Below are positions 1-64,000 of a stretch of DNA of 64,000 nt, piece by piece. Location of the stretch: contig OX387202.1 in assembly GCA_947561715.1 (NCBI GenBank), positions 5,469,001 through 5,533,000 of the forward strand, written 5' to 3'. The DNA is from Ascidia mentula (Eukaryota; Chordata; Ascidiacea; Phlebobranchia; Ascidiidae). The position numbers and the translations under genes were made by a program. Position 1 is the first letter of the stretch; every line of letters starts with the position of its first letter. Under the pieces are notes generated by a model that worked only from the letters and a program-made list of their open reading frames with translations, did no database searches and had not been told where the DNA came from.

Positions 1-3000
1 TGTCAGCAAAGATTGCGATGAGAATTGCAATGTGGAACACGATGAGGAGAAAGATGTAGATCCTCATACAAAGAATATCAATCCTTCTGGCCACATCCTT
101 CCACTTTTCCTCCATTATATTTGACCTCTTTGTGTCCTTCAACTCCTCATTGTGAAACCGCAAGTAACCCGTGGCGGATGTGACGTCGGTACGCAGATTG
201 GTGACATCACCTTGTATGACGTCAAATGCCGTTCTAGCGCCCTTGTGTGGTGATAGAAGAGGTGTGGTGGAATTCGGGTTCTCTGTGAATTCGTTTGATA
301 AAACAATTCAACAAACTGTTTGTTGTTTTGACATCAAAAGTATAATTTTTAACATTTTTACTTCTGTGTTAACACAAAAAACATCCGAAAAAAGTATAGA
401 ACGTGTAAAACAGTAATGTCACATTATGGTATTGAAGTTGAAACTTATTTTGCTTTTAAAACATTATTAAGAAGACATTACCTCCGTCGGTACTTGTGTT
501 AACTGTACCGGGAATATGCAGAGGTTGAGGGTTTCTTTTCCGCACTTTCTCGCTTTCTACGCTTAAATATTCACATTTCATAACGAGTTCCGGTTGGGAA
601 GAAGACGCGTATTCCGGATCAGGTCCTTTTTCTTTCTTTCTATTCCGGAAAATCCTTTGTTTCCATTTGTTGAAAAAATTTCCGACCAAATTTCGAGATA
701 TTCTCTGTTAAAAGTTTTTAATTTTAAAGAAGAGTCTGTTGGGTTTCTAAAAAATGATTTACATGCTTTCAAAAGAGATGTTTCGATTACGAATAATAAT
801 TTTGACAAACCTTTTCTGTCGACTCCATTGGAATGACGTCGTCGGAAGATAGTTTAAAATTCTTTAGTTCTTCTGTGACTCCGGTAAAATAAAGGAAAAG
901 CCTAATCCAGTATGGAACCGGGGTGATATCGATGCTGTATTGTGTCTATAATTAAACAGGCTTTGTACGAATCATTTAAATTAGCCGGACACTTTAAACC
1001 ACGCAATCCATCAACCCATCACATGTAACTTTCGGCATGGTAAAGCTTAACAATCTGAAACAAATTTCTTACCGAAACCCACGCAATAGAATACAAGTAG
1101 AGCATTCTTACATTGTCATCTGGTCCTTGCATGACTGCAGCAGAAGGCATATGATGGAGATGAAGAACCAATACGGTCATTATCATGTTAATTCCAAGTA
1201 ATGCCATGCATAGGACGAAATACAGGCCCAGAAAAGGTCCAGTTGATGCAGGGAACATATCTCCAACAGTCAACAGAAAAACCTGGGACGTAAGTAGGTC
1301 GAAAGGGTTTGTTAAACAAAGCCTGGTTGCCTTATTTTTAAATTCATATAAAACTGTGTAACATCTATGAAATTAAATTCAAAACAAACTTTAATTTGCC
1401 TAGCAAACGCCATTGTGAGCTTTGTAGCGTCACCGAGCGTACCATGAAAGTAAGCATGATCGTGATTTGGAGTCCAATCCTTTCTCCGCTGTCAGGAGGT
1501 AGATAAAATCCAAGCAGTGATATTGTGGTTAGAAGGAGAGCGGGGAAGAGCATGCTCTGCACCAAAACCAAACAGAGTCACGTGATAAGACTGTTTGCCT
1601 AATTTCGCCAAGATAGAAATCAAATTTCATGAAACGTTTCGAGGCTTTGTGTCAATGCAAAACCATTACTTAATTTGGGTCATAAATTTAGAGGATGTTT
1701 GATGTAAGGTAGCAATCATACCTGCATGTACAGGGAAGAATTTCTTCTAAACACCAACTTAAATTGGACTTCTGACCTGTGAACATTATTTGAATAAAGA
1801 ACCTCATAAAGAACTCTGGTTTTGTGGAAATCTTACCAGTGTAAACTACTAAGTCTGTTTCTGGCAACTTCAGCCACGCTTTTCTGTGGATCCATGTAAT
1901 AGAACTGCTGTTTCTTGATATCTTCCACATTTGCGGTGGCGTTGGTGATCAAAACTGCCGCGTAGTCTTGAGACTATACATAGAAACAACACAAATTAAA
2001 AAAAAAATGTTAAAGGTCCTACTAAAGTCACAGTATTCAGTGGTTCCGAATACGCGTATCTTCTCGGGGAAAATCTTTATTGATTTATGCACTGACCAAT
2101 AACCAACAAGTTAATTATATTATTGAAAATATTGAAAGCATTTTAACCCCATAATGCAAACAAAAATAGATTTGCATTAATCCTGGCTGATGATTTACGT
2201 TATTTTCACCCACATGGTAAAAGCGATTGGGAAATACAATATCTAGAAAAATTTATATTAAAACGTCCAAGCCAAAGTCGTTAAAGAAAACTAAATGAAA
2301 ATTTGACAGGAATATTAAATTATTCATAGAGTGGATTTCATTGATACACATTTTTGTTATTAAAAGCAAAGAATAAAATAAACAATAATGGAGAACTAAC
2401 CATCTTCGTGATGTTAATGTCCTTTAAAACCCATTCCCCTGATTTTACAAAGTAAATTGGAATGTCCTTCTGAAGATCACTTGCAGATCTTCGTGACTTT
2501 AGGTCGAGTTTCGAAGTTGGGAAAGTCCACGAAAGAAACGTCATCGTGCAAATCTGCCACAAGATTGCGTTTTAACTTTCGCCCAACATAGAAATTAAAT
2601 TTTTAAAAATCTGTTATTTTCAGCTTTACGACATTAGCGTATAAATCTCACACTGCTTGTGTCAAAAACATGTTCATTTGCAGTGAATCAGAATAAACAT
2701 TTAACATATTTGGTTAAAACACATGTTCCATACCTACATTAGATATGGGGAATCTGGCCTGTTGGGCCATTAAACTTGACCCGCCAGGTTCTGATACGTA
2801 TTAGTGTAACTCAGAAAATTGTCCAATACTGCAGTTTAATGCAATTTTATCAGACAATTGTATTTTAAAAACAAATAATATAAATGGGATAGTGTAAAAT
2901 TGTAAATAGATTAAACTGCATTTTAAACACTCTTTGTCCACTTTTACTGATGTGGTCGGCCCTCCTGTCGAACATTTCACAATGATCCATGACCCGAAAG

Positions 3001-4832
3001 GTTTACCCCCCGGCCTACACCCTTTACGAAACGAAATTTGAACGGTAATAAATTAAATACATCTGTTGCAAACTCGATTGGGCAAGGTTTAGGGATTTGG
3101 TTTGTAGATGAAGTTTTACCTTTAAACCTGTGTCACTTCCAGTCAATTTCCCACGAAAAGACATCATTAATATTGGATGTGGGTAATGAGGCGTTTATGT
3201 GACCAAGTGCTTGCCAACATTTGAGGTGAGGATTTATTACCGCGTGCGAAAATAATTAAAAATTGATCAGGTCATTGTTTCTTGACTCGTTGAAACCGCT
3301 ACTGACTTAATGCGTCACACACACCATGGTTTTCTACTTCTTAACACTTTCAATATTTTTATTGGAATCATTCGCGCAATTTAATTTGTGTTTATCACAA
3401 AATTTGTGTTCACCTAGGATCAATTTCGTCCCATTTAATCGATTCAAATTCCTTTGATAATAGCCTTCTAAACATGTGGAAATTCTAATGCATTTTTTCG
3501 ACTTCTAATAAACATAACAAACATCTACCTGTACATCGAAGGGAAAATGCGCAATGTCGATGCTGCATGTTGTTTCATAACTAACAGGTTCCAGATAACG
3601 AAGAGTTCCATCATATCGTATCTCAGCATACGGAAGTCTCGGGTTGTAATCTTTAATCCCAATCTCCTCATACATCACTATATCCGGCATCCACAGCATA
3701 TTCGAGGGCAAGCGGACTAAATGTAACATGTAGCTAAAACGTTACGTTACAAATACTGTTGTTAAATAAATAGTATAATGCAGGACTATACTCGAATAGG
3801 TAGTTCATGCTTTTTCACATAACATTCGCATGTTTGTTGTTGTCACAGATTTCGTGTCAACTCACTGTCAGTTATTCCTTCGTATTCGTCCGGGTTCCAG
3901 GTTAGGAATTCGTCTTTCCAAAAAAGTCTGTAGCGAAGCAAACTTTTCAAGGTCTGATCTTTCTCGTTTAAATCCAGAGTCTGTAGAATGATCCGACTAT
4001 AAGGCAAACGCCCAATTATACAAAACACGCAGACATTACCTGGGTATAACTGAGGTCGATATCCACCAAAACCTGGTGTGTGTAATTGATAACAGGTCGT
4101 ACAGCTTTATCATAACCTGCAAATAACATAAAAGTTTCGTCATAAAAACAATACTTCAAAGTTCATATTAAAAAAAGGTAATTTTGAATGCTTTATAAGC
4201 ATATGCTTTGTCTTATATCCAATGAGAAAAAAATGTGATAAGATATCGACACAAATAAAAAAAAGGTTTGCTTTCGTTACATCATTGTCTTTGCAGTGCA
4301 ACAGAAAAAATAAAGCCTCAATGTTCAAGAAATAATTGTACGGGTTTGTGTGCAATACTACATATTCAGTTACTAATCTGTAGAAGCAGTCAAATATACA
4401 ATTGGAACAAATTAAAGTTTTCTTGACTTCTCTTTTTTAATTACGTCACTACTGTTACCTTGCCTAACAAGAAGATCGAACTTTAGACGAGCTGTCACTG
4501 CATTTTGGGCTTTGCTCGAGTTTGACTGAAAATTGTTCGTAGTTCCGGATGCATCGGAGTTTTGGGCCTGATTCCCACCGCTTGATCCAACCTTAAAACC
4601 AAAAAGATGTTGCGCATAACTCGTTTGTTACTTAAACCTAAACTTGGACTGCGTATTTGTATATATACAGTTCTGTAAACCAAACGAACAAAAATTTGGA
4701 AAAAAAACTTGTAGTTTCTCCTACCTGGGATATTCCAACCAATCCAACTTTGGCAGCCGTTTTCCCACCTTTCCCTGCTTGACCCGATTTGATAAAGAGG
4801 ATAGCGAGAAGCAATATCGTAAACTTCAACAT
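1..4832 (-). CDS. Nicotinic acetylcholine receptor-like Cys-loop channel subunit, 3' end cut by window
   Basis: Twelve exons keep phase throughout: 4725-4832, 4459-4591, 4040-4116, 3866-3980, 3529-3716, 2401-2553, 1837-1973, 1722-1776, 1443-1556, 1112-1282, 482-704 and 1-282. The start is the ATG at 4832, which opens a signal peptide (MLKFTILLLAILFIKSGQA). The Cys-loop spans exons 5 and 6, with 13 residues between the cysteines (C-SIDIAHFPFDVQI-C). TM1-TM2 are in exon 9 (FPALLLTTISLLGFYLPPDS, then GERIGLQ, where the GE is typical of cation-selective pentameric channels). TM2-TM3 continue in exon 10. Exon 11 is the charged cytoplasmic loop. Exon 12 holds the pre-M4 helix and M4 (WKDVARRIDILCMRIYIFLL). 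About 585 codons are visible and only the extreme C-terminus is missing. The loop-C region in exon 7 lacks the adjacent cysteine pair of alpha subunits, so this is probably a non-alpha subunit of a ligand-gated cation channel. A GABA or glycine receptor is less likely because of the pore sequence. Confidence 0.9.
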
Positions 4833-4887
4833 TTTATCCGTAGGTGAGACAAGCCAGTGTGTGAATGACTCAGCAACCATAGGTTCG

Positions 4888-4894
4888 TTATATA
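4888..4894 (-). promoter_or_regulatory. Possible TATA box of the receptor gene
   Basis: On the minus strand the sequence TATATAA lies 56 bases before the chosen ATG. A start about 30 bases downstream would leave a short leader. The placement is suggestive only. In tunicates, trans-splicing could also define the leader. Confidence 0.35.
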
Positions 4895-5599
4895 CCATTC
4901 GGCTTTCATAAATATTAATGATGTGAGCCTCTCTCCCTTGGCCTGGACCATCTTCATACGATGCTCAAAGGGAAAAAAGGAGCTTACATTGCATCGTTAA
5001 TAATATTTTCCTAAAGTGAGTGCTTCATTATATTTGAAAGGTGTCTAGCCTATTCATTAATTTCATGTGACATTTAACTACGTGTGTATGTTATAGGCCA
5101 TTGTTGACAAACTCACTTTAAGGTTTAATGCTGCATGTTAATGTTTTATTTTCAATACGATTCACAAGCCAGTTTAATACACGATTCATTACAAAATCAA
5201 GGCCAAGACAATAAATTTTTCGGTTTAAAGTAGGATATACCTACAGAATTCGACAAACAAGTTTACAGTAGTATTCGAATTTTCAAAAAGTCAACATACG
5301 AAGCGCAAATGAACAATTAATATGAAGCTAAATTGTAAGATTAACCTCTTATCTCGGCAGAAGTAAATCGAATCTAAGAAAAAGAACCAAAATAAAACAT
5401 TGTCGTAACTAATTTTCTTACTACAACTATTCGCATGTGTACAATGGAATATGTGCCGTCAACAAACCACTTGCCATTGTAAAGTAGCAAATTCCTTTGC
5501 ACCAAGGATAAATTTATTTTCTTGGGAGTGAGAATGTGTTGTTTAAATGATTTTGGTAAACCATTTTGTTCTTCTGTATGCGTGCGAAAGTGTAACGAG
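4895..5599. other. Intergenic, no gene seen
   Basis: AT-rich sequence between the receptor promoter and the zinc-finger relic. No coding exon, repeat or RNA gene could be supported. Confidence 0.6.
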
Positions 5600-6000
5600 T
5601 TAATGTGGCAAATTCTTACTTGTGATAATTGTCTTCAGTTTGCTTGTTTTGTTTTCAGCGTGGGTTCGAATGTGTCCCTGCAAATGACCACAAGTAGTAA
5701 AACGCTTTTCACAGATCTCGCGTTTGTAAGGTATTTCCACAGTGAGAAGCCTCATATGAACCTGGAGGGGAACATATATTCTAAAGATTTTTTCACAGAC
5801 CACACTTTTTTGAAGTTTTTCTCCTGTGTGAGCGAGGAGTTTAATTTTAAGGCCATGTTTTCCGAAAAGTTTCTTACATACGTTGCACTGTTGTTTCTTC
5901 CCCATCGTGTGGGTTGCACTGTGGCCCTTTAAACGTCCCCCAATACGCGAACCTGTTTCTCGCAAACATTGCACTGGAAAGACTTTTCTCTGGAAGGGAA
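5600..6000 (-). pseudogene. Decayed C2H2 zinc-finger relic
   Basis: The minus strand reads as a decayed relative of the intact zinc-finger gene at 28701-29645. It has the same leader (FPVQCLRET), a recognisable finger (QCNVCKKLFG, then HGLK), HTGEK-type linkers and CEKRFTT followed by HIRTH. Several fingers are missing and many of the remaining ones have lost zinc-binding cysteines or histidines. The leader homology stops about where the Penelope-like element begins (6056). It is not expected to encode a working DNA-binding protein. Confidence 0.75.
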
Positions 6001-6055
6001 ACAAAAGTAATTTGGAATTAAAACGAAGCTTGTAATATGAAACATGACATAAAGG

Positions 6056-6170
6056 CAATGTTATAAAACTATCAGAAGTTTCAAACTGAAGTCAGCTGAT
6101 TTATTAGAAATCATGAAAAATCGATTTCGCCTGGACGGACATCCTCAGTTTCCGCAAATACGAAATTTGC
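6056..6170. repeat. Left terminal inverted repeat of the Penelope-like element
   Basis: This segment is the imperfect reverse complement of 7667-7765. The shared core includes the complement of GAGGATG, CGTCCAGGCGAAA and the run GCAAATTTCGTATTTGC. The left arm is about 16 bases longer because of a small indel. Confidence 0.85.
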
Positions 6171-7666
6171 GTCATTTACCGACAAAAAAAGGCATAGCAA
6201 CTAGCGACAACGATTCTTGCCATAGCACTTCACTATGTAATACAATCAGTCGCTATGATTCTTAATACCGCACATCTTTTCAAGAGGTTCATTGACGATA
6301 TTATTTGGGTTTCTACGGGAGAAGACATAACCTCAAATATAAAACTCACGAAAGCATTTTCTACTGCAGGACTGCAGATTGTGTTTCGTCAAATGCGCAT
6401 CAAGGATGGTAACACTTCTGTAGAGTTTCTGGATGTGTGGCTTGCGAATCAAGTTTTGGGTTTGTCACCAAAAACTTTGTTAAGGAGACAGCAAAAGAGC
6501 GGTGTTTCCTTCATGGAACATCTTAGCACCCCGGACACATTTACAAGTCCATTATTCTAGGTGAAGCATGTCGTTTGCGTCGCCTGAATGAAAGACGAAA
6601 TCACTACCAACAAAGCCTGGATCCACTTCAGGATAAGTGCATAAAATCGGGCTTCTCGAAGAAGGTTATTAGTGCAATTATTACACAGGCACGAACTTGG
6701 ATACAACGCTTTCGCGATGTCACCGAAAAGGGCAAAATCTCAATGATTGCTTGGGGCACCTCCTTTCCTCATGTGCTTAAACCAACGCATAAAAGGAAAG
6801 AATTAAAAAGCCAAGCAACAATTGTTTACAAACGACCGCCGCCTTTGGGAAATATTCTGACCAATTACTATTAACTGGCATTGCAAACAGACTAAAGCAG
6901 CCCCGCGGGGAGTTACGCTTGCAGACGGTGCGCAATGTGCGGTCACCATGGCAACCATAAATCTATGGTTATTAAACGACTAATTTAACGACGAAAACAG
7001 GTAAAGAATACAAACTAACGCAACACCTAACCTGTGCAAGTTATGGGATTTACGTTGCGATGAGCAGTACGTTGGTCAGACTAAAAAACGTTTCTCAAAA
7101 CGATGGCCGCAACATAGCCCAGGCTGGAACATGACAATAGGCAAAACGGGGTGTACCGACAAGACGGCCCTGTGCCACCGTTGTTTAAGCGCACACCCCT
7201 CGTCAGGTCAACACCAGCCCATTGACAACTGTTTTGCAGTGACATTTGTTCAACAAAACTGGATGTTTCCGAAGCCAAATGGTTAAACCTTACGCAGGCC
7301 TCAATAAACATCCAAAAAAATGATCATTCCCAGAATTCGGTGAATAACATCTTGTTGACGGTTTATTGATGTGTTCCACGGTTGCAACGTAATTCTGTTC
7401 ATTGGTTTTTATCATTGCTCTTATCACGTTCTGTGTTGTGTTGGTGTACGTTCCAGCTGCAGGTGTTGTTGCGTTGCGTGTTATACGTCATTCGGCTTAT
7501 GTTGCGTTGCGTGTTACGTCACATAGTCTTATCTTCGCGCCACTGAAGAACGACTTCCATTGCAGTGTAGTGAATGGCACAGGGAAGGCAGCAGTACAGG
7601 ACTTCTTGCTTTTTTACTTTAGTAGTTTTATTTTATTTATTTGATCGTATCTTTCTGTGTTTACTT

Positions 7667-7765
7667 GCAAATTTCGTATTTGCAGACACTGAGGATGCCC
7701 GTCCAGGCGAAAAATAATAAATTAGCTGACTTAAATTTGAAACTTCTGTTAGTTTTATAACATTG
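7667..7765. repeat. Right terminal inverted repeat of the Penelope-like element
   Basis: Imperfect reverse complement of 6056-6170. The motif CTGAGGATGCCCGTCCAGGC followed by GAAA resembles a weakened hammerhead core (CTGATGA, stem II, GAAA), a structure known from Penelope-like terminal repeats. Confidence 0.8.
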
Positions 7766-7849
7766 ACTTTATATCAAAATAGAAAATTGGTGTCGCTGAT
7801 AGAATACAATGCCAACCAGAGGGCTAGATTCTGAAAAAATTAAGGAACC

Positions 7850-8830
7850 ATAGTCTTTATTTGGTATATAATTTAAAGTTAAACTGACACAACAACATAA
7901 TAGGTTGAGGACAAGAAATATAAAAATCGTAAGACTTCCTTAAATTTCGAAAAACAACTGAAACTTTAGTCACGAATTCGACTTTAAATTGTGAACTATC
8001 TTTGTATCCCGAATGATGCTAAAAACTATCCCGAATGATGCTAAAATTGTAGAACACTCAAAATTCACTCAGTAACATCAAAATGTGTGATGCAAATTTG
8101 TTAATACTTAAACAAGACAAAGCGCCATGCAATAGTTATATAGTGCGTGTACACACTTTGTCAATTATTGTTTGACAGATATATATTTTAACAGCCAAAT
8201 CGAATTGATTACATGAAAATTTATCTCCGAATAAATTTGCGCACACCGCTGGCAGCTGCAATAGCTTTGTGCAGTTTTGTGTTTCAAAAAATAACCAAAT
8301 GTCTGGCAATTATCCGTGGATTAAACCAATAATATTCTCTCTATTTCCTTTCAAGCTTCATCACAGTTAAAACACTCACTGCTGAGTTAACTGTCACTGT
8401 ATGTGGTCAATCATATCTTTGTGCTGGCGATCACTATTTTGTACCGGGGAAGGGGAAAAACAATTTAATGGTGAAGAACAATGCTTGGCTCTAATATAAA
8501 GATAACGCTTGCACCAAATAATCGTTTTTGTAGCTAATCTTATCTGACGATTATTCTCAGTTTTGCACCAATTGATTCACTGCCAAAGTAATCAATGTTT
8601 GCAAGTTGGAAACCAGAGCAAAGTAAGCTTGACCGAATCTAATGAAACGATCTATAAAAAGTATGATAGAAAATGACACAAGAATCCTCCAATGAACAAT
8701 CATTTCTTGATACGTGTTTATTTGCAAAGGACACAGTGTAACACGCATGTTTCCCAACCTAATTGCTTTACAACTGGAACGCAGACGAACTTTTAGGCTT
8801 TCCTGTAGCAATTATTCTTGGGTTTGTTAT
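7850..8830. repeat. Diverged copy of a dispersed repeat
   Basis: Shares blocks with 21386-21999, 27895-28492, 31150-32060, 37127-38040 and 56850-57750. Diagnostic shared stretches are the CTGTATGTGGTCAA block, TATTTTGTACCGGGGAAGGG and the ACAAGAATCCTCCAATGAAC block. No coding capacity was recognised. The element class is unknown. Confidence 0.65.
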
Positions 8831-8903
8831 TACCGGGCCAACCTGGTAAGAGATATTTTGTTTTATCTACCTCACAATAAACGTGTTGTGCTTTAGTAAT
8901 AAT

Positions 8904-9034
8904 AGTTGGGCAGTTAGCTTACATAAACGCGCTTGTGTGGTAGTAATAGAAGTATCATTGGAATTTTGATCTTTGTGAGAAAGACATGTAAGCAACTTAA
9001 CACAAGCGCTTTTGTGTTAGCAAACTGCCCAACT
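8904..9034. mobile_element. 131-bp foldback element (MITE-like)
   Basis: The ends are inverted repeats of about 35 bases starting AGTTGGGCAGTT on both strands, with matching inner blocks (ACGCGCTTGTGT on the left; complement AAGCGCTTGTGT on the right). No coding sequence. A target duplication is not clear, so the superfamily is unassigned. Confidence 0.75.
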
Positions 9035-10208
9035 GTATTTTAAAATAGATTGTTAACCTTATAACTATTACGTGTAGTAGCTATATGCGTACAGTCAAAT
9101 ACAAATGCCGGCAATTTTTTGTTTATAAAACTGTGAAAATTGCTGTTGAATTTAAATGGGGTCTCACGTTTTTGACAAAGTTTGACGTTCAAATACATAT
9201 CCTGCTGCTGAAGGCCGAAATATGATTATAAAAAGATAAATACAACAAGTTACATCCTGAGCCAAACACCAAACAGTCTAAATCCCACCACATGCAATGC
9301 TTGTGAAAAGATACAGGGCAAAGGCTTCAAAACTTTTTTGATATCTGTGTAGAGCAAGTTGTAAAAGTTATAAAAGATATAAAGAGAAATGTATTTGGTA
9401 TGTGGCACCACATGAAAATTTTAATTCGTATACTGCATTGCAACCATGGTGTAGATGCTTTGTGTTATTTCAAGCTAAAATTAGGCGAGACGTTTCTTGA
9501 ACCATATACGCATGAACCAATATAATGGTAATTCAAGCTGTAGTATTCAAAACAACTAAAATAAAACAATGCCAATAAACAACGTTTTTACCTTTTTAAC
9601 GTGCATTGTAACACGGTTATTTTCGTGCAATCAGAAAATTCGCATATTCCGACGAAATTACTGGTACAAATGATGTATATTTTTATAAGGACATGAAAAT
9701 CACGACATGATGCACATTATATACATATGGTTTTAGGAAAGAACATACCTCAGTCGTTGTGGTGTTCCTGGCACCAATGCAACAATGGATTTAGTACGTA
9801 GCGCTTAGCTTTTGTTGTTAGTCACAGCCCAGCTAACACACAACGTAATTTCGACGTTCCCAATGTCGCAATAAGGTCGTAAACACGTGTCACACTCATA
9901 TTTTATCAAAGCAAATGTTGAAAAATAGGTTTCAACCAACGTTGAAAAGCAACGTTAAGAAAAACTTTATTTCTACGTTCCATATACGTAAATTGCAACG
10001 TAACTGCAAAACCAATATGCCACTGCTTTGCAATGTTCAAAGTGACCTATTTAAAGGTTGTCTGTCTACTTAGAGAAAGAGAAACAACAACATGTGAAGC
10101 TGAAGATGTACCATCCTGTTCCCGTACACTTCTTTCAACTTAATCAAATATTGCTGGTACCGAGAAGTTTCGCCAGAATAGTTTGCGCACTAACGCCAAT
10201 ACGCAGAG
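9035..10208. other. Intergenic, no gene seen
   Basis: AT-rich sequence without a supportable exon. A block near 9830-10010 is rich in AACGT words and may be part of an old repeat, but no boundaries could be placed. Confidence 0.5.
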
Positions 10209-10440
10209 GCCGTACGGTCGTGCATCAGTAGTTTGTGATGATGTACGTCGGTATTTTTTTTATTGTTTCTCATAATGTCATGAAATTTTTTACACATGAC
10301 CTACATGTCATATCGAAACGGCGTTCTGCAATAATTTTTTGTTAACTGTTGTCCATTATTCGCTAGAATATTTTTCGGGCTTACACTATTCGTAGCCGCC
10401 ATACGGTCGTTCTTTTACGGTTTGTGACGATGTACATTAG
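10209..10440. repeat. Imperfect direct repeat pair
   Basis: A block of about 45 bases (ACGGTCGT ... TTTGTGATGATGTAC) at about 10209-10253 recurs imperfectly at about 10396-10440 (ACGGTCGT ... TTTGTGACGATGTAC). Confidence 0.55.
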
Positions 10441-10647
10441 TTAGTAAGGATACCTGCAGTGTTGCCAGATTTTTTTTATCAAAAGCGCCAATTTTTTTGT
10501 TTCAAAACGCCCAAATGCGCCCAATTTATTAAAGTTTACATATGTCAGATGCGTACACCAATCGTCATTTTATGCCTATGGTTGGCTGCACTCATCTAAC
10601 AAGAAACACTTAAACGTAAAACTAAGACCGTGAGCATGACACAAGAC

Positions 10648-11096
10648 TAGTGATGTTCCCAGTTCCAAATTACCCGGCCCGGCCGGATCCGGATAGTTAT
10701 CAATCAAATCCGGCCGGATAATATGGATCCGGCAGTTTGTTAACACCGATTCAAGCGTGTATTTTACCGGTATGGCAAAAATGTTTGATTGCCAAACAGA
10801 ATGCTATGTTATGGTTAGCTTAAACATGAGTGGAACAAATCAACGTGGGCATTTATTAATATGGTACAACCCGTCACGAAAAACCTTAATAACAAACAAG
10901 CGAAAATCGTTAGTCTAGCATGACAGCTGGGTCCAAAAAACGAGTAATTTGCGAATTGTTTGTCCGTTTTTAGGACAAAAATGCTTTCCCAACTATCCGG
11001 TAAAATAAAGGGGAATATCTGGCCGAGTCCGGGTATTGAAAATTGGTCAATATCCAGCCGGGTCCGGGTACCCGGATCCGGGGCAAGACATCACTA
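10648..11096. mobile_element. 449-bp hAT-type non-autonomous element with 8-bp target duplication
   Basis: The ends are inverted (TAGTGATGT and its complement ACATCACTA). The flanks carry a perfect 8-base direct repeat, CACAAGAC, at 10640-10647 and 11097-11104. The 8-bp duplication and the TAGTGATG-type tip fit the hAT superfamily. The subterminal zones are rich in CCGG and CCGGATCCGG palindromic words. It has no transposase and is presumably mobilised in trans. Confidence 0.88.
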
Positions 11097-11104
11097 CACA
11101 AGAC

Positions 11105-12058
11105 CCGTAAAACTGCATTATTTTCATCACAGTCGTCAATGCAATATGATTATGACGTCATATTTCGTTGTGTGGTCAGATTGTTGTATTTGAAATAAGG
11201 CTGAAACAGCGTTCTGTCACATAATTAATTAAATTATTCAATTTCCAAAACACGCCCAAATGCGCCCAAAGCGCAAGGTGCAACAAAAAACGACCAAGTA
11301 GACAGGCCCAATTGGGCGTAAAACCAGGCCTCAGAGACTATTGACCGTTTTGTGCTAATATTTTGTGCAAAAATAGTTAAAAAGACTTAGTTTCTGTTAC
11401 CTACTTCAGTTATAATATATTTTCTGTCCCTGTAATATTGACTAGCACTTGACAGTTCACATGAAAAAAAACGGTTTTGCTTATCACACACGTGCAGAGA
11501 GCAAATTACACGACTAATTAGCTGCCTTTGTGGTTGCAACGAAGAAATTTCACCTTATTGCACTCATTTGCGTTGGCAATTAAAAAAAATAAGTTTATTT
11601 ACACATTTAAGACCCAGCAAAAGCACCCAGGTGTTGTTACAGGTATTACAGGCTCTTTAACACAAAATTGAAAGAAAATTCTTGATTCAGTATCGTGATG
11701 GGACGTGTTTCATTCTCTGCAACAAAAATGCTTTGTAACGTTATATAGGAAACTAATTCACTTTAATAAATCAAAAATATTACCAGAACCATACTTGGCT
11801 TAATTCCGTAACTATCAACAATAAAGTTCCGCTCCTGTAAAACAAAAGTTTATGAACATTATTGACGGTTTTGTAAATCTTTAATACAAACGAAATAGCC
11901 AAGTCGAGAATTTCATGATACAGACGTTTCTATTGTTGGGCTACAATCGTTTTCAGTGTAAAATGTGATTGTGTTTTCAGTAATTGTCGTAGTGCTACTT
12001 TTTAATCATTCTAAACAATGTTTTGAACCCTTAGTCTCCGAAAATTGCATTGTTATTC
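11105..12058. other. Intergenic, downstream of the NLR gene
   Basis: No exon recognised. A CGCCCAAATGCGCCCAA motif at about 11250 repeats one at about 10505 in the same orientation, on either side of the hAT-type element. Confidence 0.5.
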
Positions 12059-15000
12059 TTATATATTCAACACAGCGTTTCTCACGGAATATTGGCGTCT
12101 TCTCAGTTCTTTTGTGAGCAAATTTTTTCCATAATTAGAAACACCACAATTCGTTAACACCAAACTTTTAATTTTGTGAAAACATTTCAACAACATTTTA
12201 GCTCCTTCATCTCCGAAAATATTTTTCTCCAAGTTGAAATATTCCAACTGCGAATAAAGTCAAGGTAATCAAAAATATTACTTAATAGTTATGACCGGTA
12301 TACATAACTACGAACAAATTTTCGGAGTAAAGTGTTTGCAAATAGTTGGCGAACACTTTTAAGATATATGCTTTCGATTCGATCGTAGAGACAAAAAAAG
12401 AAAAAATCGATATTTCGTAAACGACTTGAAAGGTTTTTGGAAACACACGTGTTTGGAAAATGTTTTGGACATTTTTCGTTGATCGTGTGGAAATTTATGG
12501 GTAATGCAGTGAATACATCAAGGAGAACATTTACGTATGTCCTGCTAACTAAACAGCATTAAGCCAGAAGCGAACATGTTCCGGCAATCGTGAGCTTTGC
12601 TTATTCTGGACAAATTGAACCCTCATTTATTCATGTTCTTCTCTTCTTGTTCATATTGCACTGGGTAGATGTAAGAATATTGCTTTATATTTTTTTGTGC
12701 CTTTGATTAGTATCAATTTTCGTAAAAAACAATATAACAGAATGTATAAAGATTGTGAAAAAATACATACTGGCGTATCTAGTTCCAGTAACGCATCACT
12801 GAGAATTTTAATTCCGTCCTCGGTAATTCCACATGATCCAATCTCCAAAACTTTTACTTTGTTCAAACATCCGCAAATCAGCTTTACTCCTTCATTTCCG
12901 AGGGCATTGCCATTCAAATTGAGGTAACGAAGCTAAATTGGATATGTTTTAGTGTCATTTGCAGAAATCAGTGTCGCAAACGATGAAAATCTAGCTTGGG
13001 AATTCTTGACAGTCGTATGTCAATCTTAATACGGTAGACTGAAGGTAGTCTTGTACAACAAGTTTCGTTAATCGAAACCAAAGCACATTTAAAGTGTTTG
13101 TTTTGAACTTGAATCCTATTGTAAAAACAAATTGATAAATCTAACCACGATGAACAGTGGTTTAAATCAGCTTGTGTCGTGAGACTTAGCGACATTGCGA
13201 CATTGGGTTTCATTATGATGTGCGTGTCACATATATCTTTCAAAAATGTTTTCAGTAAAACGTACAACGATTGTACAGAAGCACACGACATTCAGAAATT
13301 TGTACACGAAATGAGTGAATAATTTTTCAATATTTTTCGTACGTTTGATTATGTAAATTCTACCCAGTTAAGTATAGGAAGCTTTCTCCACAAAAAGATC
13401 GATTAAAGTAAATTTCTCTGCAAATCAATCTGTTATCTACAAAATATTTTGTGATTTATTCTGCTTTCAACTAACCTTACTCTGCATTTTGTTGATTCCT
13501 TTACAAATCCATTTTAGTGAAACAGAGTTCAGGTTGCAGTCATCTAACCACAATGTGAAAGGTTGGCGGATTCTTGGCAGGACATCGAACAGTGAATGGC
13601 ATGCACTCAATGATAAGGGGAATCCCCCCAAATTCAATGTCCCAGGTAGCTTTGGTGCAAGTAAATCCTTTATGTCATCGGAACATTCTTGTAGATCAAT
13701 CAAAAAATCTATAATTAGGAATGTAAAATTAGCGATTAATTGATGGTGACTCTTTTCAAGATCATTTTTAAAATTGCCCCATGGTGAACACATGACAATA
13801 ATTACCGGCTAATATTTTGAATCGTATTATCCGTACTTCTTCCGTAATAAAGTTGACAACTTCGTCATAAAATATTTGTGACTTCCCTGAAAAACAAACA
13901 TTGCTTTACACTTCTCCTATGACATGCGTGTCAACCAATAAGAAGGCGAAGAAATTGATCGGTTACACCAGGAGCGCCCAAACTTTTTTTAAATGAGGGA
14001 AAGTTTTTTCTTGGTAAATTAATATTCTTCGTTTTATTCTCTTTCATCAGATTAAGACCTCTTTTTTCAAAGATCTTTTATTGGGAGTAAAAATGCCTAA
14101 TCCGAACTTTGGCGGGGCATGTGCAGCACAATTTAAAACCACAGTCGCGGGACACATTAAATTCCGCGGCGGACCACATTTGGCCTGCGAGACACAGTTT
14201 TGGACACCCCTGGTTTATATCTATCATCAAATACCTACCAACATGCTTGCCATTTCCTAAAAGTAGGCCGCATAAAAACCGTTTAACCATAGACCAGTGA
14301 TCTTCCTTCACTACATTTTTCACAATTTCCACAAAAGACTCAAGTGGCATGTGCGTTGAAATGTAAATCGCTGCAAAAAATTCTTGGAGCATTTGGTGTT
14401 GAAAGAAAAAAGTCATGTCTCCTTCAAACAGTTTTTGAGCAGGAAATCCTAAGTACTGTGGGGTTTTGATCACAAAATCTTGCACGTCCACATCGTTCAG
14501 ACCAACCTTTGTCAGATCAGCAGTTTCGAATAGAAGTTTTTTATTTTGCATGCCATTATAAGCCATTTTGCCAAGAAGTGCTTTTAACTCATTAATTGGT
14601 CGACCTTGAGCAAAGCGGGAGCGTTCAATTTGAAGAGATACAACGTTAAAGACTTGTACAATGGTTTTTAGACCAATTTTTTTGCACAAGCCAGCACTTA
14701 CAATAAACTGTAGGAGCATGGGATTGTGGCAAAGATCAAACAATTGAGGAGATTTATTATTCATGCTCTCCCACAGCTCATTTGCACTGTTTCCTGCAAA
14801 TGCTTTAAACAACTTTTCCATGTTCTCAGTTGAAAGATCGTGGACATTTATGGTGACATCCGGACGTTGATCAAAGGAAAGTGAAAGAATGGAATGCTGG
14901 CGAGATGTGAAAACTAAGTGGGCTTGTCGGAAAAATTTACCATAGCAAAGATTCGCGATAATCTGCTGAACTGACAAAGGAGTGTCCAAAGATGTGGCCA

Positions 15001-18000
15001 GTGGTTTTATGTTTTTGAGGGTCCAAGCAAATTGATCATATCCATCGAAAACAAAAATGCATTTACTTTGATTATGTATCATCCATTCAAATGCATTGTC
15101 GTGTATATCTTTGTCAAGCTCATTAAACTGATTAGCAAGTAAAAGAGCTTGAAGAGTAAGCCTAAAGCCAGAGGGGTAAGCTAGGTCCATAAAATTGATC
15201 AAAATGACAAACACGTTCATATTTAGTAAAGCTCTGGTCAATCTCTTTGATAAAGTTGTTTTACCCGAGCCCGCCGGACCAATCAAAGCAAGAAAATGAG
15301 TTGTCAAAATAGTAGACAACAAAAATGCAAAATCAATAACTTTGCCATCAAACTTTGTTTTTACTTTCCTTCTTGTGGAAGGAACTAATTTCTTGTTTAG
15401 ATCAGATTCTTGCTTTTCGTAAATATTGGTTTCAAGCAAAGTGGGATGGACCATAGGAATTTCAGCTTCACGTATCTGTTTATCGTGAGGCACAACAACC
15501 GGCTCCAGTTTTTGCAACTGAACTTCCATAATTTTATCGGCAGCTTTTTTAAGGGGATCTGTGAAAATCATACATTTTTAATTATTCTGAATCATTTGTT
15601 TTGCGGTTGCTAGTAGTTTAAACGTATTTTTGTACCTTGTTGGTGTTTGAAGGACTGGGAAAAACTGAGAGCTGGATTTACATTTACGCTATTTTCTTCG
15701 CTTTTGACTTCCCTTGTGTAGTAATGGTAATTCTTTTAGAAAAGTTCAAAAATTATTCAACCCTTGTAACACAGCAGTTAATTAATAGTTTCAAAAAACG
15801 TAGAAACAAAATTTCAGAAAATGGAATGATTGTCTATACTTTTCCTACCTGTGTTACTGTTACTGGGCCTTCTTGATAATTATGAACATCACCCTGCACA
15901 CCAACTACACTGTTGTTTATGTTCGATTGTTGCGCCTGGATTCTCTGAGTTTGATCTGCTGTAATCATATACAGTATTATTAGTAAATATAGGTCGGTAT
16001 TATTAATAAATAGTTCGGTATTGTTAGTAAATAAATCGGTATTGTTAGCAAATAGTTAGATATTGTTAGTAAATAGTTCGGTATTGTTAGCAAAATATTT
16101 CGGTATTGTTAGTAAATAGTTAAATTTTGTTGTCTATATGCCGTTGTCTTTTCTCTGTGCCGCGGTTGCCGCCTCCTATACGCGTGTCGTGTATTGCTCG
16201 ACCTTGTTCACTTTGCGCAACTCCCGCTATAAATCACCAACCGCATTGCTGGTGATACCGACGCTCCAAAACGTTGTTTGGAGGTCACGGCATTTGCGGA
16301 CAATACGTAGCCCTGCTAGGCTACCATGCCTGAGTGTAGTAGGGTGGTGCAACAGGCAGATATACAGTGCGTTCTCGTATTCAAAACGACGGATTTGCTA
16401 TCAGAAAGGCGCAACAATTTAAGCCAACTCGACGCCGCACCGACAAGGCATGTGTAGCAAGGATAGTGACGATAAAGTATCGCCTTATAACATGTGTGAT
16501 CGTCTTTTACTCCCTTTGAAGTTCCAGGAATATATTGTATCGTTTAAGTATAAGTCCATTGGTGGTTTTATGGCCCATCTCTCCTCTACACAACAGCACC
16601 AAAATTAGCTGCTGAAAATCTTACGCAACCCCATGAGCTGTTCACAAGATCTTCCGGGTACTCAACAAGTCCTTGCTGTGTACAATCTCATCCAGAAGCA
16701 ATAGTTTATTTTACTCTGGAGAATATTAGGTTCCTATATAAGTCATAAGACCCAGCAACGGTCATTGTGAAACAAGCTGAACAGTCGCCAGATGCATTAT
16801 TGCAGAGGGCCCTGAAAACAAGATTTCTTTGGTTTAATTGCCATACAGGTCCGCCACTTACGACTACAGAGCTGTTACACATCTGAAGTTTAGAAGTGGA
16901 AGCGTGGTGGCTGATGTTTTACGGCCACTGCTCGGTGCAGACTATCTTCGCGCTAATCGCCTGTTGGTCGACAGCTTCGCACTCTCGAATCGTGCTTTGC
17001 CATAACGAGAATTTGTTGGAGAAGTTTCCATTGGTAAAAGTACCTAGTTTTATGATTCTTTGCATAAGCATGGTGTTCAGCACCACATTTGCCAACATCA
17101 TGAAACACCACTGTACGGTTCCTTAGCGGACAAACCGAAACAATTTCTGTGGTCGGTCAACTGCAAAAGGCTTCAAAAAGGATAAAGACGCTCTCGCCAA
17201 TGCTACGTTATTGCGCCATCCACAGTGGAGAAGTCTGCATCGCGCTCACGGTAGATCAGTCCGCTGTGGGTGCAGTCCTTGAACAATTTTCCGACGGTCA
17301 TTGGGCCCCACTTGCTTTTTTCAGCCGTCAGTTGAGAAATCCGAAAACGAAGTACAGCGCCTTTGACCGCGAGCTTAAGCTGCGTTGCACATGGCACTTC
17401 TGTAGTTTCTGGAAGGGCGCAAGTTTACTGCGTGCACCGACCACAAACCCCTCACGTTTGCATTCAAGAAGGCTGCCAACCCTTGGTTTGTTCGCCAGCA
17501 ACGTCAACTCTCTTCTATTTCAGAGGTGTCAAACAAGCCTCTTCTGCTGAAGATTGTCCTGTTCATGATGGCACTCTACCGCCAGGTTTTGCCGTCATTG
17601 CGGGATACCCTACAACGAATTTTGCCGCAGCCGATTGCACGTCGTAGTAACCTTCGCGCGTCGGTCCCTTCATCATTGAAGCCCAGCCTATATGTATTTG
17701 TTCGCCGCGACGTTCACATCTCTATTGACCAGGCCATGCAATGACCCGAACATGGTTCTTGAATCCTCAAAACGTTCACATAGGATATGGGAGGTCGTCC
17801 TCAAACGATTTCGATCAATCATCTCAATCCGGCCCATGTTGACTCAACGATGCCAGTTCCGGTTGTGGTACCTTCAGAGAGAGGAAGTCCACGACGCAAC
17901 GTACGACCCCAGCAACGTTATCAGCATAAAACTTGCCCGATTCAGGTGGGTGGTCCTATCGCCATCGCACTATTCGTCCGCCTTTTCTTTGTGTCGCGGT

Positions 18001-18872
18001 TGCCGCTTTTAGTACGCGTGTTTTATATTATTCGACCTTGTTTACTTCGAGCAACTCCCTCGATAAAGGACGTTTGAAGCGGGTTCGCGGCACGCTTCTT
18101 ACCCGCTTCCCGCCATTATCGGAAAATCGATACGCATCACAGCCCAAGCTAGTTCGGAAGCGGTATCGGCGAACTAGCTAATAGGGGAGGGTTTGGAAGC
18201 TAGTTGAGCGAACTAGCTTCTTTTTTTGTTTATCAGCTGATCGAAAAATATGACGGCCAAGTCAAGCTTGGTTAGGTTTCCATCACGAATTTGTAATGTA
18301 GTTGAATATTTAATGAGGTTTTATACTTTTTTTCTAAATTTTGAATAAAAAAACTAATTTAAATCTAAGTAAAATGGGCTGTGACTTGGACATTTAGAAT
18401 GAATCATCTGAAGACAATCAACTGCAAAAGAATGCTATGATAAAAAGACTATTTTTATGAAGTCTGTGATGCGTTGCTATGTTTTTGTGTTTCACAACTT
18501 CTCTAGCACACATACAAAACAATTCAATTACCGCTTTTGAAATAGTGCTTTTCATTAACTATTATATATGTCCAAAAGCAAGCAAAAGGAGTTCATAAAA
18601 AGTATTGAACAAATATCTTGGTGATAAATTACAGTAAAGCACCACGAAGCTCGCTCGTTATGTTTGTTTTTCACGGTTTAACAGTGCAAGCTCGCTCGCA
18701 AGCCATTTTATGTAAACAGCAAGTCAGTGACAAATAAAGCATCATGTTCTAGTGCTTTCACCAAAAAATGCACCCAGTAATTAATGTTTCACTCACCTGA
18801 AGATTTTTGTTGCAGTGGAGCATCACTTTCAGAAGATGATTGAAAATCAGACAACATTTTACCACTTTCCAT
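12059..18872 (-). CDS. NACHT-LRR (NLR-type) gene, eight-exon model
   Basis: Exons in order: 18797-18872, 15849-15958, 15636-15654, 14239-15558, 13806-13886, 13476-13708, 12771-12932 and 12059-12247. Their sum is 2190 bases, in phase throughout, giving about 729 residues. The main exon carries a NACHT ATPase: Walker A GPAGSGKTTL, Walker B CIFVFDGYDQ and sensor-like HLVFTSR, followed by a helical region. The last three exons carry ribonuclease-inhibitor type leucine-rich repeats (LRYLNLNGNALGNEGVKL; LEYFNLEKN). The N-terminal exons give a Ser-rich start and a Gln/Asn-rich segment (VVGVQGDVHNYQ). No death, CARD or pyrin domain was recognised. Exon 3 is a proposed 19-base micro-exon needed to keep phase and is the least certain part. 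By family knowledge this would be a cytoplasmic innate sensor. Intron 1 holds a Gypsy fossil, and the intron between exons 4 and 5 holds a hAT-type element. Confidence 0.85.
13969..14212. mobile_element. hAT-type non-autonomous element in an NLR intron
   Basis: The left end reads CAGGAGCGCCCAAACTTTTT. The right end is the complement of CAGGGGTGTCCAAAACTG. This CAGGGGTGTCCAAACT-type tip is a widespread hAT signature. The flanking 8-mers (GGTTACAC, GTTTATAT) match at only 5 of 8 positions, so the insertion is old. It lies wholly inside the intron between the NACHT exon and the next exon. Confidence 0.72.
15974..16120. repeat. Minisatellite, about 21-24-bp unit
   Basis: About seven degenerate head-to-tail units around CGGTATTGTTAGTAAATAGTT lie in the first intron of the NLR gene, immediately before the Gypsy fossil. 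Confidence 0.85.
16130..18180 (+). mobile_element. Ty3/Gypsy LTR retrotransposon fossil
   Basis: Parts recognisable on the plus strand are a protease-end remnant (LLGADYLRANRLLVD) near 16925 and an RNase H remnant with WAPLAFFSRQL near 17300. Related end repeats lie at about 16139-16230 and 17965-18060 (both contain CGCGGTTGCCGC and a CGACCTTGTT block). It is internally reduced and clearly broken in many places. Strong divergence between the end repeats makes it old. It lies antisense within the first intron of the NLR gene. Confidence 0.7.
16640..16880. repeat. Dispersed repeat copy 1 (partner at 19850)
   Basis: Shares ACAAGATCTTCCGG, CCTTGCTGTGTAC, GAAACAAGCTGAACAG-type and CCTGAAAACAAGATTTCTT blocks with 19850-20090 in the same order and orientation. 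This copy lies within the Gypsy fossil span. Confidence 0.7.
18196..18220. repeat. Perfect 10-bp hairpin followed by a T run
   Basis: GAAGCTAGTT, five-base loop, AACTAGCTTC, then eight T. It sits beside the right end of the Gypsy fossil and may mark the element's edge. A function in transcription ending is not supported. Confidence 0.6.
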
Positions 18873-19849
18873 TCGGTATCAAAAATATCTATTACGTATT
18901 ACATCTGTTTAACAGAATTTAAAAATAAAGTTTCGAAGTAAAAGAACTTGTACAGATGTCCAATGCGGGTTGACGGCACCATTCTTGCAAACTTCTTAAA
19001 ACTGAAACACTAATAACTATTTATTTTTGCTGTTAGTTGTCACCAATTAACTTGCCACGAAACATATCAACACATGTGTATCTCTCCAGTTACAATAAAG
19101 CACTTTGCGACCTGAAATCTCTTCCGCGCTGTTCAAAAAAACATTTCTGATCAATCTGCTTTCCTAAAGGTTGAGGTTGACTGAGTTGGTGAAGAAAACA
19201 GAGGTGTGGTCAAGATAATAAAGAGAGAAGCAAGAGCGCTCCACAGCTGCTCATAACCCTAGCTCGATGCTGTCGTTAATAGCAAGCACAACGTTCGTTG
19301 TTTACCCAAAATGCTTCTTTTTTCCACAAATCTGAATCGTAAAAGCTTCGGTTTGATGTTTGATCAAATACAGGACCCTGGCATGAATAAAACAACAAGT
19401 TTAAGCAACCGACTGAAAGACTTGAAGAGAAGTATATTTACTCAAGCGCACGAGCGTTCATGGCAAGCAAACAAACCCGCAGCGATTTGAGAAGACTTAA
19501 TGGCGACATAAAAACTTTATCTTGACAGATGTCCTTCGGGCAAGGGGCATTGTCTATTTGTGTCTGGACAACGAACGAAAGCGATCAGGATAAACTTTAG
19601 CTGTATAGTCGCTCGCTATGGTTTGCCAGCGACCGTTTCAATTTATGACCATACTTGCAGAGGGTGAAATATTGCTGTAATTCCGTGGTAGTGAAAATCC
19701 TTTGATTTTTTTATGTTTTATTTTCACCATTTCTTCGTTGCTGCATCAAAATCGTATTCTAAGTTAGTTTCAAGAATTTGTGGGTATTCTAAGTTAGTTG
19801 CTAAATAATTGCCTAAGCAGCTCCCCGGGACTGTTTATGCCCTCCAATA
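18873..19849. other. Upstream region of the NLR gene
   Basis: It presumably contains the NLR promoter and leader on the minus strand. No TATA box or other exon could be fixed. Confidence 0.4.
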
Positions 19850-20090
19850 GGTCACAAGATCTTCCGGGAGGTCTACAAATCCTTGCTGTGTACTGTCTCA
19901 TTTTGGTGCAGTAATTATTTTTTTGTAACTAATCAGGTCTCTATGTATACGTCACAAGACGTAGCAATGGTGAATTGCAAAGAAGCTGAACAGCAAGTTC
20001 AAGATTGTGAATATATAACAGGGGCCTTGAAAACAAGATTTCTTGGTTTAATTACCCTATATAGGTCCTTTATTCAGCTGCAAATGCTTT
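19850..20090. repeat. Dispersed repeat copy 2 (partner at 16640)
   Basis: Same block order as 16640-16880, diverged by many substitutions and small indels. No coding sequence. Confidence 0.7.
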
Positions 20091-20099
20091 AAATGTTAG

Positions 20100-21385
20100 G
20101 TCACGTGACATGGCTACAACAGCGACACATAGTAGAAAAAAGATAATATTGTACAGTTACAGTTGGGGCATGCCATTTTTCACTCCAAAACTCACCACCA
20201 GTTGTATGGACACTTTGCAATATAAGATATGTGTCGGATGACAAAAGTATTTAGTATACTAATCTAATAAACTCATAGCATGATTACACATGTTTCCGAA
20301 TAAAACAAAGCGTAGTAAATGTGGAATATGCCTGAAAGTTTAATTTGAGGGAAGCTCGTGTTACAATAAAGTATCCCAAGTGGTGGAACCATACTAGAAA
20401 TTGGCCAAGCAGAATCAAGTAGGTGAAACAACATAGAACTAATGCAAGGAGTTTTTGGAACGGAGTGTATTAAAAAGATGCAATTATCAAAGTAGAGTGG
20501 GGAATTTTCAAGCAGTAAGTGGAATAGGTCTATCTGTGTGTCTTCTTGGTGCGCTTTGTAAGTATGCAGTTTGTTAAGGCCTAATTTTGGCCTTGCAGAT
20601 GTCAATTACGCACGAAAAACATGCGAACTTTTGGTAACAAGACCTAATGCGAAACACAGCGAAAACGATCATTTTGTTTACAGGAGGTTAAGTATATCAA
20701 CGTTGTGACTGATATAGTAGGTAGAGTACACAGTCAAACGTTTCTATATAGATAACGAATTAGACATAAGCATAAAACCAACTGCATAGACACGCTAAGC
20801 TGCATTGATCAGCCATCGGTAAGCAGCCGAAAGAAATTATATTACTGTCTCTACTTTGTTTATACTATTGTGACGCGGGGCCCAACGGCACCTATGGGTG
20901 AGCATTTGCTTGATCGTATTGTTTCCACCAAGTTTTCTCGGTAAACTTGCACCTAATTTGGTGCCCAACGGATGACGGCGATTTCATAGTCACCACAAAG
21001 TGGAAGTCTTTGCCTGGACGTATGCTCGGCAAAGCCATCTAGAAAAGTCACACCAAGCTGCTTTTAATGTGAGACAAATTTAGGTATTCTCCATTAAATC
21101 AAATTGTTTACTCTTTTAACCGCGTCTCTAGCGCGCTTACGGTTTCACCGCTCCACCACAGTCCTTACAAAACAATTTTTTTAGTAAATTAACAGATACA
21201 AATTTCGTAACAACGCACACTTGCATTTTCAAATCAAAATATCATTTTGAATTTTGTTTATTTTGAAAACAAAATTTTAGTTTCGGAAACAAAATTCTGA
21301 TCGATTTGACTAATCATTTCAATGTTCCAATTAATAGCAAATCGTGACTCACCTACCTGGTCGTCAAATAAGTGCTCAGTGTTTA
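20100..21385. other. Intergenic, no gene seen
   Basis: No exon or RNA gene recognised. The phrase GCCCAACGG occurs twice (near 20881 and 20964) in a GC-richer patch that may be repeat-derived. Confidence 0.5.
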
Positions 21386-21999
21386 CGATAAACCCCTCTG
21401 GACTTGCGTAATTCTCTAGTGCCACCATGCGAAAAATTAGGTGAACTAAAACAAAATTTTAAAACTAAAATGTTATCGCACTGCCTGAGTGTTTGCCTCT
21501 AGTTTAGCGTTACACTGACACAGCAGCATAATTTGTTAAGGGTTTAAAAATGATTGTAAAAACCGTGATACTTGATCTGAACTCCGACCGTCGCTGTCAT
21601 ATGAAACTTTGGTCACGAATTCGCCTTCAACATGTGGAACTGATTACATGAAAAATTATCAGTACCGCTGGCTATTGGAATAATTTTGTGCAGACTAATA
21701 TGGTTTAAAATTTAAGCAAATTTCTGCTTATTAGCCCTGGATAAAACTAATGATATTCCCTCCACTTCTTTTCAAACTACGCATGAATCAATAAAAGCAA
21801 TAATTCCTGCAGTTGTCAAAACGACTGCAATAAAACAATTCTAATCAATAGAAGTAGTCATTGGTTCATTGTTTATTTTTATTACGATCGCCATAATCAG
21901 TGTAGTTACGAAAATAGTTGCTTGTTTACAATACAAGCCTAATTATGTGTGAAAAAAGCCAAGCCTAATTATGTTTATTATTTGAAACGTTTTGTCAAC
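21386..21999. repeat. Left 0.6-kb direct repeat flanking the LINE
   Basis: Matches 27895-28492 with roughly 4% substitutions plus indels. It ends GTCAACATAT exactly where the LINE poly-T begins. It belongs to the dispersed repeat also seen at 7850-8830. Confidence 0.85.
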
Positions 22000-22019
22000 A
22001 TATTTTTTTTTTTTTTTTC

Positions 22020-22200
22020 AGGTACGTGATAAAGCAATGTCGAGCATTAACATTAACAGGCGATAGAAACAACAAGTACAGGTGTGTAATAAAGAAATAT
22101 CGTTAACGAACGTTAACAAAAAATAAACAACAACACAACGAGTGCATGTACGTAGTAAAGAAAAGTCGAACATTAACAGGAGATAACAATAACACAACAA
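22020..22200. repeat. Degenerate 60-bp tandem repeats in the LINE 3' end
   Basis: About three units share (G)TACGTGATAAAG / GTGTGTAATAAAG / GTACGTAGTAAAG followed by a TCGA-CATTAACAGG-type block and an AAC-rich stretch. They lie between ORF2 and the tail. Confidence 0.7.
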
Positions 22201-22363
22201 TATACAAGAAACAAGAAAGAAAAAGGGGTATCGATCATTAAGGAAATTCGCGATGACACAACAAATACGGGTACACAAAAAAAAAGTTGACGGGTACTGA
22301 CACAAGGTGGTCAAATGGCTCTTACAATAAGGTCCGCAAGTGGGCGCTGAGGCGAGATTTTGT

Positions 22364-25300
22364 TCATTTTGCCGGGAGAGTAGTTTTCATGTAGTTACAA
22401 TTAACAATTTTTACAATATACAATACAAAAGAAAACAGGGAGGTGTAATTTTGGGGTGTCATCCGGGAGAGGGCGGTAGAGCACGGTTTTTGCGATTCAT
22501 TGGTTGGGTATGGCGTTACAACATCAGCCAAGACTTCCTCGAGAAAAGGGTTGCCCCTGTTCCGTTGGATAGCTAGCTTAAAGTGTACAGAGGTTTTGAA
22601 GGATGATACCAAATGCCGGGAAATGTCGTTGATGGGTCGTATGTCGTGTTTAATTCTGTTCCGTGTTTTCCAAATAGTGTGTGTAAGTGAGGTGTTAAGG
22701 AATGCTGCTAATGTTTTTGTGTATGGTGTTGTGTTATGAAGTTGAGGAAAGACGATGTGTAAAGGTGTATCAAATAGAGAAGAGTTTGAGTTAGTTAAAG
22801 TTCGGAAAATATTTTTAATTTGGGTGAGAAGAGGTTGAATGGAGCGACAGTTGTGAAAAAGGTGAGAGAAAGTTTCTAATGAGGAATTACAAAGGTAGCA
22901 GTGGGGTTCTTGATCCAGGGCAAGATAGGTTCGTTGGCATTTTAGCGGAAGAATTTTAAGGGTAAGGCGATAATTAAAAGTTTTAAGGTAGTTGGGGAAG
23001 ATAGGGTGGTGGATTTGGGACCAGTCGTTGAAATGATGGGGTGTGGTGGATTCGTCCACGATACGGTGATAGAGGGGCTTTAGTTTATGGGTCATGAGTT
23101 CAGTTTCGGTAAGGTTTAAAGATTTGAGGAGGTTTAGAATATATAGATAGTGGGGAGAAGGTGTTGTTGCGTGTGGTAGGTAATTTCTAGTACGAAGGTT
23201 GAAAAGTTTGCTGAGGGGGAGTCCAAGATTATATTCTATGAAGGAAAGTTGCGGAGTAGTTGGGGAATCCAAAAGGCGGTGATTGTAATATTGTTTGATA
23301 GAATAGAGAAGTGATAGGTCAGCGTAGAGGGGAATGTTTGCCGCGCCGTAACCACCATGGTTACGACGGGCTGCCAGGATGTTAATTGACAAGGTTGGAT
23401 TATTTGGGCCGACGACGAACTTTACCACAATGCTGTCGATCCGTTCTCGTTGCTGGGGTGGTAAGGAGTAAGTTTTAGCAAGGTATGAAATTTGGGGTAA
23501 AAGTATAGTTTTTGAAAGGATGCATTTAGAGTCAAAAGTAAGAAAAGGGTTGCTGATAGATCTGGCGCGGGATTGTAAAGAGGTGATTGCTTTGTGCCAT
23601 GTCGCGGTGATGTCTGATGGTGCGCCTATTGGGGTATTTAACGGGCTTATCGATTTAGGGTTCCACTTTATATTACACAAGGTTGGGTCGTCAAGGGGAG
23701 GTCGAAGGATGGCAATCGCTTCGGTTTTGGTGGGGTTGAGTTTTAAACCAGAAAATTTAGCAAAATTGTCAATGAGACCGAGGGCTTTGGTGAGGGAGTG
23801 CCGATGAGCCACCACTAGGGTGACGTCATCGGCGTAAGCGATTGCCTTGGGTGTGTTGCGGCATGGCACCGGGGTTGAAGTGATAGCAGGGTTGTTTTGA
23901 AGGGCAACGAGAAGCGGATCTAGGGCAATCAGGAAGAGGTTCAGACTAAGGGGGTCACCTTGTCTGATACCTCTCCTGATCGGAAAGTCCGTTGTGGCAA
24001 AGCCGTTTACGAAGGCCCGGGAGTTGGCGCTAGAGTGAAGGGCAGAAAGGTAATTAGTAAAGCAAGTGGGAAAGCGTTTAAGATTTAACTGAAGAAGTAA
24101 CCAGGAGAATGAAACAGAATCGAAGGCTTTTTGAAAATCTAGGGAAATGAAGAAAGTGTCCGAATTGATGGAGGATGCGTGGTGGTGAAGATCGCGTAAG
24201 AGTGAAGTTGCGTCGGATGTGGATGAGCCGGGGGTAGCGAATTGGTTTGAAGAAAGAATTTTGGGAATAAAGGGTTTGAGTCTTAGGTTCAAAAGTTTGT
24301 GGAGAATTTTAAGATCAGTATTTAACAGAGAAATGGGTCTATAATTATTAAGGAGAGTGGGGTCATTTTTCTTGAAAATTAGGGTAAGATGGCCAAGGTT
24401 AAATTCTGTTGGGGTGTAGGAATTGAAATATGCGTAGTTGAGAGCTTGGGTGAGGTCGGCCCCGATGAGGTCCCAGTAAAGCGAGTAAAACTCGATGCTG
24501 AGACCGTCGGGGCCGGGGGTTTTGCCTGAAGGAAAAAGGGAAAGTGTTTTTCTTACTTCGTGCAGTGTGATGGGGTTCGATAAGGTTGTAAGGGGTTTTA
24601 ACAAATAAATTAGAAGGGTCGGGTAATGGAAGGTGTTGATCAGAATAAAGAGTTTCAAAGAATTGCCGGGTGTGGGAAAGAAGTTCCTTGGGGGTAAAAA
24701 GAGGGAGACCATGAGTGTCTTGAAGCTCGAGTATAGGACTGTGAAGGCGTGAGGGGAGCAATTGGGAGTAAAGGAGTTTATCAGTTATATTCTTAAAGTG
24801 GGCGTCGGAGGAAAGAGATTTTAGAATTAAAGAACGGGATTTAGAAAGGTAAAGAGAGTTTAGGTTTTTTTTGATAGATTGGAAAGTACGGAAGTTATCG
24901 GGAGAGGGATTGTCGTTGAGAATTTGGCGGGCGGTGTCGAGTTGTTGCTGTAAGGTGTAGGTTTGGTCGCGGGATTCTTGAGCCAGGCGTTTGGAGTGGG
25001 ATTTTATCAATGATTTAAATTTAAATTTAAGAGTTTTTAAGAGTTTAAGAGTCAAAAAGTCCATGGGGTTAGAGTGGAAAGGAGCGAGAGTTTGCCAAAG
25101 AGGGTAATAGCGGTGAAAATCGAGGCGAAAAAGAGGGTCGTTAAGGGTTTTAGTGTTGTTCTTCCAGGTACCTCGTCCCCTGGTTGGGGCAGAGATAAGG
25201 TTGACGGAAACCGAAACTGAATCATGATCCGAAAAAGGGCATGGGATGAATAAATGTTTGCTGGGGATTAACGAAGAGGAAAGATAAATTCTATCAATTC

Positions 25301-25913
25301 TGGACTGTGTATTTAGGGCACGACGGGAAAATTGGCGGAGGTTTGGGTGAAGAAGCCGAAAGGAATCCTGTAGGTTAAAAGTTGTTAATAATTTTATAAG
25401 GTTGTAGCTGGGCTGTCGATTGGGTACTGGGGGGTGTTTGTCCAAGGTAGGGTCAGTTACACAGTTAAAGTCACCAGTAAAAACAATGGGATGGGTAGAA
25501 GAAATGTAGGGGTAGAGAGAATCGAAGAATTTATTATTGAGTATGTAGTGATTTGTGCCAGAGGGTGCGTATATATTAATTAAGTGAAAGGTGTGGGTCA
25601 GGGTTGAAATGTTGGCCGCAATGATGCGACCGTCAGAGTCAGAAACGGAGTTAAGAATTCGAAGATTGTAGGAGTTTAGAAGAACTGCGACACCCCCGCA
25701 GGCTGGGCCTTTTAGAGGTGTCGAGTTTAAGAGGATGGGGCCAGAAGTCCATTCGGACTTCCACAGGGATTCGGTTTGGGGGGTAGGATGAGGTTCTTGA
25801 AGGCAAAAAATGTCAAAGTTTAAAGAGGAAAGGTACCGGAACAGGGCTTTTCTCTTGGGGGCTTGGCCAAGGCCGTTAACATTAAGGGTACATATCTTTA
25901 AATACGACGCCAT
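22364..25913 (-). CDS. LINE ORF2: endonuclease and reverse transcriptase, one frameshift
   Basis: The start chosen is the ATG at 25913 (MASYLKICTLNVNGLGQ), which begins an APE-type endonuclease with LQEPHP, NIYAPSG and FTGDFNCV. The reverse transcriptase follows with KTPGPDGLSIEFY, GIRQGDPLS and the catalytic AYADDVTLVV. The C-terminal part ends with a CCHC-like CYLCNSSLETFSHLFHNC motif. The reading frame changes once, near 24600 in an AAAACCCC run between the endonuclease linker and the RT, so this copy probably makes no full-length ORF2 protein. It acts in target-primed reverse transcription. It starts 92 bases after the end of ORF1. Confidence 0.9.
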
Positions 25914-26005
25914 TATAAAATTAACACAAGAAAACAAAAAAAAATAAAGTGGGTGCAACAGAAAGTAAACAAAGAACGGGACAAAATTAATGGGGTTGTG
26001 GTTGT

Positions 26006-27514
26006 TTAAAAACACGATGCATTAAAATCATCTGGTATCACTGCTTTACAATTACACACTAATTTCTCTCCCGGCGCAAGGTTGTAGCATGATCCATAAG
26101 TACACGCTATCAAAAGTCGCTGACATTTGATGTTCAGACAGCGTGAAGGGCTGAGGTAAGCCTCTTCTGAGGCCCAATTACCACATCTGCACTTAAGGTG
26201 CAAGTTGTTACAAAGGCATTTAATACTCTCGCCTGTTGTGTATGCTGTACTGCAGCAGGGTGTCTTCTTCGACTTTGGGGTGGTTGGGCTCTTCTTCCGT
26301 TTGCGGGAGCGAGCTTCCGTGAATCCTTCGTTGGGGTTTGACTTGGGGGTGGATGTTGCTGATGGAGTTGGTTGCACGCTGTTGGTTTGGGTTGGGGCGG
26401 TGTTAGCCAACACTGGCTTCGGCAAGCTGTGAAGCACCGCCTCTGGTGTCTTCAGTTGGCCTTGCACCGTTGTAGCGCTAGAGGGTTGCGCCTCTGATGG
26501 CTTCTTGCCGCTTTTGGTGACGTCATCCTTCACAGTCGGCGGCTCAGAGTCACCGACTTCAGCGGTCATTTCTTTGTATTGACCAGGTGTGACGTTAGTC
26601 ACCACAGTTGACGGAGGGGCGTCAGCGATATCAGCTGTCACCTTACAATTAACACCTGACTTAATGTTATCAATTGCCGTGTCTGGCACATGCAGGTGCA
26701 CAGGTGGCACGACTTCAGCTGATACTTCTGCGATGGGGTCTGGGGTAACATCACCTGCCAGACTTGACGTTGTGGCGTCGTGCGCTTTCGCCTCTGGCGC
26801 CTTCTTATCTTTACTTTCGTTGGGGTTGGCCGCGTCGGCTTGTACGTTCTGCGCGTTATCGTCGGTGTTGCCACCTTTTGCAGCTGCGGCCCGTTTACGG
26901 TCTTCTACGTGCTTCGCGAAGCTGGGGCAATCGCCTTTCGTGTGGCCCATTTCAGCGCAAAATTCACATTTTCTGGGCTGACCGTTATATTTAATTTCAA
27001 CAAATGTTCTACCGAGGCGTAGACGCTCGGGAATCGGATTCTCCCTTAACACTGAGGCCTTCATGACAATAACTCGTCTGCCTCCATATAGACCGAAGTC
27101 ATCAAAAAGCTTCCATCCGCGAAGTGTCGGGGCGTATTTCGAAAAATATGCAAGTAGAGATTGCATCGTGGCGCGCGGGGGGACCCTCGTTAAAAAAACC
27201 CGTTCCTCGTCCTCGCAGTGCGCGGTTGCGTAAACCGGTTTGCCACTTGCTCTTAACGTCATGGCTAAACTTCGGGCTTTCTCCATCGTCGGGCAAAAAA
27301 ATTTGACTCTGCCATTAGGGTATTGATAAATACCTTCTAGGGTATTTCGCCAGCGAACATTCAATTGGCGTAATAGTAGGTGTATTTCTGGACGTTTCAG
27401 GCCCGGATTAAAGCGGGCGTCCACTTCAAGATTTTCGTCTGTATCGAACGGATTAGTTCCTGGCACAGAAAGAGCCGCCACACTTGGCCCGGCTACAGCT
27501 CTGGCAAAATCCAT
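26006..27514 (-). CDS. LINE ORF1: RNA-binding protein with zinc knuckle
   Basis: Open for about 502 residues from the ATG at 27514 (MDFARAVAGPSVAA). Residues roughly 180-200 form a CCHC knuckle (CEFCAEMGHTKGDC). The middle is Ala/Pro/Thr-rich and low complexity. A basic stretch (KKSPTTPKSKK) and a cysteine-rich tail (CLCNNLHLKCRCGNW) follow. In LINEs of this type ORF1 packages the RNA into a ribonucleoprotein. It appears intact. Confidence 0.85.
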   Translation of the reverse strand: MDFARAVAGPSVAALSVPGTNPFDTDENLEVDARFNPGLKRPEIHLLLRQLNVRWRNTLEGIYQYPNGRVKFFCPTMEKARSLAMTLRASGKPVYATAHCEDEERVFLTRVPPRATMQSLLAYFSKYAPTLRGWKLFDDFGLYGGRRVIVMKASVLRENPIPERLRLGRTFVEIKYNGQPRKCEFCAEMGHTKGDCPSFAKHVEDRKRAAAAKGGNTDDNAQNVQADAANPNESKDKKAPEAKAHDATTSSLAGDVTPDPIAEVSAEVVPPVHLHVPDTAIDNIKSGVNCKVTADIADAPPSTVVTNVTPGQYKEMTAEVGDSEPPTVKDDVTKSGKKPSEAQPSSATTVQGQLKTPEAVLHSLPKPVLANTAPTQTNSVQPTPSATSTPKSNPNEGFTEARSRKRKKSPTTPKSKKTPCCSTAYTTGESIKCLCNNLHLKCRCGNWASEEAYLSPSRCLNIKCQRLLIACTYGSCYNLAPGEKLVCNCKAVIPDDFNASCF

Positions 27515-27894
27515 CTCGCAACAAAATTGTGTGTCAAATAAACAAAACACACGCTGGCCACTTGCCGCTCACCGCTACTACAAAGCAATATAGTAGCCCT
27601 AAAAAGGGCCGGGCTAACTAAACAAGTGACCTCAAGCCTCCTCTGCACTTTCATATAACGGTTAGCAATTCTCGTCTCGAAAGGAGTTCCAAATAATATG
27701 GTAAAGTCCTTTGATCACTGTCCTTCACCAACCAGAATATTAATAAACAGAAACGACTCGTAGAACAGAGTATACCTCGGAAAAGGCAATCTTTAGTAAA
27801 AGCCGAAAGATTTATGCGTGTGAAGAGAAACCAGAGTTTTACTCATAATCAATACAAATCATTTTAAGAAGGGTGGTCTATTTGTCGATGAAAT

Positions 27895-28492
27895 ACGATA
27901 AACCACTACGGACTTACGTAGTTCGATAGTGTTACATACGAAAAATTATGTGAACTAAAACAAAATTTTAAAACTAAAATGTTGTCGCACTGCCTGAGTA
28001 ACACAGCAGCATAATTTGTTAAGGGTTTAAAAATGATTGTAAACACCGTGATACTTGATCTGAACTCCGACCGTCGCTGTCACATGAAACTTTGGTCACG
28101 AATTCGCCTTCAAAATGTGGAATTGATTATATGAAAAATTATCAGTACCGCTGGCTATTGGAATAATTTTGTGCAGACTAATATGGTTCAAAATTTAAGC
28201 AAATTTCTGCTTATTAGCCGTGGATTAAACTAATAATGTTCCCTCCACTTCTTTTCAAACAACGCATGAATCAATATAAGCAATAATTCCTGCAGTTGTC
28301 AAAACGACTGCAATATAACAATTCTAAACAATAGAAGTAGTCATTGGTTTATTGTTTATTTTTATTACGATCGCCATAATCAGTGTAGTTACGAAAATAG
28401 TTGCAACGTGCTTGTTTACAATACAAGCCTAATTATATGTGCAAAAAAGCCAAGCCTAATTATGTTTATTATTTGAAACGTTTTGTCAACAT
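27895..28492. repeat. Right 0.6-kb direct repeat flanking the LINE
   Basis: Same orientation as 21386-21999. It lacks about 30 bases (the TGTTTGCCTCTAG block) and has a 7-base insertion. After GTCAACATAT it continues into unrelated sequence (ACAAAACAAC), whereas the left copy meets the LINE tail. Confidence 0.85.
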
Positions 28493-28700
28493 ATACAAAA
28501 CAACAAACAAAACATAATTTAAAGGATTATGATGAACAAATGAAAACTGAGATAGAAAAGAACAGAAAATAAATTAAAAATTAAAATTTTCGAATTTAAC
28601 TCATCTCCTGTTTGCTGTGGAATGTGTTCTGTTACCAAAACTATGTAATGCCGATAAGATAGCAAATTTCTTCTCACAAATCAAGACATTTATTTAGGTT

Positions 28701-29645
28701 TTATTTTTTGTGAGTAAGTCGGTGCTTTTTAAGTCCTCCCAACTGAATAAATGTTTTTTGGCAAACAAGGCATTCATATGGTCTTTCTCCGGTGTGGATG
28801 CGAACGTGTAGCTTTAAACTTGTTGATGTGGAAAATTGTTTCATGCAAACATTGCATTTATATGGTTTTTCTCCTGTGTGTGTCCGAGTGTGTATCTGCA
28901 GGTTACCCAAAGTTGTAAAATTTTTTTCGCAAACCTTGCATTTATGAGGCTTTATCCCAGTGTGAACTCTCATGTGATTTTTAAGATGAATTTTTAACCT
29001 GAAATCCTTTTCGCAAATCTCACATTTATTTGATTTCTCTCCTGTGTGAGTGAGGAGATGAACTTTAAGGCCATGTTTTCTACCGAAAAGTTTCTTACAT
29101 ACGTTGCACTGATGTTTCTTCTCCTTCGTGTGGGTTGCAGTGTGGTCCTTTAACGTCCCCGAATATGCGAACCTTTTTTCACATACGTCACATTTGTATG
29201 GCTTTTCTCCTGTGTGTGTCCGTAGATGTAGCCTTAAGCCTTCTTTTGTAAACTGTTTCTCGCAGATATTACAAGGGTATTTCTGAGACTTCAATCCAGT
29301 GTGAATCATCAAATGAGTCTTAAGCCTCCCATGTTGTATAAAGCTTTTGTCACAAACATCACATTTGTAAGGTTTTTCTCCAGTGTGGATTCTCATGTGA
29401 GTTTTGCATTGCGTACTTGTAGTGAATCTCTTTTCACAAACTTCACAATGGAAGGGTTTCTCTTTCGTGTGAGTACGAAGATGTTGCCCAAGGCTTCCAC
29501 TTTGACTGAATGTCTTTTCACAAACATTGCATTCAAATGGTTTTGCTCCCGTGTGACTTCGAAGGTGAACTTTAAGCGAACTTTTCGATTTAAATTGTTT
29601 CTCGCAAACATTGCACTGGAAAGACTTTTCTCCGGCATGGTTCAT
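28701..29645 (-). CDS. C2H2 zinc-finger protein, 11 fingers, intact
   Basis: A single coding exon of 314 residues starts at MNHAGEKSFQC. Eleven classical fingers follow in tandem with TGEKP-type linkers. Examples are QCNVCEKQFKSKSSLKVH, KCDVCDKSFIQHGRLKTH and KCNVCMKQFSTSTSLKLH; the last is ECLVCQKTFIQLGGLKKH. There is no KRAB, BTB or other added domain. An acceptor at 29667 (TTTCCAG) is followed by an in-frame TGA before the ATG, so upstream exons are noncoding leader. The product is probably a nuclear DNA-binding regulator. Its broken tandem copy lies at 34835-35622 and an older relic at 5600-6000. Confidence 0.92.
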   Translation of the reverse strand: MNHAGEKSFQCNVCEKQFKSKSSLKVHLRSHTGAKPFECNVCEKTFSQSGSLGQHLRTHTKEKPFHCEVCEKRFTTSTQCKTHMRIHTGEKPYKCDVCDKSFIQHGRLKTHLMIHTGLKSQKYPCNICEKQFTKEGLRLHLRTHTGEKPYKCDVCEKRFAYSGTLKDHTATHTKEKKHQCNVCKKLFGRKHGLKVHLLTHTGEKSNKCEICEKDFRLKIHLKNHMRVHTGIKPHKCKVCEKNFTTLGNLQIHTRTHTGEKPYKCNVCMKQFSTSTSLKLHVRIHTGERPYECLVCQKTFIQLGGLKKHRLTHKK

Positions 29646-29932
29646 CTTGTATATATGAGATTCTCACTGGAAACAAAAACATTTTGTTTGCAATTTTGCA
29701 CACATGCAAATTTTTGAAACACTCTTTTAGATTCTTTACCTTTATATCTTGCTCCAAGTGCGCAATTAGGAATTTCAATGATTTTTATTAACACGGATTT
29801 TATCTTTGCGAACTTTAAAAACACTCTGGAAGGAAAGTAAGGAATTTGCTGTGAAAACCTAGCTTATCATATATAGCATGACTAGTACTGTCAAGAATTT
29901 TAGTCTTGCTAAAGGCGATCAAATTATAGATT

Positions 29933-30088
29933 AAAAATGTACTGATCTTCTGGCATAAACGTACTGTATTCTTACGACGTTTCGTCTGCCATGCGTTTCG
30001 TCTGCAATACCTGATGAAGTCTCGCCGCATGGCAGAAAAAACGTCGTAAGAATACAGTACGTTTATGCCAGAAGATCAGTACATTTTT
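29933..30088. repeat. Hairpin of Penelope-type ends, about 50-bp arms
   Basis: Arms 29933-29982 and 30040-30088 are near-perfect inverted repeats (CTTCTGGCATAAACGTACTG and its complement). The loop holds CTGATGAAG followed by GCCGCATGGCAGAAA and ACGTCG, which resembles the hammerhead-bearing ends of Penelope-like elements. Duplicated in unit B at about 35910-36065. Confidence 0.75.
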
Positions 30089-30404
30089 AATTGCAATATG
30101 CCTGGCAGCAACAGGAATTTCCGATTAAATTATAGATTAAATAGTTGAAAACATTCACATGTTTTGTTTATTCGTTTCGGTAAAATCTAACGTTTCGGTA
30201 AAATCTTATGCCATCATCAGTTGAAAATAACGCATTTGGACGGGAATATATCCAGGAGTATATAGAGCTGGACTAACTGACGTCATAGATCGCAGAGAAG
30301 TCTTTCGTGGATGGTTGCGTCATGTATTATTGCTATCAGTCACCCAGAGGCGGAAAATACGCAGCAAACGGTGCAGAACGGTGTTTTTTGCGTCATCTCT
30401 ACAA

Positions 30405-30431
30405 CTGATGATGACAAGTTCTTGCCGAAAC
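30405..30431 (+). other. Hammerhead-like motif, Penelope-end relic
   Basis: CTGATGA, a 15-base stretch with paired ends (GACAAG / CTTGCC, one mismatch), then GAAAC. This follows the conserved hammerhead core order. Catalytic ability is not shown. A copy lies at 36382-36408, where GAAAC has become GATAC. Confidence 0.45.
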
Positions 30432-30711
30432 GTTTCAACGGCATGGGCATGTCTTTTTATTCTCAGAATTATGAGTAAATCCGTTAATAATGTTCCTAAC
30501 ATAGATTAAATTTCTTACTAGCACAAGTGAATTACCTCATGCCAAACTCTTTGGAAAATCAGTTTAATTGGGTCAGACAGTGCAGTTTGTTTATTTCAGT
30601 AACACCAGTCAAATTATGACATGTTATCGCACTGCCCGGGTGTTTGCCTCTATACAACAACATAATTTGTTCAGGGTGTCAAAATGGATATCCTTGTTCT
30701 CAACTTTCAAA

Positions 30712-31119
30712 TGACAGTTCCTGATGCAACGATCTTATAATGACGAAGCAAAAATATTGCTACGTCATCACCATCAAGGCAACGGCTGAGTTGTGGAATA
30801 TGTTCAATGCATGTGTGTGTAAGAAATTCCTATTTCCCATGTGATAAGTTAAAGTGCTAGTTCATGTTATAGTGCAAATTATATCCTCTGGTCTGGGCTG
30901 CCTGCATTACAGTCTAGCGTTTGGTCATTCTAGTCTTACTACTATCGCGTGACAAGTGCACGCTTTGCCTGCTTCGGTCCATCGTAAGGAACGGTTCACA
31001 TGGGACAGAAATTGCTTACACACACATGCATTGAACATATTGTACAGCACAGCTGTTTCCTTGATGATGAAGACGTAGCAATATTTTAGCTTGGTAATTA
31101 TAAGATCGTTGCACTGTCA
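30712..31119. repeat. Foldback element, about 120-130-bp inverted arms
   Basis: Left arm 30712-30843 and right arm 30997-31119 are imperfect inverted repeats sharing the ACACACATGCATTGAACATA block and ATAAGATCGTTGCA. A 153-base spacer separates them. Copied in unit B (about 36689-37094). Only the right-arm sequence begins the third copy at 56692. Confidence 0.8.
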
Positions 31120-31149
31120 CCTCAAACTATGGTCACGAAATCGCATTTG

Positions 31150-32060
31150 ACTGATTTTCGCCCGTAGATTAAACTAGTAATATTCTCTCTACAATTCAAA
31201 CTTCATCACTGAGTTAACAAACACTGTATGTGGTCAAGCATATCTTTGAGCAGGCGATCACTATTTTGTACCGGGGAAGGGGAAAAACAATCGTCTTTCT
31301 TATTTGTAAAGAACAATGCTTGGTTCTAGTATGAAGATAACGCTTACACCTAACAAGCGTTCTTGTCACTTATCTTACCCGATGATTATTCTCTGTTCCA
31401 ATTGATGTATTCTTATCAACCGCTGCCAAAATAATCAAGTTTTGCACGTTAGAAACCAGCACAAAGTAAACTTCCAGTTACAACATTGCTTTTGTGCAAT
31501 ACATAGAGTGTTCAACATTGCATAGTAAACTTTCTGCAGCATTTTGGGGTTTACAATATTCTAGACTGTTATTATAGGGTGACTATTATATAGGAAGTAA
31601 AATTTATACAACTTACATCGAGGCAGCAAATTTTTACAAACACCTGTAGTGATGCACGCTACACCACGATTCTACAAGGTAAAACATGACTTTAGCATAA
31701 CACAACAACATAACCTTTTCATGCTTTGTATATAACACAAAAATCATTGCAAATTCACTCAACCTTCAAAAAACCTTTACTTTGACCTAATAAAACGATC
31801 TTTAAAAAGTATGATAGAAAAGAACACAAGATTCCTCCAATGAACAATCATTTCTTGATACATGCTTATCTGCGATGGCCACTGTGCAACACGCATGTTT
31901 TCCAACCTAATTCCCTTCACAACTGGAAAGCAGACGGATTTAGGCTTTCCTGCAGAACTCCCAACAGCTTTCTGGCATCCGAAACGACGACAGACATTTT
32001 TTGTCGCACACTGTTGTGAACGCCTACTGTTTTCCGTTTGCTCATGACGCCCAATTATAG
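31150..32060. repeat. Dispersed repeat copy in unit A
   Basis: Same family as 7850-8830, sharing the TATTTTGTACCGGGGAAGGG, ACAAGATTCCTCCAATGAAC and GGATTTAGGCTTTCCTGCAG blocks. No gene seen here. A short TAAC tandem run follows near 32078. Confidence 0.75.
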
Positions 32061-32931
32061 ACGATTTCGACTTTAACTAACTAACTAACTGGTACTTAAC
32101 AGAAGTAGCTGTTATTCGCTCAATCACTAACGCGCTTGTTCACTTTAATTCCCGCCGCCTGATGGTCATGACCAGCGGGACTCCACACGAAACGGCGCAT
32201 TGAAACGCCGTTTCGTTCAGATACTTTAACACTTTAAAGACCAATGCAAAATGCGTCGGACGGTTGGAGTTCTTATGGAAAACAAAGGGGTTTAAAGGCT
32301 GTAGTTCAAACAGACCGATACGCTATTCCAAGCACACACGAATACTTCACTCAGATATCAGTTACATGTAAATTTTTTGTCATTTAACGTAGTTTATTTT
32401 TACCACAGGTAGCTGGTATTCATTCAACACCAGATGATCCCAGCTTTTATGCGTTTGACGTTTAGTTGAATAATCTCTGAGGTAATTTGTGTTTGCGATA
32501 TAATAAATACTGCATGTTGTTTGGTTGCGCAATGCTGTTTACATATTCAACCAACATTATAACAATGGGCATAAATACGATACGAACGGATGCTTGTGCC
32601 ATGGGCATTGTTCTAATATCCTGCAGTAGTTGTTGTTTACCGGGTTGTAATACGGGATATGATATATACAATAATAATGCGTTGCTTCGGTTTAACATAG
32701 CTGTGGTTGAAAGAGACTGCAGTCACAGGCACCTCGACAAGTTTAGACAACTTGATACGAATATACGAAGAGCGTAACATTGAATGGCAGAATTAGAACG
32801 CGACAATAAGTACATAACTTTTAGTGAGACACATCGTAATGACTGCATAAACGAATCTTAGTGTTTAGTTTTGTGTTGAGGGTAAGGTTACACTCATTGT
32901 AAAGGTAAATTTGGTTCAAATTATCTAGAAT
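32061..32931. other. Upstream region of the truncated trefoil-sushi copy
   Basis: Conserved in all three copies (38040-38903 and 57750-58612). It contains a cysteine-rich open frame without a convincing start or splice context. It may hold the promoter of the trefoil-sushi genes. Confidence 0.45.
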
Positions 32932-34808
32932 ATGCGTTTGTTCAATACTTGCGCCGTTGTCTGGTGCATGTTGTTGGTTTGCTGCTTTGAGACGGAAGCA
33001 TCTGGGAGGACTTGTGCTGTGTCGTATGCAAGAAGACAAGCTTGTGCGAGCAGCTTTATCACCCACACACAGTGTGAAAGAAGGTGGGAGTTGTCATGAT
33101 TGCTTTGTCGATAAAATATTCAATAATCTGAATAACTTGTTTCAAAACTCAATGTTTATACAAGCAGAGATTGCTGCTTTGACGAACAACCAAACGATCC
33201 GTTCATGCAATGTTACCGGAAAGGTAAGAAGTCTTAACATACGGGGTAATATATAAATGTGCTTGTGTGTGATATTGTTCTGGTGGTGGGTTATTCATAT
33301 TCTAACCGGGCACCCTGCGTCATCTTTCTTATATATTTGATTCTTTTGGGGATTTTAGTTATGCGCAGCTATACGACTTTATTACCTAACTAGCTAAACA
33401 GAGCTTTTATGGCGAGATATTTACGTGAGGGAAATTGTTGTTGAAATTTATGTGAGCTTCTCGCACGAACGCGCGATGGTAAGACAGCTTTGTCATTAAT
33501 TTTGATACCTATGGTAATGTATGTTTCTGATTACTTTGAACATTTGCCGTATTGCGAAAAAATCAGATAAGACGTTTTTGCTAAAACAAATGTTTGTTGT
33601 TTGAATATTTTTTCCGAGTAAAGGTAAATAAGGCTGCAACAATAGCTGCGTGGCAGCGGTAAAGTTCTAAAATTCGTGCAGATGAATGACACCAATCATC
33701 ACAACGTTGTTTGTAGCCTTTGCCAATTCACATATTATCTGTTAAGCTCAGGCCATGACCCAAATATAAGTTTTTGGTTTGAAAATTATTCTTCGCATAG
33801 AACATGGTCCACCATTTTTGACTAATTGTTTGTCCCTGCAGAACATTTTCCAATAGCCTATCAATAGTATATATCTTGGCCACTCTATACAAATAATCCC
33901 GGCACAACACACATTTTTGGGTATCAATACATGCCTTCTTGCTCTAACCACCTCAGGGACGGGTGATAAGGGATTACACCTTATCATGTCTGGCTACTAA
34001 ACCTAAGTTTTCACAAAGACTTAGCAATGATATTAACTCTAATATTTAGTTTATTTTTAAAAAAATTTAGGACGTGTGTAGTATTGTCGATGCAGACAGT
34101 GAACGAAACAAACGCTTCGTTTAAGTAAGATGTTTTGCATGCTTTTAAAATACCTCTGTGTAAAGCTTTGCTAACCATTTTTGTTCGGAAAGAAAGATAT
34201 TTCCAACAAACATGCCCGAAACGCTAGTTTAACCATGTCACGCATGAGGGAAATCCCCCTCATGAGAAAGGGCATCGGGGAGATCCCCATCGCCCTTCCA
34301 TGAGGTGGTTAGAGTATGTACATTGTTTTCGACATCTTTCCGTGAAAATGTCTCCTTTGAATGCAAATTATGACATATTTTTGATGAAAACTTTTTTTTT
34401 TTGCAAATACTATCAATAAATTCATGTTTAGATTCAACTTCCCTGCGATGTGAGGAAACAAACGTTCTGTGCGGTTCATTCTTTTTCCCATCAAGGTAAT
34501 ATGTGCAAAACTTGTTGTGTATACGTGGATTCCAGAATTCTTTTTGCAGGCGATTATGCCAGCTTTGGGGATGTTGTTGGAATGATGATAAAGAAGTCTG
34601 TAATTATCCTTCAAAATATGGTAAGATATTAAAAAAAAACGCTTTCTGACCTCGCCTAAAATAATTTGGAAACAACCTTCAGGAGACGATGTTTGTCCTA
34701 CTGTTATGTCGCAATAACACGTTTTGTGTGTTTATCCAGTGTGTGTTTCTCCTCCAACAACTGATTTTGGAATATTTTCAGTGAGTCTCCACATTTTTTG
34801 CATTTATA
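32932..34808 (+). pseudogene. Truncated first copy of the trefoil-sushi gene
   Basis: Exons match the intact gene: 32932-33083 (signal peptide MRLFNTCAVVWCMLLVCC and trefoil start), 33168-33223, 34432-34495, 34550-34620 and the start of the first sushi exon at 34740. The sushi exon is cut at about 34793 by the duplication junction, and no later exon follows. The second trefoil-like domain has lost a cysteine (FFCPSR in the intact copy is FFFPSR here). Splice sites of the remaining exons are preserved. It could at most yield a short secreted trefoil peptide. Confidence 0.85.
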
Positions 34809-34834
34809 TGGTTTGTTTCATGCAAACATTGCAT

Positions 34835-35622
34835 TTATCTGGTTTTTCTCCTGTGTGTGTCCGAGTGTGTATCTGCAGGTTACCCAAAGTTGTAAATTTT
34901 TTTTCGCAAACCTCGCATTTATGAGGCTTTATCCCAGTGTGAACTCTCATGTGATTTTTAAGATGAAGTTTTAACCTGAAATCCTTTTCGCAAATCTCAC
35001 ATTTATTTGATTTCTCTCCTGTGTGAGTGAGGAGATGAACTTTAAGGCCATGTTTTCTACCGAAAAGTTTCTTACATACGTTGCACTGATGTTTCTTCTC
35101 CTTCGTGTGGGTTGCAGTGTGGTCCTTTAACGTCCCCGAATATGCGAACCTTTTTTCACAAACGTCACATTTGTATGGCTTTTCTCCAGTGTGTGTCCGT
35201 AGATGTAGCCTTAAGCCTTCTTTTGTAAACTGTTTCTCGCAGATATTACAAGGGTATTTCTGAGACTACAATCCAGTGTGAATCATCAAATGAGTCTTAA
35301 GCCTCCCATGTTGTATAAAGCTTTTGTCACAAATATCACATTTGTAAGGTTTTTCTCCAGTGTGGATTCTCATGTGAGTTTTGCATTGCGTACTTGTAGT
35401 GAATCTCTTTTCACAAACTTCACAATGGAAGGGTTTCTCTTTCGTGTGAGTACGAAGATGTTGCCCAAGGCTTCCACTTTGACTGAATGTCTTTTCACAA
35501 ACATTGCATTCAAATGGTTTTGCTCCCGTGTGACTTCGAAGGTGAACTTTAAGCGAACTTTTCGATTTAAATTGTTTCTCGCAAACATTGCACTGGAAAG
35601 ACTTTTCTCCGGCATGGTTCAT
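34835..35622 (-). pseudogene. Broken zinc-finger copy
   Basis: Starts with the same ATG and first four fingers as the intact gene. An AAG codon after finger 4 has become TAG (near 35265), giving about 118 residues. Fingers 5-9 remain readable downstream in frame, and finger 10 is cut by the duplication breakpoint. The four-finger product could still be made, but the arrangement reads as a dying duplicate. Confidence 0.88.
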
Positions 35623-35909
35623 CTTGTATATATGAGATTCTCACTGGAAACAAAAACATTTTGTTTGCAATTTTGCACACATGCAAATTTTTGAAACACT
35701 CTTTTAGATTCTTTACCTTTATATCTTGCTCCAAGTGCGCAATTAGGAATTTCAATGATTTTTATTGACACGGATTTTATCTTTGCGAACTTTAAAAACA
35801 CTCTGGAAGGAAAGTAAGGAATTTGCTGTGAAAACCTAGCTTATCATATATAGCATGACTAGTACTGTCAAGAATTTTAGTCTTGCTAAAGGCGATCAAA
35901 TTATAGATT

Positions 35910-36065
35910 AAAAATGTACTGATCTTCTGGCATAAACGTACTGTATTCTTACGACGTTTCGTCTGCCATGCGTTTCGTCAGCAATACCTGATGAAGTCTC
36001 GCCGCATGGCAGAAAAAACGTCGTAAGAATACAGTACGTTTATGCCAGAAGATCAGTACTTTTTT
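35910..36065. repeat. Hairpin of Penelope-type ends, unit B copy
   Basis: Copy of 29933-30088 with the same arms and the loop motif CTGATGAAG. Confidence 0.7.
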
Positions 36066-36688
36066 AATTGCAATATGCCTGGCAGCAACAGGAATTTCCG
36101 ATTAAATTATAGATTAAATAGTTGAAAACATTCACATGTTTTGTTTATTCGTTTCGGTAAAATCTAACGTTTCGGTAAAATCTTATGCCATCATCAGTTG
36201 AAAATAACGCATTTGGACGGGAATATATCCAGGAGTATGTAGAGCTGGACTAACTGACGTCATAGATCGCGGAGAAGTCTTTCGTGGATGGTTGCGTCAT
36301 GTATTATTGCTATCGGTCACCCAGAGGCGGAAAATACGCAGCAAACGGCGCAGAACCGTATTTTTTGCGTCATCTATACAACTGATGATGACAAGTTCTT
36401 GCCGATACGTTTCAACGGCATGGGCATGCCTTTTTATTCTCAGAATTATGAGTAAATCCGTTAATAGTGTTCCTAACATAGATTAAATTTCTTACTAGCA
36501 CAAGTGAATTACCTCATGCCAAACTCTTTGGAAAATCAGTTTAATTGGGTCAGACAGTGCAGTTTGTTTATTTCACTAACACCAGTCAAATTATAACATG
36601 TTATCGCACTGCCCGGGTGTTTGCCTCTATACAACAACATAATTTGTTCAGGGTGTCAAAATGGATATCCTTGTTCTGAACTTTCAAA

Positions 36689-37094
36689 TGACAGTTCCTG
36701 TTGCAACGATCTTATAATGACGAAGCAAAAATATTGCTACGTCATCACCATCAAGGCAACGACTGAGTTGTGCAATATGTTCAATGCATGTGCGTGCAAG
36801 AAATTCCTATTTCCCATGTGAAGTTAAAGTGCTAGTTCATGTTATAGTGCAAATTATATCCTCTGGTCTGGGCTGCCTACATTACAGTCTAGCGTTTGGT
36901 CATTCTAGTCTTACTACTATCGCGTGACAAGTGCACGCTTTGCCTGCTTCGGTCCATCGTAAGGAACGGTTCACATGGGACAGAAATTGCTTACACACAC
37001 ATGCATTGAACATATTGTACAGCACAGCTGTTTCCTTGATGGTGAAGACGTAGCAATATTTTAGCTTGGTAATTATAAGATCGTTGCACTGTCA
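36689..37094. repeat. Foldback element, unit B copy
   Basis: Copy of 30712-31119 with both arms retained and a small number of substitutions. Confidence 0.78.
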
Positions 37095-37126
37095 CCTCAA
37101 ACTATGGTCACGAAATCGCATTTGAC

Positions 37127-38040
37127 TGATTTTTGCCCGTAGATTAAACTAGTAATATTCTCTCTACAATTCAAACTTCATCACTGAGTTAACAAACACT
37201 GATGTATGTGGTCAAGCATATCTTTGAGCAGGCGATCACTATTTTGTACCGGGGAAGGGGAAAAACAATCGTCTTTCTTATTTGTAAAGAACAATGCTTG
37301 GTTCTAGTATGAAGATAACGCTTACACCTAACAAGCGTTCTTGTCACTTATCTTACCCGATGATTATTCTCTGTTCCAATTGATGTATTCTTATCAACCG
37401 CTGCCAAAATAATCAAGTTTTGCACGTTAGAAACCAGCACAAAGTAAACTTCCAGTTACAACATTGCTTTTGTGCAATACATAGAGTGTTCAACATTGCA
37501 TAGTAAACTTTCTGCAGCATTTTGGGGTTTACAATATTCTAGACTGTTATTATAGGGTGACTATTATATGGAAGTAAAGTTTATACAACTTACATCGAGG
37601 CAGCAAATTTTTACAAACACCTGTAGTGATGCGCGCTACACTACGATTCTACAAGGTAAAACATGACCTTAGCATAACACAACAACATAACCTTTTCATG
37701 TTTTTTATATAACACAAAAATTATTGCAAATTCACTTAACCTTCAAAAAACCTTTACTTTGACCTAATAAAACGATCTTTAAAAAGTATGATAGAAAAGA
37801 ACACAAGAATCCTCCAATGAACAATCATTTCTTGATACATGCTTATCTGCGATGGCCACTGTGCAACACGCATGTTTCCCAACCTAATTCCCTTCACAAC
37901 TGGAACGCAGACGGATTTAGGCTTTCCTGCAGAACTCCCAACAGCTTTCTGGCATCCGAAACGACGACAGACATTTTTTGTCGCACACTGTTGTGAACGC
38001 CTACTGTTTTCCGTTTGCTCATGACGCCCAACTATAGACG
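37127..38040. repeat. Dispersed repeat copy in unit B
   Basis: Collinear copy of 31150-32060. No gene seen. Confidence 0.75.
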
Positions 38041-38903
38041 ATTTCGACTTAACCTAACTAACTAACTGGTACTTAACAGAAGCAGATGTTACTCGCTCAA
38101 TCACTAACGCGCTTGGTCACTTTAATTCCCGCCGCCTGATAGTCATGACCAGCGGGACTCCACACGAAACGGCGCATTGAAACGCCGTTACGTTCAGATA
38201 CTTTAACACTATAAAGACCAATGCAAAATGCGTCGGACGGTTGGAGTTCTTATGGAAAACAAAGGGGTTTAAAGGCTGCAGTTCAAACAGACCGATACGC
38301 TATTCCAAGCACACACGAATACTTCACTCAGATATCAGTTACATGTCAATTTTTTGTCATTTAACGTAGTTTATTTTTACCATAGGTAGCTGGTATTCAT
38401 TTAACACCAGATGATCCCAGCTTTTATGCGTTTGACGTTGAATAATCTCTGAGGTAATTTGTGTTTGCGATATAATAAATACTGCATGTTGTTTGGTTGC
38501 GCAATGCTGTTTACATATTCAACCAACATTATAACAATGGGCATAAATACGATACGAACGGATGCTTGTGCCATGGGCATTGTTCTAATATCCTGCAGCA
38601 GTTGTTGTTTACCGGGTTGTAATACGGGATATGATATATACAATAATAATGTGTTGCTTCGGTTTAACATAGCTGTGGTTGAAAGAGACTGCAGTTACAG
38701 GCACCTCGACAAGTTTAGACAACTTGATACGAATATACGAAGAGCGTAACATTGAATGGCAGAATTAGAACGCGACAATAAGTACATAACGTTTAGTGAC
38801 ACACATCGTAATGACTGCATAAACGAATCTTAGTGTTTAGTTTTGTGTTGGGGGTAAGGTTACACTCATTGTAAAGGTAAATTTGGTTCAATTTATCTTG
38901 AAT

Positions 38904-41900
38904 ATGTGTTTGTTCAATACTTGCGCCGTTGCCTGGTGCATGTTGTTGGTTTGCTGCTTTGAGACGGAAGCATCTGGTAGGACTTGTGCTGTGTCGTATG
39001 CAAGAAGACAAGCTTGTGCGAGCAGCTTTATCACCCGCATACAGTGTGAAAGAAGGTGGGAGTTGTCATGATTGTTTTGTCGATAAAATATTTAATAATC
39101 TGAATAACTTGTTTCAAAACTCAATGTTTATACAAGCAGAGATTGCTGCTTTGACGAACAACCAAACGATCCGTTCATGCAATGTTACCGGAAAGGTAAG
39201 AAGTCTTAACATACGGGGTAATATATAAATGTGCTTGTGTGTGATCTGTTCTGGTGGTGGGTTATTCATATTCTAACCGGGCACCCTGCGTCATCTTTCT
39301 CATATATTTCATTCTTTTGGGGATTTTGGTTATGCGCAGCTATACGACTTTATTACCTAACTAGCTAAACAGAGCTTTTATGGCGAGATATTTACGTGAG
39401 GGAAATTGTTGTTGAAATTTATGTGAGCTTCTCGCACGAACGCGCGATGGTAAGACAGCTTTGTCATTAATTTTGATACCTATGTAATGTATGTTTCTGA
39501 TTACTTTGAACATTTGCCGTATTGCGAAAAATTCAGATAAGACGTTTTTGCTAAAACAAATGTTTGTTGTTTGAATATTTTCTCCGAGTAAAGGTAAATA
39601 AGGCTACAACAATAGCTGCGTGGCAGCAGTAAAGTTCTAAAATTCGTGCCAGTGAATGACACCGATCATCACAACGTTGTTTGTAGCCTTTGCCAATCCA
39701 CATATTATCTGTTAAGCTCAGGCCATGCCCCAAATATAAGTTTTTAGTTTGAAAATTATTCTTCGCAGAGAACATGGTCCACCATTTTTGACTAATTGTT
39801 TGTCGCTGCAGAACAGTTTTCAATAGCCTATCAATAGTATATATCTTGGCCACTCTATACAAGGGATTTCCCCTTACCATGTCTGGCTACTAAACCTAAG
39901 TTTTCACAAAGACTTAGCAATAATATTAACTCTAATATTTAGTTTATTTTTTAAAAACTTTAGGACGTGTGTATTATTGTCGATGCAGACAGTGAACGAA
40001 ACAAACGCTTCGTTTAAGTAAGATGATTTGCATGCTTTCAAAATACCTCTCTGTAAAGCTTTGCTAACCATTTTTGTTCGGAAAGAAAGATATTTCCAAC
40101 AAACATGCCCGAAACGCTAGTTTAACCCTGTCACGCATGAGGGAAATCCCCCTCATGAACAAGGGCACCGGGGAGATCCCCATCGCCCTTCCATGAGGTG
40201 GTTAGAGTATCTACATTGTTTTCGACATCTTTCCGTGAAAATGTCTCCTTTGAATGCAAATTATGACATATATTTGATGAAAACTGTTTTTTTTTGCAAA
40301 TACTATCAATAAATTCATGTTTAGATTCAACTTCCCTGCGATGTGAGGAAACAAATATTCTGTGCGGTGTATTCTTTTGTCCATCAAGGTAATATGTGCA
40401 AAACTTGTTGTGTATACGTGGATTCCAGAATTCTTTTTGCAGGCGATTATGCCAGCTTTGGGGATGTTGTTGGAATGATGATAAAGAAGTCTGTAATTAT
40501 CCTTCAAAATATGGTAAGATATTAAAAAAAACGCTTTCTGACCTCGCCTAAAATAATTTGGAAACAACCTTCAGGAGACGATGTTTGTCCTACTGTTATG
40601 TCGCAATAACACGTTTTGTGTGTTTATCCAGTGTGTGTTTCTCCACCAACAACTGATTTTGGAATATTTTCACCAATACAAGATTCCTATGACCCGTCAG
40701 AAACTGTTACGTATACCTGTGAGTCTCCACATGAGATTCCAGAAGATTCGGTATTAACTTGCCTTAATGATGGAACATGGAGTAAAGATAGTGCACCCGT
40801 GTGTAATGTAAATGGTGAGCGGTAATGATTGCGATTTAAAATCGTTTCTTCTGTGAAAAGAGTTTGTTTTTTCTAAGCATTGCTGATGCACAATGTATTT
40901 GGATTTGTGTTGAAAACTGTAATGTAGAATGAAGACTAAAAAAAAATTGCTCTATATCCTTTTTCTGTATTTCAATAATTTTAACCCACAAAGCCGTCGA
41001 AAAACTAATAAAACCTATTTTGTATGACCCAGCTTGTCCAACCCCGGTCAATATTCCTTATGCAACTTTCGCAATCACACGCCCAACAGGAGCCTCAGTA
41101 AATGCACCTGGCACTATAGTCCAATATACTTGTGACAGTGGATTCACAATAGTCGGATCAGACATCATGACATGTGGGAGTAATGGAGATTGGAATGCCA
41201 ACCCACAGTGCAATGAAAATGGTAAACGTTCAAGAATTGCTTATAGTCGTGGCAGCATATTCACAAGACTTAACATTAAAAATATATTTGGTTTCAGGTT
41301 AGCCGCTTAAATACTTTTTACTCTCAAGGACTATCCGCAGCAAGTGTGAAACTAATATTTAAACTTCGCTTTCTTACGTTTTAGAATGTTGTCCGCCTCC
41401 ATCAATTGATCGTGGTTCTTATTCACCGGTGACTGACATTTATTCGAGAAATTTCCAAGTTACTTACTCATGTGATGATGGTTCAACACCGACTGGTACA
41501 AGCATGAATACTTGCCAGGATGATGGTACATGGTCTGTAACTGGCCTTTCTTTGCCAACATGTCCAATGGGTGAGTGTTTGCATTAGTCCAGCATTTTTG
41601 TTTGATCTAATAGAATTCCTCAATTTACCATATAAACCTTGAACAAATTTCATCAGAACAGTATACCGAACAAACGCTGTGTTACATGCATGTAAACTCA
41701 TGTAAAGCTCTCTTGAAGCTTTCCACAAATATTTTCAATTAGCAGCCACGCTTCAACCCACCACGACTCTTTCAACAACCCCTCAGTGCGACAATTCCCC
41801 ACCCATCTGTTGCCCGGGTTACACAACATCTGGGTCTCTATGCGTTGGTAAGAATATCGGGATGGAATGATATTGCCATCACATAAATTGGTTGTGTAGT

Positions 41901-44900
41901 TTATCACTGTCACGATGGATCTCGAAGTTTCAAAGAGCTTTAGACACGCACGACATCAATCATTTTTTACTTTTACAGATGTCGACGAATGCGCTCTTGG
42001 AAACCACTCTTGTCATGTGGAAGCTAATTGCAAAAATACTGTTGGAAGCTATAATTGTCAGTGCAAGGAATGGTTTGTAGGCAATGGTTACAACTGCAGA
42101 GGTATGTCCAACAAAGATGGCTTAAATCTATCTAAATGTGAACACTTACTCCTTAGGAATAGTTAGCAGTGTTTTATAAGAAGCAAAAGCCTTTAGAAGT
42201 TGTCGGACAAACGCAACTGCCAGAAACTCTGTTTGTACAGTGGTTAGTTTGTGTAGCAACGTTTTGTTTTGTGATTATTGAAGGTTTTTGCAATGAATCT
42301 TGTTCTGGCCGCTGCGATGAAGGACTAAATGGTTACACTTGTTTTTGTACTCATTCGTCTACTGATGGGTGTCCTCCAGGCAAGTCCTTTACATACTTTT
42401 TTTCTCAATGCAAAAAAAAATTCTGATAATCCAGAATATGTAATCGTATCATGGTCACTTTCGGATAATTGTTGCGTTTTTGACATCGCCTAATCCGGAT
42501 TTTGGTACATTTCCTGCATTACTTTTGCATTTGTGTTCACAAAACCACGTTTTGGTTAAAATTTTTTTCTTTTTAAACTGATATTGTGGTTTACTTGTTG
42601 CGCGTGTGACGATAAAGCATTTTAAATCAAAAACTACACTCAACTTTGTCATGTTTTAAGGCGCACCGGTGACAAGAGATTTAAAAATTTTGTGGAAAAC
42701 TCACAACAGTGCCTTTGTCACGTGGGAGGCAAGCAACGCTAATTGGGCTTACCCTTCAATAAACGGTGGAATATTTTATCACTCCAGTGGCACCAGACAA
42801 GCTGGATTTTTGTACCTAAATTCTGACACTAAATACTCTGTAACGTTGACTCTTCACAACAGTTTAGGTTCAACTACATCCCTCCTACAATTCGAATCAC
42901 GTAAGCTTCGACAACCGTTTATCCTTTTAACTTTGGATTTTATTTTACTACTTAAATTAAGTTAATCTGCTCACAAACTAAAGTTCTGGTTAGCCACTTA
43001 GTTACTGAAATACCGACAAAAATACGTAAAACGAACATAAACAGATGGTCTTGCTGTTGAATTAAATATTTTATCCTGTAATTTATAACTACTTTCGAAA
43101 CTTACATATCGCCCAAGTCCCATCATATGTTGACCCCACCACGCCCCCTCCTACAAACTCCAATTGCGTCAATTCTCCACTAAACTGTTGCCCTGGTTAC
43201 ACAACATCCGGGTTACAGTGCATTGGTAAGTCTGTCGACATTTAACAAATATGAAAAAGAATGACGCGTGTTTTCATTGATAAATTGAGGATCGTTTATA
43301 TCGTAACTTTTCGCTACCAGGCTCCCGCAAATCGCTATGACATCAATTTTACCTAAACTACTTTTCACTGTTAAAGATTTCTACAAACAAGGCTCTACAA
43401 GGCTACACCCCAAAAAATATGGAAGTTATGCTAACTTATTTCTGACAACAAAAAAATTAAATAATCATGCAAAGTTGCAATATAAATTTGCGAAAACCAA
43501 CTTATCCTGTTTGAAATATATTATGTGAAATGTAATAATTAAAGCTGTGGTGTTCAATCCTTAACACGGCCATCAGCTCCTGGTAAACCCAGTTAATAGG
43601 TTTAATAGCGTCAATAGCGCCGATATCGCCAATGAGCATTTTAGAAACACCATTTTTTGGTATCAAATCCAGTTCCAGTATGCACCAGATGACTACACAA
43701 GTAACTCTAAAAACTCACTAAGAAAAAAAACTAGCATAAACCAATTTGAACATCAAAATGTCAAAACTACCCCTTCGTTTCCAGATATTGATGAATGCAC
43801 AAACGGCTCATCAGGTTGCCATTCAAACGCTCAATGCAACAATACCGATGGTGGATTTATTTGTACTTGCAACGAATGCTATGTGGGAAATGGGTTTATT
43901 TGCTCACGTATGTATGTTTGCTTAATAAAACCAATGTGGTGATGAAATGTTATGCAGGTGATAAAAAAATAGTCCACAAGCTTCGTTTAAGAACGTAAGC
44001 GAATAAATAACTTTTAACAGTTAGATTTCTTAAATTCAGAACATTGTGGAGGTGTAAATTGCCATGACCGTGGAAATTGTTCGGGATATATTGGATTTTC
44101 GTCAGCTACTTACTGTATGTATAGTCCACGTAAGGTATAGCTTTAAGTAACAAACACAATTTTAGTTGATCCTCCTTCTATTTCCAACCTTACATTGCTA
44201 TGGAGATCTAGCACTGGTCTCAGTTTTTCCTGGGAGCGCAAGAGAGTGACATTTAGCACAACGTTTTTGATTGGTGCATGGGTTTCCTATGACCAGCACA
44301 TAGACGGAGAGGCTGGATTTTCTTACCTTCAACCCGCCATGACGTACAATCTTACTGTAATTGTTTACAACTCGATCGGATCGTCCCATGCAAGTATTGT
44401 GGTTCAAACAGGTTGGTTTCTATTAACAACAACATTATTTTATCCAAATACATATAAAGCAGTTTCACTTGCAAACAGAACCTGATGTATTTCCTTCGAC
44501 CCATCCACATTCTACAAGCTCAAGCATTGGTTGTAGATATGGATATCATTTAGTGGATTCAAAGTGCACAGGTACTTTATATCAATTATCATCCTACTTT
44601 AGTCCCGGATGAGGGGATATTTGGTCTTTTCAGATATTGACGAATGTTCCAATGACTTTCATGTGTGTCACCCCGAGGCGCAATGTATCAACTCCAATGG
44701 AAGTTACAGCTGTTCTTGTAACTTGGGTTATTTCGGTGATGGTGTAATGTGCGTAGGTTAGTAACGTTTTGGGAGGATTTTAAATTAAACAGGAAATTTA
44801 TTCCCGTCTTGGCCAGGTATGTGTGGATCAACGTCCATTTCAAAATGTGCAAACGATGGTATCTGTTCAGGGGGTGAATATGGCAGCTTGTGTTTATGTT

Positions 44901-45304
44901 ATCAGGATAGATGTTTATCAGGTAATTTTCTGGGCGCTTATTTCAGCCAAATACTTGTGTCAACATCTTGAATCTCACAGAAAATAAAAACATCACTATA
45001 AGTGTCGTGAACAAAGGTCCAAACTTTGTCATCATCTCGTGGAAGAAAAAAGTCCCCTCATTTATCGAATTCTATTATGACGTCACGCTCTGGGAAGATG
45101 GAAGTCAGGTCACCACCTACAGCTCTCTAGCAAATAAACGTGCAGCATTCGGAAACTTAAAACCAAGTACACAATACCAAGTCACTGTCGATATTCGCGG
45201 GACAAATGCTACTCACAGTATTGACTTTTTTACTGGTAAATATTCAATTTGCGAGATAATAGCGTATATCTACTGTTGCTTGTACTTTCGCAGAAAACAA
45301 TTGA
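38904..45304 (+). CDS. Secreted trefoil-sushi-EGF-FN3 mosaic protein, complete 20-exon gene
   Basis: Exons: 38904-39055, 39140-39195, 40325-40388, 40443-40513, 40632-40814, 41033-41221, 41385-41570, 41746-41847, 41979-42101, 42284-42379, 42661-42900, 43118-43225, 43785-43907, 44040-44114, 44166-44411, 44479-44571, 44634-44756, 44817-44921, 44981-45235 and 45294-45304. They total 2601 bases, in phase, for about 866 residues. Domains in order: signal peptide (MCLFNTCAVAWCMLLVCC); trefoil (CERRRDCCFDEQPND); second trefoil-like (LWGCCWNDDKEVCNYP); three sushi domains; then three blocks of short Cys linker (CCPGYTTSG type), calcium-binding EGF (DVDEC, DIDEC, DIDEC), short EGF-like and FN3. All introns from exon 4 on are phase 1, typical of shuffled extracellular modules. 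No transmembrane segment or anchor is seen, so the product should be secreted. The intron after 42379 uses a GC donor. An adhesion, matrix or recognition role is inferred only. Confidence 0.87.
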
Positions 45305-45913
45305 AATTTGACAACAGTAGAGGCAGTAAAGTTTTAAGAAGCAAAATATTCAAATGTGGACTTCGAATGGATTCTGATTGTTATCCTGTCCTGAGTTTGT
45401 AAAGCGGCTTTTGTGTGTAAAGTGATTGTAATCACTGTTCCTTGTCGTACTCTTCAACTTATTTTGGTTAAAATTCTGTTTGAATAAGTGGCACTGGTGA
45501 TGCCTCCAAGCACACGCGAAATACACACATGTTTATATATCCAGGAAAAACGTCTTCTTTGGATTACTTACAGTCGTTGTTTAAAAAAGCTGTTGTTCAA
45601 AAATTAGGATTATGTTTTAGCAACAAGAGAAATTTCGTATTTGTAGTGGACCGGATATTTTCCAATAGGCTGAACATATTAATATGCTGAACAATTTTTA
45701 CCACCTTTGCAACAATTTGGACCACCCAGTTATTTTTGACCATATACTTCGACTCAATACTGCTGTAGTTAAATGCGACTAATATAATGAACATAAACCC
45801 AGGCAAAGAGCGGTCAAACAACTCGTATCGAAATATGTAAGAAGCCTGGAATAACTTTCAAGATAGCAAGCTTGATGTATGATTAGTAATCAGGTCCCGC
45901 ACAATCTGAATAC

Positions 45914-46012
45914 TTGGTACAAATTATCTTGAATATGTGTTTGTTAAATAGTTGCGTTATTGTCTGATGCAGACAAGTTGTTGGTTTGCTTCTTTGAGTT
46001 GGAAGCATTCTC
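45914..46012 (+). pseudogene. Relic first exon of a trefoil-sushi gene
   Basis: Aligns with the leader and signal-peptide exon of the three copies (AAATTATCTTGAATATGTGT, then TTGGTTTGC and GGAAGCAT). The reading frame stops after about ten codons and no later exon follows. It lies 0.6 kb after the intact gene in the same orientation. Confidence 0.8.
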
Positions 46013-46209
46013 CACTTTTGGGATACTGTTAAAACCAACGGTCAAGATTTAAAAAAATTGCTCATTCAAAAACATTTTAGGATGCCTTGTATGGTATAAA
46101 ATACATAAAATGTCGTTTAAGTAAATTAATTAAGTTTGTTTGATATTCTTAAATAATAGGTCTTCATATTTCTTTACTGTTCGTTGCATACAGAGCCTCA
46201 AATTGAACC

Positions 46210-47600
46210 ATTGTAGTCCGATCATCCGAAACGTCTAATAATGTAACGGTGTCTACACCTTATCATACTGAACCAATTGATTGTATTGGTCATCGCCGAG
46301 GAGAACTCGCCAATAGGTGCGAGCGAACTTGGTCTCATCTGAAAGGGATAACGTTTTCGAAGCCAACGTATAATGAAGTGTGGCTTTTGATTGGTTTGGA
46401 TGTTCCCGAAGTGTTTTGGGTTGATGAGGAGTGAAGAGGCCGGCGCGAAGATGCCAGTGCTGTGAAAACGATTCTGGGTTGGTCCCTGCATCATCTCTTG
46501 CTGTACAGAACGTCCAGGTACATCATTTTTAATTGTCGTGTAACTTATTGCATGAGCAGGTAAAACACATGTGGGAAACAGAGTTTAGGAAATTGAGTCT
46601 GCAGCAGGAGGAAGCTGCCGTAAGCCCTGTAGGGTATTTGCCGCATCATCCGGTTGTTTATTCGCAAAAGCCTGGGAAGGTAAGATTCGTGTTTGATTGT
46701 GCGACTAAGTTTGCAGGGTAGTCACTGGACGAGCAATTAAGGACCTGATTTGATGAACAGTCTGGTAGGGGTTCTTGTGTGATACCGTCAGGAGTCGATC
46801 GCATTGGTTGCCGATGTGGAGGCCACGTTTCACCAGGTTAGGTTTGACTAAGCAGACCAGAATTGTCTACGATTCGTATGGTGGTCTCAAGGGGTCATGA
46901 CAAAGGAGTCGGTTGATCACAAAATTTTGGTGCACTTATTCGGCGCGACGTCATCGCCGTGTTATGCAAGTTATTGTTTGCGACGAACCGCTGAAGATAA
47001 TTGCCATGACTTTAATGCAAAGATCATTTCAACTGTCAAACGCAATGTTTACGTAGACGACTGTTTGAAGTCAGTGACAACCATTACCTCAGAACGATTG
47101 GAAGTCATTCGCAAAGAGCCTGACTAAGTAATTAGGAAATCGGTATTCTGGACAGATTCAACAAGTGTATTGAGATGCATCAATAATTCGTCTAAACGAT
47201 TCCCTGTTTTTGTGGCCAAAGGTTAAATAAAATTGATAAGGGATCGAGTCCAGCGCAGACCTGAATCCAGCAGATGACGCCTCTCGATGATTAAGTGCAA
47301 GGACCATGTTCGAATGCCATCGCTGGTATACAGGAACGAAGTTTCTGAGTGAAGCCGAGGACGCATGGCTTGCGGACCCGTTGGATCGTGGTGAGCAGCC
47401 TGAAGAGTTTGTAGCACCGACGGTGGGTGGCTTGGACAGAAAATTTCAGCGCTGCTCGTCACGGTGGAAGTTGGAGAAGGCAATAGGATGGTTTGCTGCG
47501 GTTGGTGAGTTACATTCGAAGCAGGAAGAAAGCGCAAGTGACTACTCCGCTGAGCCTCGACGAGCTTTAACAGAATACAATGCAATCAAATAGAATTGAG
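46210..47600 (+). mobile_element. BEL/Pao LTR retrotransposon fossil
   Basis: Pol remnants in order: a protease-end LLIGLDVPEVFWV, the RT-linked GYLPHHPVV and [27 protein letters not shown] and the VYVDDCLKSV active-site region. These are typical of BEL/Pao. No end repeats, gag or integrase were recognised, so only an internal part survives. It is broken in several places and old. Confidence 0.8.
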
Positions 47601-49515
47601 ATTGAATAGACTAAAATGGAATCGAATGGACAGAACGACAGCGTAACCGTAAAAACAGACAGTCACGCGATATGCGAGAGAAGCAGGGACTCGTAAATAT
47701 CACGTGGATATAAAAAATTTTAGGCATTGGAAGAAACCGTCCTGATTGATTTGATAGTAGATTTGGTACATCGCAAGTGCGGTGAATCTGTGTGTCACGA
47801 GTAACACTGGTTAAAACTTGCCCAAAAGTATTTATTCTGACGTAGTTGATAATATATAGCCTCCAACATCGAACGAAAAGCAGACTTAACATTTTTTTTT
47901 AACTTTAACATTAAAACGTTTCAATGGGTGCCAGTAAAGGAAAATGCTTGATATATTTATGACGTAACAGTCAACAAAGCAGCTGTACTTGACTTCATTT
48001 TGATGAAAGGCTTCTATAAGCTAATAATTACTTGACATCGCCTAACTCAAAGATCGCGCTTATCTACCAGTGTAATTTGGCATGTTCGTTATTTTGTACC
48101 GTATTATTCATGGTTTCGATTACGCATCATCAATGGGTCTGACGTCACAATGCTGCAGGTACAGATTGGTTGAAAATGCATTGGTTTGAAATAGGAGTTT
48201 TTCAATTAAACGAGTGTAACACTGCGGTAAACCATTTTGTGAAAAAAAATACGTTTAAGCAAAGCAGAAACTGTAGAAGAATGTGAGTACCCAAGCACCA
48301 AAAACGAAAATTTCCGCTTAGACGAAGAAAAATCTTTGGAATTAATGACAACTAGCGCGCCTGGCAAAAATTTTGTCTGTTGTGTGCGTTTTTACTGCGG
48401 CGAAAAGTCCTGATGATAACTAACTGCAGACGGACACTAAAGCTTATCAAATATGTTTTTTGTCAGAGCGTAGGCTAGGAAAATTTCGTAAATTATAATA
48501 TATTTTGCAGAACTTTATAAAGTGGCCTAGAGAATTAGGAGAACACGTTTGTAATTGATTTAGAGCCTTTTATATCATATGCTGTGATTTTAAACACTCC
48601 CGAAACAGTAAACGTTCATATCAATGCAATGCAGCTGCCAGACACGCTAGATGCGGTTAGTTCCAGATTTAGTTCTTCGGCTAAACGTATTTTTTTGTTT
48701 TGGGGTGTTTGGCACATATATTCGAACCATGAATACCAACAAAGTGATTTTAAAAGATATATTAGTGCGGAAAGTGTTCAAAACGTTTGTGCAATTCGTT
48801 TCGTTGGTAAACGGCGCTTGTCACCATTTGATTTCGACATAAGCATCTAACTAATATTGTTCTCTACCCATAGAGAGAGAACAATATTAGTTAATTTTTT
48901 TTTTAGAAAAATATTAGTTCCGGAAAGTATTTAAAATATAACCTCATTGCTATTAGCTCTAGTTCATTTTAAGTCCATGACAGTGGAAGCTCGAGTTTAA
49001 TGCGCCTATGACATAACAGTATCTGTGTTATCCAAGCCAAAATATTGTTGTTACATTAAAAGTTATTTCGTTGGTAAACGGCCCTTCTATGCCAATCACT
49101 TTTGATATGAGCGTTTAGCTTATGCTGTACTTTGGCGATTTTTGTAAAATATTAATCCCGAAAAGTGTTTATAACGTCCATTGAATTACCATCATTTTTT
49201 CTCGGATGCTCTGTAAAGTGTTGTATGAAGAAATGTTTGGTTTGACATCGCATTTAAAATGATTTTCTTTCAGCCAGATAGACGTTTTGGCAATTTGTTT
49301 GCCGAACAGGAGCAAATTACTGCAACCAAGCAGTAACGACTCAAATCATTATTTGAAATTTGTTGCAAATCATGCGGAACGCTTTTTTAAAACATTTTTT
49401 ATTTCGACAGAATGACAATAGTACAAGTAGCAGCATTGTGTCACGTTGTGTCAAACGCATTTATTGTCAAGAATACATGTTTCGCTCAAAAAAATGCGTT
49501 TGACACAAGGTAATT
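47601..49515. other. Intergenic, no gene seen
   Basis: No convincing exon. A TTTCGTTGGTAAACGGC motif occurs at about 48798 and 49071 in similar settings, suggesting an old internal duplication. A perfect hairpin lies at 48848-48893. Confidence 0.5.
48848..48893. repeat. Perfect 18-bp inverted repeat with 10-base loop
   Basis: TAACTAATATTGTTCTCT (48848-48865) and its exact complement at 48876-48893. It stands alone between diverged duplicated blocks and may be a foldback fragment. Confidence 0.9.
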
Positions 49516-49716
49516 TTGTATTGTAATTCTGCAAACGTGAAGTTTCCACCTGTGTCACGCACAACAAGTGGCGTTAGAAAAGGTCGATTTTTCCTGCAGC
49601 GGCTAAACACATCCTTAACATCTGCATTAGTTTATCATGCCAATGAAAACAAGTCACGTAGTATTTACAGACTTATTGCTAAATACTGCTCTTCTGGCAA
49701 ACTTTATTTTATCGAC

Positions 49717-49747
49717 GTTTCGGCTGTTATGCAGCAGCCTTCATCAG
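49717..49747 (-). ncRNA. Hammerhead-type ribozyme motif in a Penelope-like end
   Basis: On the minus strand: CTGATGA, a stem-loop (GGCTG ... CAGCC), then GAAAC and GTCG. This matches the conserved hammerhead core, and such motifs are established in Penelope-like terminal repeats. Self-cleavage is inferred. The other strands of the core (cleavage-site side) were not fully paired by hand. Confidence 0.55.
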
Positions 49748-50428
49748 GAGGTATGAAATGTAAATCAAGCAATGTGGACAATGTTGTGGCACATAAACAA
49801 AGAAAAAAGGCTACAATAGAAAAGAAGAAGTGAAAAAACGACAAGAAAGGGGCGAACCCGCCTGCACTGTACAATTATCAGTAACCACACGGGATATCAT
49901 GGTTCATGGGGTGCGCGAGGTTTAACTGAAGAATTTCGTAGCAGGTGTCGATACACTGGGGGAAACAGAGTTTGCTTTTTGTCATTGAGTGATGATGCTT
50001 GCGTATTAATGTTCAATGTCTCTAAAAACATCCTCTTGCACTTGTCCGACTCGCGTTGCAAAATGATCGTTCTTGTAAAGTCCACCGTATGACATGTTTC
50101 GGACGCATGATGAGAAAGAGCTGCCCCTCATCACTTTTCCGCATAAGCTTCGATTAAGCCGGAGAAAGGAACGGGAATAACCGTTAGCAAGAAGCGCTTC
50201 ACAAACATAACCCACCTCTTGTTCTCGTTCAGCGTCATTAGTTATCAACGATTCGGCACGAGTACATAATGAGCCTACTACCGCCCTCTTGTGTGCGATC
50301 GAATGCGCCGAACGAAACGAAAGATACCAGTTGGAATGGATGGGCTTGCGGTACACCCTTGTATAGAGAGAGTCCCCTGAACCAGAGCAACTAAAAATGA
50401 CAACTCAACTCTTTGCTCGCGCTTCATG

Positions 50429-51107
50429 TACTACGTTTCCATGGCCACTTTTCAGGCGCAGTACTCGGCCCGAAGGCCGAAAAACGGAAGTGACGTAGTA
50501 AAACGAGGCGCTTTGTTGCGCCTCAACTGCCGATCGGTCGGGCGGTCTAGAAGGGGTTGCCTGACCGAGTTGAGGCGTAGTATACTCGGCCCGACGGATT
50601 TCGGTTTCGTTGACGTTGTAACTGTGGAGTCGTGTGGTGATAAGAATTAGAGTAGTAACAATTTATTGAAAATATTATCCTTGCAGGGAGACAAAAGCCA
50701 CCTTGCAAAAATGCTATGAACCGGATTGTGACAGACTCACTGTACAGCAGGTTGTCACAGCTTCACCATTTATGACTAATTATTTGCAATTTAATTCTTT
50801 TTTGTCATGTAGCTACTGGCTTGAAACTTCAGAATTCAAGTTGTATTTGAAGAAACTTCTCATCATACAAATGCTCTGTGAATGAATTTGTGCATTATGT
50901 TTTGTTACAATTCAATAAATAAAATCACAAAGTTTTGTGTGGTTTATCAGGACTTCAACAGTTATATGTTCCACAACATGCACAGGTCTTAACGGTCGCG
51001 AAACGGACATGGAAACGCAAGCCGTTTTGCGCCTGTTCGTTCGGGCCTAGTATATGATCGGGCCATGTTTTCGGGCTATGTACGAATGTGGCCATGGAAA
51101 CGTAGTA
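50429..51107. mobile_element. 679-bp inverted-repeat element nested in the Penelope-like copy
   Basis: The ends are a perfect 20-bp inverted repeat, TACTACGTTTCCATGGCCAC. The host sequence is interrupted with a 3-base duplication, ATG, on each side; the uninterrupted site is seen in the partner element as CCATGGTG. No transposase was recognised. A CGGTCGGGCGG patch and a GC-rich left half contrast with an AT-rich right half. The superfamily is unassigned; a 3-bp duplication would allow PIF/Harbinger or CACTA kin. Confidence 0.85.
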
Positions 51108-51180
51108 ATGGTGAACCCGATGCTCGGTTCAATGGAGTTGAGATATGAGAGCAGTAACTGTATGGACATTGTGCATTGCC

Positions 51181-52130
51181 AGCCTGGATGCAACCTACCT
51201 TACCTTTAGAGGTAAATTTTACAAACACATTTTCGATACTGCCATGGGATCCCCACTTTCCGTTGTGGTCGCGAACATTGTCATGGAATCAGATGAAAAC
51301 AGGGTGTTGGCAACGTTTGCTAACCCTCCTAGATTTTGGAGGCGTTATGTGAACGACACATTCGTGGTCGTGCAACGGGATGACGTACAGTCACTTCTGT
51401 CGTATCTCAATTCCATTGAACCGAGCATCGGTTTCACCATGGAGCGCAAGCGAGGGAGTGAGTTGACATTTTTGGATGTTCTGGTTCGAAGAGAAGAGGG
51501 GACTCTCTCTACAAGGGTGTACCGCAAGGCCACCTATTCCAACAGGTATCTTTCGTTTCGTTCGGTGCATTCGATCTCACACAAGAGGGCGGTAGTACGC
51601 TCATTATGTACTCGTGCCGAATCGTTGATAACTGATGACGCTGAACGAGAGCAAGAGGTGGGTTATGTTGATGAAGCGCTTCTTGCTAACGGTTATTCCC
51701 GTTCCTTTCTCCGGCATAATCGAAGATTTATGCGGAGAAGTGATGAGGGGCAGCCCGCGGGTATAGTTGTATTATAGTATATTTCTGGACTTTACGAAAC
51801 GTAAAAACGACTGCTTGGCGACTTTAACATTCAGGATTTTGAACGGCCGGCCGCTACCATGCGTTCCTTCATATCTCACCCGAAAGACCGCATGCATGAT
51901 AAGCTCGACAAGAGGGGTGTTGTCTACAGCATTACCTGCGGATGGTGCAGCGGCTTGTGTACATTGGGGAAACCGGCCGTGCACTAAAAACGAGGTTGAA
52001 AGAACACCAAAGGGACGTAAACAACCATGAGGAGAAATGCTGCATAACAGCCGAAACGTCGAGAAACGTCAATGAAATAAAGTGTGCCAGAAGAGCAGCA
52101 TTCAGCAATAAAACATGCCTGTCAGCGTCA
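51181..52130 (+). mobile_element. Penelope-like element on the plus strand
   Basis: Open reverse transcriptase segment with the Penelope signatures DTAMGSPLSVVVANIVME, WRRYVNDTFVV (YxND in place of the usual YxDD), LTFLDVLVRREEG and RALLANGY-type ending. A GIY-YIG endonuclease piece follows (LVYIGETGRALKTRLKEH) near 51945-52005. The 3' end has ACAGCCGAAACGTCG. It is 5'-truncated. It lies back-to-back (5' ends facing) with the minus-strand element. Confidence 0.88.
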
Positions 52131-52249
52131 GTAACAATGTATTTACTGACACTTAACACACCTTACACTATTGCAAGTCATCGATTTCTGGTATCGGCTT
52201 GGATGTCAGTGGTTTCAATCCAAAGAACAAACTAATACTTTATCACTTA

Positions 52250-55200
52250 CTAATGAAACTTGCCACAATCTTTGGTTTTCCCAGATAGACAAAAGCATTC
52301 GTCACTTTTATCGGGACAGTCGATGACGTCATCACACACACTTGACCTTGAGATGATCATGGGGTCATTTGTACATTGAAAACATGAACGATGATTAAAT
52401 GGCTGAGAACTTCGAACGTCTCTACAAATGGCATATGTCAATTCTGTCTTATCTTAACTGAAAAGTACTTTTAACCAACCACAACAGTTCACAAATACCT
52501 GGCATCTCCATTCTCTGAGGTGTAACACAAATCGGATTTATCATCACAATCGGCAATGCCGTCCCATAGAAACAACTGCGGAAGATTGCATTGCCTGCCA
52601 TTACGAACACATTTGAATCCATGACCATTATTCCTGTGTCGGAAACCTGGACAGTCATTGCAAGGATCGCCATCACAAACAGTCGAACGTTTCCAACAAG
52701 CTGAATTCGGACATTGGAAGTAGGAGGGACAGTTGTACTCACATGGGGAGTTCCCCAGACAATGAGCAAGCTTGTCGCAGATTTCATTTTTTGAGTTACA
52801 GGAAATGTTGGCTTGATCCAATGTGTTGTAACAAACCACATTAGTGTCGAAACAATTGCAACGTGGTTTTGAACTAAATAAAATTAATAGTTTATTTGCA
52901 TCAATTAAATAAAAGGTCTTTTTAAAACTACCCAAAATACCCTTTATTGTTATGGCTGCACTGCTCATGGAATTTCCCATTACAACTGCATTCATCACTC
53001 ATATCAGGGCAATCTATGAAATCATCACATACACTTGACCTTGAGATGATCATGGGATCATTTGTACATTGGAAACACAATCGTTCGTTCAGGGATGAAG
53101 AAGTACCAATATCTCTGCAATAACGAATTTGTTTATAGATGCAATATTTTACCAGAAGCAAGCAGTTATTGCCGTTCTTTTTTAACATTTATCACCATTA
53201 ATATAAACAAAGTTCATTTGACTAAAACTATATTCATCTTTGCAAACGTTTCATTTTTGTCGTTGTCACAGCAATAGGAAGAGCGACGCCGAATAATAGT
53301 AAAATTGGGAGCACAGAGTGAGAGGAGAGTCTGGGGCAGAGCTGGCAAGTATGCATATGCAAAAAAAAAACAATCAAAAACAAAATACCTGACATCTCCA
53401 TTCTCCGAGGTGTAACACAAATCAGATTTATCATCGCAATCGGCAATGTCGTCCCATAGAAACAACTGCGGAAGATTGCAATTCCTGCCATTCCGAACAC
53501 ATTTAAATCCATGACCGTTATTCCAGTTTTGGAAAGCTGGACAGTCATTGCAAGGATTGCCATCACAAACAGTCGAACGTTCCCAACATGCTGAATTGGG
53601 ACACTGGAAATGGGAGGGGCAGCTAAAGTCACAATATGTTTTTCCAACACATTGGATTATTCCTTTGCAAAACTCCACCACTCTTAGGGCGCAAACTTTA
53701 TTTGAATTGTGGACGTCAAACTTGTTGTCACAACTGTAACAAAAGTAATGTATTACGTCATATAACAATAGTTTCGCGAGATTTGTGTTTGTAAATGTTT
53801 AAACATGAAGAGTCGTCATGGCTGATAATCTGTAAATGTTAGGTTTGGTTTTAAATAAACCTCATTAATGCCAACTGGTCATACACAACTAGGTATGCAA
53901 ATGTGTGATTAACAATGCACTTAAGTGGCAGAAGAGCCACTTAAGTGCATTGTTATTATGAGGTTTATTTAAAACCATTGTTCACTTAAGTGCACAATTT
54001 TCATTGTTTGCATTGTTCACTTAAGTGCACAATTTTCATTAATTACTATACCTGGCAGCAAAAAGAGCAGTAAATATCTTGTACTTTTGTTGCTGTTTTG
54101 AACACCTCTATGTTGCCATACCATTAGGAAAACCCGTAACTGAATCCGCAATGACCCCCGCCCCTTGAACAACATCCCCCAACACCTCATCCAGTCCCTC
54201 AAAAAGTGTATAAACTTTAAGCTCGCTGTTCAGCGGAACAGGGACAACACCATTCCTGAAGGTGTCCTGGTCGATGTCAAACACTCAATAAATATAAATT
54301 AATCAAACTTCTCTCCGCTCCAATCTTAAATCCGAAAAACTTAATCCTGTACCATTAATTAATTTGTTTTTTTTTTGCTCTTCACGTTTAGCATAACTTA
54401 CTCTTTCTGGTGTTATTTTCCTATCCTGTTTACTCTTCTTCCACATTTTTCTTTCAATTTAATTTGAATATTATGTAGCAGGTGTGTTCCGTTTTTTTTT
54501 TCTTGGTATGGATGGGAGGCCAACTTGTTAGCGAAAGCAATCGAGCTTCTGAATAATCGTGTGACGGGAATATTTAAAATGTGGGTCGAATTTTGGGGAA
54601 GTTTTCTGTATATTTTCGCAGAACCATGTTTGCTGTTTGAGTTCGAGTTGGGCAGAAAACATACGCGGGTTTCTGTGGCCATAAGGTTTGCAGGCTTGGC
54701 AGCCCAGGCATAGCAGCCTAGCTGGACCAGCCACTTTTTCCTGACAGGACGGGGCAAGATTTGAAAAATCAAACCTGCGCAGTGGGGCGGTCTTGCCAAT
54801 CAAGCCATTGCATGTAATATTACTGCGTTGTCTGATACGGTGGTAGAGATCCCCTACGTATATGTGAAGGTTGCCTGGCAAGTCGTGCGCTGATCCAGGC
54901 TGCAATTCCTCGACTGCCAAGCCTGCAAACCTCATGATAGCGATACGTTAGCTGTGATCGCCAAGGAAGGACCTGCGCATTAGGGCGATATTGCCAATCA
55001 TGCCATTGCATGAAATATTACTGGGTTTCTGCGGCGTCGCATTTGAGGTAGTTTACGTAGTTGTGTTGAATTGCCGAAGAACTAATGTGGTGCGCATTTC
55101 ACAAACAAAAGCTTTTACTTTGGTATGTGCGCCAGGTATTGAATTTATAAGAAGTAAATCAGAATTATATTAAATAAGCGGTGGTTGTAAGTGGGTGTAC

Positions 55201-56190
55201 ACTTTCGTGCGCTATAATAGTCAATACCTTCACATAAAGTTTTAGAAGTAAATGCTTCATGATTGTAACGTATTTATACCACCTGCATAACGTACTTATA
55301 CCACCACAAATATTTTAACTTTCGTTCTGCGCCAAAAATGTTTTACCGAAGAAACTAGTAATAAAGGCACAGAATGTTGCTTCTTCGTATTGCCGAATAA
55401 TACCACATGCGTAGTAATAATGCCATGTGTTACCTAACAATGTGCCACGTGTTCGGTAACAAAGCTCAATTTAGAAACAATAGGTTTTACTGGCGAACAT
55501 GAAATTTTTAGTTTTCTCGGTAAATTATGCAAAAAGATTGACGATTACGTTTATTTAAAATATTGTAAAGTCAACGCCAACTGTGATACGTTAGACGTGT
55601 TTTGCCACCCCTGATATACACCTTATCTTAGATTCACTCTTTGTGCCTTCCACTGGCCACTTACCTCAACAACATTATTGTTACGTGTGAGTGTTTCGTA
55701 ATCAATAATTCCCTTGAAACATTAAAGTAAAAACACTTCTGAACGCGCGGGATTTTGAAACTGTCTTTTTTTCTCTTTATAATAAACGGCTCAAAATTCG
55801 TTATTCTAATTAAAGTCAAACCCTGATAACATCGTCTATAGGTTGGTCTTATTTAAGTGCTTTCACCTCATGTGAGGACTGGTGAGGTTTTCAGGATAAG
55901 TGGGAAAGTTGGCCGGTTTCTCATCACTTCCGTCCCTGCAATCGGGATGAGGAAAACCATCACAAAACCTCGCAGCGGAGGCCCGCTCCCCACCATCGCA
56001 AGTAAACGCTGCACAAAACACATGAGCGTAAATCGATATGAAATCATTCATAATCTGTAAAAGTAACCAATATGTTTAATTAATTGGGAGTTTATAATTT
56101 GTAACAAAATCCTTACCTTCGCCAGGTTCATACAATGCCAAAGTAATTGTGATGAAAGAGAGCAGGATTCCAACCACCTTCAACCAATAC
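52250..56190 (-). CDS. LDL-receptor class A repeat protein, 5' exon not found
   Basis: Exons: 56117-56190, 55867-56008, 53389-53733, 52941-53114, 52499-52873 and 52250-52421, with phases fitting throughout. The first listed exon encodes a hydrophobic segment (VVGILLSFITITLALYEPGE), a signal peptide end or membrane anchor, and starts inside a codon, so an upstream exon with the ATG is missing. LDLa-type repeats follow, for example FCDGFPHPDCRDGSDE, SSVCDDFIDCPDMSDEC, LWDDIADCDDKSDLC and a C-rich variant (SACWERSTVCDG). The protein ends GKTKDCGKFH. The pairs 53389-53733 with 52941-53114 and 52499-52873 with 52250-52421 are tandem duplicates. Calcium-coordinating acidic residues are kept in most repeats. 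The ligand is unknown. Confidence 0.82.
53847..53976. repeat. Nested palindrome
   Basis: Outer arms GGTTTTAAATAAACCTCAT (53847-53865) and 53958-53976, inner arms AACAATGCACTTAAGTGGC (53911-53929) and 53936-53954, both perfect. It lies in the long LDLa-gene intron. Confidence 0.88.
53974..54040. repeat. Direct repeat containing CACTTAAGTG
   Basis: CATTGTTCACTTAAGTGCAC plus AATTTTCATT occurs twice head to tail, right after the nested palindrome, which carries the same CACTTAAGTG core twice more. Confidence 0.85.
54155..54480 (+). mobile_element. 5'-truncated LINE fragment of the same family as the 22-28 kb LINE
   Basis: The plus strand can be read as NFKLAVQRNRDN and EGVLVDV. These match HFKLAIQRNRGN and EEVLADV near the C-terminus of the LINE ORF2 at 22364. 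Only the last ORF2 codons and a 3' tail remain, as expected for a 5'-truncated insertion. It lies in the LDLa-gene intron, antisense to the gene. Confidence 0.75.
54684..54932. mobile_element. 249-bp element with perfect 19-bp inverted ends
   Basis: AGGTTTGCAGGCTTGGCAG at 54684-54702 and its exact complement at 54914-54932. No coding sequence. A target duplication is not clear. Half of a 53-bp direct repeat lies inside it and the other half outside. Confidence 0.65.
54773..55022. repeat. 53-bp direct repeat, two copies
   Basis: ACCTGCGCAGTGGGGCGG to ATATTACTG at 54773-54825 recurs at 54971-55022 with about ten differences. Confidence 0.75.
55023..55866. other. LDLa-gene intron, nothing else seen
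   Basis: AT-rich intron sequence with no exon supported. Confidence 0.5.
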
Positions 56191-56691
56191 CTGATAAAAA
56201 CACAAAGAGTTTGTATCTTACAATGATATATTTCTCTAACTCAGGGGAATGGCGTCATCATTGCTTCTAGTGAAGTTTTCCAAACTTTATATCTAAGAAA
56301 CATTGCAAGGTTATTTAACTAGCTATTTAACCGCCATAATTTCATTGGCTTTTTACATAAACTGTCGTTACTTTTTTTCTTTTTTATCTTTACTCTCATT
56401 TGCTTGTTGATCAAACGCTTAGAAGAAATATTCAGTAGTTTTCGCCAAATCTCGACAGCTCACAGAACCCATCATACTCAAAAGTTTAAAAACAAAGGTT
56501 TAATCAACACACTGGTTCAACCATATGTCTGATTTAAATCCGTCGTGTTTCCATCTCTCACAAAGGCCCGGCAAATATTGTAAGCATAATAACGGACCAA
56601 AATTTCGTGCCGGGCTTAAAAAGCGACTGACGAAGCGTAAGACACCGTGCAAGTTAATGACACCTGTAAACTAGATCACAGACTTTTGCAG
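56191..56691. other. Upstream of the LDLa gene, first exon not found
   Basis: The missing start exon may lie here or further up. No ATG exon with a matching phase-1 donor could be chosen with confidence. Confidence 0.4.
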
Positions 56692-56849
56692 GGAAACAGG
56701 AATTCCTTACACACACATGCATTGAACATATTGTACAGCACAGCTGTTTCTTTGATGGTGAAGACGTAGCAATATTTTAGCTTGGTAATTATAAGATCGT
56801 TGCACTGTCACCTCAAACTTTGGTCACGAATTCGCATTTGACTGATGTT

Positions 56850-57750
56850 TGCCCGTAGATTAAACTAGCAATATTCTCTCTACAATTCAAACTTCATCAC
56901 TGAGTTAACAAACACTGTATGTGGTCAAGCATATCTTTGAGCGGGCGATCACTATTTTGTACCGGGGAAGGGGAAAAACAATCGTCTTTCTTATTTGTAA
57001 AGAACAATGCTTGGTTCTAGTATGAAGATAACGCTTACACCTAACAAGCGTTCTTACCACTTATCTTACCCTATGATAATTCTGTGTTTTGCACCAATTG
57101 ATTTATTCTTATCTATCACTGCCAAAGTAATCAAGTTTTGCATGTTAGAAACCAGCACAAAGTAAACTTCCAGTTACAACATTGCTTTTGTGCAATACAT
57201 AGAGTGTTCAACATTGCATAGTAAACTTTCTGCAGCATTTTGGGGTTTACAATATTCTAGACTATTATTATAGGGTGACTATTATATGGGAAGTAAAATT
57301 TATACAACTTACATCGAGGCAGCAAATTTTTACAAACACCTGTAGTGATGCGCGCTACACCACGATTCTACAAGGTAAAACATGACCTTAGCATAACACT
57401 ACAACATAACCTTTTCATGCTTTGTATATAACACAAAAATCATTGCAAATTCACTTAACCTTCAAAAAACCTTTACTTTGACCTAATAAAGTATGATAGA
57501 AAAGAACACAAGAATCCTCCAATGAACAATCATTTCTCGATACATGCTTATCTACGATGGCCACTGTGCGGTACGCATGTTTCCCAATCTAATTCCCTTC
57601 ACAACTGGAACGCAGACGGATTTAGGCTTTCCTGCAGAACTCCCAAACAGCTTTCTGGCATCCGAAACGATGACAGACTTTTTGTCGCACACTGTTGTGA
57701 ACGCCTACTGTTTTCCGTTTGCTCATGACGCCCAACTATAGATGATTTCG
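56850..57750. repeat. Dispersed repeat copy in the third unit
   Basis: Same block order as 31150-32060 and 37127-38040, with a few private differences (for example TATGATAATTCTGTGTTTTG). Confidence 0.75.
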
Positions 57751-58612
57751 ACTTTAACTAACTAACTAACTGGTACTTAACAGAAGCAGCTGTTACTCGC
57801 TCAATCACTAACGCGCTTGGTCACTTTAATTCCCGCCGCCAGATGGTCATGACCAGCGGGACTCCACACGAAACGGCGCATTGAAACGCCGTTTCGTTAA
57901 GTTACTTTAACACTTTAAAGACCAATGCAAAATGCGTCGGACGGTTGGAGTTCTTATGGAAAACAAAGGGGTTTAAAGGATGTAGTTCAAACAGACCGAT
58001 ACGCTATTCCAAGCACACACGAATACTTCACTCAGATATCAGTTACATGTCAATTTTTTGTCATTTAACGTAGTTTATTTTTACCACAGGTAGCTGGTAT
58101 TCATTTAACACCAGATGATCCCAGCTTTTATGCGTTTGACGTTTAGTTGAATAATCTCTGAGGTAATTTGTGTTTGCGATATAATAAATACTGCATGTTG
58201 TTTGGTTGCGCAATGCTGTTTACATATTCAACCAACATTATAACAATGGGCATTAGTACGATACGAACGGATGCTTGTGCCATGGGCATTGTTCTAATAT
58301 CCTGCAGTAGTTGTTGTTTACCGGGTTGTAATACGGGATATGATATATACAATAATAATGTGTTGCTTCGGTTTAACATAGCTGTGGTTGAAAGAGACTG
58401 CAGTTACAGGCACCTCGACAAGTTTAGACAACTTGATACGAATATACGAAGAGCGTAACATTGAATGGCAGAATTAGAACGCGACAATAAGTACATAACG
58501 TTTAGTGACACACATCGTAATGACTGCATAAACGAATCTTAGTGTTTAGTTTTGTGTTGGGGGTAAGGTTACACTCATTGTAAAGGTAAATTTGGTTCAA
58601 ATTATCTTGAAT

Positions 58613-61600
58613 ATGTGTTTGTTCAATACTTGCGCCGTTGTCTCGTGCATGTTGCTGGTTTGCTGCTTTGAGACGGAAGCATCTGGGAGGACTTGTGCTG
58701 TGTCTTATGCAAGAAGACAAGCTTGTGCGAGCAGCTTTATCACCCGCATACAGTGTGAAAGAAGGTGGGAGTTGTCATGATTGTTTGTTGATGCAATGTT
58801 TAAATAATCCGAATAACTTGTTTCAAAACTCAATGTTTATACAAGCAGAGATTGCTGCTTTGACGAACAACCAAACGATCCTTCCATGCAATGTTACCGG
58901 AAAGGTAAGAAGTCTTAACATGTGGGGTAATATATAAATGTGCTTGTGAGTTTTCCGTTGTGGTGGTGGATTATTCATATTCTAACTGGGAACCCTACGT
59001 CAACCTTCCCATATATTTGATTCTTTTGGGGATTTTAGTTATGCGCAGCTGTACGACTTTATTACCTAACTAGCTAAACAGAGCTTTTATGGCGAGATAT
59101 TTACGTGAGGGAAATTGTTATTGAAATTTATGTGAGCTTCTCGCATGAACGCGCGATGGTAAGACAGCTTTGTCATTAATTTTGATACCTATGGTAATGT
59201 ATGTTTCTGATTACTTTGAACATTTGCCGTATTGCGAAAAATTCAGATAAGACGTTTTTGCTAAAACAAATGTTTGTTGTTTGAATATTTTTTCCGAGTA
59301 AAGGTAAATAAGGCTGCAACAATAGCTGCGTGGCAGCGGTAAAGTTCTAAAATTCGTACAGGTGAATGACACCAATCATCACAACGTTGTTTGTAGCCTT
59401 TGCCAATCCACATATTATCTGTTAAGCTCAGGCCATGCCCCAAATATAAATTTTTAGTTTGAAAATTATTCTTCGCAGAGAACATGGTCCACCATTTTGG
59501 ACTAATTGTTTGTCGCTGCAGAACATTTTTCAATAGCCTATCAATAGTATATATCTTGGCCACTCTATACAAATAATCCCGGAACAACACACATTTTTTG
59601 GCATCAATACATACCTTCTTGCTCTAACGACCTCAGGGACGGGTGATAAGGGATTTCCCCTTATCATATCTGGCTACTAAACCTAAGTTTTCACAAAGAC
59701 TTAGCAATAATATTAACTCTAATATTTAGTTTATTTTTTAAAAACTTTAGGACGTGTGTAGTATTGTCGATGCAGACAGTGAACGAAACAAACGCTTCGT
59801 TTAAGTAAGATGTTTTGCATGCTTTCAAAATACCTCTGTGTAAAGCTTTGCTAACCATTTTTGTTCGGAAAGAAAGATATTTCCAACAAACATGCCCGAA
59901 ACGCTAGTTTAACCCTGTCACGCATGAGGGAAATCCCCCTCATGAAGAAGGGCACCGGGGAGATCCCCATCGCCCTACTATGAGGTGGTTAGAGTATGTA
60001 CATTGTTTTCGACATCTTTCCGTGAAAATGTCTCCTTTGAATACAAATTATGACATATTTTTGATGAAAACTGTTTTTTGCAAATACTGTCAATAAATTC
60101 ATGTTTAGATTCAACTTCCCTGCGATGTGAGGAAACAAACATTCTGTGCGGTTCATTCTTTTGTCCATCAAGGTAATATGTGCAAAACTTGTTGTGTATA
60201 CGTGGATTCCAGAATTCTTTTTGCAGGCGATTATGCCAGCTTTGGGGATGTTGTTGGAATGATGATAAAGAAGTCTGTAATTATCCTTCAAAATATGGTA
60301 AGATATTAAAAAAAAACGCTTTCTGACCTCGCCTAAAATAATTTGGAAACAACCTTCAGGAGACGATGTTTGTCCAACTGTTATGTCACAATAACACGTT
60401 TTGTGTGTTTATCCAGAATGTGTTTCCCCACCAACAACTGATGGAATATTTTCACCAATACAAGATTCCTATGACCCGTCAGAAACTGTTACGTATACCT
60501 GTGAATCTCCACATGAGATTCCAGAAGATTCGGTATTAACTTGCCTTAATGATGGAACATGGAGTAAAGATAGTGCACCCGTGTGTAATGTAAATGGTGA
60601 GCGGTAATGATTGCGATTTAAAATCGTTTCTTCTGTGAAAAGAGTTTGTTTTTTCTAAGTATTGCTGATGCACAATGTATTTGGATTTGTGTTGAAAACT
60701 GTAATGTAGAATGAAGACTAAAAAAAAATTGCTCTATATCCTTTTTCTGTATTTCAATAATTTTAACCCACAAAGCCGTCGAAAAACTAATAAAACCTAT
60801 TTTGTATGACCCAGCTTGTCCAACCCCGGTCAATATTCCTTATGCAACTTTCGCAATCACACGCCCAACAGGAGCCACAGTAAATGCACCTGGCACTATA
60901 GTCCAATATACTTGTGACAGTGGATTCACAATAGTCGGATCAGACATCATGACATGTGGGAGTAATGGAGATTGGAATGCCAACCCACAGTGCAATGAAA
61001 ATGGTAAACGTTCAAGAATTGCTTATAGTCATGGCAGCATATTCACAAGACTTAACATTAAAAATATATTTGGTTTCAGGTTAGCCGCTTAAATACTTAT
61101 TACTCTCAAGGACTATCCGCAGCAAGTGTGAAACTAATATTTAAACTTCGCTTTCTTACGTTTTAGAATGTTGTCCGCCTCCATCAATTGATCGTGGTTC
61201 TTATTCACCGGTGACTGACATTTATTCGAGAAATTCCCAAGTTATTTACTCATGTGATGATGGTTCAACACCGACTGGTACAAGCATGAATACTTGCCAG
61301 GATGATGGTACATGGTCTGTAACTGGCCTTTCTTTGCCAACATGTCCAATGGGTGAGTGTTTGCATTAGTCCAGCATTTTTGTTTGATCTAATACAATTC
61401 CTCAATTTACCATATAAACCTTGAACAAATTTCATCAGAACAGTATACCGAACAAACGCTGTGTTACATGCATGTAAACTCATGTAAAGCTCTCTTGAAG
61501 CTTTCCACAAATATTTTCAATTAGCAGCCACGCTTCAACCCACCACGACTCTTTCAACAACCCCTCAGTGCGACAATTCCCCACCCATCTGTTGCCCGGG

Positions 61601-64000
61601 TTACACAACATCTGGGTCTCTATGCGTTGGTAAGATTATCGGGATGGAATGATATTGCCATCACATAAATTGGTTGTGTAGTTTATTACTGTCACGATGG
61701 ATCTCGAAGTTTCAAAGAGCTTTAGACACGCACGACATCAATCATTTTTTACTTTTACAGATGTCGACGAATGCGCTCTTGGAAACCACTCTTGTCATGT
61801 GGAAGCTAATTGCAAAAATACTGTTGGAAGCTATAATTGTCAGTGCAAGGAATGGTTTGCAGGCAATGGTTACAACTGCAGAGGTATGTCCAACAAAGAT
61901 GGCCTCAAATCTATCTAAATGTGAACACTTACTCCTTAGGAATAGTTAGCAGTGTTTTATAAGAAGCAAAAGCCTTTAGAAGTTGTCGGACAAACGCAAC
62001 TGCCAGAAACTCTGTTTGTACAGTGGTTAGTTTGTGTAGCAACGTTTTGTTTTGTGATTATTGAAGGTTTTTGCAATGAATCTTGTTCTGGCCGCTGCGA
62101 TGAAGGACTAAATGGTTACACTTGTTTTTGTACTCATTCGTCTACTGATGGGTGTCCTCCAGGCAAGTCCTTTACATACTTTTTTTCTCAATGCAAAAAA
62201 AAATTCTGATAATCCAGAATATGTAATCGTATCATGGTCACTTTCGGATAATTGTTGCGTTTTTGACATCGCCTAATCCGGATTTTGGTACATTTCCTGC
62301 ATTACTTTTGCATTTGTGTTCACAAAACCAGGTTTTGGTTAAAATTTTTTTCTTTTTAAACTGATATTGTGGTTTACTTGTTGCGCGTGTGACGATAAAG
62401 CATTTTAAATCAGAAACTACACTCAACTTTGTCATGTTTTAAGGCGCACCGGTGACAAGAGATTTAAAAATTTTGTGGAAAACTCACAACAGTGCCTTTG
62501 TCACGTGGGAGGCAAGCAACGCTAATTGGGCTTACCCTTCAATAAACGGTGGAATATTTTATCACTCCAGTGGCACCAGACAAGCTGGATTTTTATACCT
62601 AAATTCTGACACTAAATACTCTGTAACGTTGACTCTTCACAACAGTTTAGGTTCAACTACATCCCTCCTACAATTCGAAACACGTAAGCTTCGACAACCG
62701 TTTATCCTTTTAACTTTGGATTTTATTTTACTACTTAAATTAAGTTAATCTGCTCACAAACTAAAGTTCTGGTTAGCCACTTAGTTACTGAAATACCGAC
62801 AAAAATACGTAAAACGAACATAAACAGATGGTCTTGCTGTTGAATTAAATATTTTATCCTGTAATTTATAACTACTTTCGAAACTTACATATCGCCCAAG
62901 TCCCATCATATGTTGACCCCACCACGCCCCCTCCTACAAACTCCAATTGCGTCAATTCTCCACTAAACTGTTGCCCTGGTTACACAACATCCGGGTTACA
63001 GTGCATTGGTAAGTCTGTCGACATTTAACAAATATGAAAAAGAATGACGCGTGTTTTCATTGATAAATTGAGGATCGTTTATATCGTAACTTTTCGCTAC
63101 CAGGCTCCCGCAAATCGCTATGACATCAATTTTACCTAAACTACTTTTCACTGTTAAAGATTTCTACAAACAAGGCTCTACAAGGCTACACCCCAAAAAA
63201 TATGGAAGTTATGCTAACTTATTTCTGACAACAAAAAAATTAAATAATCATGCAAAGTTGCAATATAAATTTGCGAAAACCAACTTATCCTGTTTGAAAT
63301 ATATTATGTGAAATGTAATAATTAAAGCTGTGGTGTTCAATCCTTAACACGGCCATCAGCTCCTGGTAAACCCAGTTAATAGGTTTAATAGCGTCAATAG
63401 CGCCGATATCGCCAATGAGCATTTTAGAAACACCATTTTTTGGTATCAAATCCAGTTCCAGTATGCACCAGATGACTACACAAGTAACTCTAAAAACTCA
63501 CTAAGAAAAAAAACTAGCATAAACCAATTTGAACATCAAAATGTCAAAACTACCCCTTCGTTTCCAGACATTGATGAATGCACAAACGGCTCATCAGGTT
63601 GCCATTCAAACGCTCAATGCAACAATACCGATGGTGGATTTATTTGTTCTTGCAACGAATGCTATGTGGGAAATGGATTTATTTGCTCACGTATGTATGT
63701 TAGCTTAGTAAAACCAATGTGGTGATGAAATGTTATGCAGGTGATAAAAAAATAGTCCACAAGCTTCGTTTAAGAACGTAAGCGAATAAATAACTTTTAA
63801 CAGTTAGATTTCTTAAATTCAGAACATTGTGGAGGTGTAAATTGCCATGACCGTGGAAATTGTTCGGGATATATTGGATTTTCGTCAGCTACTTACTGTA
63901 TGTATAGTCCACGTAAGGTATATCTTTAACTAACAAACACAATTTTAGTTAATCCTCCTTCTATTTCCAACCTTACATTGCTATGGAGATCTAGCACTGG
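58613..64000 (+). CDS. Third copy of the trefoil-sushi-EGF-FN3 gene, cut by window end
   Basis: Exons: 58613-58764, 58849-58904, 60109-60172, 60227-60297, 60417-60596, 60815-61003, 61167-61352, 61528-61629, 61761-61883, 62067-62162, 62444-62683, 62901-63008, 63568-63690, 63823-63897 and from 63949. Phases and splice sites match the complete gene at 38904-45304, including the GC donor after 62162. The visible part covers the signal peptide, two trefoil-like domains, three sushi domains, two full linker/EGF/EGF/FN3 blocks up to the start of the second FN3. All domain cysteines are kept. Differences from the complete gene are few: VCVSPP to ECVSPP, loss of one Phe in the first sushi domain, and FM to SM in the first trefoil. 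It looks functional as far as it can be read. Confidence 0.87.

What the first reader, a model, noticed from the sequence alone, without database searches (positions are those of the whole stretch)
28838..64000. Young tandem family of secreted trefoil-sushi-EGF-FN3 genes
One complete gene (38904-45304), one intact but window-cut copy (58613-64000), one truncated copy (32932-34808) and one relic exon (45914-46012) lie in the same orientation. Introns are as similar as exons, so the duplications are recent. The order signal peptide, two trefoil-like domains, three sushi domains and three linker/EGF/EGF/FN3 blocks is not one I recognise as a named family. Local birth and death of secreted mosaic receptors is typical of recognition or allorecognition loci, but that role is inference.
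Basis: partly seen in the sequence, partly recalled or inferred. Interest (0 to 1): 0.85.

Follow-up and report, generated by a model that had tools for sequence, protein, structure and literature searches.

The report
Recently duplicated, fused secreted-protein gene
A sea-squirt gene that joins the front half of one secreted-protein family to the body of another, with both parent families still present in the same genome, has recently been copied in tandem; it is a clear example of a new gene made by shuffling existing parts, but what the protein does is not known.

Summary
A 20-exon gene (38904-45304, 867 aa) encodes signal peptide, trefoil, trefoil-like, three sushi, then three (linker)-EGFca-EGF-FN3 blocks. 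A second intact copy starts at 58613 and ends 1,087 bp past the window (866 aa). A truncated copy (from 32932) and a relic first exon (45914-46008) are also present.

The puzzle of an unrecognised architecture has an answer outside the window: the gene is a chimera. Its 5' flank, signal peptide, trefoils and three sushi domains match a trefoil-sushi family (13 exon-1 hits elsewhere). In the 5 closest of these, sushi 3 is followed by a Cys-rich exon and more sushi. Everything from the first EGF on matches a separate EGF-EGF-FN3 family (45 FN3-2 exon copies elsewhere, 37 in one 0.41-Mb array). The two members read have their own predicted signal peptide directly before the first EGF. No other locus found carries both halves. 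The break lies in a 408-bp interval after sushi 3. The chimera was then duplicated (dS about 0.02-0.05).

Allorecognition is not supported: trefoil 1 lacks the TFF lectin residues and B-C change looks constrained. Species is very probably Ascidia mentula. No transcript evidence was available. The role is probably a secreted matrix or recognition protein (inference).

The parts
38330..38903 (+). 5' flank (putative promoter/5' UTR) shared with the trefoil-sushi family
   Evidence: DNA similarity to relative L029 begins at 38330, 574 bp before the ATG
38904..39055 (+). Copy B exon 1: signal peptide and first half of trefoil 1
   Evidence: exon and ATG conserved in L029
39140..39195 (+). Copy B exon 2: second half of trefoil 1 (DCCFD...C)
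40325..40388 (+). Copy B exon 3: first half of trefoil-like domain 2
   Evidence: same length and splice sites in L029
40443..40513 (+). Copy B exon 4: second half of trefoil-like domain 2 (GCCW...C)
40632..40814 (+). Copy B exon 5: sushi 1
41033..41221 (+). Copy B exon 6: sushi 2
41385..41570 (+). Copy B exon 7: sushi 3, last exon shared with the trefoil-sushi family
41571..41978 (+). Fusion interval: similarity to L029 ends at 41586; similarity to L030 starts at 41971 (exon 9). Contains linker exon 8 and no signal-peptide-like ORF
41743..41847 (+). Copy B exon 8: Pro/Thr-rich linker, 77% identical in DNA to exon 12 over 96 bp, not found at this place in L030 and L031
41979..42900 (+). Copy B exons 9-11: EGFca (41979-42101), EGF-like (42284-42379), FN3-1 (42661-42900)
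43118..44411 (+). Copy B exons 12-15: linker (43118-43225), EGFca (43785-43907), EGF-like (44040-44114), FN3-2 (44166-44411)
44479..45304 (+). Copy B exons 16-20: linker (44479-44571), EGFca (44634-44756), EGF-like (44817-44921), FN3-3 (44981-45235), stop exon (45294-45304)
58613..64000 (+). Copy C, intact; continues to 65087 outside the window (866 aa)
32932..34780 (+). Copy A, truncated: signal peptide, two trefoils, 41 nt of sushi 1; frame ends at about 34922 in zinc-finger DNA
45914..46008 (+). Relic of exon 1 with in-frame TGA
28836..34780 (+). Duplicated block, matches 34813-40672 (about 97-98%)
34813..40672 (+). Duplicated block, matches 28836-34780
36980..49590 (+). Duplicated block, matches 56696-69560 (partly beyond window); divergence up to 5.4% per 500 bp in the 5' part, 0.07% downstream of the gene
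49589..56641 (.). Block repeated in inverted orientation at 79319-72372 (outside window), in two pieces of 98.5% and 95.0% identity

Best explanation
The locus is a young tandem array of a chimeric gene made by exon shuffling. A copy of the 5' part of a trefoil-sushi gene (5' flank, signal peptide, two trefoils, three sushi exons) was joined, in the interval after sushi 3, to the body of an EGF-EGF-FN3 gene, standing in for that gene's own signal-peptide exon and for the Cys-rich exon plus further sushi exons that follow sushi 3 in the closest trefoil-sushi genes. Because the domain exons are phase 1-1, the join keeps frame. The product is predicted to be secreted and soluble: two small disulfide domains and three sushi domains at the front, on a calcium-binding EGF/FN3 rod. 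Later segmental duplications gave an intact copy (C), a truncated copy (A) and a relic, and B and C have probably exchanged sequence by gene conversion. SHOWN by sequence: architecture, both related families, the break interval, duplications. INFERRED: direction (fusion, not fission), joined transcript, secretion, gene conversion, and the role. My best guess for the role is a secreted matrix, mucus or body-fluid binding protein with multivalent contacts, not an allorecognition molecule. The confidence is for the chimera and its origin; for the role it is about 0.3.
For: L029 (C71) read: same 7 exons, then a Cys-rich exon and more sushi (one Pfam-scored), no convincing EGF or FN3 match. By coordinates the Cys-rich exon lies about 120 bp after sushi 3, followed by sushi 4 and 5, in the 5 closest loci (C70 x4, C71 x1) and not in the window. 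C-terminal half: an FN3-2 census with 94 of 94 candidates scored and 69 matches gives 47 strong hits: 2 window, 37 on C72 (12.491-12.899 Mb, one partial), 5 on C2, 3 on C71; none lies near an exon-1 hit except in the window. L030 (C71:16.04M) and L031 (C72) both begin with their own predicted signal-peptide exon directly before EGFca. C-terminal identity B-L030 328/527 (62%), L030-L031 276/515 (54%), B-L031 259/514 (50%). Break: L029 DNA similarity runs in two stretches from 38330 to 41586 and stops; L030 similarity starts at exon 9. No signal-peptide-like ORF lies between exons 7 and 9 in B or C, so the EGF-FN3 part has no secretion start of its own there. Coding constraint: B-L029 dN 0.091, dS 0.230 over 300 codons; B-L030 differences by codon position 83/71/198 over 355 codons.
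Against: No transcript joins exon 7 to exon 8 or 9 here. Direction rests on three C-terminal sequences. The N-terminal half is far less diverged from L029 (dS 0.23) than the C-terminal half is from L030 (dS saturated), so either the C-terminal donor lineage is gone or the N-terminal half has been renewed by gene conversion. Searches scored only 52 of 1599, 150 of 1789 and 131 of 584 first-look candidates, so a chimera with a weak match could be missed; one search scored all. The only other co-occurrence seen is loose: weak EGF and FN3-like hits at C67:21.885M (34-57%), about 100 kb from an exon-1 hit at C67:21.988M, not examined. No other tunicate genome could be searched.
Confidence: 0.75

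Rival explanations
1. Polymorphic allorecognition or self/non-self receptor-ligand locus.
For: Secreted mosaic proteins, tandem birth and death, and a large sister array (37 FN3-2 copies in 0.41 Mb). fuhc-sec of Botryllus is also a secreted protein with EGF domains (PMC12065747 passages).
Against: A. mentula is a solitary ascidian (title of PMC11109543), though this does not exclude gamete recognition. B-C change looks constrained (13 replacement, 10 silent codons; dN/dS about 0.36), on few differences. No polymorphism data.
Confidence: 0.08
2. Structural matrix, tunic or mucus protein; copies kept for dosage.
For: Calcium-binding EGF and FN3 domains, no transmembrane-strength segment, 10 N-glycosylation sequons, 75 Cys; constrained divergence.
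Against: Closest solved-structure hits for the sushi part are complement proteins, which may reflect the domain type only. Trefoil 1 does not keep the mucin-lectin pair.
Confidence: 0.35
3. Soluble innate immune or complement-like recognition factor.
For: The sushi triplet hits CR1, factor H, CR2 and membrane cofactor protein; both related families are expanded.
Against: Sushi domains are common outside complement (general knowledge); no ligand or expression evidence.
Confidence: 0.25
4. Fission: the long gene is ancestral and the two families arose by splitting it.
For: Not excluded by three C-terminal sequences.
Against: L030 and L031 each have a predicted signal peptide directly before EGFca, and the 5 closest trefoil-sushi loci share another continuation after sushi 3; fission would need more than one replacement.
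Confidence: 0.12
5. Two adjacent genes, not one: a truncated trefoil-sushi gene followed by an EGF-FN3 gene.
Against: Only 408 bp between exons 7 and 9, with no signal-peptide-like ORF in either copy; splice sites and phases join in frame in B and C.
Confidence: 0.06
6. Copy C, or part of it, is an assembly artefact (second haplotype placed in tandem).
For: Ascidians are highly polymorphic (recalled), and B-C 500-bp bins are 94.6-100% identical.
Against: Divergence is graded rather than uniform; nested blocks A/B/C plus an inverted block; the published assembly is PacBio HiFi with Hi-C, QV 64.9, duplicated BUSCO 1.2% (PMC11109543 passages), if it is the same assembly.
Confidence: 0.08

Closest known systems
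Trefoil-sushi family of the same genome (for example L029, C71:15.286-15.291M)
   Same: Signal peptide, two trefoils, sushi 1-3, exon lengths, splice sites and 5' flank
   Different: After sushi 3 it has a Cys-rich exon and more sushi exons; no convincing EGF or FN3. L029 itself has an in-frame TAA in the Cys-rich exon
EGF-EGF-FN3 family of the same genome (for example L030, L031; array on C72:12.49-12.90M)
   Same: Three EGFca-EGF-FN3 blocks with linkers, same order, 50-62% aa identity
   Different: Own predicted signal peptide directly before the first EGF; no trefoil or sushi; no linker before block 1
Vertebrate trefoil factors TFF1-TFF3
   Same: Trefoil 1 has the six-Cys pattern and is a sequence hit
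   Different: The lectin residues Asp/Asn and Trp of TFFs (PMC7221086 passages) are replaced by Ala and Phe (Ser in copy C) in trefoil 1; by my own Cys alignment trefoil 2 has neither
Botryllus fuhc-sec and fester families
   Same: Secreted with EGF domains (fuhc-sec); sushi domain (fester) (PMC12065747 passages)
   Different: Those carry Ig domains, and fester is membrane bound; no trefoil or FN3 is mentioned in the passages read
Ciona vCRL1
   Same: Ascidian sushi-domain protein proposed for recognition (PMC9265791 passage)
   Different: Transmembrane sushi protein (recalled); no trefoil-EGF-FN3 layout known to me (recalled)

Membership tests
Trefoil-sushi family of this genome | Signal peptide, trefoil x2, sushi x3 with the same exon structure | tested here: met
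   7 of 7 exon lengths and splice sites equal to L029
Trefoil-sushi family of this genome | Cys-rich exon and further sushi exons after sushi 3 (seen in the 5 closest loci; not found near the other 8 of 13 exon-1 loci) | tested here: not met
   No Cys-rich exon match in the window
EGF-EGF-FN3 family of this genome | Three EGFca-EGF-FN3 blocks in the same order | tested here: met
EGF-EGF-FN3 family of this genome | Own signal peptide directly before the first EGFca, no trefoil or sushi | tested here: not met
   Seen in 2 of 2 members read (L030, L031); no such exon between exons 7 and 9 of B or C
TFF trefoil lectins | Six-Cys P-type domain | tested here: met
   Pfam 3.8e-5 and TFF1 hit, for trefoil 1; trefoil 2 alone gives no Pfam hit
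TFF trefoil lectins | GlcNAc-alpha-1,4-Gal contacts Asp/Asn20 and Trp47 | tested here: not met
   Alignment to 6v1c gives Ala and Phe in trefoil 1 of B; copy C and L029 have Ser for Phe
Ascidian allorecognition genes | High allelic polymorphism and effect on fusion or fertilisation | not testable with these tools
   One assembly, one haplotype
Complement regulators | Sushi repeats that bind C3/C4 fragments | tested here: inconclusive
   Sushi repeats present and sequence hits to CR1, factor H and others; binding not testable

The most novel reading that the evidence does not exclude
A new class of secreted recognition protein was born in this lineage by giving the body of a rapidly expanding EGF-FN3 array family the promoter, signal peptide and trefoil-sushi head of another expanding family. 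It is now amplifying and diversifying by gene conversion, and copy A could yield a stand-alone two-trefoil peptide.
Probability: 0.15. Interest if true: 0.7.

Novelty: new variant of a known kind. Interest (0 to 1): 0.45.

Why it matters
Exon shuffling at phase-1 introns is the textbook route to mosaic extracellular proteins, but cases in which both parent families survive in the same genome and the break can be placed in a few hundred bases are useful: they let one read the order of events (fusion, then tandem duplication, truncation and conversion). It also points to a large ascidian EGF-EGF-FN3 array (37 FN3-2 exon copies in 0.41 Mb) and a trefoil-sushi family, for which my paper searches listed no description; these may matter more than the window genes themselves.

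Tried and rejected
A first exon model with one 170-nt exon 2 in another frame, instead of a split trefoil, was rejected: phases did not join. A 25-nt intron before FN3-3 was rejected for a 59-nt intron that keeps the frame. I expected the 'two trefoils' to be a misreading; trefoil 1 is clearly real and trefoil 2 plausible. A TFF-type mucin-lectin mechanism was considered and not supported. A TIL (trypsin-inhibitor-like) label for the Cys-rich exon of L029 was not supported by Pfam, so I call it only Cys-rich. Sushi/EGF hits at about 110-134 kb in window coordinates (outside the window) are weak, 25-47% identity; near those at 110-112 kb is a stretch that looks to me like a trypsin-like protease (by eye, no domain search). 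No further copy of the gene was found within 334 kb around the window. Literature: searches for trefoil/sushi/EGF/ascidian, trefoil/Ciona/mucin, allorecognition/sushi/EGF/fibronectin/tunicate, trefoil domain/Ciona, domain shuffling/ascidian/sushi, and Ascidia mentula/gene family listed no paper whose title or abstract start describes this architecture; the 12 rows shown do not contain the species name at all. Of papers I saw search listings, and passages of five; the library is open-access only. No structure prediction was run.
Full report
WHAT WAS CHECKED. I rebuilt the gene from the DNA. Copy B has 20 exons between 38904 and 45304 and one open frame of 867 residues; the domain exons are phase 1-1 and each trefoil is split by a phase-2 intron. 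Pfam scores Trefoil, three Sushi, three EGF_CA/EGF_3 and two fn3 domains. Trefoil 1 also finds human TFF1 among solved structures (E about 0.001). Trefoil 2 and FN3-1 are not scored by Pfam in copy B; they rest on the Cys pattern and on homology. Copy C runs from 58613 to 65087, 1,087 bp past the window end, with 20 of 20 exons intact and 866 residues. Copy A keeps exons 1-4 and 41 nt of exon 5. The relic exon is real, and part of it is also matched after copy C.

DUPLICATIONS. The blocks are 28836-34780 = 34813-40672 and 36980-49590 = 56696-69560; a third block, 49589-56641, recurs inverted at 79319-72372 outside the window. B-C divergence is up to 5.4% per 500 bp in the 5' part and 3 mismatches in 4,286 aligned bases downstream of the gene, where there are also 187 gap bases. 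That gradient suggests recent gene conversion or a mosaic duplication history (inference). B and C differ at 10 silent and 13 replacement codons (dN 0.007, dS 0.020); A-B over 384 nt: dN 0.027, dS 0.053. These numbers are small and show no excess of replacement change. A search of 334 kb around the window found no further copy.

THE GENE IS A CHIMERA. A whole-genome translated search with the 867-aa protein gave 94 matches, window copies included; those outside the window fell into two sets that share no locus (52 of 1599 candidates scored). Set 1 matches only the trefoil-sushi half. A census with FN3-2 in which 94 of 94 candidates were scored gave 69 matches, 47 of them strong: 2 in the window, 37 on C72 within 0.41 Mb (one partial), 5 on C2 and 3 on C71; the other 22 are weak (26-36% identity), 21 of them in these same loci and one on C67.

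I read one member of set 1 (L029) and two of set 2 (L030, L031). L029 has the same seven N-terminal exons as copy B, with identical lengths and splice sites, then a Cys-rich exon containing a TAA and further sushi exons, and no convincing EGF or FN3. By coordinates the same Cys-rich exon, about 120 bp after sushi 3, and sushi 4 and 5 follow in the 5 closest set-1 loci (C70 x4, C71 x1) and not in the window; no Cys-rich exon match is listed near the other 8 exon-1 loci on C67, C52 and C1, so their layout is open. L030 and L031 each have a predicted signal-peptide exon directly before the first EGFca and then the same three blocks as the window gene. DNA similarity to L029 runs, in two stretches, from 38330 to 41586, that is from 574 bp before the ATG to 16 bp after sushi 3; similarity to L030 starts at exon 9. 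Between exons 7 and 9 there is no signal-peptide-like frame in B or C. The break therefore lies in 41571-41978. Linker exon 8 is 77% identical in DNA to exon 12 over 96 bp and was not found at this place in L030 and L031, so it was probably added in this lineage (inference).

DIRECTION AND AGE. In the EGF-FN3 half, B is closer to L030 (62%) than L030 is to L031 (54%) or B to L031 (50%); since both others are SP-EGF genes, one fusion in the window lineage is the shortest story. The N-terminal half differs from L029 by dS 0.23, whereas synonymous sites against L030 are saturated. So the fusion may be fairly recent, or the N-terminal half has been renewed by conversion; I cannot separate these. 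It predates the B-C duplication, since both copies carry it. Coding constraint is seen in both halves.

FUNCTION. The protein has a hydrophobic N-terminus, no other stretch of transmembrane strength, 75 Cys and 10 N-glycosylation sequons, so it is predicted to be secreted. In TFFs two side chains, Asp/Asn20 and Trp47, contact the mucin sugar (PMC7221086, passages). In trefoil 1 these are Ala and Phe (Ser in copy C), and by my own Cys alignment trefoil 2 has neither, so TFF-like lectin activity is not supported. The sushi triplet hits complement proteins, which may reflect only the domain type. My order of likelihood is matrix or mucus protein, then soluble immune factor, then allorecognition; all are inference.

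SPECIES. Contig lengths C70 21,170,000, C71 19,871,177 and C72 19,661,885 fit chromosomes 6, 7 and 8 of Ascidia mentula (21.17, 19.87 and 19.66 Mb; PMC11109543, passages). The held total is 195.84 Mb in 79 contigs against 196.98 Mb in 95 scaffolds in print, a difference I cannot explain. No other tunicate genome was available.

Noticed in passing
window 14081-15577 (-): Open frame with NACHT and NOD2 winged-helix matches, that is a NOD-like receptor gene or fragment, about 13 kb before the first duplicated block.
   Followed up: partly
window 28704-29663 (-) and 34807-35640 (-): C2H2 zinc-finger frame at the 5' edge of the two first duplicated units, one open frame in the first and split into two frames in the second; related DNA (72-75% identical) lies at 5569-5990.
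   Followed up: partly
window 52492-53798 (-): Two Cys-rich frames that share a 251-bp stretch of 90% identity, with no Pfam match, inside the block that recurs inverted at about 75-76 kb.
   Followed up: partly
window 22367-26021 (-): Non-LTR retrotransposon-like frames (endonuclease, reverse transcriptase); only described.
   Followed up: no
window 8314-8808: Two stretches about 75% and 85-89% identical to DNA upstream of the trefoil genes (31162-31955, 37137-37932), possibly an older partial copy of the unit without the gene, or a repeat.
   Followed up: no
G000 C72:12491450-12899254: Array of 37 FN3-2 exon copies of the EGF-EGF-FN3 family (one partial) in 0.41 Mb, 31 of 37 on the minus strand.
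   Followed up: partly
G000 C71:1626307-1633593: 13 trefoil exon matches within 7.3 kb; genome-wide 83 trefoil matches on 9 contigs at E <= 0.1, which does not include the intron-split trefoils of the window.
   Followed up: no
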